A stretch of DNA of 64,000 bases from Microbacterium sp. CH12i (GTDB lineage: Bacteria > Actinomycetota > Actinomycetes > Actinomycetales > Microbacteriaceae): NCBI RefSeq assembly GCF_000685355.1, contig NZ_JHET01000003.1:248001-312000 (forward strand). Direction: 5' to 3'. The translations under genes were made by a program, and so were the position numbers. The notes beneath the pieces were generated by a model. It saw only the letters and a program-made list of their open reading frames with translations. It ran no database searches and was not told the origin of the DNA. Positions 1 to 64,000 of this stretch are shown here, piece after piece. Each line of letters begins with the position of its first letter. Position 1 is the stretch's first letter.

Positions 1-46
1 GTACGACCACCCGATCATCGCGGCTCTTCCCCCGCAGGGAGAGTAA
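1..46 (+). CDS. fdxA: Ferredoxin FdxA, C-terminal end only (partial)
   Basis: The window opens inside a reading frame that ends at the TAA at 44-46. The visible tail reads YDHPIIAALPPQGE, which resembles the C-terminus of actinobacterial 7Fe ferredoxins (FdxA), electron carriers with 3Fe-4S and 4Fe-4S clusters. The cluster-binding cysteines lie outside the window. dapC starts 5 bp downstream, the arrangement common in actinobacteria, which supports the call. With only 14 residues visible, identity rests on the tail and the neighbour. Confidence 0.6.
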   Translation, partial: YDHPIIAALPPQGE

Positions 47-51
47 GTCCT

Positions 52-1164
52 GTGGGCGTCCGCGACCTCGCCGACTACCCCTGGGATGCGGTGGTCCCCT
101 ACCGCGAGCGTGCGGCGCAGCATCCGCAGGGTCTCGTTGATCTTTCGGTCGGCTCGCCCGTCGACCCGACGCCGGAGATCATTCGTCGAGCACTGGCCGA
201 GGCTACGGATGCGCACGCCTACCCTCAGACGGTCGGCACTCCTGCGCTGCGTGAGGCGATCGTCGACTGGTACGCACGTCGACGCGGGGTCACCGATCTG
301 ACAGTCGACAACGTCCTGCCCACTATCGGCTCCAAAGAGCTCGTCGCACTTCTGCCGACGCTGCTCGGACTGGGCGAGGGCGACATCGTTGTTCTTCCGC
401 GCGTCGCGTATCCGACGTATGAGGTGGGCGCGCGGGTCGCCGGCGCGACTCCTGTCGCCGAAGATGATCCCGCCGCGTGGCCGGAGGGCACCAAGCTCAT
501 CTGGATCAACACGCCGGGCAACCCGGACGGTCGCACCTGGACCGTCGACGAACTTGCCGTGGCAGTGCGCCGAGCGCGTGAACTCGGTGCGGTGCTTGCG
601 AGCGACGAATGCTACGCCGAACTGGGCTGGGACGGTCGCTGGTCCGAGGAGCGCATCCCCTCAGTTCTCGATCCTCGGGTGACCGATGGCAGCCGCAAGG
701 GGTTGCTCAGCGTGTACTCGCTCAGTAAGCAGTCGAACCTCGCCGGCTACCGCGCGGCCTTTGTCGCTGGCTGCGCAAGTGTCGTCGGCGATCTCCTCAC
801 CGCCCGCAAGCACCTCGGCCTGATGCCGCCCGAACCGGTGCAGCATGCGATGACGGTCGCTCTCGGCGATGATGCGCATGTCGCCGCGCAGAAAGAGCTC
901 TATCGTGCTCGGCGCGACGTGCTGCGGCCCGCGCTGGAAGCGGCCGGATTCCGCATCGATGGCTCAGAGGCGGGACTCTATCTGTGGTCAACCGAGGGTA
1001 AAGATGCCTGGGAATCGATGGGTCGCCTTGCCGATCTCGGCATCCTCGCTGGCCCCGGACCGTTCTACGGGACGGATGCTGGTCAGCATGTGCGATTGGC
1101 GCTCACAGCGCCGCTAGACCGTGTCTCCGAGGCGGCACTGCGTCTACGCGGCGCAGCTCTGTAG
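52..1164 (+). CDS. dapC: Succinyldiaminopimelate transaminase DapC
   Basis: Fold-type I PLP aminotransferase of 370 aa. It is predicted to transfer an amino group from glutamate to N-succinyl-2-amino-6-ketopimelate in the succinylase branch of diaminopimelate and lysine synthesis. Visible features are the NTPGNPDG motif near residues 153-160, the SDECYAE segment near 184-190 (PLP ring and phosphate contacts) and SLSKQSNLAGYR with the Schiff-base lysine near 226. The start is GTG at 52, with GGAGAG at about 38-43 as ribosome-binding site inside the end of fdxA. dapD and dapE lie a few kilobases downstream, so three steps of the pathway cluster here. The gene is full length with no sign of damage. 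Confidence in the specific substrate comes from the dap neighbours and the ferredoxin context. Confidence 0.9.
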   Translation: MGVRDLADYPWDAVVPYRERAAQHPQGLVDLSVGSPVDPTPEIIRRALAEATDAHAYPQTVGTPALREAIVDWYARRRGVTDLTVDNVLPTIGSKELVALLPTLLGLGEGDIVVLPRVAYPTYEVGARVAGATPVAEDDPAAWPEGTKLIWINTPGNPDGRTWTVDELAVAVRRARELGAVLASDECYAELGWDGRWSEERIPSVLDPRVTDGSRKGLLSVYSLSKQSNLAGYRAAFVAGCASVVGDLLTARKHLGLMPPEPVQHAMTVALGDDAHVAAQKELYRARRDVLRPALEAAGFRIDGSEAGLYLWSTEGKDAWESMGRLADLGILAGPGPFYGTDAGQHVRLALTAPLDRVSEAALRLRGAAL

Positions 1165-1224
1165 GTTCTCACGGTGCTCCTCGAGCATCTCTTGGTGGAT
1201 GTCACAGTAGGCCAAAGTGACGAC

Positions 1225-1230
1225 TAGGCT
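1225..1230 (+). promoter_or_regulatory. Putative -10 box of gltA (TAGGCT)
   Basis: TAGGCT lies about 100 nt upstream of the citrate synthase start in the only gap between dapC and gltA. It matches the TAnnnT form seen before many genes here, but this gene would have a leader with its own Shine-Dalgarno, unlike most others in the window. I see no convincing -35 element. Confidence 0.45.
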
Positions 1231-1332
1231 GTAAGGGCGATTCGGTCGAGATCCGGCCAGGCGCTCCGCGCCATACATCGCCCTCGACGAATCAGACCGA
1301 CCAGGTCGAGTACGACGTACAAGGAGGACCGC

Positions 1333-2628
1333 GTGAGTGCAGCGGGAGATCAGCAGGCGAAAGCGACTCTTACGATCGGTGGAACCACAGCAGAATTCCC
1401 CGTGCTTCGTGGCACAGCTGGTACGAACAGCATCGATTTCTCGACGCTGACGAAGCAGACCGGCTACACCGGACTCGACTACGGCTTCGTGAATACGGCA
1501 TCCACCAAGTCGGCGATCACCTTCATCGACGGTGACCAGGGAATCCTGCGCTACCGCGGTTACCCGATCGAACAGATCGCGAACAACTGCAACTACCTTG
1601 AGGTCGCCTGGCTCCTCATCTACGGTGAGCTGCCTTCGGCGACTGAGCTGGCGGACTTCGATGATCGCATTCGTCGTCACACACTGTTGCACGAAGACCT
1701 CAAGCACTTCTTCTCGGCACTGCCGCACACCGCGCATCCCATGTCGGTGCTCTCGTCGGCCGTCGCTGCCCTCTCGACTTACTACGAGGGACAGACCGAC
1801 CCGAACAACCCCGAGCACGTTGAGCTCAACATGGTGCGGATGCTCGCGAAGCTCCCCGTCATCGCTGCATACGCACACAAGAAGAGCGTCGGTCAGGCGT
1901 TCCTCTACCCAGATAACTCCCTGAGCTTCGTCGATAACTTCCTCAAGCTCAACTTTGGTGTGCACTCGGAGCCTTACGAGGTCAACCCGGTCATGTCCAA
2001 GGCACTTGAGCTGCTGCTGATTCTGCATGAGGACCATGAGCAGAACGCGTCGACGTCGACGGTGCGACTCGTCGGCTCGACGGGTGCCAACCAGTTCGCG
2101 TCAATTTCTGCCGGTATTCAGGCACTCTCCGGTCCGCTGCACGGTGGTGCCAACGAGGCCGTCCTCACGATGCTCGGCCAGATCCGCGACTCCGGCCAGG
2201 GTGTTCAGCGCTTCGTCGAGCGCGTGAAGAACAAAGAAGAAGGCGTGAAGCTGATGGGCTTCGGGCACCGGGTATACAAGAACTACGACCCGCGTGCCAA
2301 GCTCGTCAAGGAAGCAGCCGACGAGGTGCTTCGCGAACTCGGAGTCACTGACCCGCTGCTGGATCTCGCCAAAGAACTTGAAGAGATCGCTCTCGCAGAC
2401 GACTACTTCAAGGAGCGTCGCCTGTACCCGAACGTCGACTTCTACACCGGCGTGATCTACAAGGCGATGGGCTTCCCGACGCGCATGTTCACTGTGCTGT
2501 TCGCGATTGGCCGGCTGCCCGGCTGGCTTGCCCAGTGGCGTGAGCTGAACCTTGACCCGCAGACGAAGATCGGCCGCCCGCAGCAGCTGTATACCGGGGC
2601 TCCGGAACGCCAGTTCCCGACCCGCTGA
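1333..2628 (+). CDS. gltA: Citrate synthase
   Basis: Type II citrate synthase of 431 aa, which condenses oxaloacetate with acetyl-CoA to give citrate at the entry to the TCA cycle. The core family signatures are present: LHGGANEAV with an active-site histidine, GFGHRVYKNYDPRA with the second histidine, and PNVDFYTGVIY with the catalytic aspartate. Length and N-terminal beta-rich extension fit the type II, NADH-sensitive class, though no allosteric site can be proven from sequence alone. The GTG start at 1333 is set by a strong AAGGAGG at 1321-1327. It is monocistronic or weakly linked to the small SRPBCC gene that follows after 13 bp. Confidence 0.95.
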   Translation: MSAAGDQQAKATLTIGGTTAEFPVLRGTAGTNSIDFSTLTKQTGYTGLDYGFVNTASTKSAITFIDGDQGILRYRGYPIEQIANNCNYLEVAWLLIYGELPSATELADFDDRIRRHTLLHEDLKHFFSALPHTAHPMSVLSSAVAALSTYYEGQTDPNNPEHVELNMVRMLAKLPVIAAYAHKKSVGQAFLYPDNSLSFVDNFLKLNFGVHSEPYEVNPVMSKALELLLILHEDHEQNASTSTVRLVGSTGANQFASISAGIQALSGPLHGGANEAVLTMLGQIRDSGQGVQRFVERVKNKEEGVKLMGFGHRVYKNYDPRAKLVKEAADEVLRELGVTDPLLDLAKELEEIALADDYFKERRLYPNVDFYTGVIYKAMGFPTRMFTVLFAIGRLPGWLAQWRELNLDPQTKIGRPQQLYTGAPERQFPTR

Positions 2629-2641
2629 GTCATCGAGCAGC

Positions 2642-3118
2642 ATGCCCGTCGTCACCGCGAAGGTTTTCGTTCCGGTCGATGTGGCGACGGCTTTTGCCGT
2701 GTCGCAGACAACCGGTGCGATCCGTCGCCGCTGGGATCCGTTTATCAGCGAACAGCACTACCTAGACGACGCCCCAGTCGCGGCCAAGGGTGTGCGCGTG
2801 TACACCCGGCAGCGTCTGGGCTTCACGATGATCAGTCACTACGTCTCGTTTGCGCCGCCGCTGCGTGCAGGCATGGTGATGGAACGCGGTCCGTGGTTCT
2901 TTGAGAAGCTCGGCGGCGGATGGCGATACACTCCTGCCGAGGACGGCTCGGGCACCTACGCAGTGTGGAAATACAACTTCACCTGTCGTCCGGCCTGGCT
3001 GGCGCCGATTGCCGAATGGGTCGGTGTCCGCGTGCTCGGCTACGAGATCCGCGGCCGCATCAAGGGGTTTGCAAAAGGATGCGAGGACCCGAAGGTCCTC
3101 GCATCCGTCAATGCTTAG
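2642..3118 (+). CDS. SRPBCC (START-like) family protein
   Basis: A 158-aa protein with the look of the SRPBCC/polyketide cyclase-dehydrase ligand-binding fold: an N-terminal strand (VVTAKVFVPVDVATAFAV), alternating strands with aromatic residues in the middle, and a C-terminal helix. No enzyme activity can be assigned; such proteins bind lipids or aromatic compounds. The ATG at 2642 is chosen because it begins the conserved first strand and follows the gltA stop by 13 bp; the frame stays open further upstream but only inside gltA. The last codons form a strong terminator-like hairpin (3077-3106), so RNA structure and C-terminus share the same bases. Confidence 0.75.
   Translation: MPVVTAKVFVPVDVATAFAVSQTTGAIRRRWDPFISEQHYLDDAPVAAKGVRVYTRQRLGFTMISHYVSFAPPLRAGMVMERGPWFFEKLGGGWRYTPAEDGSGTYAVWKYNFTCRPAWLAPIAEWVGVRVLGYEIRGRIKGFAKGCEDPKVLASVNA
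3077..3106 (+). terminator. Terminator-like hairpin inside the 3' end of the SRPBCC gene
   Basis: A perfect 13-bp stem (GGATGCGAGGACC and its reverse complement) with a CGAA loop lies within the last codons of the SRPBCC frame, 12 nt before its stop. The opposite-strand helicase ends 30 bp downstream of that stop, so the hairpin could work for both convergent transcripts. No long T-run follows. Confidence 0.6.
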
Positions 3119-3148
3119 TTATACCGACCTGATTGTCGGCTGCGGAGC

Positions 3149-4542
3149 TTAGCGACCCGACGAGTATCCTGCGCGGCCGCCCTGCGAGCGCTGACCGCCC
3201 GAGGAACGACCCTGTCCAGCGCGCTGCGGCTGGCCGCCCTGTCCGCCCTGGGCGGGATGAGGACGACGGCGACGTGCGGGTGGAGCTGAGCCGTCTGAAC
3301 GCTGCTGAGAGGCCTGGCGGGGCTTGCGAGGCTGCTGGGTCTGCTGGGCCTGCACAGGAGCCGGACGCACGTGCTCGGCACGCTCTCCGACGAGCTCGTT
3401 CACGATGTTCGCGTTGACATCCTCAAGGGCGGCAGAAATCTGCGCCTTGCGCAGGAGGTCCTTGACGTCGCGACGCTGCTCGGGCAGAACCACCGTGACA
3501 ACGGTTCCAGCTGCGCCGGCGCGTGCGGTGCGGCCAGAGCGGTGCAAATATGCTTTGTGCTCCATCGGCGGGTCGACGTGAACGACGAGGTCGACGTTAT
3601 CGACGTGCACGCCACGAGCGGCGACATCGGTTGCAACGAGCACACGTACGCCACCATCTGCAGGATCGGCCGAGAACGCGCCGAGGTTGCGCTCACGTGC
3701 ATTCTGCGACAGGTTGCCGTGCAGATCGACGGCGGGGATGCCGGAGGCAGTGAGCTGCTTTGCGAGCTTCTTCGCCTGGTGCTTAGTGCGGGTGAAGAGG
3801 ATGCGACGGCCGGTGCCGGAGGCAAGATCGCGCACGAGCGAGGTCTTGTGCTCGGTGGAGGTGGTGACGAGGACGCGGTGGATCATCTCGCCGACCGGCA
3901 CACTGGACTCGTCGACCTCGTGGCTGATCGGGTTCGAGAGGAAGCGGCGTGCGAGCGAGTCGATGCCGCGGTCAAGCGTCGCGCTGAACAGCAGACGCTG
4001 TCCGCCGGCGGGTGTCGCCGTGAGAATACGAGTGACACCGGGGAGGAAGCCGAGGTCGGCCATGTGGTCGGCCTCGTCCAGCACAGCAACCTCGACCGAG
4101 TCCAGGTTGACGACCTTCTGCTTCATGAGGTCTTCGAGGCGGCCAGGGCACGCGACGACGATATCGACGCCGCCGCGAAGCGCCTGCTCCTGTGGGCGCT
4201 GGCTGACGCCACCGAAGACGGTGGTGACGCGCAGGCTACGGCGGCGGCAAGTGGTGCGACGACCGCAGCAATCTGCGTGGCAAGCTCACGAGTCGGCGCG
4301 AGAATAAGGCCGCGCGGGTGGCCGGGACGGCTCTTGCGTCCTGAGTCCGTCAGACGAGCAACGAGCGGGATGGCGAAAGCGATGGTCTTGCCGCTTCCGG
4401 TACGACCGCGACCGAGGAGGTCGCGACCGGCGAGGGAGTCGGGAAGCGTGTCGCGCTGGATAGCAAAAGCTTCGGTCTTGCCTTCGGCAGCAAGGACCGA
4501 TGCGAGGGGCGCAGGCACGCCAAGTTCAAGGAAAGTGGGCAT
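3149..4542 (-). CDS. DEAD-box RNA helicase, RhlE-like (one frameshift as given)
   Basis: ATP-dependent RNA helicase, about 464 aa after repair. Motifs in order: Q-motif (AFAIQRDTLP), motif I GRGRTGSGKT, motif Ia PTRELATQ, then after the break motif II LDEADHM, motif III FSATLD, motif V VATDVAARGVHV and motif VI HRSGRTARAG. The tail is basic and rich in Arg, Gly and Gln (RNA binding). At about 4,235 the frame breaks: upstream ends ...VAPLAAAV and downstream continues in the next frame through the VACPGRLEDL region. One base added there (GGC to GGCC) restores a continuous helicase. The start is ATG 4542 with GGAG 8 nt before it. A leader of about 170 nt precedes it, as is common for cold-inducible helicases, so post-transcriptional control is possible. 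Confidence 0.8.
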
Positions 4543-4716
4543 AAAAATACTCCATGAGCGCGCGTCAATACGCGCGATAGTTTGATGGGCGACCGCACAC
4601 AGGAAGTGCGCAGAGGTTCGCCGTTCGAAACGCCAACTGGTGGAGGAGCTGTGCAGCTCGCTTCGATCTAAAAAGACCCCGTGACGACGACGTAGCTGCC
4701 CAAAATCAATCTGGAC
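4543..4716 (-). promoter_or_regulatory. Long 5' leader of the DEAD-box helicase gene
   Basis: Between the probable TAGGCT -10 box (4726-4731 on this strand) and the ATG lie about 170 nt without a gene. The leader holds a small GC hairpin at 4559-4576 (7-bp stem, CAAT loop) next to the ribosome-binding site and a GGGGTCTTTTT tract near 4671-4681 that resembles the end of an attenuator. Cold-inducible DEAD-box helicases elsewhere have long structured leaders; the comparison is inference. Confidence 0.4.
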
Positions 4717-4725
4717 AACTGTCCT

Positions 4726-4731
4726 AGCCTA
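4726..4731 (-). promoter_or_regulatory. Putative -10 box of the DEAD-box helicase (TAGGCT)
   Basis: Reading leftward, GCTAGGCTAGGAC holds two overlapping TAGGnn hexamers about 185 nt upstream of the helicase start. This is the only good TAnnnT site in the gap between dapD and the helicase. Confidence 0.4.
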
Positions 4732-4747
4732 GCAGGTCCCGACAGCG

Positions 4748-5689
4748 TCAGGCGTGCAGCGCCTCGTTCAGGGTGACCCCGGCGCCCTTGCGCTGCTTGG
4801 CTTCGAGCGCTCCGGTGAGCGAATTGCGCCAGAACAGCAGGCCATCGCGCCCGGAGAGCTCCGCAGCCTTGACGGTGCGCTTGGCACCATCAGCGGTGGT
4901 CGGGCTATCGACGAGAACAATCTTGGAGCCGGCGGTGATGTACACCCCGGCTTCAAGGATGCAGTCATCGCCGAGTGCGATGCCGAGACCAGAGTTCGCG
5001 CCGAGCAGTGTGCGCTCGCCGATCGACACGCGCATCGTGCCGCCACCCGACAGAGTGCCCATGATCGATGCACCGCCACCGATGTCACTGCCCTCGCCGA
5101 CGACGACACCCTGTGAGATTCGTCCTTCGACCATTGAGGCTCCGAGGGTGCCGGCATTGAAATTCACGAAACCCTCGTGCATGACTGTGGTGCCGGGGGA
5201 GAGGTACGCGCCCAGCCGCACGCGGGCGGCATCGGCGATACGCACGCCCGCAGGCTGAACGTAGTCAGTCAGGCGGGGGAACTTGTCGAGCCCCTGCACC
5301 TGGATGCTGTGTCGACGCATCTGCGGCTGCAAGCGTGCGGCGTCATCAGGATGCATCGGGCCCGCGTTCGTCCACGCGACGTTCGGAAGGTGGCCGAAGA
5401 TGCCGTCGAGGTTCAGCTCGTTCGGGCGCACCAACAGGTGCGAGAGCGCGTGCAAGCGGAGGTACGCGTCAGCGGTCGAGGCGGGGGCCGCGTCCAAGTC
5501 AATCTGCAACTGCACGGTCTCGATGCGGACATTGCGACGCTCGTCTGGGCCGGTCTCAGCCTCGAGCGCGGCGAGGTCAGCAGCGGGCAACTCGCCGCCG
5601 CCGACCTCCAGGTACCACGCGTCAAGCACGGTGCCGTCTGCGGCGATCGTGGTCAGACCTATACCCCATACTGCGCGTGCGTTGCTCAT
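4748..5689 (-). CDS. dapD: Tetrahydrodipicolinate N-succinyltransferase DapD
   Basis: 313-aa acyltransferase that succinylates tetrahydrodipicolinate with succinyl-CoA, the step before DapC. The C-terminal half is a left-handed beta-helix of hexapeptide repeats (GAYLSPGTTVMHEGFVNFNAG, then VEGRISQGVVVGEGSDIGGG). The N-terminal domain is the actinobacterial type. It reads divergently from dapE with only 39 bp between start codons, and both starts sit 6 nt behind a TAnnnT box. With dapC at the window start this gives three successive steps of the pathway. Confidence 0.92.
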   Translation of the reverse strand: MSNARAVWGIGLTTIAADGTVLDAWYLEVGGGELPAADLAALEAETGPDERRNVRIETVQLQIDLDAAPASTADAYLRLHALSHLLVRPNELNLDGIFGHLPNVAWTNAGPMHPDDAARLQPQMRRHSIQVQGLDKFPRLTDYVQPAGVRIADAARVRLGAYLSPGTTVMHEGFVNFNAGTLGASMVEGRISQGVVVGEGSDIGGGASIMGTLSGGGTMRVSIGERTLLGANSGLGIALGDDCILEAGVYITAGSKIVLVDSPTTADGAKRTVKAAELSGRDGLLFWRNSLTGALEAKQRKGAGVTLNEALHA

Positions 5690-5695
5690 GCCTCA

Positions 5696-5701
5696 ACGCT
5701 A
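5696..5701 (-). promoter_or_regulatory. -10 box of dapD (TAGCGT), leaderless geometry
   Basis: TAGCGT is followed by 6 nt and then the dapD ATG at 5689. With transcription starting 6-7 nt after the box, the mRNA would begin at the start codon. Confidence 0.6.
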
Positions 5702-5716
5702 CCGCCCGGTGCGCCG

Positions 5717-5722
5717 TAGGCT
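5717..5722 (+). promoter_or_regulatory. -10 box of dapE (TAGGCT), leaderless geometry
   Basis: TAGGCT is followed by 6 nt (GGATGC) and the dapE ATG at 5729. It is back-to-back with the dapD -10 box 16 bp away, so the two divergent promoters overlap and may compete or be co-regulated. Confidence 0.6.
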
Positions 5723-5728
5723 GGATGC

Positions 5729-6803
5729 ATGCTGCTCGATCTGACTGCGTCATCCATCGATCTCACCCGTGCGATCTGCGATATCCCGAGTGTCTCCGGC
5801 GACGAAGCGCTTCTCGCCGACACGATCGAGGCCACCGTTGCGGGACTGTCGCACCTCGAGGTCATCAGGCATGGCAACACGATCGTCGCCCGCACGAACC
5901 TCGGTCGTGCTCAGCGGGTGGTGATCGCCGGACATATCGACACTGTCCCGATCAACGAGAACCTGCCGACCCGCGACATCGACGTCGACGGCGAACCGCA
6001 CCTCTGGGGTCGCGGCACCGTCGACATGAAGGCCGGTGTCGCGGTGCAGCTGAAGCTCGCAGCCGAGCTCACTGCGCCCGTGGTCGACATCACGTGGATG
6101 TGGTACGACAACGAAGAGGTCGCGGCATCTCTGAACGGACTCAATCTGCTCTCTGCTGACCGGCCGGATCTCTTCGCGGCCGACTTCGCAATTCTCGGCG
6201 AACCGTCGAACTCCCAGGTCGAGGGCGGATGCAACGGCACGCTGCGCGCCATCGTTCGCACCCGGGGGTGTGCGCGCCCACAGCGCCCGTGCGTGGATCG
6301 GCGAGAACGCGATTCATGCCGCAGCCCCGATTCTCGCGCGTCTTGCGGAGTACCGCGCCAAAGAGGTGTTGGTGGAGGGCCTGGCATACCGCGAGAGCCT
6401 CAGCGCCGTGCGCATCAGCGGCGGCATCGCCGGAAACGTCATTCCGGATCTCTGCGAGGTGGAGGTCAACTATCGATTCGCGCCGAGCAAAACAGCGGCG
6501 GATGCCGAGGCGCATGTCCGCCGGGTGCTGGGTGGCTTTGAGGTCGAGATCACTGATTCTGCCGAGGGTGCGCGGCCGGGCTTGGACGCCCCGATCGCTC
6601 AGCAGTTCGTCGCTGCAGTAGGGGCTGAGCCCCTTCCCAAGTACGGCTGGACTGATGTCGCGCGCTTTTCAGCGCTCGGCATCCCGGCTGTGAACTACGG
6701 TCCCGGCGATCCTCATCTCGCCCACCACGATGAAGAACGTGTGCCGCTCGCTCAGATCGACGCGGTAGAGCAGGGCCTACGAGCGTGGCTCACCGCGCCC
6801 TGA
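5729..6803 (+). CDS. dapE: Succinyl-diaminopimelate desuccinylase DapE (one frameshift as given)
   Basis: M20-family zinc peptidase, about 357 aa after repair, which removes succinate from N-succinyl-LL-diaminopimelate. Metal-site motifs are GHIDTVP (His and Asp), [10 protein letters not shown] (bridging Asp) and the acidic pair in YDNEEV; the histidine near the end is in [13 protein letters not shown]. At 6264-6268 a run of five G shifts the frame: the upstream frame gives IVRTRG and the downstream frame resumes with [16 protein letters not shown]. Four G would join them exactly. Loss of dapE would block peptidoglycan synthesis, so an extra G from sequencing is the likelier reading. Confidence 0.85.
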
Positions 6804-8004
6804 TTACCGCTGCGCGACGGTGGGCGCGGATGCCGATCATCGCGCGCATCTCGGTAATCTACGTGCTTGGTCGAGTGGTCACGACCGGTTTTCTGCAGAT
6901 TGCTGCTCAGCTGTCTGGTCCAACGTCACGCTTCGGCGCCGATGCGAGCATCGGGAGCTTCCTGGTTGGCTGGGACGCTCAGTGGTACTGGCTGGTCGCA
7001 TGGCAGGGATATCCGTCCGTCCTTCCGCTCACCGAATCGGGTCAGATTGCCGAGAACGCCTGGGCCTTCATGCCGGTCTACGCCTACACAGCCGGTGTGC
7101 TGGGACTTCCGTTCGGGTCGTGGGGCATCGGCGCGCTGCTGATCTCCCTCGTCGCAGGGTTTCTGGCCTGCCTCATGCTGTATCGACTATTGCATGGGCG
7201 GGTGGGCTCCTCAGCTGCGCTCTGGGCGGTCACATTTTTCGCGTGGGGGCCGCTGGCGGCGATGTTCCAGGTCGGCTACGCCGAGGCGTTGTTCGTGCTG
7301 TTGCTGCTACTTGCTCTCGACCTGGTTGCTCGACGGCGCTACGGCTGGCTCTACCTCGTGGTCCCGGTCATGGCGTTCACCCGGCCTGGCATCCTCGCTT
7401 TTGCGTTGTATCTGGGGCTCTACGGCATCCTGCGCTGGATCCGGCGTCGCACCGATCCGCTTCCGGTGCGCGAGATCCTACATATCGTCGCGCTCGGGGC
7501 GCTGGCGACAGCGACGGGCTTCGCGTGGCAGGTGATCGCGGCGGTGGTGACCCAGGATCCTGGCGCATATATGGCGACGGAACTCGCCTGGCGACGCAAC
7601 TGGGTTACCGGCGCTGACGGCAGCTTCGTGCCTTTCGATGGCTGGGTTCAGGCCGCGCAATTCTGGTTCACCCAGTGGAGGATGCCGGGATGGTGGGGGC
7701 TCATCGCGCTGGTGCTGCTGGTCATCGGCTTCGCAGCCGTGTTGCTTTTCGCGCCGCAAGTACGACGACTCGGAGTGGATCTACGACTGTGGAGTGCGAG
7801 CTATCTGCTGTACCTGCTCGCGGTGTTCTTCCCGCAATCAAGCGCATTCCGGCTGTTGATGCCGCTCACTCCGCTCTGGGGACCGTTGCCGTGCCGCGCT
7901 CGCGCGGGTATCGCTTCGGCGTACTGGCGTTGTGTCTGCTTGGTCAGTGGCTCTGGATCTACTTCGTTTTCGCGCTCGGCAACACGTTCTGGCAAGTGCC
8001 GTGA
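6785..8004 (+). CDS. GT-C-like polytopic membrane protein, possibly PIG-V-like mannosyltransferase (one frameshift as given)
   Basis: About 406 aa after repair, with some ten hydrophobic segments. The N-terminal loop contains [17 protein letters not shown], resembling the acidic W-D-x-x-W-Y motif in the first extracytoplasmic loop of PIG-V-type, dolichyl/polyprenyl-phosphate-sugar-dependent transferases. It is therefore a candidate mannosyltransferase; donor and acceptor are unknown. The GTG start at 6785 overlaps the dapE end by 19 nt. At 7878-7881 a GGGG tract breaks the frame; one more G gives [20 protein letters not shown] and a final membrane segment ending in NTFWQVP at 8004. Without repair the frame runs on through the next gene to 8341 with an implausible arginine-rich tail. 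Confidence 0.7.
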
Positions 8005-8096
8005 CGATGAATTCACGTTGCGTTCTCCACTCGGCGCGCCAGGGCGGAAGCATACCGATAAACTTGATGCATACCACCGAGGGAAAAGGAGCCACG

Positions 8097-8264
8097 ATGG
8101 CAGCGATGAAGCCGAGGACCGGAGACGGACCCATGGAGGCCGTGAAGGAGGGACGACTGATCATCGTGCGCGTTCCCCTCGAAGGCGGCGGACGACTGGT
8201 CGTCTCAGTCAACGATGCAGAAGCGAAGGAGTTGCACGGCGTGCTGGCAGGCGTTGTGAGCTGA
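8097..8264 (+). CDS. DUF3117 domain-containing protein
   Basis: A 55-aa protein of the actinobacterial DUF3117 family. The whole protein matches the family pattern: MAAMKPRTGDGPMEAVKEG, then RVPLEGGGRLVVSV, then a short C-terminal helix. Function is unknown; these small basic-acidic proteins are strongly conserved in Actinobacteria. The ATG at 8097 follows a purine-rich GGGAAAAGGAG about 6 nt upstream. It is followed by a perfect terminator hairpin. Confidence 0.9.
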   Translation: MAAMKPRTGDGPMEAVKEGRLIIVRVPLEGGGRLVVSVNDAEAKELHGVLAGVVS

Positions 8265-8282
8265 TCTTCGATTTCCACTTCG

Positions 8283-8316
8283 AAGGGGCGACGGATCTTT
8301 TGATCCGTCGCCCCTT
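8283..8316. terminator. Bidirectional terminator between DUF3117 and the O-methyltransferase
   Basis: A perfect 15-bp inverted repeat (AAGGGGCGACGGATC and its complement) with a TTTT loop lies 18 bp after the DUF3117 stop and between two convergent genes. A-rich and T-rich ends on both sides allow use in either direction. Confidence 0.85.
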
Positions 8317-8320
8317 CTGG

Positions 8321-8384
8321 GTTGAACTCGAACTGAGTTGAACTCGAACTGGTTCGAGCTCGAACTGTGTCGAGCTCGAAGTTT
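8321..8384. repeat. Four degenerate 16-bp tandem repeats
   Basis: Units start at 8321, 8337, 8353 and 8369. The first two differ only at the last base (GTTGAACTCGAACTGA/G); the third and fourth keep the CGAGCTCGAA/CGAACTCGAA core. The array fills exactly the space between the terminator and the stop codon of the methyltransferase. Each unit contains a near-palindromic TTCGAGCTCGAA-like core. Confidence 0.8.
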
Positions 8385-9019
8385 TCAGTCCGTCTTAATG
8401 CTGACCAGCTGCAGCAGGCCTTCACCAGCCGTGGAAATCGCCGCGAGCACCGCAGGCGACTCCTGAGTTTCCTGGATGAGCGAGCGGTAAGCCGTGGTGA
8501 TTGCGTCACGCTGCACCGGGTCTGCCGTCTTGCCGCCGGCGAGCACGCGCGGAACGAGCACGATGCCACCAGTGCGGGCCAATCGCAGACCATGTTCGAC
8601 ATACTCGATGACGTTTTCTGGATCGGCATGACGAGCACGATGTCGTACGACGCCTCGTTCATGCGCGGCAACACATCGGCAGCACGACCGGTGATGAACC
8701 GTGCCTTCGTCGACGGGATCTTCGCCTCGCTGAAGCTACGCCGTGCGGCGACAAGATGCTCGGGCTCATTGTCGATAGAGGTGAGCACAGCCTGAGGCGC
8801 GCCACGCATCAGCCAAAGCCCGGAGACGCCAGCGCCCGTGCCGATCTCGACGATCGAGCGGGCGTTGGTCGCAGCTGCCAGAACGGCGAGCTGCGCACCC
8901 ACCGCAGGGCTGACCGGAGCTGCACCCAACTCGACCGCGTGTGCGCGAGCTCGTGCGATGGTGGCGGGCTCGATGATCGCCTCGCGGATGTAACGTGCGT
9001 TCGCGTCGTTCTCGCTCAT
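8385..9019 (-). CDS. O-methyltransferase family protein (one frameshift as given)
   Basis: SAM-dependent methyltransferase of about 211 aa after repair, similar to the class I O-methyltransferase family (methyltransf_3). Motif I is IVEIGTGAGVSGLWL; an acidic residue follows in TSIDNEP; YDIVLVDADP is the metal/SAM motif after repair. At about 8,629 one base is missing: the given frame reads YDIVLVMPIQK, and one G restores YDIVLVDADPENV and then LARTGGIVLVPRVLAGG. The start is ATG 9019 (MSENDANARY) with GGGAGCAGG upstream; an earlier in-frame ATG at 9064 lacks a site. The substrate is unknown. It lies head to head with tatB. Confidence 0.8.
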
Positions 9020-9094
9020 GACCCTGCTCCCGTGGAATTGCTGCTTCCACCAGAGTATTCGCATGCCGCGGCTGAGGAGGCCAGGCGCGGCGGG

Positions 9095-9100
9095 TAGCCT
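9095..9100 (+). promoter_or_regulatory. -10 box of tatB (TAGCCT), leaderless geometry
   Basis: TAGCCT is followed by ATGTAC and then ATG at 9107. The 6-nt spacing argues that 9107, not the ATG at 9101 that abuts the box, is the real start. Confidence 0.55.
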
Positions 9101-9106
9101 ATGTAC

Positions 9107-9499
9107 ATGGATTTCGGGCTCACCTTCGAGAAGCTTCTGCTCATCGGTGTGATTGCGGCGTTCATCATCGGTCCGGAGCGCCTTCCGAAGGCAGCCGAGA
9201 CGTTCGCTGGCGCGGTGCGAAAAGTTGGTGAGTATCTTCGCGATACGAAGACCAGGATGCGTGACGAGATCGGGCCAGAGATCGACGATGTCGACTGGCG
9301 CAAGCTCGATCCGCGCCAGTACGATCCGCGCCGCATCATCCGCGATGCACTGCTCGAAGACCCTCCCACGCCGCCGGTCAAGACCGCTACTGTCGTCGCC
9401 GCTACCGGCGTGACCGAACCGATTGCGCCGCGCACGCCTCTGGTTCGGAGAGAATTCACGCGTGATTTCCCGCCGCCATTCGACCTCGAAGCGACCTGA
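9107..9499 (+). CDS. tatB: Sec-independent protein translocase subunit TatB
   Basis: About 130 aa with the TatA/B layout: a short N-terminal membrane helix (FGLTFEKLLLIGVIAAFIIG), the conserved GPERLP turn, then an amphipathic charged helix and a long polar tail. The FGLTFEKLLLI opening and the length of the tail fit TatB better than TatA. TatB pairs with TatC to recognise twin-arginine signal peptides of folded exported proteins; neither tatA nor tatC is adjacent here. The start is chosen at 9107 from the -10 spacing; ATG 9101 would add two residues. Confidence 0.8.
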   Translation: MDFGLTFEKLLLIGVIAAFIIGPERLPKAAETFAGAVRKVGEYLRDTKTRMRDEIGPEIDDVDWRKLDPRQYDPRRIIRDALLEDPPTPPVKTATVVAATGVTEPIAPRTPLVRREFTRDFPPPFDLEAT

Positions 9500-9517
9500 G
9501 TCAGGCCGCTTCCCTGC

Positions 9518-9543
9518 GTAAATTCACGGTGTAAATTCACGGG
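9518..9543. repeat. Two 13-bp tandem repeats in the tatB downstream gap
   Basis: GTAAATTCACGGT at 9518 and GTAAATTCACGGG at 9531 sit in the 51-bp gap between two convergent genes. No strong hairpin is seen here. Confidence 0.7.
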
Positions 9544-9550
9544 GCGAAGC

Positions 9551-10054
9551 TCAGATTTTTGAGCGGAGCAGTGCGATGTCGGAGTCACTCAGCAGCGCGC
9601 GCGGCACAGCTGTGATCGCCGAGTCTCCGCGCAACTGCAGAAGTACCGCATGCTTTCCCACGCGCATTGCTCGGAATGTCGAGTAGACCATCACCGAGCG
9701 GCCGCGCTTCGCGGCGAGCTGGATGCCGTCCTCGTCGAGACTCGCTGACACCGTCGTTCCGGCGGGCATAGCGGTGGTGATCGCGCGAGCTACCGATGAC
9801 CGCGTGAACATGATCGAGGCGACGATGAGCGCGGCGATCGCCAGAGGCGTCCAGGCGAGGGTCGACGCTCGGTCGCTACCGGAGTCTCCGATGATCGTCA
9901 GCACGATGATGTTGATGATGAATGCGGCAAGTAGTGTCGTGTACGCGAGGATGGCGAGCGGCCGGGTCACGGCGTACAGGGTGCCATCGGTGATCATGCC
10001 CCGATGGAGCTCCCGATCGACCAAAATCGAACGAGGGGCGGAATCAGCTGGCAC
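9551..10054 (-). CDS. Membrane protein with YcxB-like C-terminal domain
   Basis: 167 aa. Two hydrophobic helices (residues about 30-55 and 67-87) are followed by a small beta-rich domain with the pattern seen in YcxB-like and bacterial PH-like proteins: ASLDEDGIQL, then VYSTFRAMRVGKHAVLLQL, then AITAVPRALL. Function unknown. The GTG start at 10054 lies 12 bp after the mrp stop, so it is probably the last gene of the mgtE-like/DUF1003/mrp operon. Assignment to YcxB rests on pattern only. Confidence 0.55.
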   Translation of the reverse strand: MPADSAPRSILVDRELHRGMITDGTLYAVTRPLAILAYTTLLAAFIINIIVLTIIGDSGSDRASTLAWTPLAIAALIVASIMFTRSSVARAITTAMPAGTTVSASLDEDGIQLAAKRGRSVMVYSTFRAMRVGKHAVLLQLRGDSAITAVPRALLSDSDIALLRSKI

Positions 10055-10066
10055 GTCAGAAGTCTT

Positions 10067-11185
10067 TCACAGTGACAGCGGCAGCGACCGGCCAGCGAGT
10101 CCTCGGCCACGATGCGCGAGCGCATCTGCGAGCGTGCGGATTGCCTGTGCCGCGGCATCCGTTGGCGCCCCGAGGACGACGGGTACTCCGGCGTCGCCGC
10201 CGGTGCGCAGCGCGGGGCTGAGCGGGATCGACGCCAGCAACGGCACGGTATCTTCGGGCTGCGAGAGCGCAGCGGCAACCTCCGCGCCACCGCCAGCGCC
10301 GAACAGATCGATGATCGTGCCATCCGGCAGGGTGAACGCAGCCATGTTCTCGACGACGCCGATGACACGCTGACCGGTCTGGCGGGCAACGAGTCCGCTG
10401 CGAATCGCAACGTCGGATGCTGCGGACTGTGGTGTCGTAACGACGATGACCTCTGCGTGGGGGAGGATCTGTCCGATCGAGATCGCAATGTCGCCGGTGC
10501 CAGGGGGCATATCGATGAGCAGCACATCGAGGTCGCCGAAGAACACGTCGGTGAGAAACTGCTGCACGGTGCGATGCAACATCGGCCCCCGCCAGGCGAC
10601 GACCGCCTCATCGCCCCGCAGGAACATGCCGATCGAGATCGTCTTCACACCGTGGGCGACGGGCGGCAGCATGAGGTCATCGATGCGGGTCGGCTGGGTG
10701 CCAGCGGGAATACCCAGGAGCCCGGGAATCGAGAACCCGTGCACGTCGGCATCGACGAGTCCTACCGCGAGGCCCTGTGCGGCCAGTGAAACGGCGAGGT
10801 TCGCGGTGAGGGTGGATTTGCCGACGCCACCCTTGCCGCTCGAGACGAGGATGACGCGGGTCAGTGAATCCGGGCCGAAGGGCATCTGTCTGGCTGGTCG
10901 GCCGTCACGCAGTTTCTCGGTGAGAGCCTTGCGCTCGGCGGGAGACATCACGCCGATGTCGATTGTGACGTCGGCGATTCCGGCGACGGATGCCGCGGCA
11001 CGCCGCACGTCACTCTCGATGCGGTCTGCGGCGGGGCATCCGACGATCGTGAGTGCGATGCCGACACGGGCATGATCGCCATCGACGGCGATGTCTCTCA
11101 CCATGTCGAGATCGCCGATCGGTCGGCGCAGTTCCGGGTCGGACACCGCGCTGACCGCCTGACGCACACGATCGACGAGGCTCAT
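10067..11185 (-). CDS. mrp: Mrp/ApbC-type iron-sulfur cluster carrier ATPase
   Basis: P-loop ATPase of 372 aa. An N-terminal MIP18-like (DUF59) domain of about 90 aa is followed by the deviant Walker A SSGKGGVGKST near residues 113-123, WRGPMLHRTVQQFL, the Walker B-like DVLLIDMPPGTGD and VTTPQSAASDVA. Members store or transfer 4Fe-4S clusters. The CxxC pair usual in this family after the ENM motif is replaced here by ENMAAFTLPDGT; I recall a similar loss in mycobacterial Mrp, so it is probably ancestral in actinobacteria. The ATG overlaps the DUF1003 stop by 4 nt, indicating translational coupling. Confidence 0.88.
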   Translation of the reverse strand: MSLVDRVRQAVSAVSDPELRRPIGDLDMVRDIAVDGDHARVGIALTIVGCPAADRIESDVRRAAASVAGIADVTIDIGVMSPAERKALTEKLRDGRPARQMPFGPDSLTRVILVSSGKGGVGKSTLTANLAVSLAAQGLAVGLVDADVHGFSIPGLLGIPAGTQPTRIDDLMLPPVAHGVKTISIGMFLRGDEAVVAWRGPMLHRTVQQFLTDVFFGDLDVLLIDMPPGTGDIAISIGQILPHAEVIVVTTPQSAASDVAIRSGLVARQTGQRVIGVVENMAAFTLPDGTIIDLFGAGGGAEVAAALSQPEDTVPLLASIPLSPALRTGGDAGVPVVLGAPTDAAAQAIRTLADALAHRGRGLAGRSLPLSL

Positions 11186-11751
11186 GTGCGTCGGCGGCGC
11201 GGTGCGGTCGAAATCGGACCAGTCTTAGGATCGGGGGCAGAGAGAATGTCATCGTCGTTCTCGTCGCCGAGACCAGCCAGCATCGCCTTGAGTTCTTGCC
11301 GCAGCACGTCGCGCGTCACCGTCTGAGAGTTGCGCTCCTCCAGAGCCATGCGCAGTGCGACGATCTCGCGCGCGAGGTACTCGGTATCGGCGAGGTTGCG
11401 CTCAGCGCGCTGACGGTCCTGCTCGATCTGCACCCGGTCGCGGTCATCCTGGCGGTTCTGCGCGAGCAGGATGAGCGGAGCAGCGTACGAGGCCTGCAGC
11501 GAAAGCATCAGGGTGAGGGCGGTGAAACCGAGGGCAGCATCATCGAAGCGCACCGGTTCCGGCATCAGCACGTTCCAGCTGAGCCACGCCACGCAGAACA
11601 GCGAGAGGATGAGCAGGAAAGTGGGGGTGCCCATCGCGCGGGCAACCCACTCGGTGAAGCGGCCGAAGCGGTCGCGAGATGGCGCGGGGCGCTGGCGTGC
11701 GGTGCTCCGACCGAGGGGAGCGTCGAGGGCGGAGCGGTCCGGCTTGGCCAT
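11182..11751 (-). CDS. DUF1003 membrane protein
   Basis: 189 aa. A basic N-terminus precedes two membrane helices (GTPTFLLILSLFCVAWLSWNV and GFTALTLMLSLQASYAAPLI) joined by a short loop, then a charged coiled-coil region (NRQDDRDRVQIEQDR...) and a basic tail. This is the DUF1003 layout. Function is unknown, but DUF1003 genes commonly follow MgtE-like CBS proteins in actinobacteria, as here. The ATG at 11751 overlaps the upstream TGA by one base; a TTG one codon earlier is possible. Confidence 0.85.
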   Translation of the reverse strand: MAKPDRSALDAPLGRSTARQRPAPSRDRFGRFTEWVARAMGTPTFLLILSLFCVAWLSWNVLMPEPVRFDDAALGFTALTLMLSLQASYAAPLILLAQNRQDDRDRVQIEQDRQRAERNLADTEYLAREIVALRMALEERNSQTVTRDVLRQELKAMLAGLGDENDDDILSAPDPKTGPISTAPRRRRT

Positions 11752-13018
11752 CAACGTGCACCTCCCTTTGCGGCAGCGTCGGCGTCAGCATCCTGTGTGC
11801 GCCAGTCATCAGGCAGCAGGTAGTCGAGCACATCGTCGATGCTCACCACGCCGACCAGGCGGTTAGCCGCATCGACCACGGGTAGCGACACGAGGTCGTA
11901 GCTGGCGAGAAGTCGAGCGGTCTCCGCCGCAGATGCCGTCACGGAGATGGGTTCCATCGTCTCGTCGACAATGGCGCCCAGACGCTCGTGCGGTGGGTAG
12001 CGCAGCATCCGTTGGAAGTGTACGACCCCCAGAAGCCGGCCAGTCGGGGTCTCGAAAGGGGGAAGCGTCACGAAAACCGCAGCGGCAAGTGCTGGATGCA
12101 GTTCGTGTCGACGGATCAGAGCGAGAGCTTCAGCAACGGTGGCATCGGCGGAGAGAATGATCGGCTCGGTCGTCATGAGACCACCGGCAGTATCTGGTCC
12201 GTACCGGAGCAGGGTGCGCACATCTTCGGCCTCTTCGGGCTCCATGAGTTCGAGGAGGTGTTCCAGACGCTTCTCCGGAAGCTGCGCGAGCAGGTCGGCC
12301 GCGTCGTCCGGCTCCATCTGGTCGAGGATGTCGGCGGCGCGTTCATCGCCCAGGCGGTCGAGGATGCTGACCTGATCGTCCTCGGGCATCTCCTCAAGAG
12401 CATCGGCGAGACGGTCGTCCGATAGCTCGCCAGCAACCTCGATCATCCGCTGCTCTGGCAAATCGAGAAGTGTCGTGGCGAGGTCGGCCGCATGCAGCTC
12501 GGAGTAGGACGCGACAAGCTGCTCGGCAGACTGCGATTCACCAGGCGCGCGCTTCTCTGCGACTTCGCTCCACGCGGCAAACGTCGTCGGTCCCTTGGCG
12601 AAGGGCGAGGCGCTCGTTTTCGGCTTGCGCAGGAACAACTGACCGACGTTCCACTCGCCGAGGCGGTTCGGCTCGATGGCGACATCTTCGATCACTGCGC
12701 TGCCGCTTCCGTCGCGAGCTCGACGCGCCGGCCGAGCAACTCGGCGAGCACACGTACCTCGCCAGGGCGCGGCTGGAAGCGTCGCACGTTAATCAGCCCG
12801 GTGGTGAGGACCTGTCCTGACCGAATTGACGTGACACGTCCGATCGACATGAACACCTGGCGCCGCCCGGGAATCTCAATGACGAGACCGATCACGCGCG
12901 GCGAGACCGTACTTCGGTACACGATGACGACATCTCGGACCTTGCCGAGCCGGTCGCCTACGGGGTCGAAGACGGCGCAGCCTGCCAGGCGCGCGACGAA
13001 AACCCGTTGTGTGCTCAC
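11751..13018 (-). CDS. PRC-barrel / MgtE_N / CBS-domain protein (one frameshift as given)
   Basis: About 422 aa after repair: a PRC-barrel-like N-terminal domain (residues 1-108; VFVARLAGCAVFDPVGDRLGK), an MgtE_N superhelix with the repeated LPEDD/MEPDDAADLLAQLPE acidic pattern, and two CBS motifs ending VVSIDDVLDYLLPDDWR. There is no MgtE membrane channel domain, so it is not a transporter alone; it is probably a cytosolic Mg2+- or nucleotide-sensing partner of a membrane protein such as the downstream DUF1003 protein. The frame breaks at about 12,703 (upstream ends TEAAAQ-stop, downstream continues SAVIEDVAIE); one extra base restores it. GTG 13018 follows a TACGCT box by 6 nt. Confidence 0.8.
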
Positions 13019-13024
13019 GCGTCC

Positions 13025-13030
13025 AGCGTA
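13025..13030 (-). promoter_or_regulatory. -10 box of the PRC/MgtE_N/CBS operon (TACGCT), leaderless geometry
   Basis: TACGCT is followed by GGACGC and the GTG at 13018. It supports the N-terminal start in the PRC domain and hence the view that the two frames are one gene. Confidence 0.55.
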
Positions 13031-13073
13031 GTCTGCAGACCCATGATCTCGGGCTGCTGACGAGCGCACGTGG

Positions 13074-13079
13074 GACAAT
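13074..13079 (+). promoter_or_regulatory. -10 box of the GSP17M-like gene (GACAAT), leaderless geometry
   Basis: GACAAT is followed by 6 nt (GGATAT) and ATG at 13086. It is divergent from the mgtE-like operon promoter 44 bp away. Confidence 0.5.
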
Positions 13080-13085
13080 GGATAT

Positions 13086-13868
13086 ATGAGCATGTTGAAC
13101 CGTCCTGCAGGCAACACAGCTGTCGGCGACACCGTCGCTTCGATGCGCGATTACGAGAGTGCACAAAAGACGGTGTCGAAGCTGATCGCCGGCGAAGTTC
13201 CGGCCCGCGACATCGCGATTGTCGGTCAGGGTGTGCGCACGATCGAGCGCATCACCGGCCGACTCGGGTACGCGGCTGCGGCCCGTTCTGGCGCCGTGAA
13301 CGGTGTGTTGATCGGTCTGCTCCTCTCCGCAATCCTGGTGATCGGCAACCCAGACGTGCCGATGCAGCTGTTCGTTGGCTTCGTGTTCATCGGCGTCGCG
13401 CTGGGAATGATCCTGAGCCTCGTCACCTACGCGATCGTGCGCCGCCGCCGCGATTTTGCGAGTGTCACACAGCTCGCCGCCGACCACTACGAGGTCACCG
13501 TGCAGGCGGCGTCGTTGGCGAAGGCTCGCGGTCTGCTGGGAACAGGGCAGCGCACAGAGGTCGTGCATCCGCCCGTCAACCTCGATGAGCCGCCGCGCTA
13601 CGGCGAGCGCGTCACTCCCGGTACGAATCCTCAGGATTCTGCCGTGGGTGGAGGTCCTGCAAGCGAGACAGAACGCATTGGTGAGCACGTCATCCCGCCG
13701 CGCCCGGCTGATCCGGTGCCGCGGTACGGCGAGCGAGTGCCGGATGCCGATGCTCCGGCGCCTGCGCAGAAGGAGGCTGCCGCGGGCACTGACGGACGCG
13801 AGTCGGGAGCGTCCTTCGCCGAGCCATCCGGCGACGACAACGGCGCGGCTGCCGATGAGCGTGCCTGA
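13086..13868 (+). CDS. General stress protein 17M-like membrane protein
   Basis: 260 aa. Residues about 15-60 match the GSP17M/YflT fold seen at the N-terminus of such actinobacterial proteins (ASMRDYESAQKTVSKLIAGEV). Two membrane helices (about 70-88 and 92-118) with a glycine-rich zipper pattern and a very basic loop (VRRRRDF) follow. The C-terminal 100 residues are disordered, rich in Pro, Asp and Ala, and carry two copies of PRYGERV (about 170-176 and 212-218). Function unknown; a stress-linked role is inferred only from the family name. Confidence 0.7.
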   Translation: MSMLNRPAGNTAVGDTVASMRDYESAQKTVSKLIAGEVPARDIAIVGQGVRTIERITGRLGYAAAARSGAVNGVLIGLLLSAILVIGNPDVPMQLFVGFVFIGVALGMILSLVTYAIVRRRRDFASVTQLAADHYEVTVQAASLAKARGLLGTGQRTEVVHPPVNLDEPPRYGERVTPGTNPQDSAVGGGPASETERIGEHVIPPRPADPVPRYGERVPDADAPAPAQKEAAAGTDGRESGASFAEPSGDDNGAAADERA

Positions 13869-13954
13869 CCTGTCGAACCTACAGCCTGACGCAACTCCTC
13901 AGGCCTGTGCACAGGGTCAGTACCCAGCGGAGTTTGCGGGACCCGCCGCGCGGC

Positions 13955-14725
13955 TCAGCGCCCGCTGAACTTCGGGGATCGCTTCTGTTGGAAGGCGGCG
14001 AAGCCCTCGCGGTAGTCGTCGGTATCGCAGAGCGCAGCCTGGGCGGCGTTTTCGATGTCGATCGAGTCCCAGAGGGCGAGCCGTTCGTCGCGGATGCGTG
14101 ACACGAGCTGTTTGCTCGCGAGGAACGCCGAAGTGGCGCCTGTCGCCGCTCTGACCGCTGCATCCGTCGTCGTTGCCCGCAGTTCGTCGGCCGGGAGAAC
14201 TCGAGAGAAGAGTCCGGACTGCACGGCCTCCGTACCGTTCATAAGGCGTCCTGTGTAGATGAGGTCCAGCGTCTTGTGTGCGCCGAGACGCTCATAGAAC
14301 AGGGCGTGTCCACCCGAGTCGAGGGTCGCTCCGAGCGCGGCGAACGGGGAACCAATCTTCGCGGTGTCGGCGACGTAGACCACGTCCGTTGCGATGAGCA
14401 GGCCGAGGCCGACCCCGAGGCACGCACCCTGGGCGGCCGCGAAGGTCGGGGCGGGGAAGGCCGCCATCCGACGCAATAGCGGTGTGACAAGGCCGCCGAG
14501 GTAGCCGATCACGTCGTCGTCGCGTGGATCGACGCCGGAGATATCGCGCCCGGCGCAGAAGGCTGGTCCTTCGCCGCGAAGCACCAGTGCGCGCACGCCG
14601 GATGCTTCGGCTTCGGCGTAGGCGTCGGAAAGCTCACCCAGCGCGGCTTCGTCGAGGGCGTTGAGCTTTTCGGGGGCGTTCAACACGACGTGGGCGACAC
14701 CCTCGTCGATGGTGAGGTCGATCAT
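13955..14725 (-). CDS. paaG: Enoyl-CoA hydratase/isomerase, PaaG-like
   Basis: Crotonase-fold protein of 256 aa. GPAFCAGRDISG forms the first half of the oxyanion hole and AAQGACLGVGLGLLIATDVVYV the second. The FCAGRD signature and the place at the end of the paa operon suggest the PaaG role, isomerising ring-1,2-epoxyphenylacetyl-CoA to the oxepin or acting later as a delta3-delta2 isomerase. The start ATG lies 8 bp after the paaE stop, with GGAGCC as site. The paaF/paaG distinction between the two crotonases of the operon is inferred from order and motifs, not proven. Confidence 0.75.
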   Translation of the reverse strand: MIDLTIDEGVAHVVLNAPEKLNALDEAALGELSDAYAEAEASGVRALVLRGEGPAFCAGRDISGVDPRDDDVIGYLGGLVTPLLRRMAAFPAPTFAAAQGACLGVGLGLLIATDVVYVADTAKIGSPFAALGATLDSGGHALFYERLGAHKTLDLIYTGRLMNGTEAVQSGLFSRVLPADELRATTTDAAVRAATGATSAFLASKQLVSRIRDERLALWDSIDIENAAQAALCDTDDYREGFAAFQQKRSPKFSGR

Positions 14726-14733
14726 CGTGGCTC

Positions 14734-15857
14734 CTAGACGTCGTAGTCGACGACGACCCGCTCGGTCGTCGGGTGAGATTGGCAGGTCAGCACGTAGCCA
14801 CGCTCGAGTTCGTCGGGCTCGAGCGCAAAGTTCTGCGTCATCCGTACAGCGCCCTCAACGACGCGTGCGCGGCACGTTCCGCACACACCCCCGGCGCACG
14901 CGAACGGCACATCGCCACGCACTCTGAGCGCAGCATCCAAAATCGCCTCGTTCGCCGAGATAGGTGACTCGACGACCGATGACAAACCGTCGAGAGTGAA
15001 CTCAATTGAATACGTCTCATCGTCAGGATTGGTTTCGATGGGTCGGCCTCGGTCGACGCGCGGTTCATCGGCATCGGTCGTGAACAGTTCGAAGCGGATA
15101 TTTCCAGCATCCACGCCACGACGCTCGAGCGCATCTCTGCACAGCGTGACGAGATCAAATGGCCCGCACAGGAACCATTCGGTCACCGAAGACGGCGGCA
15201 CCAGCCGGTCGAGGATCGCATCGAGCTTCTCGGCGTCGATACGGCCAGATAGCAGCGGCGCCGCACGCTGCTCACGCGAAAGCACATGGTGCAACGCGAG
15301 GCGCGCGGGGTAGCGATCCTTGAGGTCAGCGAGATCCTCGAGGAACATCACATCCTGCGTCGCGCGATTCGTATAGATCAGCGAGAAGCGTGCCGTGGGC
15401 GAGGATGCCAGCACCGATGCCGCGAGCGACATCATCGGCGTGATACCTGAGCCTGCGGCGATGCCGACGAGGTGTGCGTGATCCAAATTCGGAAGGTTCG
15501 AGGTGAACTTGCCCTCCGGGCTCATCACGTCGATGCGGTCACCCGGTGCGAGGTGTTCGTGCGCCCAGACCGAGAAGATGCCTCCCCGGTCGCGTTTGAT
15601 GCCGATGCTGATGAACCCCGGGGTGGGCGGGCGGCAGATTGAGTAGCTGCGGCGCACTTCGTGCCCGTCAACATGAGCGCGCAGCGCCACGTACTGACCC
15701 GGCAGGTAGTCGTACTGATCGTGTAACTCTGGCGGCACAGCGAAGGTGACCTCGATGCTCTCCGACGTGAGCGGACGCACCTCGGCGCCTCGAGTTCGTG
15801 GAAGCGCGCGCGGCGGCGGGTGGGGGTTGCGGCGATGGCGGTGGATGCGGTGTTCAT
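14734..15857 (-). CDS. paaE: Phenylacetyl-CoA epoxidase reductase subunit PaaE (one frameshift as given)
   Basis: About 374 aa after repair. An FAD-binding ferredoxin reductase domain (RRSYSICRPP flavin motif, then GIAAGSGITPMMSL and FLCGPFDLV for NADPH) is followed by a C-terminal plant-type 2Fe-2S ferredoxin (CAGGVCGTCRARV, last ligand in LTCQSHP). It passes electrons from NADPH to the PaaABC(D) di-iron epoxidase. The start is ATG 15857, overlapping paaD by 4 nt. At about 15,785 the frame breaks: upstream reads ...RARFHELEAP and downstream EVRPLTSESIEV. One more base (GGC to GGGC on the + strand) joins them. Confidence 0.85.
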
Positions 15858-16351
15858 AAGACTTTGAAGTGGTCGAAGGGTTCGAGACACGCGCGGCACT
15901 CGAACAGGGCCTTGCAGGAGGTCGATCCGAAATGGGCGACCTCTTTGGTGTCGAGAGACCCGCAACGCGGGCATTTGACGGCGAGACGAAGCCGAATGAT
16001 GCCGCTGCCGAGCGACGCCCGCCCGGTGGGCGGAGCAATACCGTATGCGGTCAGTTTTTGTTTTCCGGCATCCGTCATCCAGTCGGTCGTCCAGGCTGGT
16101 GAGAGGGTCGTGCGCACCTCGACCGTGCCGTAGCCGGCGTGATTGAGCGCGAGGATGACGTCATCGCGCATCGTATCGAGCGCCGGGCACCCGCTGTACG
16201 TCGGAGTGAGAGTCACGACCGCGCGGTCACCTTCAACCTCGACCGCGCGCAGTACGCCCAGGTCTTCGATCGTGAGCACCGGCACCTCGGGATCGGTGAC
16301 GGTCGCAGCGACGGTCCAGGCGTGCTCCTGGGAGTGTGTGAGGTTCACCAT
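15854..16351 (-). CDS. paaD: Phenylacetyl-CoA epoxidase accessory protein PaaD
   Basis: 165 aa. A MIP18/DUF59-type domain (TDPEVPVLTIEDLGVLR, then TLTPTYSGCPALDTM) is followed by a C-terminal zinc-ribbon-like segment with CPRCGS and CRACLEPF. PaaD is needed for epoxidase activity and is thought to help mature a metal or Fe-S centre, probably of PaaE. It overlaps paaC by 7 nt and paaE by 4 nt, consistent with coupled translation. Confidence 0.9.
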   Translation of the reverse strand: MVNLTHSQEHAWTVAATVTDPEVPVLTIEDLGVLRAVEVEGDRAVVTLTPTYSGCPALDTMRDDVILALNHAGYGTVEVRTTLSPAWTTDWMTDAGKQKLTAYGIAPPTGRASLGSGIIRLRLAVKCPRCGSLDTKEVAHFGSTSCKALFECRACLEPFDHFKVL

Positions 16352-17259
16352 GTCGCCCCCGGATGCTGACGGGCGAGGACCTGCATCTCGGCGAGGATGA
16401 ACCCGAGCGTGGAGAAGTGCGAGCCGTGGCGTCCGCCGCCCGAAGAGATGAAGCCCTTCGGGATCTCGAGCTCGGCCTCGGCGAAGACCTCGTTGACGAT
16501 CGCGTCAAAACCGTCGCGTAGCGCGGACGGTCGGGCCGCAATTCCGTTCAGTCGGTCAAGCAGTGGCTCGTCGTGGAACAGCTCGTCCACGTATGGCCAC
16601 ACAGCATCTACAGCGCGGATCGTGCGTGTGCGGGATTCGTCGGTGCCGCCGGCGAGGCGCAGAGTCCACTGGATCGCGTGATCGCGGTGGTAGTCGACCT
16701 CTTTGAGTGACTTCTCGGCAATCGCAGCGAGCGTGGGGTCATCGCTGTGGCGAAGTGCCGAGTACAGCTCAAACATGTACGTGGCGGTGACCAGTTGGCG
16801 GGCGATGGTCTGCGCGAAATCACCGTTCGGCTGCTCGACGATCCAGGCGGAACGGAACTGCGGCTCGTCGCGGAAATAGGCGAGCTCGTCTTCGGTGCGT
16901 CCGTCTGCTGTGCCGGCGTAGCGCAGCAGCGAACGTGCGTGGCCGAGCAGGTCCAGGGCGATGTTGCCGAGCGCGACGTCTTCTTCGAGTTCTGGGGCCC
17001 GAGCGATCCACCAGCCGAGCTGTTGCGACAGGATCAGTGCGTCGTCGCCCAACCAGAGTGCGTACTCGGCGACATCGGCAGAGGCAATCGCATCGGTGTC
17101 GCCGGAAAGCTCGGCTGCCAGCGTGAGCTCGTCGACCGTGACCGAGCCGTGCGGGAGGGGCCGCACGTGGTCGTTGCTCGGCGCGGAGGCGCCTGCGTTG
17201 GTCGCTTTGGGTGTGTGATTGCGACCATCAGTGACCCCCGCTGCCTCGGTGGTGCTCAT
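16345..17259 (-). CDS. paaC: Phenylacetyl-CoA epoxidase structural subunit PaaC
   Basis: 304 aa, ferritin-like fold. It forms the PaaAC heterodimer core with PaaA but is not the main catalytic subunit. Recognisable segments are LGDDALILSQQLGWW, ALDLLGHARSLLRYAG and EKSLKEVDYHRDHAIQWTLRL. The first 40 residues are a polar extension not needed for the fold, so a later start is possible. It overlaps paaB and paaD. Confidence 0.92.
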   Translation of the reverse strand: MSTTEAAGVTDGRNHTPKATNAGASAPSNDHVRPLPHGSVTVDELTLAAELSGDTDAIASADVAEYALWLGDDALILSQQLGWWIARAPELEEDVALGNIALDLLGHARSLLRYAGTADGRTEDELAYFRDEPQFRSAWIVEQPNGDFAQTIARQLVTATYMFELYSALRHSDDPTLAAIAEKSLKEVDYHRDHAIQWTLRLAGGTDESRTRTIRAVDAVWPYVDELFHDEPLLDRLNGIAARPSALRDGFDAIVNEVFAEAELEIPKGFISSGGGRHGSHFSTLGFILAEMQVLARQHPGATW

Positions 17260-17561
17260 AGGTGTGGCACCCCCTCCGACGCTGTGTAGTAGACGGCATG
17301 ACGGTAGTTCTTGCCGGCGGGGCTCTCGAAGAAAGCGCCCTTTGCATCGGGGTCGCTGGTGGTGATCGCGTCGGAGGGCACCACCCAGATCGAGATGCCC
17401 TCGCCGCGACGGGTGTATAGATCACGCGCGTTGCGCACCGCGAGCTCGGCATCCGGTGCATGCAGCGAGCCGACATGCACGTGGCTCAGGCCACGGTTGG
17501 CGCGAACGAAGACCTCCCAGAGGGGCCAGGTCTCTTCGGGGCTTCCACCAGGGGTAGCCAT
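17256..17561 (-). CDS. paaB: Phenylacetyl-CoA epoxidase subunit PaaB
   Basis: 101 aa from the ATG at 17561 (a GTG one codon earlier is possible). The protein shows the PaaB core: WPLWEVFVRANRGLSHVHVG, DAELAVRNARDLYTRR and the WVVPSDAI strand. PaaB bridges PaaAC dimers into the larger epoxidase complex. The start overlaps the paaA stop by one base. Confidence 0.92.
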   Translation of the reverse strand: MATPGGSPEETWPLWEVFVRANRGLSHVHVGSLHAPDAELAVRNARDLYTRRGEGISIWVVPSDAITTSDPDAKGAFFESPAGKNYRHAVYYTASEGVPHL

Positions 17562-18541
17562 CACGCGACCGCCTTTGCTGTGCGGTCAGCCTGTTTACGC
17601 GCGTACTCGCGCGCCGCTTCGCGAACCCAAGCACCGTTCTCGTGAGCTTCGCGTCGGGCGCGCAGTCGCTCTGCGTTCATCGGACCGCGGCCGGCGAGCA
17701 CTTCGAAGAACTCGGTCCAGTCGATCTCGCTGATGTCGTACTGCTGGGTCTCGTCGTTCCACCTCAGATTATCGTCGGGCAGAGTGACTCCCAGCACTTC
17801 GGCCTGGGGGACCAGCATCCCGATGAACCGCTGGCGCAGGTCATCGTTCGAGAAGCGCTTGATCTTCCACGCGGTGGACTGCGCAGAGTTCGGCGACTGG
17901 TCATCGGGTGGCCCGAACATCATCAGGCTGGGCCAGTACCAGCGGTTCACGGCATCCTGTGCCATTTGGCGCTGTTCGTCGGTGCCCTTCATCAGGGTGA
18001 GGAGGATCTCGAACCCCTGACGCTGGTGGAACGACTCTTCCTTGCAGATACGCACCATCGCGCGCCCGTACGGGCCGTAGGACGCGCGGCACAGGGGCAC
18101 CTGATTGCAGATCGCTGCGCCGTCGACGAGCCAGCCGATGGCGCCCATGTCGGCCCAGGTGGGTGTCGGATAGTTGAAGATCGACGAGTACTTCGCCTTG
18201 CCGTCGATGAGCTGCTGGGTCATCTCGTCGCGGGTGATGCCGAGTGTCTGCGCCGCAGAGTACAAATAGAGGCCATGGCCTGCTTCGTCCTGCACTTTGG
18301 CCATCAGGATCGCCTTGCGCTTGAGGCTCGGCGCACGTGTGATCCAGTTTCCCTCCGGCTGCATGCCGATGATCTCGGAATGGCCGTGCTGTGAGATCTG
18401 CCGAATGAGCGTCTTGCGGTAGGCATCCGGCATCCAATCGCGGGGTTCGATGCGCGAGTCCGCGGCGATGATCTCGTTGAACCGGAGCTCTTCGTCGGAC
18501 ATTTCGGGTTCCACGGCGCTTAGGTCGATAGGGCTAGTCAT
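17561..18541 (-). CDS. paaA: Phenylacetyl-CoA epoxidase catalytic subunit PaaA
   Basis: 326 aa, the di-iron subunit that epoxidises the aromatic ring of phenylacetyl-CoA. Iron-ligand helices are visible as [17 protein letters not shown] (EAGH) and [15 protein letters not shown] (EESFH). The Asp/Trp-rich C-terminal region [20 protein letters not shown] is typical of the family. Its start overlaps the paaZ stop by 8 nt. It is full length and undamaged. Confidence 0.95.
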
Positions 18542-20621
18542 TTCGGTCCCCTTCCACGTTTGTGAGCTGTTTCTGCACGAGGGTCAGTACGTCGTAGGTG
18601 GCGACGATGTCGTCGTTCTGGTTGCGGATCACGGCATCCCAGCGCACTTCGCCGTACTCGTCGGTCTCACGCGGTGTGATCTGTTTGGCGGTCAGTTCCA
18701 CGCGGATCTCATCGTCGGGCGAGACTGGCGTCACGAATCGCAGGTTCTCGAGGCCGTAGTTGGCAAGCACGGGGCCAGGGTCCGGGTCGACGAAGAGCCC
18801 AGCCGCCCACGACACGAGCAGATACCCGTGTGCGACCCGCCCAGGGAAGAACGGGTTTGCCGCGGCTGCTTCTTCGTCCATGTGCGCGTAGAACGTGTCG
18901 CCGGTGAACTGCGCGAACGTCTCGATGTCAGCGAGCGTGACTCTACGAGAGGCGGACGCGATTTGATCGCCGACGTGAAGCTCAGCCAGTGACTTGCGGA
19001 ACGGATGCTGGTCGCCAGAGCGCACGGCCGCACCCGCGTGCCATACACCGGTGAGCGCGGTGAGCATCTCGGGCGACCCCTGCACTGCGGTGCGCTGCAT
19101 GTGGTGAAGTACGCCACGGATGCCGCCGAGCTCTTCGCCACCACCGGCGCGTCCCGGCCCACCGTGCACGAGGTTCGGGAGCGGTGAGCCGTGTCCGGTC
19201 GAGGAGCGCGCGTCGTCACGGTCAAGCAGCAGCACGCGCCCGTTGAACGCCGAGATGCGGCTGGTGAGTTCTACCGCAACCTCTGGATCGTGGGTGGCGA
19301 TGCTGGTGACCAGAGATCCGCCACCGCGGGCGACTAGGTCCACCGCGTCGTCGATCGTGTCGTAACCGATGACCGATGACACTGGTCCGAATGCCTCGAT
19401 CTCGTGCACGGCCGCATCCGTCTTGTCGGCGAATCGGAGCAGCAGCGGTGCGAGGAAGGCACCCTCGGTGCTGATGCCTGTCGTGCCGTCGGCCAGCATG
19501 ACAGCGGGCGGTTCTGTCGAGCCGATGGCGATCTCTCCGCCGGCCGCCAGAAGACGGGCCACTTGGCGGAGCACCTCATCGCGCTGGGCGAGTGAGGCAA
19601 GCGGGCCCATCGTGACGCCCTCGACCCGCGGGTCGCCGACGACGACGCGATCAGCGATGCGGGTGCGGACGGCATCGATAAGTGGGTCGATGGATGCGGT
19701 CGGTACGATCGCACGCCGGATCGCCGTGCACTTCTGGCCAGCTTTTGACGTCATCTCGGTGACGAGCTGACGCACATACGCATCGAACTCTGGCGTGCCC
19801 GGGGTCGCGTCTGGACCGAGCACCGAGGCGTTGATCGAGTCGGTTTCGCTGGTGAAGCGCACCCCACCGGTCTGCACGTTGGGGTGTGATCGCAGGGTCT
19901 CAGCGGTCGAGTCGCTGCCGGTGAAGCCGACCACATCGCCGAGACGCAGGTGATCGAACAGATCGGGCACGCTGCCGCTGACCAGCTGCAGCGATCCTTC
20001 GGGCAGCAGCCCGGACTCGGTGAGGATGCGAACGAACGCCTCAGCGAGGTATCCGGTCGGGGTTGCCGGCTTGACCAGGGTCGGCATACCGGCGAGGAAT
20101 GCGGGCGCGAACTTCTCGAGCGCCCCCCACACCGGAAAGTTGAAGGCGTTGATCTGCACCGCGACACCGGGCAGCCGGGTGTAAATATGCCGTCCCAGGA
20201 ATGAGCCGTCCTTCGACAGCGGCTCGACCGGTCCGTCGACGAAGACCTTCGCATTCGGCATCTCACGGCGACCCTTGCCTGAGTAGGAGAAGAGCACGCC
20301 GATGCCGCCGTCGATGTCGACCCACGAGTCGGCTTTGGTTGCTCCGGTGCGCGCCGACAGGGCGTACAGCTCGTCCTTGCGTTCGGTGAGCGCGAGCGCG
20401 AACTGCTTCAACAGCACCCCGCGCTGGTGAAAAGTGAGCGCGCCGAGGCTCTTCTGACCGAGGGTGCGCGCGTACTCCAGCGCCGAGGCGAGGTCGAGTC
20501 CGGCGGTGCTGACCTGGGCGACGAGCTCGCCGGTGGAAGCGTCGTGCACTTCGGCGGGCGCGTTTGTTTCGTCAGGGGACGGGCTCCACCACTCACCCTG
20601 GATGTAGCTCGGCAGGATCAT
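18534..20621 (-). CDS. paaZ: PaaZ: oxepin-CoA hydrolase / semialdehyde dehydrogenase fusion
   Basis: 695 aa. The N-terminal aldehyde dehydrogenase (about residues 1-510) has the catalytic cysteine in [16 protein letters not shown] and an acidic general base in FTSETDS. The C-terminal MaoC-type hotdog domain holds [15 protein letters not shown] and [14 protein letters not shown], the Asp/His hydratase dyad. The fusion opens oxepin-CoA and oxidises the resulting aldehyde to 3-oxo-5,6-dehydrosuberyl-CoA, avoiding a reactive dead-end product. The start at ATG 20621 overlaps the paaH TGA by one base. Confidence 0.93.
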
Positions 20622-21493
20622 CAGTTGTTCTCCCATACGTAGAAGCCTTCGCCGCTTTTGCGGCCGAGTTTTCCCTCGGTGACCATTTGACGCAGCAGCT
20701 CGGGCGGTTCGAATCGGACTCCGAGTGCCCTGTGCAGTTCCTCGGCGATCCCGAGGCGCACATCCAGTCCGACGATGTCGGTCGTCTGCAACGGGCCGAC
20801 GGGATGCTTGTAGCCGAGTACCATCGCCGCGTCGATGTCAGCGGCGCTGGCCACGCCCTCCTCAACCATGCGGATCGCCTCGAGTCCGAGCGCTACGCCC
20901 AGACGGCTGGATGCGAACCCGGGGGAGTCACGTACGACGACGGGGGTCTTCTCAATCGCGGTGACCCATCCGCGTGCAGCTTCGATCAGTGCAGGGTTGG
21001 TCGCCGTGCCGACAACGACCTCGACGAGTGCCGAGGTTGGCACCGGGTTGAAGAAGTGCAGCCCCAAGAACTGCGCAGGCCGTGAGAGGGCGCCCGCAAG
21101 ATCGTTGATCGAAATCGATGACGTGTTGGATGCGAGCGTCGCTGTCTCAGAAATAGCCGCCTCTGCACGAGCGAGGGCGTCGGCTTTAAGGTTGCGATCC
21201 TCTGGCACTGCTTCGATCACGAGGTCGGCGTCGGCGAAGCCCGCGATATCGGTGCCAACGGAGAAAGCGGCCCGCAGCGCGCCCTCTGAGCGTGACGTGG
21301 CTTCGCGCTCGAGTGAACGCTCGACGCTCTGCAGCACTCGTGAGGATGCGGCCGCCACAGAATCTGCGTCGCGTTCGACGATGTGCACGCGCGATCCGGC
21401 GAGCAGGAACGCGTGTGCGATGCCCGCACCCATGCGCCCGCCACCGAGCACGCCGAGACGCGCCGGTGCCACCGTCGCCAGGTCGTCGCTCAT
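20621..21493 (-). CDS. paaH: 3-hydroxyacyl-CoA dehydrogenase PaaH
   Basis: 290 aa. Rossmann motif GVLGGGRMGAGIAHAF, then LVIEAVPEDRNLK, the SNTSSISI segment, LHFFNPVP with the catalytic histidine, and the C-terminal domain GYKHPVGPLQTTDIVGLDV. It oxidises 3-hydroxyadipyl-CoA to 3-oxoadipyl-CoA with NAD+. It overlaps paaF by 4 nt. The thiolase that would follow is not in the window. Confidence 0.9.
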   Translation of the reverse strand: MSDDLATVAPARLGVLGGGRMGAGIAHAFLLAGSRVHIVERDADSVAAASSRVLQSVERSLEREATSRSEGALRAAFSVGTDIAGFADADLVIEAVPEDRNLKADALARAEAAISETATLASNTSSISINDLAGALSRPAQFLGLHFFNPVPTSALVEVVVGTATNPALIEAARGWVTAIEKTPVVVRDSPGFASSRLGVALGLEAIRMVEEGVASAADIDAAMVLGYKHPVGPLQTTDIVGLDVRLGIAEELHRALGVRFEPPELLRQMVTEGKLGRKSGEGFYVWENN

Positions 21494-22236
21494 CGCCCGC
21501 TCCGTTTCTCGAGAAACTCGGTCATGCGCCGGTATTTTTCCGGACTTTCGAAGAGCTCTGCCTGAAGCTCGAGTTCGATTGCCGGATGCTGGTCGCGTGG
21601 CGCGCGCAACGCACGCTTCGTGTACTGCGTAGCAAGCCGATCATTCGCGGCGATGCGGTCGGCCAGTCTGTGCGCGGCGGCAAGCAGATCATCAGCGTCG
21701 TGCACGGACGAGACAAGGCCCCAGGCGAGCGCAGTATCAGCGTCGATGATTCGTCCGGTCAGGAGAAGCTCGCTGGCGCGTGACTCGCCGATGAGTTCGC
21801 GCAGCCGCCAGGTCGCGCCTGCGGCAGCGATGATTCCGAGTCCAGTCTCGGGACTGCCGATCTTCAGTGCGGGTGTTCCGATACGGATGTCGGCAGCGAA
21901 GGCGAGTTCTGCACCGCCGCCGAGGGCGAAACCGTCAATGGCCGCGATGACTGGCATGGGCAGCTCATTGACGCGGATGAAAGCCATCGCGTTAATCCCC
22001 TTGCGGGCATCGTCTGCGCGGCGGTCGCGCAGCTGCGCGATATCAGCGCCAGACGCGAAGACTCCTCCCGATCCGGTGAGGATGAGGGTTCGCGGTTCGG
22101 ACTCGAGCTCTGCACACAGCGCGTGCAGTTGGTCGATCGCGCTCTGGTCGATCGCGTTTCGCGTCTCAGGTCGGTTCAGCGTCGCTACGACCCGGTCGGG
22201 GTGCCGCTCGATGAGCAGAGCCGGAGCGTCGGCCAT
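21490..22236 (-). CDS. paaF: Enoyl-CoA hydratase, PaaF-like (first gene of the paa operon)
   Basis: Crotonase-fold protein of 248 aa: VFASGADIAQL and AIDGFALGGGAELAFAADIRI form the oxyanion hole and GSPETGLGII is the substrate loop. It is predicted to hydrate 2,3-dehydroadipyl-CoA. As the first gene it follows a 190-bp region carrying a TetR-type palindrome 38-61 bp upstream of the start. A GGAGTTCAC motif sits just before the ATG. Confidence 0.8.
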   Translation of the reverse strand: MADAPALLIERHPDRVVATLNRPETRNAIDQSAIDQLHALCAELESEPRTLILTGSGGVFASGADIAQLRDRRADDARKGINAMAFIRVNELPMPVIAAIDGFALGGGAELAFAADIRIGTPALKIGSPETGLGIIAAAGATWRLRELIGESRASELLLTGRIIDADTALAWGLVSSVHDADDLLAAAHRLADRIAANDRLATQYTKRALRAPRDQHPAIELELQAELFESPEKYRRMTEFLEKRSGR

Positions 22237-22273
22237 GTGAACTCCTGACTACAGCGTCGAGGACAGCATCCTA

Positions 22274-22297
22274 ATTACTAAACGATCGGTCAGTAAT
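22274..22297. promoter_or_regulatory. TetR-type operator upstream of the paa operon (putative PaaR site)
   Basis: A 24-bp palindrome, ATTACT(n6)TCGGTCAGTAAT in outline, matches its own reverse complement at 10 of 12 positions per half. Corynebacterial PaaR, a TetR-family repressor of phenylacetate genes, binds a palindrome with ACT...AGT ends around CG-rich half-sites, which this resembles although the core here is shorter. No tetR gene is in the window, so the regulator must be elsewhere. Confidence 0.65.
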
Positions 22298-22360
22298 CAT
22301 TATGGCAAAAGGATGCCGTATCGGCAATCCCACCTGCGCTCTACACCGGGAGCGTGATGG

Positions 22361-22397
22361 TAAAAGAAAACCCGGCTCCGAGTGCGATCGGAGCGGG
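22361..22397 (-). terminator. Terminator of the aminopeptidase P gene
   Basis: Reading leftward, CCCGCTCCGA pairs with TCGGAGCCGGG (one bulged base) around a short loop, followed by TTTTCTTTTA. It begins about 27 bp after the pepP stop. Confidence 0.8.
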
Positions 22398-22423
22398 AAA
22401 ATTCTTCTACCAAAGGGGTGCGA

Positions 22424-23821
22424 TCAGCCCTGCACCCGAGCGATCCACGCCTCAACGTCATCAGCCGTCCTGGGGATGTCGGCCGAGAGATTCACGGGGC
22501 CGTCCTCGGTCATCAGAATGTCGTCCTCGATGCGCACGCCGATGCCGCGCAGTTCTTCCGGCACCGTCAGGTCATCGATCTGGAAGTACAGGCCAGGCTC
22601 GATCGTGAACACCATGCCCGCTTCGAGCACACCGTCGTAGTACATTTCGCGGCGGGCCTGAGCGCAGTCGTGCACGTCGATGCCCAGGTGGTGCGAGGTG
22701 CCGTGCACCATGTAGCGGCGGTGGTGGCCGCCCGCATCTGCATCCAATGCTTCCTGAGCAGTGACCGGCAGTAGACCCCACTCGGCGACGCGCTCGGCGA
22801 TCACCGCCATCGCGGCTTCGTGCACCTCACGGAACTTCACGCCGGGCTGAGCGGCAGCGAACGCGGCATCCGCGGCCTCGACTACGGCGTCGTAGACGCG
22901 TCGCTGCACGTCGGAGAACTTCCCGTTGACGGGCAGCGTACGGGTGATGTCAGCGGTGTACAGGCTGTCGGCTTCGGCGCCAGCATCGACCAGAATGAGG
23001 TCTCCGGGTACGACGGCGCCGTCATTGCGCGTCCAGTGCAGGTAACAGGCATGCGGGCCGGATGCCGAGATCGTGTCGTAGCCCTCGCCATTGCCGTCCT
23101 CGCGAGCGCGGCGGTGAAACACTCCCTCGACGACGCGCTCGCCGCGGGCATGCTTCGCGGCATCTGGCAGCGCCTGGATGATGTCGTCGAATCCACGCGC
23201 GGTGATCTCGACGGCTCGGCGCATCTCGTTGATCTCGTACTCGTCCTTCACGAGGCGCAGTTCGGAGACGTAGCTGTCGAGCGCGGCATTCTGACCGAGC
23301 GTGACGTCGTCGTCAGATGCGGTGAAGGCGGCGAGGTGATCGGTTGCGATGTCCAGGTCCGCGGCGACACCGGCGAGCGACGGGCGCGGTCCGATCCAGA
23401 ATTCACCGACGGTGGCATCCGCGTAGAACTCGGTCGTTTCCCGGCCGGCGCGCTCGCGGAAGTGCAGGGTCACATCGTGCCCGGCATCCGTCGGCTCGAA
23501 AACGAGTACAGAGTCTGGTTCAGCATCGGCGCCCCACCCGGTCAGATGCGCGAACGCGGAGTGCGCGCGGAACGGATAGTCGGTGTCGTTGCTGCGCTGC
23601 TTGAGTGAACCGGCCTCGAACACGAGACGTTTGCCAGTGAAGACCGCCGATACTGCGGCGCGACGCGCTGCCGCGTAGGGGGCCTGTGGGCGCGCTGACG
23701 GCAGCGACTCGGGCCGCTCAGCCCATCCGGTCGAAATGGTGTCGAGGAACCCGCGCGGGAATGGCTGCTTGCGGTTCGTGACAGGGGCTTCAGCGGTCGT
23801 GTCGCTCTCTGCGGTGGTCAT
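22424..23821 (-). CDS. pepP: Xaa-Pro aminopeptidase (aminopeptidase P family)
   Basis: M24B metallopeptidase of 465 aa that cleaves N-terminal residues before proline. The N-terminal domain (about residues 50-190) is the AMP_N creatinase-like fold. The pita-bread catalytic domain shows metal ligands in VDAGAEADSLYTADITRTLP (two Asp), HGTSHHLGIDVHD (His), FTIEPGLYF (Glu) and GVRIEDDI (Glu). It is cytosolic with no signal peptide. The start at ATG 23821 lies 6 nt behind a GAGACT box, and the gene diverges from DUF3054. Confidence 0.9.
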   Translation of the reverse strand: MTTAESDTTAEAPVTNRKQPFPRGFLDTISTGWAERPESLPSARPQAPYAAARRAAVSAVFTGKRLVFEAGSLKQRSNDTDYPFRAHSAFAHLTGWGADAEPDSVLVFEPTDAGHDVTLHFRERAGRETTEFYADATVGEFWIGPRPSLAGVAADLDIATDHLAAFTASDDDVTLGQNAALDSYVSELRLVKDEYEINEMRRAVEITARGFDDIIQALPDAAKHARGERVVEGVFHRRAREDGNGEGYDTISASGPHACYLHWTRNDGAVVPGDLILVDAGAEADSLYTADITRTLPVNGKFSDVQRRVYDAVVEAADAAFAAAQPGVKFREVHEAAMAVIAERVAEWGLLPVTAQEALDADAGGHHRRYMVHGTSHHLGIDVHDCAQARREMYYDGVLEAGMVFTIEPGLYFQIDDLTVPEELRGIGVRIEDDILMTEDGPVNLSADIPRTADDVEAWIARVQG

Positions 23822-23844
23822 ACATCCAGTCTCTCACTCCGACC

Positions 23845-23850
23845 TAGGCT
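23845..23850 (+). promoter_or_regulatory. -10 box of the DUF3054 gene (TAGGCT), leaderless geometry
   Basis: TAGGCT is followed by 7 nt and ATG at 23858. Confidence 0.55.
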
Positions 23851-23857
23851 GGGGTAC

Positions 23858-24259
23858 ATGAGCAGCGATACCACCACACCCCGACTCTCGACAACTCTCA
23901 CGATCGTCATCGACGTGGTCCTCGTGGTCGTGTTCTGCGTGATCGGCCGGTTGTCACACGCTGAGGGTATCTTCGGCGACATTCCGGGGCTCCTGGTCAC
24001 GATCTGGCCGTTCCTGGCAGCAGTCCTTGTCGCGCACGTGATCGCGCTCATCCGTCGCACTCGCACCGACCGCGTGCTGCCTGGCACCGTCATTTGGGCT
24101 GTCACGGTTGTCGGCGGACTGCTGCTGCGCGCGCTCAGCGGTCAGGGCACGGCATTGCCGTTCATCATCGTCGCGACCCTCACCCTGGCGCTGTTCCTGA
24201 TCGGCTGGCGCGCAGTTCTCGCGCTCATCCGGCGGGTGCGCGGGCGCGCTCGTTCATAA
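23858..24259 (+). CDS. DUF3054 membrane protein
   Basis: 133 aa with four predicted membrane helices, the DUF3054 layout (VVVFCVIGRLSHAEG, then LVTIWPFLAAVLVAHVIAL, then GTVIWAVTVVGGLLLRAL). The R-x-S-H after helix one is characteristic. Function unknown. The last codons and stop form one arm of a 99-bp inverted-repeat element. Confidence 0.85.
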   Translation: MSSDTTTPRLSTTLTIVIDVVLVVVFCVIGRLSHAEGIFGDIPGLLVTIWPFLAAVLVAHVIALIRRTRTDRVLPGTVIWAVTVVGGLLLRALSGQGTALPFIIVATLTLALFLIGWRAVLALIRRVRGRARS

Positions 24260-24349
24260 CTCCTCCAGAAACGTTGGTTTCCGGCATCTGGGTGGCGGAA
24301 TTCCGCGGGCTGCCGGGCGCGGGCTGGGGATTTGGAGGAGTTATGAACG
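24251..24349. repeat. 99-bp element bounded by 16-17-bp perfect inverted repeats
   Basis: CGTTCATAACTCCTCCA at 24251-24267 is repeated inverted at 24333-24349. The left arm covers the last codons and stop of the DUF3054 gene; the right arm ends 20 bp before the opposite-strand stop of the EEP-family gene. The interior is GC-rich and not palindromic. It could be a bidirectional terminator or a small non-autonomous repeat (REP/MITE-like); no target duplication is visible. Confidence 0.7.
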
Positions 24350-24368
24350 GCGAACGCCGCAGACTCAA

Positions 24369-25385
24369 TCAGCCGGCAGGCTCGAGCTGTACGACCAGCG
24401 CGCGGTGATCGCTGCCTGATGCGTCCAGCACGAGAGATCCGGTCGGCTTCCAGTTCGCGCTCGACATGACGTGGTCGATCGGCGCACCGAGTAGTTCAGG
24501 ATATTGCGCTGGCCACGTGCCCGTGACTCCGGTGCCGGTGCGCGTCGCGGCATCACGACAGTTGCCCATGTCGCCGCCGTTGACGCCGAGCGAGGCCATG
24601 TGGTCGATCGTTGCGTTGAAGTCACCGGCGAGGATGAAATCGCCCGCCGGACACTGATCGGCGATCCACTGCAGGTCAGACTGCCACTGCTGCATCTCTT
24701 CGATCCGCGGCGCCACAGCGTGGACGGCGACGATCGTGGGTCCGGTGCCGCTCAGGGGCATCACCACAGCGCTGGGCACTGATCCGGTGTTGCTACTTCG
24801 GTCCTCTGACGATCCGATCACGGAGTAGTCGCCCAGTTCGGGGGAGATGAGGATGGTCGTCTCCCACGCCTGCGGCCCATTTTCGACGTCGCCGAATTTC
24901 ACATGGTGCACCCACATCGGATGCCCCTGCTCACGCAACATCACCGCGATGCGCTCGCCGACGGACTCGGCGGTCTCCGGCAGAGACACCACGTCGACCT
25001 GCTGCGTCAGGATGGCATCGGCGATGGTCTCGGCAGAGACAGCTTCGCCGGCGGTGTTCCACGAGAGCACGCGAACGCTGCCATCGGTCTTCTCGGGCAA
25101 CGTCCCGGTGCCGAATCCGCGGACGGCCCCGATCCCGCCAGTCGCTGCTGCCCCCAAAAGGGCAACGATGAGAATGGAAGCGGCGAACCCCCGCAGCGGT
25201 CGGGCAAACAGCAGCAGCAGCGAGACCACCGCGATCGCTAAGAACCCGGCCAGCACGGCGCCGCGGACGGCGATCAGCTGCGCGAACGGGTACGTCTGCT
25301 CGAGGTGGAAGAATTGCGGCCACACCACGATTGCCGTCGCGATCGCGAACAGCACCGTGAGCAGGATCCCCAGGAGTCGAAACAT
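24369..25385 (-). CDS. Membrane-anchored endonuclease/exonuclease/phosphatase-family protein
   Basis: 338 aa. Three N-terminal membrane helices (residues about 3-22, 40-62 and 68-90) lead to an extracytoplasmic EEP domain starting at VRVLSWNTAGE. Catalytic motifs visible are WNTAG, SLPETAESVG (metal Glu), AVHAVAPR, FILAGDFNATIDH (Asp/Asn) and the final SDHRALVVQL (Asp-His). Such proteins can be DNases, phospholipases or phosphodiesterases; the substrate is unknown. Start ATG 25385 sits 7 nt behind a TAGGCT box. Confidence 0.8.
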   Translation of the reverse strand: MFRLLGILLTVLFAIATAIVVWPQFFHLEQTYPFAQLIAVRGAVLAGFLAIAVVSLLLLFARPLRGFAASILIVALLGAAATGGIGAVRGFGTGTLPEKTDGSVRVLSWNTAGEAVSAETIADAILTQQVDVVSLPETAESVGERIAVMLREQGHPMWVHHVKFGDVENGPQAWETTILISPELGDYSVIGSSEDRSSNTGSVPSAVVMPLSGTGPTIVAVHAVAPRIEEMQQWQSDLQWIADQCPAGDFILAGDFNATIDHMASLGVNGGDMGNCRDAATRTGTGVTGTWPAQYPELLGAPIDHVMSSANWKPTGSLVLDASGSDHRALVVQLEPAG

Positions 25386-25392
25386 CCCCTCA

Positions 25393-25398
25393 AGCCTA
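25393..25398 (-). promoter_or_regulatory. -10 box of the EEP-family gene (TAGGCT), leaderless geometry
   Basis: TAGGCT is followed by 7 nt (TGAGGGG) and ATG at 25385. Confidence 0.55.
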
Positions 25399-25447
25399 AG
25401 GTCGCACTCTGTGAATCGCCTGCCGCGCCGCTGTGCAGCCGTCGCAG

Positions 25448-25453
25448 TAATGT
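25448..25453 (+). promoter_or_regulatory. -10 box of the PHP-domain gene (TAATGT), leaderless geometry
   Basis: TAATGT is followed by CGAAGC and ATG at 25460. Confidence 0.5.
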
Positions 25454-25459
25454 CGAAGC

Positions 25460-26329
25460 ATGACAGACGTGCAGCGCTTCTCGGGTCCGAATGATCTGCA
25501 CCTGCACTCGAACCACTCCGATGGCACCGAATCGCCGGCCGAGGTGGTTCGTCAGGCGCATGCCCACGGCATTCGCACGCTCGCGCTCACCGATCACGAC
25601 CGCACCACCGGATGGGACGAAGCCTCAGGGGTCACGTCATCCCTCGGCATGACGTTTCTGCCGGGCATGGAGTTGTCGGCGAAGCACGAATGGCGCAGCG
25701 TGCACGTGCTCGGCTACCTCTTCGACCCCGAGGATGCCGCTCTCGGCGCAGAGACCGATCACATCCGCGACGACCGGATCGGACGCGCCGAGCGCATCGT
25801 CCGTCGCATCGGCCGCGACTACGACTTCACCTGGGAGGACGTGCAGGCCCAGACCGTGGGGGACGCCACGGTCGGCCGCCCGCACATCGCTGACGCTCTT
25901 GTCGCCCGCGGACTCGTCAGCGACCGCTCGGCGGCGTTCGACGGCATCCTGCACCCGCGCGAGGGCTACTACGAGCCGCACTACGCGCCCGACCCGCTCA
26001 CCGCTGTCAGCCTCATCACGAATGCCGGGGGAGTAGCGATCATCGCTCACCCCGTGACCACGGGACGCGACCGGATGATGCCGGTCGCGTTCATCGAGCA
26101 ATTGATCAGTGCCGGGCTCGGCGGGTTCGAGATCGAGCACCGGGAGAACACCGAAGCGGGAAAGCGGATGCTGCGCGACCTGGCCTCGAAGCACGACCTC
26201 ATCGTGACCGGCTCCAGCGACTATCACGGGGCGGGCAAACCCAACCTGCCCGGCGAGAACACCACGTCCGACGCGATGGTCGCGCGACTCATCGAGCGTG
26301 CGACAGGCACCGCGCCCCGCTACGCCTGA
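25460..26329 (+). CDS. PHP-domain phosphoesterase
   Basis: 289 aa, trinuclear-metal PHP fold. Motifs in order: NDLHLHSNHSDG (HxH), LALTDHDRT, FLPGMELSAKH, VAIIAHPV and GSSDYHGAGK. This is the family of nucleoside 3',5'-bisphosphate phosphatases / 5'-3' exoribonucleases (YciV-type). It is cytosolic and full length. The stop codon is inside the first unit of a 20-bp tandem repeat. Confidence 0.88.
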   Translation: MTDVQRFSGPNDLHLHSNHSDGTESPAEVVRQAHAHGIRTLALTDHDRTTGWDEASGVTSSLGMTFLPGMELSAKHEWRSVHVLGYLFDPEDAALGAETDHIRDDRIGRAERIVRRIGRDYDFTWEDVQAQTVGDATVGRPHIADALVARGLVSDRSAAFDGILHPREGYYEPHYAPDPLTAVSLITNAGGVAIIAHPVTTGRDRMMPVAFIEQLISAGLGGFEIEHRENTEAGKRMLRDLASKHDLIVTGSSDYHGAGKPNLPGENTTSDAMVARLIERATGTAPRYA

Positions 26330-26374
26330 AAATACCCCGCTACGCCTGGAAATGCCCCGGTACGCCTAAAAATA
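26315..26374. repeat. Three 20-bp tandem repeats across the stop codon of the PHP gene
   Basis: Units at 26315, 26335 and 26355 share CCCCGCTACGCCTGAAAATA with one to three changes. The first unit contains the last codons (PRYA, stop); the other two are non-coding copies leading directly into the terminator stem. Confidence 0.85.
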
Positions 26375-26375
26375 G

Positions 26376-26413
26376 AGAGAGGCGGATGCCGCGACTGCAG
26401 CATCCGCCTCTCT
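26376..26413. terminator. Bidirectional terminator between the PHP gene and the DEAD-box helicase
   Basis: A perfect 14-bp stem AGAGAGGCGGATGC with a 10-nt loop lies between convergent genes. Short A- and T-containing flanks lie on both sides; there is no long T-run. Confidence 0.8.
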
Positions 26414-26427
26414 AAACGCGTGTGGGA

Positions 26428-27933
26428 CTACGCTCCGGCCGGCGCCGCACCACCCGAGCGACGACGGCGACGGCGACGCTGCGGGGCAGTCTTGCCATCG
26501 TGGTGCTCGCCACCCTTGCCGTCGTGGGTGCCAGCGCCCTCGGCGGCGCGCTCAACTGCGGGCGCTGCATCCGAAGTCGACCGCGTCCGGTGCGCCCTCG
26601 GCGAATGTTGCGCCGACCTTGTCGCCAGAGCCACCACGACGCGCCGGCGCCGTGCTCCGCTTTCGCCTGAGCCCTGTTCTGCTGCGGCGTCAGCGGCACG
26701 CTCCGGACGCGGTGTGCGCTGCGTCTTCACTGCCTGAGTCTTGGGCGCTGTGGTCAGACGGCCCTTCGTCCCGACGGGGATGTTGAGCTCCTCGAACAGG
26801 TGCGGGCTCGAAGAATAGGTTTCGACGGGCTCCGGCTGTCCGAACTCGAGCGCGCGGTTGATGAGCGCCCACTTGTGCAGGTCATCCCAGTCAACGAAAG
26901 TGATCGCAATTCCGGTCTTCCCCGCGCGACCGGTGCGGCCAGCGCGGTGCAGATACGTCTTGTCTTCGTCGGGGATGGTGTGGTTGATGACGTGCGTGAC
27001 GTCGTCCACGTCGATGCCGCGTGCGGCGACATCGGTTGCGACGAGCACATCGCGCTTGCCAGCCTTGAAGGCGGCCATCGAACGCTCACGCTGTTCCTGG
27101 CCCATGTCGCCGTGCACACCGCCGACGTTGAATCCGCGATCGCCGAGCTCATCGACGAGACGCTGTGCGGCACGCTTGGTGCGGGTGAAGATCACGGTCT
27201 TGCCGCGACCCTCAGACTGCAGGATGCGGGCAATGATCTCGTCTTTGTCGAGCGAGTGCGCCCGGTAGACGAGGTGCTTGATGTTCGCCTGCATGAGACC
27301 CTCGTCGGGGTCGGTTGCGCGGATGTGAATCGGGTTCGACATGAACCGGCGCGCGAGGGCGACGATCGGGCCGGGCATGGTCGCCGAGAACAGCTGCGTG
27401 TGGCGGACAGCAGGCACCTTTTGGAAGATCTTCTCGATGTCGGCGAGGAAGCCGAGGTCAAGCATCTTGTCTGCCTCGTCGAGGACGACCTCGATCGCTC
27501 CGGAGAGGTCGAGCAGTCGCTGACCGGCAAGGTCGATGAGGCGACCAGGCGTGCCGACGACGATCTGTGCGCCGGCCTTCAGCTGGTCGATCTGTCCTTC
27601 GTACGCCTTGCCGCCGTAAATGGCGACGACGCTGGTGGAGCGGTTGCTGGTGAGCAGGTCCATGTCCTCGTACACCTGCACCGCGAGTTCACGGGTCGGG
27701 ACGACGATGAGCGCCTTGACACCGGGCTCGGGGTTGAGGCCGAGACGCTGGACGACCGGGATGCCGAAGCCGAAGGTCTTGCCGGTACCGGTCTTTGCCT
27801 GGCCAATGATGTCCTGGCCGGGAAGGCCGAGCGGGATGGTCTGCTCCTGGATGGGGAACGCATCGACGATGCCCTTGCCCGCGAGTGCCTCGACGATGTC
27901 CTGATCGACGTTGAGATCAGAGAAAGTTGTCAC
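26428..27933 (-). CDS. DEAD-box RNA helicase (RhlE/DeaD type)
   Basis: About 501 aa from the GTG at 27933 (MTTFSDLNVDQDIVEAL). All motifs are intact: Q-motif AFPIQEQTIP, motif I AKTGTGKT, PTRELAVQ, LDEADKMLDLGF, FSATMP, VATDVAARGIDV and HRAGRTGRAG. The C-terminal 120 residues are a basic, Arg/Gly/Pro-rich RNA-binding tail. Between about 26,570 and 26,640 an alternative frame reads GGSGDKVGATFAEGAPDAVD, more family-like than the given ALATRSAQHSPRAH, so a compensating pair of indels is possible. This is the Rv3211-like member of the conserved block. The frame is open upstream to 28170 but the conserved N-terminus begins at 27933. Confidence 0.88.
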   Translation of the reverse strand: MTTFSDLNVDQDIVEALAGKGIVDAFPIQEQTIPLGLPGQDIIGQAKTGTGKTFGFGIPVVQRLGLNPEPGVKALIVVPTRELAVQVYEDMDLLTSNRSTSVVAIYGGKAYEGQIDQLKAGAQIVVGTPGRLIDLAGQRLLDLSGAIEVVLDEADKMLDLGFLADIEKIFQKVPAVRHTQLFSATMPGPIVALARRFMSNPIHIRATDPDEGLMQANIKHLVYRAHSLDKDEIIARILQSEGRGKTVIFTRTKRAAQRLVDELGDRGFNVGGVHGDMGQEQRERSMAAFKAGKRDVLVATDVAARGIDVDDVTHVINHTIPDEDKTYLHRAGRTGRAGKTGIAITFVDWDDLHKWALINRALEFGQPEPVETYSSSPHLFEELNIPVGTKGRLTTAPKTQAVKTQRTPRPERAADAAAEQGSGESGARRRRVVVALATRSAQHSPRAHRTRSTSDAAPAVERAAEGAGTHDGKGGEHHDGKTAPQRRRRRRRSGGAAPAGA

Positions 27934-28050
27934 TTTAAGTTGTGCCTGTCCGGCGGCCGTACGAGCGGCCGACCATTGAAACGGATCCACGCCGTCTCTT
28001 GTGCCACAGGCGCGGGGCCCTGCTCCGACGGCAGGACACCACAAGACTAC

Positions 28051-28073
28051 CCGAGGGGCGCAAAACCCCTCGG
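28051..28073. promoter_or_regulatory. Perfect 8-bp hairpin in the divergent promoter region
   Basis: CCGAGGGG and CCCCTCGG flank a CGCAAAA loop in the 181-bp gap between the leftward helicase and the rightward ferritin-like gene. It may be an operator or leader structure for the helicase mRNA; I see no matching second copy. Confidence 0.35.
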
Positions 28074-28102
28074 ATCCGGACAGCGAACATGTCTCGCGCA
28101 GG

Positions 28103-28108
28103 TAGTCT
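28103..28108 (+). promoter_or_regulatory. -10 box of the ferritin-like gene (TAGTCT), leaderless geometry
   Basis: TAGTCT is followed by GAACCC and GTG at 28115. Confidence 0.55.
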
Positions 28109-28114
28109 GAACCC

Positions 28115-28825
28115 GTGGTGAAGTGGTTCTGGCAGCGTGACACGCCCCTACGTGCACTCGCACTCCGCACTCGCGGAGATGCGGGAGATGCGACGCGGGT
28201 GGACTTCGCTGAGCTCGCCCCCGAGCTGAACAGGTTTCTCGGCCAGGCCGCGTACCTGCAGCTCGGTTACTTCGAAACGCTGAGCAGACTGATCAGGGCG
28301 ACTCCCGAGCTGGAAGAGAAAGAGGCGCTCTCGCGTGCCGCCGGTGCTGCGTTGGTCAAACACCGCGCGATCCTCGACATCATCCGCGAGCAGGGGGATG
28401 ACCCCACCCAGTTGATGCTGCCGTTCCGTGAGCACCTCGATGCTTTTCGTCGCAAGACCATCGGAGTGCGCCCGAGAGAGACTCTGCTGGCCGTTTACAT
28501 CACGGCCGGCATGCTGGATGACTTCTACTTGGCCCTGGCGTCCAGCTATGGCGAGACAGGGCGTCGCGTCGCAGAGATTCTTCGAGAAGACGACGACACC
28601 GACGAGATTGTCGCGATTCTGACGCAGACGATCGAGAGCGACAAAGAGTGGCGCTCGCTGCTGTCGATGTGGGCTCGCCGACTCGTCGGTGACACACTGC
28701 TTGTCGCGCGACAGGCGCTGCGGCCCGAGCGTCTCGCCGTGGATGAGCACCGCGTCGAGCCGGTCTACACCGAACTCATGGGTGCGCACGCTCGTCGCAT
28801 GGACGCGATGGGGCTCGCCGCCTGA
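28115..28825 (+). CDS. Ferritin-like fold protein (MiaE-like family)
   Basis: 236-aa all-helical protein. FLGQAAYLQLGYFETLSRLI, ALVKHRAILDIIREQ, LLAVYITAGMLDDFYLALA and IESDKEWRSLLSMW mark the four-helix bundle of the ferritin-like/tRNA-hydroxylase-like family found beside an RhlE helicase in many actinobacteria, including the Rv3210c position. Acidic and histidine residues (FE, KH, DD) could bind two metals, but I cannot confirm a complete di-iron site. It diverges from the helicase gene and converges on the small membrane gene. Confidence 0.75.
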   Translation: MVKWFWQRDTPLRALALRTRGDAGDATRVDFAELAPELNRFLGQAAYLQLGYFETLSRLIRATPELEEKEALSRAAGAALVKHRAILDIIREQGDDPTQLMLPFREHLDAFRRKTIGVRPRETLLAVYITAGMLDDFYLALASSYGETGRRVAEILREDDDTDEIVAILTQTIESDKEWRSLLSMWARRLVGDTLLVARQALRPERLAVDEHRVEPVYTELMGAHARRMDAMGLAA

Positions 28826-28843
28826 TTTTCCTTGCGCAGCTGG

Positions 28844-28942
28844 CGTGAGGAACCAGATTCTTCGTGAGTCACTGCATCCTGCGTGAGGCACCACGCAACG
28901 ATGATGCGTCACGCAAAGAATGATGTCTCGCGCACGCAAGGT
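28844..28942. repeat. Diverged 19-bp repeats in direct and inverted orientation
   Basis: CGTGAG(G/T)(A/C)AC units start at 28844, 28863 and 28882 with a 19-bp period, then related units on the other strand (ATGATG...CACGCAA) start at 28901 and 28920. The array fills the gap between two convergent genes and can fold as an imperfect stem (GCGTGA/TCACGC), so it may serve as the terminator. Confidence 0.65.
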
Positions 28943-28945
28943 GGC

Positions 28946-29233
28946 TCAGATGCCGAGCGCAACCTTCGTCGCGGCATCCGATCGGCGACGCTGTTCGGTG
29001 ACGAGGTAGCCGATTGCGCCAGACAGCACGACGCCGCCGCCGATGCTGACCAGCCACAGCCAGCCGCTGTCTTCGCCGACGCCTGACCACTGCATCGCCG
29101 TGTAGACGACAGCGGCGATCGCCGTGGCGACGGCGGGCACAACGGCGACGCCACGCAGCCTACGATGCGGCAGCAGATAGTGCACGCCAATGCCCAGCGC
29201 GCACGCAGCGATGAGCGCGAGAAGGATGTACAT
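28946..29233 (-). CDS. Small three-helix membrane protein, unknown function
   Basis: 95 aa with hydrophobic segments at about 2-17, 29-47 and 61-77 and a charged C-terminus (TEQRRRSDAATK). No family recognised. It starts 6 bp after the DUF3107 stop, so the two are co-transcribed. Confidence 0.65.
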   Translation of the reverse strand: MYILLALIAACALGIGVHYLLPHRRLRGVAVVPAVATAIAAVVYTAMQWSGVGEDSGWLWLVSIGGGVVLSGAIGYLVTEQRRRSDAATKVALGI

Positions 29234-29239
29234 CGCGGG

Positions 29240-29464
29240 TCAGGCGACGAAGCCGACGCGGCGTGACTCTTCAGTGCCCAGTTCGATGTAGGCGAGGTTC
29301 GCGGTCGGAACGATGTAGGAGTTGCCCTTTACATCGGTGAAGCTCACGTGCGCGGTGCTCTGCTCGAGCGCCGCGGTCACCTGAGAGCGGATCTCGTCCG
29401 CCTTGGCGGGGGTCTCGAAGCTCAGTTCGCGGCCGGTGTTGATGATGCCAATGCGGATTTCCAC
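29240..29464 (-). CDS. DUF3107 protein (Rv3208A/TB9.4-like)
   Basis: 74 aa. VEIRIGIINTGRELSFE, then DEIRSQVTAALEQS and YIVPTANLAYIELGTEESRRVGF are hallmark segments of the actinobacterial DUF3107 family, a small soluble ATP-binding-like protein of unknown role known in M. tuberculosis as TB9.4. The GTG start at 29464 has AAGGAG 5 nt upstream. It sits beside the adn genes as in mycobacteria. Confidence 0.88.
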   Translation of the reverse strand: MEIRIGIINTGRELSFETPAKADEIRSQVTAALEQSTAHVSFTDVKGNSYIVPTANLAYIELGTEESRRVGFVA

Positions 29465-29609
29465 GCGTGCTCCTTGAAGTTCGGGGACAGCGCCAACTCT
29501 ACCCCGGCACGGCATGCTCGGATCGGGCGCGACCCTCGGTTTCGCCCTGGGCGCACAAGCCGTTCCGTTCAACGCTGCCTGCGGGTGCGGCGGTGTCTGG
29601 GCCTCCCGC

Positions 29610-29615
29610 TAGCGT
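29610..29615 (+). promoter_or_regulatory. -10 box of adnA (TAGCGT), leaderless geometry
   Basis: TAGCGT is followed by 7 nt and ATG at 29623, which sets the adnA start; the frame is open further upstream. Confidence 0.55.
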
Positions 29616-29622
29616 GGATGAC

Positions 29623-32600
29623 ATGACAGAGGATGCCGGGCAGAGAGCAGTCGTTGACGCCGCTGTCGATGCCTCGGGCGTCATCATCGGCGCGCCAGGG
29701 ACAGGTAAGACGCAGACGCTGATCGACCGGGTCGTGGCGCTTCTGCGCGCGCACGCTCTCACACCCGAAGAGGTGCTGGTGCTCACGGCGAACCGCCAGG
29801 CCGCAACCGTGTTGCGCGACCGGATCGGAGTGCGCATCGGCCAGGCGACTCCGGGTCCGCTGGCACGGTCGCTGGGCTCGTTCGCATTCCAGATCGTCCG
29901 CGGTGCGATGGTGCGCGCGGGCGACGAGCCTCCGGCACTTCTCACCGGCGCCGATCAGGACCGCATCATCGCAGACCTCCTCACCGGTGACGCCGACGAC
30001 GAAGCAGCAGGCGAAGCATCCCGCTGGCCAGAGTCGCTGAGCGCGAGCGTTCGCGCATCGAAAGGGTTCCGCTCTGAGCTGCGTGCGTTCCTCGCCGAGT
30101 GCACCGAGCTTGGCGTGCTTCCGGAAGAACTTCAGGCCTCCGAGCGCCCCGTGTGGTGCGCGGTAGGAACCTTCATCGACGAATACCGCGCGGTACTCGC
30201 TGGCATGCGCACTGCTTATCGCGACGCGGCCGATTTGGTCAGCGAGGCGGCCGCCATTCTGCGCGAAGCGGATGCCGCGGTCCTCGGCCCACTCGCGCCG
30301 CTTCGCGTGGTCTTGATCGACGATGCCCAGGAAGTCACCCGCGGCGGCATCACGCTGGTGCGCGCGCTGCGCTCGCGTGGCATCGCCGTGTTCGCGTTCG
30401 GAGATCCCGACATCTCATCCGGTGCTTTCCGCGGTGCGAGCCCGCAACTGTTTCATGAACTCTCTGGTGTGCTCGAACACGTCTTCGTTCTCGACACACC
30501 GCACCGCCAGGCGCCGGCACTCACCGCTCTCACCCGCACAGTCACGCAGGCAATCGGCGTAGCCGGGCGCGTCGAGCATCGCCGGGCGCCCGCCCCGCGC
30601 CCCGAGGTGCCAGACCCCGCTGTGCAGGCGTTCCTTGCCCCGTCTCCCTACGAGGAGGTCGATCGAATCGCCGGCACGCTACGTGACTGGCACCTCACCG
30701 ATGGCATCGCCTGGAGCGACATGGCGGTGATCGCGCACGACACCAGACAGGTCACTGCGCTCGAAACAGAGCTCGCAGCCCGTGAGGTGCCGACTCGAGC
30801 GGCTGGTGTCCAGCGTCCGCTGGGCAGTGAGGGAGTCGTCCGCGACATCGTCGGCATCGTCCGCCTCGCGTTGCAGCCGGTGCAAGAGCGCGAGCCGGAG
30901 GCTCTCATCGACGCACTGCGCTCGCCGTTTGGAGGGATGGATGCTGTCGGCCTCCGCCGCCTGCGCGCGCGACTGAGACACGTCGAACTTGCCGACGGTG
31001 GATCGACGCCCGCAACGGAGTTGCTGCGCCAGGCGATGGCCTTCCCCGCGCATTTCACGTTCGTCGACGCCCCTGAGGCCCGCATCGCATCGCGCTTCGC
31101 CACCACGCTCGCCGAGACTGCTGCGGCAGCCGAGCAGGTGAAACCATCCACGAGTTGCTCTGGCGAATCTGGGACACCGCGCGAGCTCTCGACGGCTCGA
31201 AACTGCAGAACTACTGGCGTGCAGCCTCTGAGCAGCCCGGTGGCGGTGAGATCGCCCGCGCACTCGACGCGCTCGTCGCGCTATTCGACGCCGCGAAACG
31301 GTTCGTTGAGCGCACCCCTAATGAGCGCGCGGAGACGTTCGTGCGGGAGATCCTCGACAGCGAAGTACCCGAAGACACGCTCTCGACCCCCGATCGACCC
31401 GGCCTGGTCACACTGCTGACACCGGCGACGGCGCTCGGCACGCAGTTCGATGCGGTCGTCATCGCGGGGGTGCAAGACGGGGTATGGCCGAACGTGCGCC
31501 TGCGCGGTGGTTTGCTTGAGACCTGGCGGCTCTCAGATGCAGTGAGCAGTGCGCGTACAGGAGTGTCTGCGGTTGCGCTGGATAACCTCGATCGCCGCCG
31601 TGCGGCGCTGCACGATGAGCTCAGGCTGTTCGTGCGAGCGTTGTCGCGTGCACGCAAACGCCTTGTCGTGACAGCAGTGGATGACGACGGCACCGGACGG
31701 AGTCCGTTCTTCGCGTTCCTGCCCGATCCGCCACCGGCATCCGAGCATCCGGCGGCCGAGCATCCGCTCACGTTGCGCGGGCTGGTGGCTCGACACCGGC
31801 GCACGCTCACCAGCGCGGTCGATCCCGCCACCCGAGCGGATGCCGCGGGCCAGCTCTCCGTGCTCGCGCGGGAGGGCGTTGCGGGCGCAGATCCCCAGGA
31901 GTGGTACGGCATTGCTGAGCCCTCGACTGCTGCGCCGCTGCATGACCTGGCGGTTGAAGCGGCGCGAGTCTCGCCGTCGAAGATGGAGTCGTTCGAAGAG
32001 TGCGAGCTGAACTGGGCGATTTCTGCCCTCGGCGGTGACACGGTGCTGCCACCGTCCGCCGGGATGGGCACGATCATCCACGAAGCGATGGAGACAGTTC
32101 CCGACGGAGATCTTGAGAAACTCCGAGCCGTCCTCACCGAGCATTGGCCTGAGCTCGATTTTGAGACCGAGTGGATCGGGCGCAAAGAGCTTCGCCGCGC
32201 CGACCTGTACATCGAGCGCCTGCACTCGTACCTCGGCGAGGTGACGGGGGACCGCGGACGCGTACTCGCGAGTGAAGTGGAGTTCCGCTTCTCGGTAGAT
32301 GTTTCCGAAGAAGACGACGATGCTGCGGCGCCGGCTGTGCATGTGGGCGACGAAGTCAGCGGTCCGAACCGGGCGATCGTTCATGGCTTCATCGACAGGG
32401 TCGAGGCATACCCGGTCGGTGCGGGTGAGCATGCTGCCGCTCGCGGTCGCGGCTGGACCGACATGGCTGAAGGGATAGACGGAGAACGTGTCGTGGTCGT
32501 AGATCTGAAGACAGGAAAGAATGAGCCGACGACGGATGCCAGAGTCGAAGAGCACGCGCAGCTCGCCGCCTATCAAGTCGCGGTAGAACAGGGGTTAATC

Positions 32601-32858
32601 GAAGGCGCTGATGCCGGAGCTCTTGCGGGAGCCCGCCTGCTGCTCGTTGCCAACACGCTGTCGGGAAGTGACTATCGCGTTGCGCATCAGCACACGCTGC
32701 AAGGCGAGGCGCGCACACGGTTCCTGAACAGACTCGCCGCCGCAGCCAAGGGGATGTCGGGTGACAGCTTCACCGCACACGTTGAGGCACACTGCGCTGA
32801 TGTGCAGTGGCGCGTGCACCCCTGCCGCATCCACACCGTGCCGGCGGTCAGCGCATGA
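29623..32858 (+). CDS. adnA: AdnA-like helicase-nuclease subunit (one frameshift as given)
   Basis: About 1,078 aa after repair, the AdnA-type partner of the double-strand-break resection motor. An N-terminal UvrD-like motor has Walker A GAPGTGKTQT but a weak Walker B (LIDDAQEV in place of DExQ), consistent with the non-lead motor. The C-terminal RecB-type nuclease has HEAME, EVEFRF, GFIDRV, VVDLKTGK and QLAAYQ, with cysteines in FEECELNW and near the end that fit a 4Fe-4S cluster. The frame breaks at 31141-31144: upstream ends ...AAEQVK and downstream continues TIHELLWRIWDTAR; one more A joins them. Its end overlaps adnB by 4 nt. Confidence 0.85.
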
Positions 32859-35800
32859 CCGCGTGGAACGACCAGGGCCCCGCGCTCTCGGCGCTTGAGG
32901 TAGCGGCAGCGCTCGGACAACCACCGCCCACGGCTGCCCAGCAGCGCGTCATTGAAGCTCCGCCCACGCCTGCCCTCGTTGTGGCCGGTGCGGGCAGCGG
33001 AAAAACCGAGACGATGTCTGGCCGGGTTGTCTGGCTTGTCGCCAACGGCCACGTGCGACGCGACGAGATTCTGGGGCTCACGTTCACGCGCAAGGCCGCC
33101 GGAGAACTCGCCGAGCGGATTGCCGCGCGGCTCGCGGTGATTGACGAGTACGGTCAGCGCGGACTCTTGGCGCATGTGCCGGAGATCGTCGCCTCGGGCG
33201 CCCTACGCCGGGTAGACGACGCCGCGGCAGGACCGCAACGCGCACTGGTGCGCACGCATGTGCTCGATGAACTCTCCACGCGATTCGACACAGGATGGGA
33301 CCCGACCGCCCCGCGCACGGCGGAAGACCTCATGATCCGCCCCCGTGTGTCGACCTACAACGCGTTCGCTGATTCGATCGTGCGCGAGCATGCCGCACGG
33401 ATCGGGCGCGACCCCGATGTGGCCATGCTCAGTCAAGCCGGGTCGTGGATGCTCGCCCGCGAGGTCGTGTTGCGTGCCGACCTGCCTGAGCTGGAAGACA
33501 TCGAGTACGCGGTCGGCACCGTGGTCGACGCGGTACAGCGACTCGCGGGAGACTCACTCGATCACCGGGCGGACCTCTCCCAAGCGGAGCGGATCGTACG
33601 GGAGCAGGCGCGGGCATTCGAGCCTTATCGGAGCAGCAGCGACATCGCGAAGGTCGCCGACAACCTGCTCGCTCTGCCGACGCTCACTGCTCTCGTCCGC
33701 GAGTACATCGCCGAAAAGCAGCGCCGTGGTGTGCTCGACTTCGCCGACCAAGTGAGCGGTGCCTACGACATTGTCGAGTCATCGCCAGAGGTGCGTGCCG
33801 ATCTGCGCGAGCAGCACCGGGTGGTTCTGCTGGACGAATACCAGGACACTTCGGTGATCCAGACCGAGTTCCTCGCCGCAGTCTTCCGAGACTCGGCGGT
33901 GATGGCGGTGGGCGATCCGCATCAGTCGATCTACGGCTGGCGCGGTGCCAGCGCCGACAACCTGTATGCGTTTTCGCGCACGTTCTCTCGGGATGCACCG
34001 GCACAGAGCTACAGCCTGATGACGAGTTGGCGCAACGACAGCGCGATCCTCGGCATCGCCAACCGTGTGCTCGAACCGCTCCGGCGACCGGGCCTTGCGG
34101 TTCCGCCGCTGGAGGCCCGACCAGGCGCAGGTGAAGGTGCAGTCGACATCCGTTATCCGCTCACGGTGCATGAAGAAGCAGCGGAGGTCGCGGAGTGGTT
34201 CGCTGAACGCCGTGCCACGCACGCCGCGACGCATACCGCCGGAGCGACGCCGCACACCGGGGCAATCCTGTTCCGATCCAAGCGGCATATGCAGACCTTC
34301 GCTGAGGCGCTCGCAGCTCGCGGCATCCCGCGCCGCATTCTCGGTCTCGGCGGACTGCTGGCAACGCCCGAAGTCGTTGACGTCGTCTCTGCGCTCCGCG
34401 TGATGCATGATCCGAATGCCGGGTCGGCTCTCATTCGGCTGCTCGTCGGTCCGCGCTTCGGCGTCGGCGTCGCCGATATGGGGGCGCTGTACGATCTGGC
34501 GTCTGAACTGTCGCGGCGCGACAGCGGGCTGCTGCCGCTGCCAGACGAATTGCGCGCACGGATCCGCTCCTCGCGGGGGGCGGACGAGGCGGTTTCCATC
34601 GTCGACGCTGTCGATGTGGTGCGCAGCCTTCGCGACGACTACCGGCTCATCCAGAGCATCACGACCCCGGGCCGCGCACGAATTCGAGCGGCGGGCGAGA
34701 TGCTGGAGCGTCTCAGACGCGCGTCCGCTCAGCCCATTCCTGAGCTCATCCGGCTCATCGAGGTCGAGCTCCGGCTCGACATCGAACTCGCGGCCAATGA
34801 GACCCGCGGGCCCGCGCGAGTCGCCGCGACCCAGCTGCGCGCCTTTGCCGATGAAGTGCGTGCGTTCCTGTCCGCAGATCAACGCGGCACGATCTCGAGC
34901 CTGCTGGCCTGGCTCGAGAAGGCGGAGAGCACCGACGAGCTGATGCCGCGCCCAGAACCGCCAGAGCCGGGCGTAGTGCAACTGCTGACGATCCACGGCT
35001 CCAAGGGCCTCGAATGGGACGCCGTCGCCGTGGTGCGCATGGTTGAGGGTGAGCTGCCGTCCCGGCCGACCGACACGTCGGGCTGGTTCGGGTTCGGAGT
35101 GCTGCCATTTGCGCTCCGCGGTGACAGTGCGGCGCTCCCGACCTTCGTGTGGGATCCGCCCGCCGACGACGAGCCTGACCCGGCCAAGCGGCTCAAGGCT
35201 GGCGTCGCCTCTCTGACGAGCAAAAGCAAGAACGCGCCCGGGGCGCTCACGGTCTTTAAAGACGCGTACCGCGACTACCAGCAGCAAGAAGAGCGTCGGC
35301 TCGCGTACGTCGCCGTCACACGCGCGCGCACCGATCTGCTCTTGAGCGGATCACACTGGGCAGGACAGAAGAGTCCCCGCGAAGCGGGGGCATACCTGCG
35401 CGAGGCGATCGAGGTGCTCGGTCTCGAGCCGCTCGCCCAAGTCGAGGAGGACGAAAACCCGTACGCGGGGGAGGGCAAGACCAGCGTGTGGCCGCTGGAT
35501 CCTCTGGGCGGACGTCGTGCCGCGGTTGAAGATGCTGCCGCCCTTGTGCGAGCGGTTCCAGGCGAACCGCGCCGGCGCCGACCGTCCAACTAGAACGCCT
35601 GCTCGTCGAGCGCGCCGAGCGACAGCGGGGCATCAGGGCAGAGCCGCCGGCGCGAGTGCCTGCCTCGAAGTTCAAGGACTATGTCACCGATTTCGATGGC
35701 ACGGTGCGGGAACTGAGCAGGCCCATGCCCGAACGGCCGTACCGGCAGACCCGACTCGGGACGCTGTTTCATGCGTGGGTGGAACACCGCTCAGGTCTCG

Positions 35801-36279
35801 TCGGTGCAGCGCCGAGTCCGGAAAGTGCGCTGTGGGAATCGGACGATGAACAGCCGGATCCGTGGAGTGCATCCACTGCCGACGAGGCCGACCTGGAACG
35901 CCTGCGCGAGATCTTCGAACACAGCGAGTGGGCGATGCGCCAGCCCATCGCCGTAGAAATAGAAATCGACTTCGTGCTTGGTTCGCACATAGTCATCTGC
36001 AAGCTCGATGCGGTCTACCGACGCGAAGACCGCGGCGACCGGATTGAGATCGTCGATTGGAAGACCGGCAAGGCGCCGCGCAACGCCGCAGAACGGGAAG
36101 AGCGGATGCTGCAGCTCGCGCTGTACCGCCTCGCCTATCACCGCAGGTTCGATGTGCCGCTGGATGACATCGATGTCGCGCTGTACTACGTCGCCGACGA
36201 CCTTGTCATTCGCGGCGACCGGGTCTACTCGGAGGAGGAGCTCGTCCAGCGCTGGAGTGCGGCTCGCGCCGCGCGCTGA
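32855..36279 (+). CDS. adnB: AdnB-like helicase-nuclease subunit (frameshift near the nuclease domain as given)
   Basis: About 1,141 aa after repair, the lead motor of AdnAB. Motor motifs: GAGSGKTETM, TFTRKAAGEL, LLDEYQDTS, GDPHQSIYGWRGA, STNW-like SLMTSWRND, HGSKGLEWD and VAVTRARTDL. The nuclease domain has FHAWVEHR, EIEIDFVLG, CKLDAVY, IVDWKTGK and QLALYRLAY. Between about 35,520 and 35,600 the frame shifts by a net -1 just before a stop at 35591; the other frame resumes QLERLLVERAERQRG and PASKFKDYVTDFDG. Without repair the product lacks its nuclease. The 3' end overlaps the convergent phosphotransferase gene by 55 bp. Confidence 0.85.
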
Positions 36280-37484
36280 GCTTCGTCTGCAGAGTCAGTG
36301 CCGTCCCCGAAGTCCGATTTCGGCCCGTCGACCGAGTCAATGTCCCTGGGCAGGAGGTCTGACTCGGCGATTTCGCGCAGATCTTCCGTTGCATCCCCGA
36401 TGTTCTCGTCGGGGAGATCCTCGCCCGGCAACAGATCGGCGGGGTTGTACGCGTCAGTCTGCATGGAAGTGTTGACGCGCGCGGCGGCCGTCGCGGGGAC
36501 GCGATCCAGTGCGTCCAGCGCCGAATCGACGCCCTCACCACGAGCCTGAATCACGGATAGATCGTTTTCGCGCAGCCCCTCAGCCAGCGACTCGAGCAGG
36601 GCGGCCGCGTCATCCATGATGTCGGTGCGGTGCAGCGAGTCCCCGTGTACGAGCCAGCGGGCGAAGTCGAGTTCGGCCAGCAACCGTCCGCGCACAGCGA
36701 GTGCGGCATCCGGCGCACGGTCAGATGCCTGTGCGTATGACGCGTGCACAGCCCCCGCGGCGTCCGGAGCGGACGAGAGCCACGCGAGATCGACGGCAGG
36801 GTCACCCAGAGACAAGCCGTGCCAGTGCAGCACTCCGACGACCTCAGGTCCCTGATCGGGGTCATCGTCGAAGAGGAAAGATGTCGACTGGACGCCGCCG
36901 AGAGTCACTGCGGATTCGAAACGCCACAGGTCATCGTCTTCGACTGCTTCGCGCCAGCGCACCGTCAGCCGGGCGGGAACCCGACCGGTGGCAGCTGCGC
37001 GGTCGACGAGTTGTCGGACTTCTTCGCGTACCTCTTCAGCACCGCGCGCGGTGAGACCCGCATTGCGTACGACGGATGCGGGCAACGCATGCACTGCGGC
37101 GATGGACGCTCCCATCGACTCCGCGGCGCCTCGTCCGCCAGGTACATGTGAAGCTTCGATCTGGAATCCGGGGAGAAGCTCGGTCACGAGCGCCCGGCCA
37201 TCGCCAAGCCGCGTCTCACCGATGTACTCCGGCACGCGGAAGGGCAGCATGGCGCGAGCCCCTGCGGTCAGCGCGCGCAGCGCCAGAGACTCGCTCGCGA
37301 GCTCGCGCGCTGTTTCATCGTCGTCACCTACGCGGATCGTGAGCTCGCGACCGTCAGCGAGCGTCGCGACCGCGGAGTCGTAACGACCGTCGCCGCCAGC
37401 GGTCAGAGTTCGCGCGCCGACGACCTCAGCACCGGGCAGTGCAGCCGTTACCGCCGCCGCTAGAGTAAAGGGAGACCGTGCCAT
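36225..37484 (-). CDS. Aminoglycoside/macrolide phosphotransferase-like protein
   Basis: 419 aa. The APH/protein-kinase-like fold shows DGRELTIRVGDDDETARE (lysine region weak), ALVTELLPG (hinge) and the Brenner-type LHWHGLSLGDPAVDLAWLSS with the second metal aspartate. The last 110 residues are acidic and disordered. A homologous phosphotransferase lies at this site between AdnB and NudC in many actinobacteria, so a housekeeping kinase role is likelier than antibiotic resistance; the substrate is unknown. Start ATG 37484 lies 6 nt behind TACCCT, so upstream in-frame codons are not used. Confidence 0.75.
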   Translation of the reverse strand: MARSPFTLAAAVTAALPGAEVVGARTLTAGGDGRYDSAVATLADGRELTIRVGDDDETARELASESLALRALTAGARAMLPFRVPEYIGETRLGDGRALVTELLPGFQIEASHVPGGRGAAESMGASIAAVHALPASVVRNAGLTARGAEEVREEVRQLVDRAAATGRVPARLTVRWREAVEDDDLWRFESAVTLGGVQSTSFLFDDDPDQGPEVVGVLHWHGLSLGDPAVDLAWLSSAPDAAGAVHASYAQASDRAPDAALAVRGRLLAELDFARWLVHGDSLHRTDIMDDAAALLESLAEGLRENDLSVIQARGEGVDSALDALDRVPATAAARVNTSMQTDAYNPADLLPGEDLPDENIGDATEDLREIAESDLLPRDIDSVDGPKSDFGDGTDSADEAQRAARAALQRWTSSSSE

Positions 37485-37490
37485 GCCCCC

Positions 37491-37496
37491 AGGGTA
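37491..37496 (-). promoter_or_regulatory. -10 box of the phosphotransferase (TACCCT), leaderless geometry
   Basis: TACCCT is followed by GGGGGC and ATG at 37484. Confidence 0.5.
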
Positions 37497-37548
37497 GGTC
37501 GGCACAGGTGCGGTTCCGCCTACGCCACGCCTGTGAGAGAGGGAGTCG

Positions 37549-38429
37549 ATGACTGTGCGACGTGCTTTGTTGGATCGCGCAGGACACCTCCGCGATGAAC
37601 CCGGGATCATTGAGGCACTGCGATCATCCGCCGATGCTCGTGTGATTGTCGTCCGTGAAGGACGTGTTCGCATTGAGAACGCCGCCCTGGTCACCGCGAA
37701 ACCTTCCGAGGTCGGGGACGCAGAGTGGGCACTGCTCGGGCGGCACAGCGACGGCAGTACGCTGCTGCTCGCAGCAGTAGGGCCCCTGCTCGATACCATC
37801 GATGCGGCCCCCGCCGAGACCTGGCTCGGGCTACGCGATACCGGTGGCCTCCTCGATGTGGAGAACACTGAGCTGCTCGTAGAGGCGATCGCGCTTGCGT
37901 CCTGGTTGCGAAGTGGGCGCTTCTGTCAGAACTGCGGGGCTGAGGCTGAATTGCGCCAGGCCGGTTGGTCACGGCATTGCCCGTCATGCGGCGCGGACAT
38001 CTTTCCGCGCACAGATCCCGCGGTGATTGTCGCCGTCGAGAGTGATGATGGCGAACGACTGCTGCTGGGCGCGAACGCGAACTGGCACGGCCGGATGTAC
38101 TCGTGCTTTGCCGGATTCGTCGAAGCTGGCGAATCGCTGGAGTTCACGGTGCACCGTGAGATCGAGGAAGAGGCCGGAGTGCGCCTGGACTCGGTCCGCT
38201 ACATCAGCTCGCAGGCGTGGCCGTACCCCCGCTCGCTCATGCTGGGCTTCCGTGCGACCGCATCCAATGAACGTCGTGCTCGTCCGGACGGCGAGGAGAT
38301 CATCGATGTTCGCTGGTTCACTCGTGAAGAGATCGGCAGTGCTCTGAAGGCAATGGTCCCGTGGGGTTGCCGGGACCGGCATCCATCGCCAGAGTCCTCA
38401 TCGAGGGCTGGTACGAGGAACGGGCGTGA
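37549..38429 (+). CDS. nudC: NAD+ diphosphatase NudC (one frameshift as given)
   Basis: About 293 aa after repair. NudC hydrolyses NAD(H) and can remove NAD caps from RNA 5' ends. The zinc ribbon is FCQNCGAEAEL with HCPSCGADIFPR; the Nudix box is GFVEAGESLEFTVHREIEEE, and SSQAWPYPRSLM is the NudC-specific SQPWPFPxS motif. At 38352-38353 a missing A breaks the frame (given: LKAMVPWGC; repaired: LKANGPVGLPGPASIARVL), after which the product ends at WYEERA. The TGA at 38427 overlaps the GTG start of uvrD2. Unrepaired, the frame would run to 38757. Confidence 0.87.
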
Positions 38430-40147
38430 GCGCACTCGACGCTCTCGACGAACGGCAACGGGAAGCGGCATCTGTGCTGCGCGGCCCCGTCGCTGTCCTC
38501 GCGGGCGCGGGCACGGGAAAGACCCGGGTCATCACGCATCGCATCGCGCATGGCGTCGACACGGGGGCCTACTCTCCAGGTCGGGTGATGGCGGTGACTT
38601 TCACCGCGAAAGCTGCTGGCGAGTTGCGTGGACGCCTGCGCGCATTGGGCGTTGTGGGAGTCGCTGCCCGAACGTTCCATGCCACAGCTCTTGCCCAACT
38701 GAACTTCTTCTGGCCGACACTTGCCGGGTCCCCTGCCCCCTCGATCGTCGACAATAAAGTGCGGTTGCTCGGCCAGGCAGCCGAACAGCTGCGGTTGCGT
38801 CTTGATACTCCGACGCTGCGTGACATCGCCAGCCAGATCGAGTGGCGGAAAGTCTCGATGCTTTCGATCGAGCAACATGCCACGCTCGGTCGTTCGGTGG
38901 GGCGGGTGAACACCGATCAGCTCGCCGAGGTGCAGCAGGCCTACGAGATGTTGAAAGACGATCGTCGCCAGCTCGATTTCGAAGACGTGCTGCTGGCATG
39001 TGCGGGGATGCTGGAGGCTGAGCCGCGGGTGGCGGCATCCGTTCACGAGCAGTACCGGCACTTCACTGTGGATGAGTTCCAGGACGTATCGCCGTTGCAG
39101 AACCGGCTGCTGGAGCTTTGGTTGGGCGATCGACGTGACATTTGCGTCGTCGGAGACGCGAGTCAGACGATTTACTCCTTCGCGGGGGCGGAACAGAAGT
39201 ACCTGCTCGAGTTCGGGCGGACCTACCCGGATGCGACAGTCGTCCGGCTGGAAACGAACTATCGCTCACAGCCTCCGATTCTCGCCGCCGCCAACGCGCT
39301 CATGAAGGGGCGCCCCGGTGCTCTCCAGCTCGTCGCTGCGCGCGAGGCACCGACCGCCGAGCCGCCTACCGTGAGCGCGTATGACAGCGAGACTGAAGAG
39401 GCAGCGGGCATCGCTGCCGCCATCCGTGCCCAGATCGCTGCCGGAGCATCGGCATCCGAGATTGCGGTTTTGTACCGCGCGCACTCGCAGTCCGCTGCCA
39501 TCCAGCAGGCTTTGGGGGAGGCGGGGATTGCCTCAACCGTGCTCGGCGGTAAACGCTTCTTCGACATGCCGGAGGTGCGCCAGGCCGTTCTCGCGCTGCG
39601 CGGCGCGTCGGTGGCGCCGACCGAGCGTGGCTTCCTCGCGAACGTGCAGAAGGTGATGCGCGAACTCGGTCTGAGCGATGAGCCGCCCGCGGCCGGGGGA
39701 GCGCAACGTGATGGCTGGGAAGCGCGACGTGCGATCCTGCGGCTGGCGGAGGAAGCTCCGAACGACACCACGCTGCGATCTTTCAGCGAGACGCTGATGG
39801 CCCGTGCGAAGGATCAGCATGAGCCGACCATGCACACGGTGACGCTGTCGACGCTCCACGCGGCGAAGGGACTGGAATGGCCGCACGTGCATCTGGCGGG
39901 CTGGACAGAGGGCGGTCTACCGATTTCCTATGCGACGGGCTTCGACGCGATCGATGAGGAACGGCGACTGGCGTACGTCGGCATCACGCGCGCAGCGCGG
40001 ACGCTGACTCTGTCGTGGGCACGCGCCGCGGGACGAGGGGAACGGCAGCCTTCCCGTTTTCTTGCGGAGATCGGAACGACTGCTCGCGGCACTGGCATTC
40101 TGCGTGAAACCGCACCGATCGCCAGACGCGGCGGCCGTCGGGGCTGA
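38426..40147 (+). CDS. uvrD2: ATP-dependent DNA helicase UvrD2
   Basis: 573-aa SF1A helicase. Motifs: LAGAGTGKTRVI, TFTAKAAGEL, AARTFHATA, TVDEFQDVSPLQNRLL, VGDASQTIYSFAGA, LETNYRSQPPIL, TLHAAKGLEW and AYVGITRAARTL. The product lacks the C-terminal HRDC and tetracysteine domain of mycobacterial UvrD2 and ends in a basic RGGRRG tail. The GTG start overlaps the nudC stop (GTGA). Its last 164 bp overlap the convergent E1-like gene on the other strand. Confidence 0.88.
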   Translation: MSALDALDERQREAASVLRGPVAVLAGAGTGKTRVITHRIAHGVDTGAYSPGRVMAVTFTAKAAGELRGRLRALGVVGVAARTFHATALAQLNFFWPTLAGSPAPSIVDNKVRLLGQAAEQLRLRLDTPTLRDIASQIEWRKVSMLSIEQHATLGRSVGRVNTDQLAEVQQAYEMLKDDRRQLDFEDVLLACAGMLEAEPRVAASVHEQYRHFTVDEFQDVSPLQNRLLELWLGDRRDICVVGDASQTIYSFAGAEQKYLLEFGRTYPDATVVRLETNYRSQPPILAAANALMKGRPGALQLVAAREAPTAEPPTVSAYDSETEEAAGIAAAIRAQIAAGASASEIAVLYRAHSQSAAIQQALGEAGIASTVLGGKRFFDMPEVRQAVLALRGASVAPTERGFLANVQKVMRELGLSDEPPAAGGAQRDGWEARRAILRLAEEAPNDTTLRSFSETLMARAKDQHEPTMHTVTLSTLHAAKGLEWPHVHLAGWTEGGLPISYATGFDAIDEERRLAYVGITRAARTLTLSWARAAGRGERQPSRFLAEIGTTARGTGILRETAPIARRGGRRG

Positions 40148-40856
40148 TCCGCACCGTTTTCGTGCTCTTGGGCTTGCCGGGTTCGGCGAGCACGCGCGCA
40201 ACCAGGGCTGCAGCCTCGGCTGTGCGCGCCGCGGTGATGCGGCCAGACGTTGCGCCTACCAATTGGGCATGCAAGATCGGCCACGCCGCATCTCGGTCAC
40301 GTTCATGCCCGTCGCGGCAGGACAGACACGGTGTGCGGCCAGGGATGACAAGGGGACCGATCGTGGTCCCACCCGGTTCGAATGCGATCGGCAGGTGCGC
40401 GAGGTCGTCTCGCAGATAGCGGGCGAGTTGCTGAGCGGATGCTGCGCCGTGGACGAGCACGATTCCCACGGCGTTCGGGTCGGAGCGATCCGCCGTCACG
40501 AACCCTTCATCACACAGGGCGATCTCCGTCCTGGTTTCGACGCGTGAATCGGCCAGGTTGAGACTTTCGATCCACACCCCGGGCAGCGGTGGCGCATCGG
40601 TGCGCAGCACAGGCCGCAGCGTCGCGAGCAGCTCGCGGGCAGCATCGCGTGGAGCGCCGGCTCCGTGCGCGATCACATCGAACGCGGTAGAACGAAAGCC
40701 GTTTCGCAGCGACTGCAGGAGACGCTCGACCCACGGTTCTGTGGCCGACACCTGCACGATTCCGTCCAAGCCGAACTGCACCGTATCTGCGTCGCGCCAC
40801 AGCAGCGGATAGGCCGGATCGAGACGGGTCAGCATCGGTGGGGTGATCGGGGACAT
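39984..40856 (-). CDS. Stand-alone E1-like (ThiF/TOMM cyclodehydratase-type) protein
   Basis: 290 aa. The protein resembles the bacteriocin-biosynthesis cyclodehydratase / TOMM leader-peptide-binding family: a winged-helix-like N-terminus (RLDPAYPLLWRDADTVQFGL), a VIAHGAGAP segment in place of an active E1 nucleotide loop, VGIVLVHGAAS, and paired cysteine motifs PCLSCRDGH and ECQCRE that would bind one zinc. No YcaO gene, oxidase or precursor peptide is nearby. A gene of this type is commonly found beside uvrD2 and the DUF2342 gene in actinobacteria. The last 34 residues lie antisense to the uvrD2 end, so the C-terminus is less certain. Start ATG 40856 follows CAGAAT by 6 nt. Confidence 0.65.
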   Translation of the reverse strand: MSPITPPMLTRLDPAYPLLWRDADTVQFGLDGIVQVSATEPWVERLLQSLRNGFRSTAFDVIAHGAGAPRDAARELLATLRPVLRTDAPPLPGVWIESLNLADSRVETRTEIALCDEGFVTADRSDPNAVGIVLVHGAASAQQLARYLRDDLAHLPIAFEPGGTTIGPLVIPGRTPCLSCRDGHERDRDAAWPILHAQLVGATSGRITAARTAEAAALVARVLAEPGKPKSTKTVRISPDGRRVWRSVRFHAECQCREQSFRSPQENGKAAVPLVPRRVPTTESASALRA

Positions 40857-40930
40857 GTTCCGATTCTGGTCACGGCACGCCTGCGATGGGGCGCCGCGAC
40901 CAGATCGGTGGACAAATCCTTCCGATCAGC

Positions 40931-40963
40931 GACCGTGCAGAACGACCGTGCAGAACGACCGTG
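40931..40963. repeat. 13-bp tandem repeat, two and a half copies
   Basis: GACCGTGCAGAAC at 40931 and 40944, then GACCGTG at 40957, ends just before the stop of the DUF2342 gene. It fills much of the 110-bp gap upstream of the E1-like gene. Confidence 0.75.
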
Positions 40964-40966
40964 GAC

Positions 40967-42370
40967 TCAGACCGGAGTCTCGCCGCCCTGATTGGTGCCG
41001 GGGTTCTCGCCCTCGTCGCCGGTATCGTCCTTGTCGTCGTCCGAGAAGTCGTCCCCATCGAGCAGCCGCGCGAGAGCTTCATCGAATTCGTCAGCGGCGG
41101 GAGCCTCGCCGCGAGCGCGTGCCTGCAGGCGCTCGATCAGCGCCGTCGGGTCGTCGATGTCCTCTGCGGTGGGCTGCAGATCCGGGTAGTCCCAGAGCGA
41201 GTCGCGCGCGGTGATGCCGACGGCGTCCGTCACCTTCTGCCACATTGCTGCTGCCTCGCGCATCCGACGCGGACGCAGCTTGAGCCCGACGAGTGCACCG
41301 AGGGCATCCTCGGCAGGACCCCCCACTGCGCGACGTCGTCGAGCGGCCTCTGCCAGCCGCACACCTTCGGGAAGACGCGATGTCGCCTCGGCGGTGACGA
41401 CGTCGACCCATCCGTCGACGATCGCGATGATGTTCTCAAGCCGAGCGAGCGCCTCGCGCTGAGCCTCGGTCTGGGCAGGCAATAGCGCTCCGCCCTCGAT
41501 CGCGGCCCGCAACTCTTCGGGGTTTGAGGGGTCGAGTCGGCTGGCGACGTCTTCAAGCGCCTCGACGTCGACGGTGACACCACGGGCGAAATCGGTGATC
41601 TGCGACATCACGTGCAGGTGCAGCCACTTGGCGTGACGGTACAGCCGCGCATACGCCAACTCGCGGGTCGCGAGGTAGAGCGCGATCTGATCCTCAGGGA
41701 TCTCGAGGCCCTCTCCGAACGCAGTGATGTTCTGCGGGATGACGGCCGCGGTACCGGCGGGCAGAACCGGGATGCCCACATCGCCACCGGAGACGACCTC
41801 GAGCGCAAGGTTGCCGAGCACCTGGCCGAACTGCGCGGCGAACACGGAAGAGCCAAGTCCTCGCATGAGCTTGCCCGCGCCCTGGATCGCTTCGCGCATG
41901 TCGTCCGGCACCTGGGTGTCGAGAGCGCTGGTGAGCGCATCTGCGATGCTCGTAGAGACGGGGCCAGCGATCTCTTTCCACACGGGGAGTGTCTTTTCGA
42001 CCCACTCGCCGCGGGTCATTGCCTGCGGTGCTTCTGCGAGCTCCGAGATTGTGGTCGCTTCGCCCAACCACAGATTCGCCAGCGTGAACGCGTCAGTGAG
42101 CGCGGAGCGCGAGCTATCGGTGATGCTCTGACCTTCGCGGTTCGCGATGTGCAGCGCCTGCCGCAGAGTGTTTTCCCATGGGTCGCCTCCGAAGGCACCC
42201 TGCAACTGCTGCATGAGCCCGGCCATCATCGCCGGATCGAGTTGGAGGCCGTCCTCGCCGCCGAGGGCGTTCTGGAGCGCGCTCAGGTCGAAGTCACCGC
42301 CGCCCGCGCCGGACATCATCCGCCGGATGAACTCCTGGAAGTCTTCAGGGTTTGGTTCGTTGTCTGCCAT
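40967..42370 (-). CDS. DUF2342 protein, annotated in the family as zinc-dependent metalloprotease
   Basis: 467 aa. A flexible N-terminus rich in Gln/Gly/Met (MMSGAGGGDFDLSALQNALGG) precedes the conserved helical core with ATRELAYARLYRHAKWLHLHVMSQI, EGLEIPEDQIALYLATREL and DALGALVGLKLRPRRMREAA. The last 60 residues are acidic and disordered. Family databases label it metalloprotease, but the given sequence has RELAYARL where HExxH would be expected, so activity is doubtful. It diverges from the PDZ-Lon gene over about 117 bp with overlapping promoter elements. Confidence 0.8.
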   Translation of the reverse strand: MADNEPNPEDFQEFIRRMMSGAGGGDFDLSALQNALGGEDGLQLDPAMMAGLMQQLQGAFGGDPWENTLRQALHIANREGQSITDSSRSALTDAFTLANLWLGEATTISELAEAPQAMTRGEWVEKTLPVWKEIAGPVSTSIADALTSALDTQVPDDMREAIQGAGKLMRGLGSSVFAAQFGQVLGNLALEVVSGGDVGIPVLPAGTAAVIPQNITAFGEGLEIPEDQIALYLATRELAYARLYRHAKWLHLHVMSQITDFARGVTVDVEALEDVASRLDPSNPEELRAAIEGGALLPAQTEAQREALARLENIIAIVDGWVDVVTAEATSRLPEGVRLAEAARRRRAVGGPAEDALGALVGLKLRPRRMREAAAMWQKVTDAVGITARDSLWDYPDLQPTAEDIDDPTALIERLQARARGEAPAADEFDEALARLLDGDDFSDDDKDDTGDEGENPGTNQGGETPV

Positions 42371-42407
42371 GTCGCTCGCCTCTCAGCACGTCGCTAGCTG
42401 TGGCATC

Positions 42408-42413
42408 TACGCT
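42408..42413 (+). promoter_or_regulatory. Putative -10 box of the PDZ-Lon gene (TACGCT)
   Basis: TACGCT lies 74 nt upstream of the GTG and gives a leadered mRNA with a GGAGG site. On the other strand the same bases contain TAGCGT, a possible -10 for the divergent DUF2342 gene. Confidence 0.45.
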
Positions 42414-42487
42414 AGTTGCAGGTTTCTGCGCGCGACCCCGGTGCGAGCAGATCGCTGTACGCCGGTCGCGAACGACGGAGGATCCAC

Positions 42488-43573
42488 GTGTCACATTCCC
42501 GCACCCCCAGGGTCGGGCTCGGTGTTTGGGCGCTGATTGTCGCCCTCATCGCTCTCGTCGTGCTCACGTTCTTGCCAACTCCCTACGTTATCCAGCGGCC
42601 GGGGCCGGTATATGACACTCTCGGCACCGCGGCCAGCGCCGACGGCGAGCAGGTTCCGCTGATCGCGATCGACGGCGCCAAGACATTCCAGACCTCCGGC
42701 AGCTTGAACCTGACGACCGTGCAGGTCGTCGGCAACCGCGAACGCACGCCATCCTGGTTCGAGCTGGCCCTGGCGTGGACGGACTCCTCGAAAGCGGTCG
42801 TACCGATCGACTCGGTGTTTCCCGAGGGTGTGACCAGCGAGCAGCGCGATGAGCAGAACACTGTGCTGATGGTGGATTCGCAGCACGAGGCCACGGCCGC
42901 GGCGCTTGACGAGCTCGGCTACGACACCGGCGCGGCCGTCAAAGTCGTCTCTGCCGTGAAGGACTCGCCAGCGGACGGGCTTCTGAAGGCGGATGACGTC
43001 GTCGAGGCCATCGACGGCGTCAAGGTGACGAGCGCCAGCGACCTGCGCGCAGCCATCCAAGACGGCAAGGGAAAAGCCGTAGAACTGACCGTGCTCCGCG
43101 GTACTGACGAGCAGCAGGTGGCGATCACGCCTGAGCTCAGCACGACAAACGGCACAGACGCCTGGCTCATCGGCATCACATTGACCACCGAGTACGACTT
43201 CCCGATCGATGTGAAGATTCAGCTCGACAACGTCGGCGGTCCGAGCGCCGGCATGATGTTCGCGCTCGGGATCGTCGACGAGCTGACACCGGGCAAACTC
43301 ACCGGCGGCAACGATATCGCCGGCACCGGAACGATTGACGCCACCGGTGCCGTCGGGCCCATCGGTGGCATCCGGCAGAAGCTGTACGGCGCGCGTGATG
43401 CGGGCGCGACGTTCTTCCTTGCTCCGGCATCCAACTGCGACGAAGTCGTGGGGCATATCCCTGACGGACTGCGGGTGATTCCCACATCGACGCTCGAGGA
43501 ATCACTGGACGCTCTCAACGTGATCGCGAAGGACGGCGACGTGGCTGCACTCCCGAAGTGCGCGGCATCTTGA
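42488..43573 (+). CDS. Membrane-anchored PDZ and Lon-type (S16) protease-domain protein
   Basis: 361 aa. A single N-terminal helix (GVWALIVALIALVVLTFLP), then YVIQRPGPVYDTLG, a PDZ domain (VKDSPADGLLKADDVVEAIDGVK) and a C-terminal S16 domain with the Ser in GGPSAGMMFALGI and the Lys in GGIRQKLYGA. This is the YlbL/Rv3194c family, an outside-facing Ser-Lys protease of quality-control type. GTG 42488 is set by GGAGG at 42477-42481. It keeps the same order as Rv3194c-Rv3193c with the UPF0182 gene that follows. Confidence 0.88.
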   Translation: MSHSRTPRVGLGVWALIVALIALVVLTFLPTPYVIQRPGPVYDTLGTAASADGEQVPLIAIDGAKTFQTSGSLNLTTVQVVGNRERTPSWFELALAWTDSSKAVVPIDSVFPEGVTSEQRDEQNTVLMVDSQHEATAAALDELGYDTGAAVKVVSAVKDSPADGLLKADDVVEAIDGVKVTSASDLRAAIQDGKGKAVELTVLRGTDEQQVAITPELSTTNGTDAWLIGITLTTEYDFPIDVKIQLDNVGGPSAGMMFALGIVDELTPGKLTGGNDIAGTGTIDATGAVGPIGGIRQKLYGARDAGATFFLAPASNCDEVVGHIPDGLRVIPTSTLEESLDALNVIAKDGDVAALPKCAAS

Positions 43574-43640
43574 GGTTGCGCTGACAGCGGAAGCCGCTCG
43601 CCTTGCCTGGGCACACAGCCAGCACGCATCGATGCGAGCT

Positions 43641-43646
43641 TAGGAT
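43641..43646 (+). promoter_or_regulatory. -10 box of the UPF0182 gene (TAGGAT), leaderless geometry
   Basis: TAGGAT is followed by 6 nt and GTG at 43653. Confidence 0.55.
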
Positions 43647-43652
43647 GGACGG

Positions 43653-46580
43653 GTGACCACGACCTCGGCGCCGACTCCGGCCACGCCCCACACATCGCGA
43701 AGAATCCTCACGATCTCGTTGGCGATCATCGCCGCGATCATCGCAGCCTTCTTCGTCTTCGCCTCGCTGTACACAGACTTTCTGTGGTTCGACCAGCTGA
43801 ACTTCGCGAACGTTCTCACCACGCAATGGCTTGCCGTTGCAGTGATGTTCGTCATCGGATTCCTCGGGATGGCGGTGCCGCTGTTCGTTGTGATTCAGCT
43901 GGCCTACCGACTTCGCCCGGTGTACGTGCGGCTGAGCTCGCAGCTCGATCGATACCAGGAGGTCATTGAGCCGCTGCGTCGCCTTGCCATGTGGGGTATG
44001 CCGATCTTCTTCGGCGTTTTTGCTGGCTTCGCTGCCGCAGGCAACTGGCAGACCGTGGTGCTGTGGCTCAACGGTGGCGCCACGGGCGTTGCTGACCCGG
44101 AGTTCGGTATGGACACCGGCTTCTACCTCTTCGCGATGCCGTTCTACTCGATTCTGCTCGCGTTCGTCTCGGCCGTCATTCTGCTGTCGCTGATCGTGAC
44201 CGCCCTGGTGTCGTACCTGTACGGCTCGGTGCGCATCGGTCAGGGTGAGCTTCGTATCTCGAAGCCGGCTCGCATCCAGCTGGCAGTCCTCGCCGGCCTC
44301 TACCTGCTCGTGCAGGCCGCCAGCCTGTGGCTTGACCGCTACAAAACACTTGTCGCTGAGGAAGACCGCATCACCGGCGCCGCGTACACCGGCGTCAATG
44401 CCGTCATCCCCGGCATGGCAATCCTCGCGATTCTCGCCGCTCTCGTCGCAATCCTCTTCTTCGTCACCGCAATCATCGGCCGCTGGCGCTTCCCCCTGAT
44501 TGCAACCGCCCTGCTGATCGTGGCGTCCCTTGTCGTCGGCCTCGGCTACCCGTGGGTCGTCGACACGTTCCAGGTGGCTCCGAACCAGAACAGCTACCAG
44601 GCGAAGTACTACCAGCGAAACATCGACGGCACCAAAGAGGCCTACAACATCGCTGATCTTGAGGTCACGCCGTTCAAGGCCGTCACCGACGCCGCAGCCG
44701 GTCAGCTTCGTGCGGATGCCGAGACCACGGCGTCGATCCGCATCCTCGACCCGAGCATCATCGGCCCGACGGTTCAGCAGCTTGAGCAGTTCCGTAACTA
44801 CTACCAGTTCCAAGACACGCTCGACGTCGACCGCTACCAGATCGATGGCGCAAGCCAAGACACCGTGGTTGCGGTCCGCGAGCTTGATGTCGACCGTCTC
44901 GGCGACAGCAACAACTGGAACAACCGCACCGCGGTGTACACGCACGGCTACGGGCTCGTGGTCGCGGCAGGAAACCAGCGCACCAGCGAGGGCGAGCCGG
45001 TGTTCCTCGAGCGCGGCATCCCGTCGTCGGGCTTCCTGACCGATGGCGAGAACTTCGAGCCGAGGGTGTACTTCGGCGAGGACTCGCCGCTGTACTCCAT
45101 CGTCGGCGGGCCGAAGGGCACCGACCCGGTCGAGATCGACTACCCGCGCGGCAAGGACGGCTCCACCGAGACGAAGACGACCTTCGTCGGCGACGGAGGG
45201 CCGAAGATCGGCAACACGTTCGAGAAGCTTCTGTTCGCGTTGAAGTTCCAGGAGGCAGAGATCATGTTCTCCGACCTGGTCAACTCTGACTCGCAGATCC
45301 TCTACGACCGCGACCCGATTTCCCGAGTGGAGAAGGTCGCTCCGTACCTCGAGCTCGACAGCGACCCGTACCCGAGCGTCGTGGACGGACGCATTGTCTG
45401 GATCGTGGATGGTTACACGACCAGTTCGACGTACCCGTACTCGACGAGCGTGAGCCTGTCCGACGCAATTGCCGACTCGAACACGGCAGCGCCGAGCTTC
45501 GCGATCGACGACATCAACTACATCCGCAACTCGGTGAAGGCCACGGTTGACGCCTACGACGGCTCAGTGACGCTGTACGCGTGGGATGACACCGACCCGA
45601 TCCTCAAGGCATGGCAGAACGTCTACCCGTCGACGGTCGAGCCGATCAGCAAGATGTCAGCCGATCTGGTGAGCCACGTGCGCTACCCGACCGACATGTT
45701 CAAGGTGCAGCGCAAGATTCTCGGTGTGTATCACGTTGACACGGCAGGATCCTTCGCACAGCAGGACAACCGTTGGCAGACGCCGAACGATCCTCGTAAC
45801 GACACCCAGCTGCAGCCGCCGTACTACCTGTCGATGCAGATGCCCGGCCAGGATTCACCGCGCTTCTCGATGTTCTCGACGTTCATTCCCGCGTCTGCGC
45901 AGGGAACGACCAGTCGTAACGTACTGATGGGGTATCTCGCGGTCGATTCGGATGCCGGTTCCACAGCGGGCCAGAAGGCCGAGGGTTACGGCCAGCTGAG
46001 ACTTCTTGAGATCGACGCGGACACGACTGTGCCCGGCCCGGGTCAGGTGCAGAACACGTTCGACTCTGACACGACGATCGCAGACAAACTCAACGTGCTG
46101 ACCCTTGGAAAATCTGAGGTGAAGTACGGCAACCTACTGACGCTGCCTGTCGGTGGTGGCCTGCTTTATGTGCAGCCTGTCTACGTGCAGTCGTCTGAGG
46201 GCACCCAGCTTCCGCTGCTGCAGAAGGTGCTGGTCACGTTCGGTGACAGCGTCGCCTTCGAAGACACGCTGACCGAGGCGCTCGATGTGATCTTCGGCGG
46301 AGACGCTGGGGCCGGCGGTGGCGATGAAGCGGTTCAGCCCACCGATCCCGCTGAGGGCGCGACTACGCCGCCCGCTGATGGTGGGACGACTCCTGGCGCC
46401 ACAGATCCGGGTACCTCAACCGACGCGCGTGCAACTGCGCTCGCGTCGGCACAGAAGGCACTGGCAGATCGGGATGCCGCACTCAAGTCGGGCGACCTCA
46501 CAGCATTCGCCGAGGCCGACGGTCGACTTACGGATGCGGTCACCCAGTTGCTTGCACTGGAAGCCGAAGCTGCGAAGTAG
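43653..46580 (+). CDS. UPF0182 family membrane protein
   Basis: 975 aa, the large UPF0182 family (Rv3193c-like). About seven membrane helices occupy residues 20-320 (for example ISLAIIAAIIAAFFVFASLY and FVLITALL-like segments), followed by a 550-residue extracytoplasmic region with NSYQAKYYQRNIDGTKEAYN, DPIFKAW-like DPILKAWQNVYPS and LRYPTDMFKVQ-type motifs. The last 90 residues are a Pro/Thr/Asp-rich linker and an alanine-rich coiled coil. Function unknown. The reading frame is intact over nearly 3 kb, the longest undamaged gene in the window. Confidence 0.9.
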   Translation: MTTTSAPTPATPHTSRRILTISLAIIAAIIAAFFVFASLYTDFLWFDQLNFANVLTTQWLAVAVMFVIGFLGMAVPLFVVIQLAYRLRPVYVRLSSQLDRYQEVIEPLRRLAMWGMPIFFGVFAGFAAAGNWQTVVLWLNGGATGVADPEFGMDTGFYLFAMPFYSILLAFVSAVILLSLIVTALVSYLYGSVRIGQGELRISKPARIQLAVLAGLYLLVQAASLWLDRYKTLVAEEDRITGAAYTGVNAVIPGMAILAILAALVAILFFVTAIIGRWRFPLIATALLIVASLVVGLGYPWVVDTFQVAPNQNSYQAKYYQRNIDGTKEAYNIADLEVTPFKAVTDAAAGQLRADAETTASIRILDPSIIGPTVQQLEQFRNYYQFQDTLDVDRYQIDGASQDTVVAVRELDVDRLGDSNNWNNRTAVYTHGYGLVVAAGNQRTSEGEPVFLERGIPSSGFLTDGENFEPRVYFGEDSPLYSIVGGPKGTDPVEIDYPRGKDGSTETKTTFVGDGGPKIGNTFEKLLFALKFQEAEIMFSDLVNSDSQILYDRDPISRVEKVAPYLELDSDPYPSVVDGRIVWIVDGYTTSSTYPYSTSVSLSDAIADSNTAAPSFAIDDINYIRNSVKATVDAYDGSVTLYAWDDTDPILKAWQNVYPSTVEPISKMSADLVSHVRYPTDMFKVQRKILGVYHVDTAGSFAQQDNRWQTPNDPRNDTQLQPPYYLSMQMPGQDSPRFSMFSTFIPASAQGTTSRNVLMGYLAVDSDAGSTAGQKAEGYGQLRLLEIDADTTVPGPGQVQNTFDSDTTIADKLNVLTLGKSEVKYGNLLTLPVGGGLLYVQPVYVQSSEGTQLPLLQKVLVTFGDSVAFEDTLTEALDVIFGGDAGAGGGDEAVQPTDPAEGATTPPADGGTTPGATDPGTSTDARATALASAQKALADRDAALKSGDLTAFAEADGRLTDAVTQLLALEAEAAK

Positions 46581-46591
46581 CCTCAGCTTTG

Positions 46592-46633
46592 AAACGTGAA
46601 TGGGCGCCCCCGCGGGGGCGCCCATTCACGTTT
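46592..46633. terminator. Bidirectional terminator, perfect 21-bp palindrome
   Basis: AAACGTGAATGGGCGCCCCCG is followed directly by its full reverse complement, between the convergent UPF0182 and PIG-L genes. Flanking A and T bases suit both directions. Confidence 0.9.
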
Positions 46634-46642
46634 GTTTCCCGA

Positions 46643-47707
46643 TCACTGGAAGAGTTCGGTCTCCGTCAGCAGGTACTCGCGCGCCAGGGAAGGGCCGAAC
46701 ATGTGAAGGCCGAGGCATTTAGCGCGAGTGTCGCAGAACGACACCGGATCCTGTTGGGCGTAAACCATGAAAGCGTCGATCTTGATGTCAAGGTCGGGGG
46801 AGAAGACGTTTTCTGGCTTGTGGGCGGTGTCATAGCCAACCGCATACAAGACGGCCGCCGGATCAAAGCCCATGCCCTGCCACGCACTGCGCACGATGCT
46901 GCCGGTCGTTGAGTGGTCGCTGTGATCATGTCCTGACCATCCCGATTCGCCGGGCACCAGCGTGATCAGGGTGTTGGTGCCGTAAGCGGTGATGAGTTCC
47001 TGGATCGTGGCGGTGAGTGATGCCAGGGTGACGGATCCGCCGGTGTCGATCTGCGTCATCTCTGAGATCGAGCCGTTGTATAGCTTCGCGAGGGACTGCC
47101 ATCCGGTTGCGGGAAATCCGCTGGAATTGAGGTTTCCGTCGGGAAGTCGCAGCAGTGTCACGGTCAGGTTGGGGTTGTCCTCGGGAGAGAGCTCGGTGAC
47201 GTGCACGCCGGTGAGAAGAGTGAGATCTCGGGCGGTCCAGTTCGCGCCTTGCCCTCCGCGCATCACGTTGTAGGCCCGGAAGATACCCGTCTCGCGACCC
47301 TTTGCATAACTCAGGCCCCGGCCAGAATCGCCGGCCGTGAGGTAGACAGTGTGCACGCAGTCGCCCTGTGCCAACGCTTGAATGATCGCGGGATTTGCGA
47401 ACAGAAGATCATCGTCATAGTGCGCGACGAAGACCGTCGTCGCGTGTGTCTCGCAGCTCGTTAGCGCAGGAGAGGCGGGTGGCGGGGATGGCGGGGGAGC
47501 GGTGGGAGTGAGCGAGAGCGTCGGTACCGGCTTGGTCGTCGCAGTGGGTGTGGGCGACGGGGTGTCGGCGAAAGCGAAGGGCAGGACTCCTGCGGACGCG
47601 GCGATGCCGATCCCAACGCCGGCAAGGGCGACGACGACCACGATGCTGACCAGCCACCAGACGGTTCTGCGTACCCGCTTTCGACGTAGCCTGCTCCGCG
47701 TCGTCAC
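46643..47707 (-). CDS. Membrane-anchored PIG-L family deacetylase
   Basis: 354 aa. A basic N-terminus and one membrane helix (VWWLVSIVVVVALAGVGIGI) are followed by a Pro/Thr/Ser linker and a PIG-L/LmbE domain that would face the outside. The first metal motif reads AHYDDDLLF in place of the usual AHPDDE; the second, HDHSDHSTTG, is normal. Members remove N-acetyl groups from GlcNAc-type sugars using zinc. An exported form suggests a cell-wall or polysaccharide substrate. The GTG start at 47707 has GAGGGGACGAG upstream. Confidence 0.82.
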   Translation of the reverse strand: MTTRSRLRRKRVRRTVWWLVSIVVVVALAGVGIGIAASAGVLPFAFADTPSPTPTATTKPVPTLSLTPTAPPPSPPPASPALTSCETHATTVFVAHYDDDLLFANPAIIQALAQGDCVHTVYLTAGDSGRGLSYAKGRETGIFRAYNVMRGGQGANWTARDLTLLTGVHVTELSPEDNPNLTVTLLRLPDGNLNSSGFPATGWQSLAKLYNGSISEMTQIDTGGSVTLASLTATIQELITAYGTNTLITLVPGESGWSGHDHSDHSTTGSIVRSAWQGMGFDPAAVLYAVGYDTAHKPENVFSPDLDIKIDAFMVYAQQDPVSFCDTRAKCLGLHMFGPSLAREYLLTETELFQ

Positions 47708-47785
47708 TTCTCGTCCCCTCGTAGCTGTCGGCAGTGTGTGCCGCAGCTGCTCTGGAAGTCAGACTAGTGGATGCCTCGAAACGAA

Positions 47786-47825
47786 AAAGACCCCCTGATC
47801 AGATTTCCCTGATCAGGGGGTCTTT
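47786..47825 (-). terminator. Terminator of the tRNA-fMet gene
   Basis: A perfect 17-bp stem (AAAGACCCCCTGATCAG) with a 6-nt loop lies 17 bp past the tRNA 3' end; on the minus strand it is followed by TTTTTCG. Confidence 0.9.
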
Positions 47826-47841
47826 CTGTGTCGCATTCTCG

Positions 47842-47915
47842 TTGCGGGGACAGGATTTGAACCTGCGACCTCCGGGTTATGAGCCCGGCGAGCTACCGAA
47901 CTGCTCCACCCCGCG
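47842..47915 (-). tRNA. Initiator tRNA-fMet (anticodon CAT)
   Basis: 74 nt without CCA. The acceptor stem CGCGGGG/CCCCGCA leaves the C1:A72 mismatch typical of bacterial initiators, and the anticodon stem ends in three G:C pairs (CCGGG-CTCATAA-CCCGG), the second initiator hallmark. T-loop TTCAAAT and D-loop AGTTCGGTA are normal. CCA is not encoded. Confidence 0.97.
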
Positions 47916-47921
47916 GCACGA

Positions 47922-47927
47922 TTTATA
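47922..47927 (-). promoter_or_regulatory. -10 box of tRNA-fMet (TATAAA)
   Basis: TATAAA is followed by 6 nt and then the first base of the tRNA at 47915, so transcription may start at or near tRNA position 1. A TAGGCT overlaps it at 47926-47931. Confidence 0.5.
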
Positions 47928-47984
47928 GCCTAGCACGGGATTTGAGGCCCGTCACATCGAGGCCGAATGAGCGAAGATGGACAG

Positions 47985-48788
47985 ATGCCTGAATCGTCTG
48001 CAACGACCGTCGCCGTCTGCCAATTCAGCCCGACCTCTTCGCGCGCTGACAACCGCGCACGCATCGCCGAACTGACGGCGGAGGCTGCGGGCCGGGGCGC
48101 ACGTCTGGTGGTGTTCCCGGAGTACTCGAGTTACTTCGTCGATCCGATGGATGCCACGTTCGCTGCGAACTCCGAGACGCTCGACGGTGAGTTCGTGCAG
48201 GCGCTGCGGGAGGCGGCATCCGCTCACGGCGTCACGATCATCGCAGGACTCGTTGAAGACGCGGGGGAGCGCGTACGCAACACGCTCGTCGCGGTGGATG
48301 CCACGGGCCTGCGAGCCACGTATCGCAAGCAGCATCTCTACGACGCGTTCGGGCAGACCGAGTCCGACTGGATAGAGGCGGGCGCGCTTGACACTCCACA
48401 GACACTCAATATCGACGGCCTGCGCATCGCGATGATGACCTGCTACGACTTGCGCTTTCCCGAGGTCGCCCGCACTCTTGTAGACGCCGGTGCCGATGTC
48501 ATCGTCGTGCCGGCCGAGTGGGTGCGCGGTGCGCTCAAGGAGCACCACTGGACGACGCTGCTTGCCGCACGTGCGATCGAGAACACGGTCTATGTGGTCG
48601 CCGCCGACCACCCCACCCCGATCGGAGTGGGCCACTCGCAGATCATCGACCCGCAGGGCGTGGTGATCGCCGGTGTCGGGACAGCAGCCGGTATTGCAAT
48701 GGCGCAACTGTCGAAGGATGCCCTCACGCGCGTCCGCGAACTGAATCCCGTGCTGCGGCTGCGCCGCTACGCGGTCGTTCCGCGCTGA
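47985..48788 (+). CDS. Carbon-nitrogen hydrolase (nitrilase superfamily)
   Basis: About 267 aa. The catalytic triad is visible as VVFPEYSS (Glu), TYRKQHLYDAF (Lys) and MMTCYDLRFPEV (Cys). Members are amidases such as omega-amidase or N-carbamoyl hydrolases; the substrate is not set by sequence. I prefer ATG 47985 because GAAGAT precedes it by 6 nt, as at other promoters here; ATG 47967 would add six residues. It converges with the aminotransferase gene after a 19-bp gap. Confidence 0.85.
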   Translation: MPESSATTVAVCQFSPTSSRADNRARIAELTAEAAGRGARLVVFPEYSSYFVDPMDATFAANSETLDGEFVQALREAASAHGVTIIAGLVEDAGERVRNTLVAVDATGLRATYRKQHLYDAFGQTESDWIEAGALDTPQTLNIDGLRIAMMTCYDLRFPEVARTLVDAGADVIVVPAEWVRGALKEHHWTTLLAARAIENTVYVVAADHPTPIGVGHSQIIDPQGVVIAGVGTAAGIAMAQLSKDALTRVRELNPVLRLRRYAVVPR

Positions 48789-48807
48789 GTCTGACTCACC
48801 GGGATCC

Positions 48808-50008
48808 TCAGAACTCGGCCGCAGCCAACCGTCGTGAGGCCTCTTCGAGCACGTCTACGCGCTTGCACGCAGCGAACCGCACGAGTCCGGCGTAGTCGCC
48901 TGGTGCTCGGGGCTGACGAACGCGCTCAGCGGGATCGCGGCGACTCCGGCAACCTCCGGCAGCGCTCGGCAGAAGGCCGAGGCGTCCGCCCCGCCGAGGG
49001 CGGTGGCGTCGGCGACGGTGAAGTAGCCGCCCTGCGGCGCGATCACATCGAACCCGGCGGCATTGAGCCCTGCGCCAAGAATGTCGTGCTTGCGAGCGAG
49101 GGTCGCCGCGGCATCCGTGAAGAAAGAATCCGGCATCCGCAGCCCCACGGCGATCGCCGGCTGAAAGGCCGAGCCGTTGACGTACGTGAGGTACTGCTTC
49201 ACGGTGAGGACCGCGGTGATGAGGTCGGCAGGACCGTGGATCCAGCCGATCTTCCAACCGGTCGTCGAGAACGTTTTGCCGGCCGACGAGATCGTCAGCG
49301 TGCGTTCGGCGGCGCCCGGCAGCGTCGCGATCGGAACATGCGGCTGAGTGAACGTGAGGTGTTCGTACACCTCGTCCGTGACGATGATCGCGTCGTGCTC
49401 GTGCGCGAGCCGGACGAGCACTGCTTGCACCTCTGGTGTGAAGACCACACCGGTCGGGTTGTGCGGGTCGTTCACGAGGATGATGCGGGTGCGATCGGTG
49501 ACGGATGCCGCGAGCACCTCAAGATCAGGCTGAAAACCTGGGCGGCGCAGCGGGACGGTGCGAAGGCGCGCACCCGCCAGCGCCACCGCAGCCGCATACG
49601 AGTCGTAGTAGGGCTCGAAGACGACGACCTCGTCGTCGGGGGAGTCAATAAGTGCCAGTAGCGTCGCGGTCAGCGCTTCGGTTGCTCCGGCGGTCACGAT
49701 CACCTCGGTGGCCGGGTCGACATCGAGACCGTAAAACCTCTGCTGGTGCTCGCTGATCGCCAGGAGCAGGTCAGGCACCCCGCGCCCTGGCGGGTACTGA
49801 TTCATGCCTTGCGAAATCGCTTCGCGAGCCGCCTCGAGCACTTCGATGGGACCATCCTCATCGGGGAAACCCTGACCGAGGTTGATCGCTCCAGTTCTTA
49901 TCGCAGCCGCAGACATCTCTGCGAAGATGGTGGGCGCGACAGCGCCGTCGGCAGACAGGAGGCCGGCTCCAGCCGCGGTGCGCCGCCAGCGCCGGGAATA
50001 GCACTCAT
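48808..50008 (-). CDS. Fold-type I aminotransferase, kynurenine/methionine type (two frameshifts as given)
   Basis: About 400 aa after repair. Motifs: GAINLGQGFPDEDGP, PPGRGVPDLLLAI, VTAGATEALTATLLAL, NDPHNPTGVVF, TDEVYEHLTF and SSAGKTFSTTGWKIGW with the PLP lysine. Two single-base losses disturb the ends: near 49,990 (MSAIPGA joined to WRRTAAGAG) and at 48899-48900 (SPEHQ joined to GDYAGLVRFAACKRVDVLEEA). A TAGCCT box 7 nt before ATG 50008 supports the first repair. Likely substrates are glutamine, methionine or kynurenine with 2-oxo acids; undecided. Confidence 0.82.
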
Positions 50009-50015
50009 GCAAACC

Positions 50016-50021
50016 AGGCTA
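50016..50021 (-). promoter_or_regulatory. -10 box of the aminotransferase (TAGCCT), leaderless geometry
   Basis: TAGCCT is followed by GGTTTGC and ATG at 50008. Confidence 0.55.
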
Positions 50022-50106
50022 AGGCCATAGCAGACACTCACCTTCACCATATTGAACGCACAGCTACGACGGGCACTCTGAAGGAACGTTGTTGAAGGAG
50101 CGGACC

Positions 50107-51529
50107 ATGAACGAAGACAACATCCCCAACGGGTCGACCTCGCCCGAGCAGCCTGCACCGCAGCGCCCGCTGGCGCCGGCCACGACATGCCTGCGTCGTT
50201 CGCGTCGCATGCTGCCAGCCCACTCACCCCCGCGGCGCCGAGCGGTCAGCCGCAGCACCCGCCGTACGTGCCTCAGGGCGCGGCATTCGGCGTGACGCCA
50301 GCTCCGATCGAGACGAAGACCAAAGAGAAGAAGCCGTTTGGGGCCGGTAAGGTCGCAGCCCTCATCGTCGCCGCCTCGCTCGTTGGTGGCGCCGCCGGTC
50401 TCGGCACCAGCTACCTCGGCAACACCCTCTGGGCGCAGCCACCAGCTCCACAGCCTCGGGTCCTGAGGCCATCACGGTCAACAACCCAGGCTCGGTCAAT
50501 GAGACGACGGCTATCGCTACGGCGGTACTTCCTTCGGTCGTCACGATCGAAGTTGCGGGCGACACCGAGTCCGGCAGCGGATCGGGCGTCGTCCTCAGCA
50601 AGGACGGCTACGTCCTCACCAACACGCATGTCGTCACGCTGGGCGGTGCCGCAGCGGATCCGAAGATCCGGGTCACGTCGTCTGACGGCCACATCTACGA
50701 CGCCACCATCGTCGGCACCGACCCGATCTACGACCTTGCAGTCATCAAGCTCGATGGTGCAAAAGATTTGACGCCGATTGACTTCGCAGATTCGTCCAAG
50801 CTCAACGTCGGTTCCACGGCGGTGGCTGTGGGGGCCCCGCTGGGGCTGTCGAACTCGGTGACCACAGGCATCGTCAGTGCGCTGAACCGCAGTATCCAGA
50901 TTGCCTCCTCTGCGCTACCGGATTCGTCGGCACAGGACGCTCCTCCGCAGGATCAGAGCACACCTGGCCAGGAGAGCAGCCCGTTCCAGTTCGACCTCCC
51001 GGGAACGCAGACGCAGAGCGCAACGAAGTCGATCTCGATCGCGGTGATCCAGACGGATGCTGCGATCAACCCCGGAAACTCGGGTGGCGCACTGGTAGAC
51101 AGCGAGGGCAAGCTCATCGGTATCAACGTCGCCATCGCGACGGCGGGTAGTACGGGCGAGTCCGGGTCGATTGGCGTGGGTTTCGCCATTCCGTCGAACA
51201 TCGCCGAGCGCGTCTCGAAGGAGATCATCGCCGACGGTACGGCCACCCATGGTCTTCTCGGCGCATCCGTGCAGGATGCCTCGAGCGTGGCCGGCGCTCA
51301 GGTATCTGGCGCGTACATCGCTGAGGCAACCGCAGGCGGCGGTGCCGAGAAGGCGGGCCTCAAGAACGGCGATGTCGTTACCGAGTTCAACGGCGCGCCG
51401 ATCTCGAGTGCGAGCGACCTCACCGCGCAGGTGCGTGCGGCCGCGGCCGGCAGCGACGCAAAGCTGACGTATGTTCGCGATGGCAAGTCTCAGAGCGTTG
51501 ATGTGACGCTCGGTGAGCTCAGCCTCTGA
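50107..51529 (+). CDS. HtrA/DegP-like trypsin-fold protease with PDZ domain (two frameshifts as given)
   Basis: About 474 aa after repair. A Pro-rich cytosolic N-terminus precedes one membrane helix (VAALIVAASLVGGAAGLGTSYLG), then a trypsin-like domain with the triad His in VLTNTHVV, Asp in PIYDLAVIKLDG and Ser in NPGNSGGALVD, and a C-terminal PDZ domain (GGGAEKAGLKNGDVVTEFNG). The frame breaks at 50180-50181 (PLAPA joined to HDMPASFA) and at about 50,445 (WAQPPAP joined to TASGPEAITV); both need one extra base. The start ATG 50107 has AAGGAG upstream. This is the actinobacterial PepD/HtrA family, acting on misfolded exported proteins. Confidence 0.87.
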
Positions 51530-51569
51530 TCAGCCGATTCTGCTCGATCTGAAGCATCGGATTCTCAGA

Positions 51570-51612
51570 GAAGGACGCCACCCCGCGATAGGCTCGCGGG
51601 GTGGCGTCCTTC
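51570..51612 (+). terminator. Terminator hairpin overlapping the next gene's promoter and start
   Basis: A perfect 19-bp stem (51570-51588 with 51594-51612) lies 40 bp after the htrA-like stop. The loop TAGGC is five of the six bases of the next gene's -10 box, and the GTG start at 51601 is inside the 3' arm. Confidence 0.8.
51589..51594 (+). promoter_or_regulatory. -10 box of the first CDP-glycerol transferase-like gene (TAGGCT)
   Basis: TAGGCT is followed by CGCGGG and GTG at 51601. It lies in the loop of the upstream terminator stem. Confidence 0.6.
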
Positions 51613-52853
51613 TCGTTCGGCTCCGGCAATGCGGCCAAGTTACTGCGCATTCCGTTGTATGCCGTCGGGCGCATAGGTACCCTTCTCCTGCCGCGCGGGC
51701 AGCGATGGGTATTCGGCTGCGGCGCCGGGATCGGCGATGGCGCACTCGCACTCTGGCGCGTCGCGACCCGCGAGGGGCATGACGCCGTCTGGCTCACGTC
51801 ATCGGACCGCGAGCGAGCGGATGCTGCGGCGCTCGGCATCCCCACAATCGTGAAGTCATCACTGCGAGGCTGGTGGGCGACTGCGCGCGCGGGAGTGCTG
51901 GTTGTCACCCACGGGCTCGGAGACGTCAACCGCTACGCGGTCTCTGACGGCTTCGTCGTGCAGCTGTGGCACGGGATTCCCCTCAAGCGGATCGGCCTTG
52001 ACTCGCCGGCAACCACCCAGGTGCCGAACGTGCCGGGTGCCGCCGCGTTGCGACGTATCGTCGGACTGCTGTACCGAGGCGCCGCGCAGCGCATTCGCGT
52101 GCTGCCGGCGGCATCGGATCGCTCACGTGGACGGCTGGAGTCAGCCTTCGCCCTCGGCGACGCACGCGTCGTCGTGACCGGCGAGCCTCGCGCAGACGTG
52201 CTGTCGAGCGGTACCAGCGAAGGGCGGCGGCAGGCAGCATCCGCTCTGCTGACTGACATCGTCGGCGCGCTGCCTGAGGGCGCCCGCACGCTGTTGTACG
52301 CGCCTACCTGGCGTGACGGTGCGGCGGATCCCTCGGTGCCGACGGCATCCGAATGGGTGCGTCTGATCGCACTGCTCGAATCGCACAACACCGTGCTGCT
52401 CGTGCGCTCGCACCCGCTGGGCGCCGGCGAATATCAACCACCGCTGCGAAGCAGACGAGTGCGGATGCTGGGATCCGACGTCCTTGCGGACGTCACACCG
52501 GCGCTCCCGGCGATCGACGCGCTGATCACTGACTACTCGTCGCTGGCCTACGACGTCGGGCTGCTGGCCATGCCGGTGCTCTATCTCGCCGCCGATGCCG
52601 AGGAATACGCTCGACGCGCGGCTTTTACGGCCGATACGAGGATGTCGCTGGCGATGATGTCGCAGCGGACTGGACGGCGCTTCTCGATCAGCTCGAGTCG
52701 ACGCTCACCGACGAGCGCGTGTTCACCGATCGGGCCGTGCGTTCCAGTACGCTCAGCGCACAGATGCATGCATATCGGGATGGGCAGAACACCCGCCGTG
52801 TGTACCAAGTAATCCGCGCGCGGGGGATCCTCGCGCCGAAGGGAGCACGATGA
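51601..52853 (+). CDS. CDP-glycerol glycerophosphotransferase family protein 1 (one frameshift as given)
   Basis: About 417 aa after repair, TagB/TagF-like GT-B fold that would transfer glycerol-phosphate or a similar alditol-phosphate to a wall polymer. Motifs are VVQLWHGIPLKRIG (catalytic His), TLLYAPTWRDG, VLLVRSHPL and IDALITDYSSLAYD. The frame breaks near 52,618: given YARRAAFTAD, repaired YARRxGFYGRYEDVAGDD, then ending ARGILAPKGAR. Its stop overlaps the next ATG by 4 nt. The membrane anchor is weak; peripheral membrane association is typical. Confidence 0.8.
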
Positions 52854-54285
52854 CGACCGTCCGCATCGATGAGCAGGCGGAGACGCTGATCATTGCAGGT
52901 ACGGGCACGAAGCCCGCCACCGGATCGCTTGCGGGGCCCAGGCGCGCGTCGACGCGACGATCACCGGCGGTGGCAAGACCTGGAAGGCAGCATTTCCACT
53001 GCGCGCGCCGCGTTGGGGTGGCGAGGCTCTGCCGCTTCCTTCCGGCGACTATGAGCTTCAACTGGATGGCGTCGAACTCGACGAGCTGGAAATCGGTCCG
53101 CAACTGCTTCCCACGCTGCGGATCACTCAGCATGGTGCGCACGTCGACATCGCACCGCCGCTCGCTCCCATCTACGAGACGGCTGAGGGTCAGGCGACCC
53201 TTGAGGGGCGCTACGTCGCTCGGGCAGGTGGCACCGAGAACGCCGTGTTCTTCGAGAGCTTCTACGGCCAGAGCGTCGGCTGCAACCCCCGCGCGATCGA
53301 TCGGGAGCTTGCTCTGCGCGCACCGAACGTGACGCGGTACTGGAGCGTGGTGGATCTGTCCGTCGCGGTGCCTGAGGGAGCAATCGCCGTGGTCGAAGAC
53401 AGCCCGGAGTGGTGGCGCGCACGAGGCGCCGCACGGCTGCTTGTCGTGAACGACTGGTTGCGCAGGCGCTTCGTCCGAAAATCGGGTCAGAAGGTGCTGC
53501 AGACGTGGCACGGGACGCCGCTCAAGCGTCTCGCCCTGCATCGTCCAGGATTCGCGCCGAGGCGGATGGCCGCCGTCATCAAAGAGTCGCGCCGCTGGGA
53601 CGTGCTGCTTGCGCAGAACACCTACTCCGAGCGGGTGCTGCGGAAGGCTTATGCATTCTTCGGCAAGCCGATCTGGACCGACGGCTACCCGCGCAATGAC
53701 GTCCTCTCCACCGAAGACGGCTCAGCAACGCGCAAGGCGCTGGGCATCGGGGTGGACGAGCGGGTGCTCCTTTACGCTCCGACATGGCGCGACGACCGCA
53801 GTGAGATCGTCGACTTTGTCGACCCGCAGCGACTCGCGGAGCAGACCGACTCTGTGGTGCTGGTTCGTGGGCACTCGCGAACCCTGCGCCCAGGACGCGA
53901 TCACTCAGGCGCGCGCGTCATTGATGTGACGGGCTACGCCGAGACCGCACAACTGTTGCTCGCCGCTGACGCGCTGATTACGGACTACTCGTCGGTGATG
54001 TTCGACTTCAGTGTGACCGGCAAGCCGATGTACTTCTTGGTGCCCGACCTTGACCACTACCGTGGTGAGCTGCGCGGCTTCTACTTCGACCTTGCCGAGC
54101 GGGCGCCGGGGCCTTTGCTCACGTCGCAGGACGAACTGGCGGACGCGCTGATGGATGACAGGCTGCCCGGTGCCTTCGCCGAGCGCTATGCCGCTTGGCA
54201 GAAGCAGTTCAACACCCGTGATGATGGCCATGCCGCCGAACGGGTGGTCTCCCGGCTGCTGGACCTCGGCTTCGTGAAGGCGTAG
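52850..54285 (+). CDS. CDP-glycerol glycerophosphotransferase family protein 2 (one frameshift as given)
   Basis: About 478 aa after repair. An N-terminal beta-rich domain of some 130 aa (TLIIAGTGTKPATGSLAGAQARVDATITGG after repair) is followed by the transferase domain: ENAVFFESFYGQSVGCNPRAI, VLQTWHGTPLKRLALH, LLYAPTWRDDRSEIVD, VVLVRGHSR and ADALITDYSSVMFDF. At 52933-52936 a GGGG tract needs one more G. The two adjacent paralogues suggest a polymer built in two steps or with two linkages. Confidence 0.82.
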
Positions 54286-54295
54286 ACGGACCCCG

Positions 54296-55370
54296 CTACG
54301 GCAGCGGCGTGTTCTGCGTGCCGAGGCGGGACGCGTCGACCGTGTCGCGCGCGCCACGCAGGACGCCGCCGATGAATCCGAGCCCCCACGCGACGTGCAT
54401 GGTCGGCAGTACGGCGAGAGTCCAGAGCCGCTCGCGCGGAGTTCTTCCGCCACCGGGACGAAGCCCCATCATCACGACAAGCAGTGCGTAGGCCACTAAT
54501 GGCAGGTAGACGACGGATGCCACGAGCGAAGCGATTCCGGTGAGGACGCGCGTGAGCTGCAGCACCGCGACGACGAGTGCGAGCACGAGGTTCAGCACCA
54601 GCGCCGGCGGGGCGAAGAACCGCAGACCGTTGCTTCGTCCGTAACGTCGCACGAGCTCGCCGCGCCAGGCTCCTGTCGCACGGAACTGTCGCGCCAGGCG
54701 CCACCAACTCTCGCGCGGCCAGTACGTCACCGACAGCTGCGGGTCCAGCCAGACCTTGTGTCCGGCCTGGCGGATGCGCAGATTCAGTTCCCAGTCTTCG
54801 CCGCGACGGATCGACTCGTCAAACAGTCCGACCTCTTCGAGCACGGAACGACGCATGACGCCCAGATAGGCCGACTCTGCCTCACCCTCGTGCGTGGTGC
54901 CGTGATAAGCCCCTCCGCCGAGACCAACGGGGGGAGTTATATGCGCGGGCAACTGACTTCTGGAAGGGTGTGCGGCCGTCGGCGCGCATCACACCTCCGA
55001 CGTTCGCAGCCCCGGTACGCGCCAGCGTCGCGAGCGCACGCTGCGCGTAGCCAGGGGAGAGCTCGGAGTGCGCGTCGACTCGGACTATCGTCTGGTAGCG
55101 GCTGGCGCGGATGGCGGCGTTGAGGCCGACCGGGATATGCGCCGCCGGATTGTCGACGAGACGAATGCGGGGATCATCCGAAGCGAGCCGCTGCGCGAGC
55201 TCGGTGGTCCCGTCGGTCGATGGCCCCAGGGCGAGCACGAGCTCCGCCGGACCCTCCACTTCCTGGTCCAACACCGAGGCGACGGCGTGCTCAAGGTATC
55301 CGCGCTCGTTCAGAACAGGCATGACGAACGAGACTCCGCCGGACGGTGTTGTCGAATCGTTCTCTTGCAC
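54296..55370 (-). CDS. Family 2 glycosyltransferase with C-terminal membrane segments (one frameshift as given)
   Basis: About 357 aa after repair. The N-terminal GT-A domain has SFVMPVLNERGYLEHAVAS, LALGPSTDGTTE and TIVRVDAHSEL (the DxD-like DAH). After the break it continues VGLGGGAYHG, FDESIRRGEDWELNLRIRQ (catalytic ED) and three or four membrane helices. At 54929-54934 a run of six G needs to be five: upstream RAYNSP joins VGLGGGAYHG. It converges on the second glycerophosphotransferase gene with a 10-bp gap. The GTG start at 55370 is the best guess (CATGAT box 6 nt upstream). Confidence 0.78.
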
Positions 55371-55408
55371 CCTCCGATCATGGCATGGGGAGGGGGCCCC
55401 TGCCTGGG

Positions 55409-55414
55409 TAGTCT
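55409..55414 (+). promoter_or_regulatory. -10 box of the third transferase gene (TAGTCT), leaderless geometry
   Basis: TAGTCT is followed by TGACAC and GTG at 55421. Confidence 0.55.
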
Positions 55415-55420
55415 TGACAC

Positions 55421-56710
55421 GTGGGTGCTGCGTCGGATGTGAAGAAGGCTTATCGGCTTCTGCAGCGCGCCCTGCGCTCGCGCAAGGCGGTGCAGAGCGT
55501 CCGACGCACGATCGCTTCGACGCCCCCGCATCCGGAGAACCACTACAAGGTCGCCGTGTACTTCGCCGATGGTGCGGTGAACATGTACCAGATGCGCCAG
55601 TGGTATCGTCCGCTCGCCGAGCTCGCGAAGCGGTGGCCGGTCGTGGTCCTCGCGCGCAACGCGGTCGGAGCGCAGACCCTACTCGCCGAGGATGCTCCAC
55701 CGGTGGCATTCGTGCCGACTGTGCGCGACCTCGAGCACTTCATCCGCACGCAAGACATCCGAGTCGTGCTGTACGTGAACCAGAACACACGCAATTTTCA
55801 GATGTTCCGTTACGGGCGTCGCTGGCACGTGTTCATCAACCACGGCGAGTCCGACAAGATGTACATGACAACTAACCAGTACAAGGCGTATGACTACGCG
55901 CTCGTGGCTGGCCAAGCTGCCCGTGACCGGCTTGGCCGCACGCTCTGGGACTACGACGTAGATCAACGCACCATCGAGATCGGGCGTCCTCAGGCAGATC
56001 ACTATTCCGGTGTACTGCCGTACACGCCTGATGAGCGCATCGTCGTGCTGTACGCGCCGACGTGGGAGGGCGATCGCCCCAGCGCCCACTACGGCTCGAT
56101 TGCGACTCACGGCGAGACGCTCGTCAACGCGCTGTTGGCCACTGGCACGCATCGGGTGATTTATCGCCCGCATCCGCGCAGCGGCGTCGTCGATGATGAG
56201 TACGGTGCCGCGCATCGACGGATCATCGCCGCCATCTCAGCGGCCAATGGCGCCGATTGTGGCGCACAGCACATCTATGACAACGGCCCCGAGTTGGGCT
56301 GGCAGCTGGTCGCCGCAGACGTTGCCATCGTCGACATCTCGGCCATGGTCTATGACCGGCTCGCCGCCGGGAAGCCTCTCATGATCACGTATCCCGTCGA
56401 CGAGCAGGCCGCGATCGATGAGGGCGGGTATCTGTCGGACTGCGAATGGCTGACGGAGGATGCTGCGGCCGACATCGTCCGGGAAGTCGAGCGCGTCCAC
56501 GCCGACGATGACGCCGTCTTGAAGCTGCGCATGTGGGTGCAGCACTACTTCGGCGACACAACGCCAGGGGTTGCGACCGCGAAGTTCCACGCCGCGATTG
56601 AACACCTCATGGATCACTGGGAAGAGTGGCGCATGCGCGAGGTCGGCGCCGCCGCCTCGGACGAGGATGACGACGACGAAGAAGAGAAGGACGAGGAGCT
56701 GGGCGGATGA
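55421..56710 (+). CDS. CDP-glycerol glycerophosphotransferase-like protein 3
   Basis: 429 aa, intact. It is more distant than the other two: VFINHGESDKMYMTTNQYKAYDY replaces the HGTPLK loop, then VVLYAPTWEGDRPSAHYGSI, HRVIYRPHPRSGV and DVAIVDISAMVYDRLAAGKPL. The C-terminus is a run of Asp/Glu (DEDDDDEEEKDEE). Probably a GT-B sugar- or alditol-phosphate transferase for the same surface polymer. Its stop overlaps birA by 4 nt, so a biotin-ligase transcript starts with it. Confidence 0.78.
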   Translation: MGAASDVKKAYRLLQRALRSRKAVQSVRRTIASTPPHPENHYKVAVYFADGAVNMYQMRQWYRPLAELAKRWPVVVLARNAVGAQTLLAEDAPPVAFVPTVRDLEHFIRTQDIRVVLYVNQNTRNFQMFRYGRRWHVFINHGESDKMYMTTNQYKAYDYALVAGQAARDRLGRTLWDYDVDQRTIEIGRPQADHYSGVLPYTPDERIVVLYAPTWEGDRPSAHYGSIATHGETLVNALLATGTHRVIYRPHPRSGVVDDEYGAAHRRIIAAISAANGADCGAQHIYDNGPELGWQLVAADVAIVDISAMVYDRLAAGKPLMITYPVDEQAAIDEGGYLSDCEWLTEDAAADIVREVERVHADDDAVLKLRMWVQHYFGDTTPGVATAKFHAAIEHLMDHWEEWRMREVGAAASDEDDDDEEEKDEELGG

Positions 56711-57483
56711 CCCGCAGTACGAGCGACTACCCCCGGGCTGCAGCCCGAGCCTCCCGTTTTGAACCCGTCGCCGAATCGGCTTCGACGAATGCGGCCTTGC
56801 GGGCGCTCGCCGCAGATGCTGAGGCCTGGCCGCACCTTTCGGTGCTGCTGACTGACAATCAGACGGCCGGACGTGGTCGCCTCGATCGCTCATGGGTCGC
56901 GCCGGCGGGTGCCGCGCTCGCGATATCCGTGCTGCTGCGCGAGCTTCCGACCATCGAGTCCCGCGGCTGGATCTCGCTCGCCGCGGGCGTCGCGATGGCG
57001 GATGCCGTGGCCGCACAGTTACCCGAGCATGAGGTCGGCGTGAAGTGGCCGAACGACGTGTTGGTCGACGGGCGCAAGATCTGCGGCATCCTCGCGGAAT
57101 CGACTGGCGAGGCCGTCGTCGTGGGCGCGGGCGTGAATACGGCGATGACCGCCGAGCAACTGCCCGTGCCCACCGCCACGTCGTTTGCCGTCCTTGGTGC
57201 GGATGTCGACCACGATCGACTCATCGCCGACTACCTCGATCGTCTCGACGCATTGCTCACCGCGCTCTTGGCTGCGGGGGATGCTGAGGCGAGTGGTCTG
57301 CGTCACGCAACAACGACGCGCTGTTTGAGCATCGGTCGTCTTGTCGACGTCGCATTGCCAGACGGATCGACCCTCCACGGTCGCGCCACGCGGATCGGGG
57401 CTGACGGGCGCCTCGTCGTGGAAGCTGCCGGGAGCGAACACCTCATTGCCGCGGGCGACATCGTGCACGCGCGCCTCACTTGA
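56707..57483 (+). CDS. birA: Biotin-[acetyl-CoA-carboxylase] ligase BirA
   Basis: 258 aa, class I ligase without a DNA-binding domain. TAGRGRLDRSWVAPAG is the biotinyl-AMP loop, GVKWPNDVLVDGRKICGIL the core and the C-terminal SH3-like domain is CLSIGRLVDVALPDGSTLHGRATRIG. It attaches biotin to carboxylases. The N-terminal HTH of the E. coli type is absent, so it cannot act as repressor. Confidence 0.93.
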   Translation: MTRSTSDYPRAAARASRFEPVAESASTNAALRALAADAEAWPHLSVLLTDNQTAGRGRLDRSWVAPAGAALAISVLLRELPTIESRGWISLAAGVAMADAVAAQLPEHEVGVKWPNDVLVDGRKICGILAESTGEAVVVGAGVNTAMTAEQLPVPTATSFAVLGADVDHDRLIADYLDRLDALLTALLAAGDAEASGLRHATTTRCLSIGRLVDVALPDGSTLHGRATRIGADGRLVVEAAGSEHLIAAGDIVHARLT

Positions 57484-57500
57484 CATCGGTCATACCCAGG

Positions 57501-57506
57501 CACAAT
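57501..57506 (+). promoter_or_regulatory. -10 box of the PH-domain gene (CACAAT), leaderless geometry
   Basis: CACAAT is followed by GGAGGG and GTG at 57513; the GGAGGG could also be read as a ribosome-binding site. Confidence 0.45.
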
Positions 57507-57512
57507 GGAGGG

Positions 57513-58067
57513 GTGACCCAGCCCGTGACCCTCGGAGGCCGGCCGGTGATGCCGCCACCGGGCGCACCCGCCGAAGAGCTTCTCATCGCGCGTTTCCGCG
57601 GCCACGCGCGCGCATTGTTCTGGTCTGCGCTGCTGCTGATCGTCGTTTTCGGCGGCACCGCTTACCTCTACGGCAATCTGCCGGACGGCTTCGAGAACTG
57701 GATGCTCCTCACCGCGGCATCCGCGCTCATCCTGTTTGGGGTGCTGATCCCTTACCTCGTCTGGGCATCGCGTAGCTATACGGTGACGACCAGGCGAGTG
57801 ATCGCCCGCCACGGGCTCGGGTCTCGCCAGCGTCGCGAAATGTCGCACGTGCGCGGCTACACGATCGGCGTGCGTCGCGGCATCGTGCAGCGGATGTGGG
57901 GCGCGGGAACCATCAGCCTCTCCAACGGCGTCGACACGCCGCTGCGAATGGCGAACGTGCCGAACGTCACGCTCCTGCATGAAGCGCTGGCCGATCAGAT
58001 CGAGGTCAACCAGATCCTCGCGCACCGCGACGCCCAGTCCATGTCAGGTTCAGACACCGCACAGTAA
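57513..58067 (+). CDS. PH-domain membrane protein (YdbS-like)
   Basis: 184 aa. Two membrane helices (ALFWSALLLIVVFGGTAYLYG and LLTAASALILFGVLIPYLVW) are followed by a bacterial PH domain: SYTVTTRRVIARHGLGSRQRREMSHVRGYTIG and GIVQRMWGAGTISLSN. This arrangement next to birA and purK is common in Microbacteriaceae and mycobacteria. Function is unknown. GTG 57513 chosen. Confidence 0.85.
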   Translation: MTQPVTLGGRPVMPPPGAPAEELLIARFRGHARALFWSALLLIVVFGGTAYLYGNLPDGFENWMLLTAASALILFGVLIPYLVWASRSYTVTTRRVIARHGLGSRQRREMSHVRGYTIGVRRGIVQRMWGAGTISLSNGVDTPLRMANVPNVTLLHEALADQIEVNQILAHRDAQSMSGSDTAQ

Positions 58068-58081
58068 ACCGTCCGTCGCGC

Positions 58082-58151
58082 ATGCGGGACATTGTGTTTT
58101 GCTCCCGCACCTATGCGGGACATTGTGTTTTGCTCCCGCACCTATGCGGGA
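58082..58151. repeat. 31-bp tandem repeat upstream of purK
   Basis: Two identical 31-bp units (58082-58112 and 58113-58143) and 8 bp of a third. Each unit holds an inverted repeat, GCGGGA...TCCCGC, around a T-rich loop ATTGTGTTTTGC, so each could fold as a hairpin. The third copy ends in GAGAAT, the likely -10 box. Confidence 0.9.
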
Positions 58152-58155
58152 GAAT
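58150..58155 (+). promoter_or_regulatory. Putative -10 box of purK (GAGAAT)
   Basis: GAGAAT begins in the truncated third copy of the 31-bp repeat, 23 nt before the ATG; GGAG at 58169-58172 is the ribosome-binding site. Confidence 0.4.
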
Positions 58156-58178
58156 GGTCAAGACGAACGGAGATCCCA

Positions 58179-59297
58179 ATGGCGTTGCGTGTGGGCGTGA
58201 TCGGCGGCGGACAGCTGGCCAGAATGATGATTGCTCCGGCGGTTGAGCTGGGGTTAGACATCCGCGTGCTCGCCGAAGCCGAAGGCATGTCGGCGCAGCT
58301 GGCGGCGACCGCCGTGGGGGACTACCGCGATTTCGAGACGGTGCGCGCGTTCGCAAAGGAAGTCGACGTCATCACGTTCGACCACGAGCATGTGCCACAG
58401 GAAGTGCTCCGCGCACTCGTCGCTGAAGGCGTCGCAGTGCACCCCGGCCCCGATGCCCTGCAGTACGCGCAGGACAAGCTCGTGATGCGCGCGCGACTCG
58501 CCGAACTCGGCGTGCCCCAGCCGGATTGGGCCGCCGTCACGAACGGCGACGAGCTACAGGCTTTCCTCGACGACCATGGTGGCAAGGCTGTCGTGAAGAC
58601 CCCCCGCGGCGGTTACGACGGCAAGGGCGTGCGGGTCGTCCGCGATGCCAGCGACGCGGCTGACTGGTTCGCCGAAGACGGCGATGCGCTACTCGTCGAA
58701 GAACTTGTGTCTTTCGTGCGTGAGCTGGCACAGCAGGTCGCTCGGCGCCCGAGCGGTCAGATGGTTACTTACCCGGTAGTCGAAACCGTGCAACGTGATG
58801 GCGTGTGCGCCGAGGTCTTCGCGCCGGCACCGGGCACGAGTGAGCGCCTCGTTCAGGTTGCCGAGAGCATCGGCCGGCAGATTGCCGAAGGACTCGGCGT
58901 CACCGGGATGCTGGCGGTCGAGCTGTTCGAGACCGACGATGAGCGCATCCTGGTCAATGAACTTGCCATGCGCCCGCACAACAGCGGCCACTGGAGCCAG
59001 GACGGTGCCGTCACCGGCCAGTTCGAACAGCACCTCCGTGCGGTTACTGACCTTCCCCTGGGAGATGTGACAGCGCGCTCGCCGTGGTCGGTGATGGTGA
59101 ACATCCTCGGCGGACCTGCGGAGGGCACCTTCGAGGACCGCTTCGACGCCGCGATGACAGAGCATCCGGAGGCGAAGATTCACACGTACGGCAAGGCGGC
59201 CCGCCCCGGCCGTAAGGTCGGCCACGTGAACGTCACCGGAGATACCCTCGACGACGTGGTCTACACGGCGCGTGCCGCGGCCGCACATTTCGCCTGA
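58179..59297 (+). CDS. purK: N5-carboxyaminoimidazole ribonucleotide synthetase PurK
   Basis: 372-aa ATP-grasp enzyme. GVIGGGQLARMM, DVITFDHEHVP, TPRGGYDGKGV (ATP loop), GVTGMLAVELFET and NELAMRPHNSGHWS are the diagnostic segments. It carboxylates AIR using bicarbonate and ATP in purine synthesis and passes the product to PurE, encoded 75 bp downstream. The start at 58179 has GGAG 6 nt upstream; the frame extends upstream only through the repeats. Confidence 0.95.
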   Translation: MALRVGVIGGGQLARMMIAPAVELGLDIRVLAEAEGMSAQLAATAVGDYRDFETVRAFAKEVDVITFDHEHVPQEVLRALVAEGVAVHPGPDALQYAQDKLVMRARLAELGVPQPDWAAVTNGDELQAFLDDHGGKAVVKTPRGGYDGKGVRVVRDASDAADWFAEDGDALLVEELVSFVRELAQQVARRPSGQMVTYPVVETVQRDGVCAEVFAPAPGTSERLVQVAESIGRQIAEGLGVTGMLAVELFETDDERILVNELAMRPHNSGHWSQDGAVTGQFEQHLRAVTDLPLGDVTARSPWSVMVNILGGPAEGTFEDRFDAAMTEHPEAKIHTYGKAARPGRKVGHVNVTGDTLDDVVYTARAAAAHFA

Positions 59298-59360
59298 GAC
59301 GCTATCTGTTCTGGATCGCGTTTTCGCGCGCCGTTCAGCGGATGCCGGGGGAGCAGACCG

Positions 59361-59366
59361 TACCCT
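59361..59366 (+). promoter_or_regulatory. -10 box of purE (TACCCT), leaderless geometry
   Basis: TACCCT is followed by GGGTGA and GTG at 59373. purE may thus have its own promoter besides read-through from purK. Confidence 0.5.
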
Positions 59367-59372
59367 GGGTGA

Positions 59373-59888
59373 GTGACTGAGCCTCTGCACTCCTCCGCTG
59401 TGCCCGTCGTCGGTGTCGTGATGGGTTCCGACTCTGACTGGCGCGTGATGAGCGACGCCTCTCAGGCGCTCACTGAGTTCGGCATCCCTCATGAAGTTGA
59501 GGTCGTTTCAGCACATCGCACGCCAGACAAGCTGATGCAGTACGCGCGCGAAGCGCGCGGCCGCGGCCTCCGCGTCATTATCGCCGGGGCTGGGGGCGCA
59601 GCACACCTTCCCGGCATGCTCGCCTCGATGACACCGTTGCCAGTGATTGGCGTACCGGTGCCGCTTGCGTACCTCGATGGGATGGACTCGCTCCTTTCGA
59701 TCGTGCAGATGCCCGCCGGAATCCCGGTGGCGACTGTGTCGATCGGCGGCGCACGCAACGCGGGTATCCTTGCGGCCCGCATTCTTGGTGCCTCAGATGC
59801 CGCGATCGCAGACCGCATCGAGGACTATGCCAAGACTCTTGAGTCGCAGGTCGCGGAGAAGAACGAACGGCTGAAGGACTCGCTGTGA
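59373..59888 (+). CDS. purE: N5-carboxyaminoimidazole ribonucleotide mutase PurE
   Basis: 171 aa, class I Pur[41 protein letters not shown] and [36 protein letters not shown] are the substrate loops. It converts N5-CAIR to CAIR. The stop overlaps the LCP gene's GTG (GTGA). Confidence 0.95.
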
Positions 59889-61336
59889 CGATCGCCGCGC
59901 CGCGGGCGACGAGCCAGCCACGTCGTCCGCTGATCGAGACGCGACCGCTTCGTAATCCCGATGCCACTGACCCGTCGTTCATGGGCCGTCGTGGCTGGTG
60001 GCTGGTTGTGATGAACGTGCTCGTTCCCGGTTCCGCCCAGATCCTTGCCGGGCGAAACCGGAAGCTCGGTCGGATCGGGCTGGGCGCGACGTTGCTCAGC
60101 TGGGTGCTCGTCATTCTTGCTGTTGTCGCGGCGCTGTTCTGGCGGTCGATGCTCATCTCGATTGCCACGAACTGGTTTGCATTGACGGCGCTGCAGGTGC
60201 TCTTCGTTGCCTTCGCCCTGTTGTGGATCGTACTGACGTTCGACACCCTGCGCCTTGTGCGGCTGGTCAAAGTGCCGACTCCGTCGCGGTTCGCGATCCC
60301 GGTGGTGGCGCTGATCCTACTCGGTCTTCTCAGTGGCGGCGCCGGTTACGCGGCGACGGTTGCCGGCTCGAGCAGAGGGGTGATCGGTGACATCTTCGGG
60401 CAGAGCGGGCCGAGTGTGCCGCCCGACGACGGCTATTACAACATCCTCCTGCTGGGTGCAGACAGCGGCGATGGCCGCGACTCTATGCGCTTCGACAGCA
60501 TCTCGGTGGTGTCGGTCAACGCCACTACGGGCGCGGTCACGATCACCGGCATCCCACGGGAACTCCCGCATGCGCCGTTCAGCGAGGGCAGCCCTATGCA
60601 GGCGCTGTATCCGGACGGCTTCGATGGGCATTCGTCGTCGTCGTGTGGCTGGAACCCCTGGATGAATCACATCCGCTACGCGGCCGAGGTCTGCCGCGAC
60701 GATAAGGGTGCGGCACTGTATCCGGATGCTGTCGCTGCCGGATCTGCGCCAGGCATCGAGGCGACCAAAGACGCGGCGGAGGGAATCCTCGGGATCAAGA
60801 TCCCGTACTACGTCTTCGTTGATATGAATGGCTTCGCTGCGATGATCGATGCCCTTGGCGGCGTCGACATCAACGTCACCGAGCGACTGCCGAAGGGTGG
60901 CCCGCCGGAGGGGTGGACCGGTTCGGACGTCAACGAGTGGGCGATCGGCTGGATTGAGCCGGGCCAGCAGCACATGGACGGCGATACCGCCCAGTGGTAC
61001 GCGCGTTCGCGGTACACCACGAGCGACTGGGACCGGATGGAGCGCCAGCGCGAGTTGCAGGTAGCGATCCTCGACCAGTTCACGCCGCAGACCATTCTGA
61101 CCCGCTTCAACGAGATCGCCGCGGCGGGAACGGTATTGATCGACACCGACCTGCCGAAGGACAAGCTGTCAGAGTTCTTTGACCTGATGCTGCTGGCGAA
61201 GGAGCAGCCAGTCACGCCGATCGAGCTCGTTCCGGAAAACGGCGTTGATGAGCACAACCCCGACTACGCCTATATCCAGGCGATGATTCAGCAGGCGCTG
61301 CATCCGCCGACGGCGACGCCGACACCCACCCCCTGA
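59885..61336 (+). CDS. LytR-CpsA-Psr (LCP) family wall-polymer ligase
   Basis: 483 aa. The N-terminus is cytosolic, with three or four membrane helices between residues 35 and 165. The extracytoplasmic LCP domain starts at [26 protein letters not shown] (Asp/Arg active-site residues) and has [10 protein letters not shown] and the [14 protein letters not shown] segment. LCP proteins move anionic polymers from polyprenyl phosphate to peptidoglycan. Translationally coupled to purE, but the function belongs with the transferases upstream and DUF4012 downstream. Confidence 0.9.
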
Positions 61337-61347
61337 GCGCGCGAAAG

Positions 61348-61391
61348 GGCCCTCTGTCCACCACCACGACCGTGGTGATGAGCAGAGGGCC
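61348..61391. terminator. Bidirectional terminator between the LCP and LALTG genes
   Basis: Outer stem GGCCCTCTG/CAGAGGGCC and inner stem CACCAC/GTGGTG form a two-part hairpin 12 bp after the LCP stop. Confidence 0.75.
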
Positions 61392-61493
61392 ATCCGGTAT
61401 GCACCGGACGACACCGAACGACGGCAAGTCGGAGGGGGAGGGACTGCCGCCGCTCGGCGAGTGATCACCGCGATGTGCGGTGACCGGACCCCG

Positions 61494-62063
61494 CTAGGCG
61501 CGCTTGCGACGCGTGATTCCTGCGGCGACGAGTACACCGCCGGCCACGAGAGCGGCAGCACCGCCTCCGAGTACCCACGGTGAGAATCCACCTCCCGTGA
61601 GCGCGAGCTCAAACCCGTCAGAACCGGCGGCTGCAACGGCCGGGTCGTGATCGCAACTAACCGTGGCGTCGTGCCCACGCGACACCGTGATCGTTGCAGT
61701 GTACGAAGCCGACCCCGTGAATGCGACCGCGTATGTGCCGCTGCCGTTGGCTGGCGGGCGGAACGAGAGCACCAGTCCGCCATCGGCATTTGCAACATTG
61801 CCCGAGTACGAAGCGTTCGCGGCGTTGTTGCCCGAGATGCCGACGGATACGTTCTCGCCCGGCAGGAAGAAGCCGGAGCCGAACACGATCGTCGACGCCT
61901 CGCAGAGATCCACAGTGGAATTCTCAACGGTCGCCTGCGGTGGTTTCGCGTACGAGTCGTCAGAGAACGACGCGAGGTCAGACGGCGCAGCAGACGCGAC
62001 AGCAGGTGCAACGAGCACCAGTGCGCCAGCGGTCAGGCTGATGACAGCCAGTTTCTTCAGCAT
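61494..62063 (-). CDS. Secreted surface protein with LALTG sorting signal
   Basis: 189 aa. A signal peptide (MLKKLAVISLTAGALVLVA, cleavage near ASA-AP) precedes a small beta-rich domain (VFGSGFFLPGENVSVGISG, YTATITVSRG). The C-terminus is a sorting signal: LALTG at about residues 153-157, a membrane helix and a RRKRA tail. LAxTG is the motif used by class E sortases in high-GC actinobacteria. The start ATG 62063 has GGGGGAG upstream. The sortase gene is not in the window. Confidence 0.8.
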   Translation of the reverse strand: MLKKLAVISLTAGALVLVAPAVASAAPSDLASFSDDSYAKPPQATVENSTVDLCEASTIVFGSGFFLPGENVSVGISGNNAANASYSGNVANADGGLVLSFRPPANGSGTYAVAFTGSASYTATITVSRGHDATVSCDHDPAVAAAGSDGFELALTGGGFSPWVLGGGAAALVAGGVLVAAGITRRKRA

Positions 62064-62211
62064 GATTCTCCCCCAGAGAGATACACGCGGAATCACACTC
62101 GAATACACCCCTGCATTCGACTGTGTGGATCCTTCCTGCCCCCACGGCAGAATGGTAGAACCCAATATTCCCCAGTGGTGATCACACTAGTCCACGCAAC
62201 TGCGATTGTCA

Positions 62212-63984
62212 CTAGTCGCAGACGAACTCGGCGCGTGTCGTTTCCGGGGTGTCGATCATCGGTGTGTGCTGCACACGGGTGAGACGATCGCCGGCACCGG
62301 TCCCTATGAATGAGACGGTGATCGTGGTCTTTTCGCCGGGTTCGAGCAGCACGTCGTGCTGTATGACGCTGCGGGTGCCGAGAATTGTGGTCTGTACGCC
62401 TTCTTTGCTGCCGTCACGGTCAAAAGTGCGAATCGTCGCGCCCTCCGGTCCGTAGATGGCGATCAGCGTGCGTACATTCCCCGCGACGACTCCGAAAATC
62501 CCATTGCCGGTCACATAGGCGGGGAGCGTGTCGGCGGCATCCGCTGGCGCGTTGTTCGTCCAGGTCACCTTCACCTGCGTCGTTGGTTCTCCGCGACAGG
62601 TGCCGATCGCGGTGCTGATGGCCGCCTCGGTGTAGAAGTTCATCTTGCCGCCGGTGGTGTCGTTGAAGAGCACCCCCACGTAAGCACCTCGTGCGCCATC
62701 CGTCGGCAGCGTGCCACCGAGAGTCGACGCGGCGAGGAGCGTCTCTTCCTCGGGGTGCGCACTCCAGATGCGGATCCGATCCTCATCCGCGGCAGCGGCG
62801 AATGCGCCGATCAGCTGCTGGGGTGACCCGCTGCTGAGCGCGGCAGCGAACAGGCCGTTGGCGGCCTGTGCGAACACGGCATCCTGTTGGACGGGGTCAG
62901 GGAAGGTCGCGTAGATCTCGGAAAGCAGGATCGACAGGATCGTCTTGGAATCCGCAGTGAACGGTCCGAACGCCAGTGGGCCGGTCGCTTCGATGAGATG
63001 TTGTGCCACGACGGCGTCGACCGCGATGACGCCGTCGACAGGCTGCCCGAAGCGCTGTTCCCAGCGCAGGGCAATCGTTGCTCCTGCTTCGGTGAAATCG
63101 GGGATGCTGGTGATGTTTTGGATGTGGCGTCCAGGCCCGTCCTCGAACAGGGCGACGGTCGAATCGCTCAGCGGGAGCGGCGTATCCAACGCGGGGAAGT
63201 CTGCGGTAGACGCCTGGCTCACGATGCTGAGCGAGCCGTGATCTGCGCGGATGAGGGCGAGCGAGCCGACGATACCTCCGTCAGAGCGCAGCTCGGCATT
63301 GTTCTGCATCGCGATGACGTAGGTGCGTGGCCCATCGGCGCCGAGCATTGGCGGGAGCAGAACCGACGCACCGTGCACTGCGCCGATAACTGTCGCAGCC
63401 TCAGTGACGACATCACGCATCTCCTCCACCGCATCGGCGAGCGGCGGAAGCGTGCTGTCGGTATTGATCCGCTGCGCTTGGGTTTCGGCTGCGGAGAGTA
63501 CCGCGCTGGCATCGGCCAGCGGCGCCTCAACTTCCGCGAACGGCGCGAGGTCGATTGTTGAGCCGGTGAAGCCGAGGCTGGCGAGGTCGATGCCAGCTGC
63601 GACGTCGAGTACGGGGGTTACGGCATCCGCTGCAATGCTGTCGGCGACTTCGGCGACCTCACGCATCGCGGTGAAGTTCGCGCCGAGCCACGGGACGAAC
63701 TCGAATCCGCGCCAGATCGGGTCAGATGTCAGGCTCCGAGCGGATGCTGCGTGCTCGGCGATACGAGATGCAATCTGCGGTGCCCGCTCGAGGTTGCCCT
63801 CGGCGATGGTGCTGCGCAGTTGAGAGGTGGTCTTCTGCACCTGCTTCAGCTCGTTGACGGCGCCGATCCCGCGGATCATCACCCATCCGATTGCGAGAAT
63901 CAGTAGCGTCACAATGGTGCCGATGACCCACCTGGCCCACCGGCGTCGTACCGGGATTCGGCCATCGCTCACGACAGCATTCAA
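62212..63984 (-). CDS. DUF4012 domain-containing protein
   Basis: About 590 aa. One N-terminal membrane helix (WVIGTIVTLLILAIGWVMI) anchors a long extracytoplasmic region with a helical segment and the DUF4012 core: RTYVIAMQNNAELRSDGGIVGS, FPALDTPLPLSD and QPVDGVIAVDAVVAQHLIEATGP. Such proteins accompany exopolysaccharide and wall-polymer genes; the domain resembles LCP in its NNAE(L/I)R motif. The start is uncertain: TTG 63984 or GTG 63972, and the frame is open to the window edge, so it could be longer. Confidence 0.82.
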   Translation of the reverse strand: MNAVVSDGRIPVRRRWARWVIGTIVTLLILAIGWVMIRGIGAVNELKQVQKTTSQLRSTIAEGNLERAPQIASRIAEHAASARSLTSDPIWRGFEFVPWLGANFTAMREVAEVADSIAADAVTPVLDVAAGIDLASLGFTGSTIDLAPFAEVEAPLADASAVLSAAETQAQRINTDSTLPPLADAVEEMRDVVTEAATVIGAVHGASVLLPPMLGADGPRTYVIAMQNNAELRSDGGIVGSLALIRADHGSLSIVSQASTADFPALDTPLPLSDSTVALFEDGPGRHIQNITSIPDFTEAGATIALRWEQRFGQPVDGVIAVDAVVAQHLIEATGPLAFGPFTADSKTILSILLSEIYATFPDPVQQDAVFAQAANGLFAAALSSGSPQQLIGAFAAAADEDRIRIWSAHPEEETLLAASTLGGTLPTDGARGAYVGVLFNDTTGGKMNFYTEAAISTAIGTCRGEPTTQVKVTWTNNAPADAADTLPAYVTGNGIFGVVAGNVRTLIAIYGPEGATIRTFDRDGSKEGVQTTILGTRSVIQHDVLLEPGEKTTITVSFIGTGAGDRLTRVQHTPMIDTPETTRAEFVCD

Positions 63985-64000
63985 GCACGTTCCACCGCAG

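What the first reader, a model, noticed from the sequence alone, without database searches (positions are those of the whole stretch)
3149..55370. About 16 single-base frameshifts in 13 genes: probable sequence errors, not gene decay
Breaks occur near 4235, 6264 (+1), 7878, 8629, 12703, 15785, 31141, 35520-35600, 38352, 48899, 49990, 50180, 50445, 52618, 52933 and 54929 (+1). All but two are net one-base losses and several lie in runs of 2-6 identical bases. In each case the other frame continues the same family with matching motifs. dapE, adnA, adnB, nudC, htrA and others cannot all be dead in a genome whose neighbouring genes are intact. The annotation of this window should be repaired before use.
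Basis: partly seen in the sequence, partly recalled or inferred. Interest (0 to 1): 0.7.

Follow-up and report, generated by a model that had tools for sequence, protein, structure and literature searches.

The report
Assembly errors mimicking broken genes
Fourteen genes in this stretch of a Microbacterium genome are split by single-base shifts, but breaks of the same kind also split genes that a bacterium needs to live and hit genes simply in proportion to their length, so they are most likely sequencing or assembly errors and not lost genes.

Summary
The sixteenth (near 50180, variable N-terminal part of htrA) is inconclusive.

The reading as sequence error is strongly supported and reaches beyond the window. 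In 200.9 kb of conserved coding sequence from two contigs the caller finds 63 breaks in 51 of 184 genes; random hits by length predict 50.5 genes. The single-copy essential genes rpoB, rpoC and aspS are split the same way; dnaE is intact. Codons beyond a break are as constrained as in intact genes. The caller's rate in 79 other Microbacterium loci is about one tenth.

A weak association with CCGG and GCC codons is unexplained.

No reads were available, so the error itself is inferred. It is an ordinary artefact, but a truncated AdnA from this contig already stands in a protein collection.

The parts
3149..4542 (-). DEAD-box RNA helicase, frame break near 4235-4238 (net loss)
   Evidence: DEAD in one ORF, DEAD plus Helicase_C in the other; 2 relatives
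5729..6803 (+). dapE (TIGR01900), frame break near 6264-6269 (net gain, in a run of five G)
   Evidence: 2 relatives with one 357-aa ORF; 120 of 120 listed homologues 348-377 aa
6785..8001 (+). conserved gene without a Pfam match, frame break near 7878-7889 (net loss)
   Evidence: 2 relatives
8388..9064 (-). methyltransferase gene (O-methyltransferase-like), frame break near 8628 (net loss)
   Evidence: 2 relatives
11751..13132 (-). MgtE_N/CBS gene, frame break near 12713 (net loss)
   Evidence: 2 relatives
14734..15860 (-). paaE (TIGR02160), frame break near 15787, close to its start (net loss); upper end approximate
   Evidence: 5 of 5 relatives
29467..32858 (+). adnA-like helicase-nuclease, frame break near 31134-31139
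   Evidence: UvrD-helicase in one ORF, UvrD_C and PDDEXK_1 in the other; 3 relatives
32807..36276 (+). adnB-like helicase-nuclease, frame break within 35557-35600
   Evidence: PDDEXK_1 in the second ORF; 3 relatives
37549..38426 (+). nudC-like gene (NUDIX, zinc ribbon), frame break near 38348 (net loss); end approximate
   Evidence: 6 of 6 relatives; the uvrD-like gene behind it is unbroken
48811..50012 (-). aminotransferase (Aminotran_1_2; nearest NCBIfam model PRK07777, below its cut-off), frame breaks near 48900 and 49989 (net losses)
   Evidence: 3 relatives
50106..51526 (+). htrA-like serine protease (Trypsin_2, PDZ), frame break near 50443 (net loss); a second near 50165 inconclusive; start approximate
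51601..52850 (+). glycerophosphotransferase (PF04464), frame break near 52613 (net loss)
   Evidence: 3 relatives
52850..54282 (+). TarF-like glycerophosphotransferase (PF04464), frame break within 52923-52944 (net loss)
   Evidence: 3 relatives
54299..55370 (-). family 2 glycosyltransferase, frame break near 54929 (net gain, in a run of six C)
   Evidence: 3 relatives

Best explanation
The single-base frame breaks in this window are most likely residual consensus errors of the genome assembly, found at about 0.3 per kilobase of conserved coding sequence in the two contigs sampled, and the living Microbacterium would carry these genes intact. Shown by calls: the breaks are in the sequence; relatives keep one open frame across them; breaks hit genes in proportion to length; they also split rpoB, rpoC and aspS; codons beyond a break show undiminished constraint. 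Inferred: that the cause is base calling or consensus building on error-prone reads that were not corrected with accurate ones. The platform is unknown and no read was seen.
For: rpoC, rpoB and aspS have no other full copy and are split in this genome: rpoC into two pieces with 7 of 7 relatives in one piece; rpoB into two pieces with 3 of 4 relatives in one piece, the fourth cut by contig ends; aspS into two pieces with 4 of 4 relatives in one piece; each is a one-base loss against two relatives. That all three are essential is established knowledge. 51 of 184 genes broken against 50.5 expected from length alone. Spacing along the contigs is that of chance: variance/mean per 5 kb 0.96 and 0.93. 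Mismatch ratio of codon position 2 to 3 is 0.196 in intact genes, 0.201 before and 0.187 after a break. 30 of 35 breaks with two relatives in C3 and 19 of 21 in C10 are net one-base losses. The control rate is 0.028 per kb against 0.30 here. The scale, 28% of sampled genes, is like the 23.3% pseudogenes of an uncorrected long-read assembly in PMC12007338 (abstract and passages seen).
Against: No reads were seen. Homopolymer enrichment, the usual mark of long-read errors in the two papers seen, is absent for runs of three or more (17 of 56 against 28%) and slight for runs of four or more (7 of 56, about 4 expected). Besides 63 frame breaks there are 14 in-frame stops with conserved flanks in 10 of 184 genes; by position at least three of these genes look like wrongly framed reference ORFs, the other seven were not examined. 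dnaE and a second gene of its family are unbroken, which the rate allows. Mismatches are slightly more frequent within 40 codons of a break (0.17 to 0.20 against 0.15).
Confidence: 0.96

Rival explanations
1. Genuine gene decay: the lineage is losing these genes through real one-base frameshift mutations, perhaps under a raised indel rate.
For: Breaks are in the sequence in all relatives compared; 14 in-frame stops with conserved flanks were also called.
Against: rpoB, rpoC and aspS cannot be lost by a living bacterium. Constraint beyond breaks is undiminished, and breaks spare no class of gene: observed 51, expected 50.5. dapE and many other housekeeping genes are hit.
Confidence: 0.02
2. Programmed frameshifting or another recoding: the ribosome or polymerase shifts frame at these places and makes full-length proteins.
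For: Both pieces of several genes keep family domains, as recoding would need. Two net gains lie in runs of five and six identical bases.
Against: Relatives have one open frame at these places. Fifty-six two-relative breaks share no fixed signal: the best 4-mer, CCGG, lies at scattered distances.
Confidence: 0.01
3. A chimeric assembly of several related strains, with frame breaks at the joins.
For: The genome is a draft in 21 contigs with an estimated 2.46% contamination.
Against: Divergence from relatives is much the same before and after a break and only slightly raised near it; most breaks are one-base losses. Joins would not prefer one base.
Confidence: 0.01

Closest known systems
Gene-fragmenting indel errors of uncorrected long-read bacterial assemblies (PMC12007338 and PMC8011154; abstracts and passages seen)
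   Same: One-base indels split many genes genome-wide; the share of broken genes is similar (23.3% annotated pseudogenes in one draft of PMC12007338, 51 of 184 sampled genes here); losses prevail after some polishing steps in PMC8011154.
   Different: Both papers place most such errors in homopolymers; here runs of three or more are not enriched in the sequence as given. The platform of this assembly is unknown.
Locus L068, Microbacterium sp. Se63.02b, a record titled complete genome (NZ_CP050453.1)
   Same: 8 frame breaks in 16 kb of the same adnB neighbourhood by the same caller.
   Different: Another genome; its breaks were not examined one by one, and their density is higher than here.

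Membership tests
Residual consensus indel errors of an assembly, any platform | One-base frame breaks where relatives keep one open frame | tested here: met
   15 of 16 window breaks
Residual consensus indel errors of an assembly, any platform | Breaks fall without regard to gene function, essential genes included | tested here: met
   rpoB, rpoC, aspS split; dnaE intact; 51 of 184 genes against 50.5 expected
Residual consensus indel errors of an assembly, any platform | No loss of constraint beyond the break | tested here: met
   position 2/3 mismatch ratio 0.187 after, 0.201 before, 0.196 intact
Residual consensus indel errors of an assembly, any platform | Accurate reads lack the change | not testable with these tools
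   no reads held
Homopolymer-type nanopore or PacBio errors | Breaks enriched in runs of identical bases | tested here: not met
   run of 3 or more: 8 of 35 and 9 of 21 against 28%; run of 4 or more: 4 of 35 and 3 of 21 against 7%, slight excess; runs shortened from two to one would not show
Gene decay (pseudogenes) | Relaxed constraint and nonsense changes beside frameshifts | tested here: not met
   constraint unchanged; 14 in-frame stops against 63 frame breaks, at least three of the ten genes likely misframed references
Gene decay (pseudogenes) | Essential genes are spared | tested here: not met
Programmed frameshifting | Break and signal conserved in relatives | tested here: not met
   relatives have one open frame; no shared signal at a fixed place

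The most novel reading that the evidence does not exclude
The breaks are errors of a special kind: they mark places where the native DNA is chemically modified, so that the mistakes of the assembly trace a modification pattern of this Microbacterium. CCGG lies within 12 bases of 23 of 56 breaks against 17% for simulated losses, and GCC is the relatives' codon in 18 of 97 reference codons at 49 break sites against 5.1 expected.
Probability: 0.1. Interest if true: 0.35.

Novelty: not a real feature. Interest (0 to 1): 0.12.

Why it matters
It changes no biology, but it decides how this genome may be used. 51 of 184 sampled conserved genes are split, so claims of gene loss, pseudogenes or separate domains drawn from this assembly would be false, and a completeness estimate of 96% gives no warning. 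A 598-aa AdnA fragment from this contig already stands in a protein collection as a protein of its own.

Tried and rejected
Homopolymer origin: rejected as the main cause. Clusters of substitutions around breaks, as in thinly covered spots: aa mismatch 0.17 to 0.20 within 40 codons against 0.15 beyond, from 47 gene-by-relative alignments with one break; little difference. A single modified motif at a fixed distance: CCGG came up first in C3 (15 of 35 against 16.7%, nominal p 2e-4 among 229 4-mers), was then tested on fresh breaks of C10 (8 of 21 against 16.0%, p 0.012; 8 of 23 with all clusters, p 0.02), against simulated losses (23 of 56 against 16.9%) and against other codons of the same genes (20 of 49 against 18.1%); but it lies at scattered distances, so no mechanism follows. 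CGC at the break on the gene strand: 15 of 49 against 8.3% simulated. Codons of relatives at the break: GCC 18 of 97 against 5.1, no clear longer motif. Predicted folding near breaks: no difference.

A call at 25443 seen with three relatives was set aside by inspection: it lies between two genes facing apart, where the relatives' ORF runs antisense to the next gene. It and the pair 26642/26580 are nevertheless inside the counts of 35, 56 and 63 and of 6 in 20.3 kb.

Rows dropped before counts: reference ORFs under 80 aa and conserved segments under 70 aa; alignments with identity under 0.55 or 0.60; breaks with fewer than 12 codons on a side or flank identity under 0.4; genes cut by a locus end. 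35 of 48 break clusters in C3 and 21 of 23 in C10 had both relatives. C3 from about 328 kb on aligned no conserved gene. The sign of a cluster is that of its first row. The search listings show 120 of 6493 and 120 of 874 hits and admit only a range of lengths around the query.

The search over 59 genomes for paaE served to fetch relatives. The plasmid search and the record behind its first hit gave nothing of use. The paper search was seen as a listing only.

Full report
What the window is. It is positions 248001-312000 of contig C3 (401 kb) of a 3.35-Mb draft genome in 21 contigs, estimated 96.4% complete and 2.5% contaminated. The AdnB-like protein at 32807-35593 is 88% identical to that of Microbacterium murale and 83% to those of M. 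sp. Bi121, M. aerolatum and M. ihumii, so the organism is a Microbacterium; the scan showed no nearer relative, though records very near the window's genome may be left out of it.

The breaks. I predicted ORFs in syntenic stretches of M. sp. Bi121 (G038), M. aerolatum (G039) and M. ihumii (G040) and aligned each to the window with a dynamic-programming aligner that allows frame shifts. The break near 50180 in htrA stays open. The genes are a DEAD-box helicase, dapE, an unnamed conserved gene, a methyltransferase, an MgtE-type gene, paaE, adnA, adnB, nudC, an aminotransferase (two breaks), htrA, two glycerophosphotransferases and a glycosyltransferase.

Not a local matter. The same method on C3 88001-392000 gave 48 break clusters, 35 of them with both relatives, 16 inside the window and 19 outside. 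On C10 1-320000 it gave 23 clusters, 21 with both relatives. With G038 alone and identity of at least 0.60, the two contigs give 63 breaks in 200.9 kb, 0.314 per kb. If the whole genome is alike and about nine tenths coding (assumed), that would mean some 900 breaks.

Why they are errors. First, rpoC, rpoB and aspS, needed by every bacterium (established knowledge), are each split by a one-base loss against two relatives (names), and no second full copy was found. Relatives have them in one frame: 7 of 7 for rpoC, 3 of 4 for rpoB (the fourth is cut by contig ends), 4 of 4 for aspS. dnaE, searched in the same way, is intact, as chance allows for a gene of 3 kb at this rate. Second, 51 of 184 genes are hit where length alone predicts 50.5; by length class (under 0.6 kb, 0.6-1.0, 1.0-1.5, above) 6, 14, 16 and 15 genes are broken against 4.8, 12.0, 17.8 and 15.9 expected. 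Spacing along the contigs is that of chance. Third, codons beyond a break are as conserved as those before it and as those of intact genes. Fourth, in 79 Microbacterium loci around adnB the caller finds 32 events in 1150 kb, eight of them in one record titled complete genome, against 6 in 20.3 kb here. That own figure includes 25443 and the 26642/26580 pair, which may not be errors; without them it is 3 in 20.3 kb, still about five times the control rate.

What did not fit. In the sequence as given, runs of three or more near breaks are as common as at random coding positions, and runs of four or more are only slightly in excess; the two net gains in the window do sit in runs of five and six. 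A run of two cut to one would not show in this measure. Fourteen in-frame stops with conserved flanks were called beside the 63 breaks, in 10 genes; three of these genes are by position misframed reference ORFs (window 6100-8001, 36468-36999, 38216-40144), seven were not examined. There is a mild association with CCGG that repeated on fresh data (p 0.012) and with GCC codons in relatives. I have no mechanism for it and give the modification reading one chance in ten.

Relation to print. Abstract and passages of PMC12007338 and PMC8011154 describe the same kind of damage: 1234 pseudogenes, 23.3% of genes, in one draft long-read assembly, 1101 of them by frameshift only; and 151 to 5298 pseudogenes after one polishing pipeline where the true genomes had 12 to 136. 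The scale here agrees; the homopolymer mark that both papers stress does not. I cannot name the platform.

Consequence. Of the 120 AdnA homologues listed (of 874), 119 are 1068-1117 aa long and one is the 598-aa fragment on a contig of 401193 bases, the length of C3. For dapE all 120 listed (of 6493) are 348-377 aa; the nearest is 92% identical, so no intact copy from the same species was seen. The annotation should be flagged, and repair should come from reads, not from relatives.

Noticed in passing
26578-26642: Two opposite frame shifts about 60 bases apart in the low-complexity tail of a DEAD-box helicase (26428-28170, minus strand), against three relatives.
   Followed up: partly
breaks in C3 88001-392000 and C10 1-320000, window included: Breaks lie near CCGG more often than expected (23 of 56 against 17%), repeated on a second contig, but at scattered distances.
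   Followed up: yes
about 13900-22400: A phenylacetate degradation gene cluster (paaE, PaaD-like, PaaA_PaaC, an aldehyde dehydrogenase fused to a MaoC domain) sits where the syntenic stretches of M. sp. Bi121, M. aerolatum and M. ihumii align no gene.
   Followed up: no
29467-31419, protein P0121: The truncated AdnA of this contig is held as a separate 598-aa protein in the protein collection.
   Followed up: no
L068 (NZ_CP050453.1, Microbacterium sp. Se63.02b): A record titled complete genome with 8 frame breaks in 16 kb around adnB by the same caller; probably also error-laden.
   Followed up: no
51601-56710: Three PF04464 glycerophosphotransferase genes and a glycosyltransferase in a row, probably a teichoic-acid-like cluster; the third PF04464 gene (55421-56710) is unbroken.
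   Followed up: no
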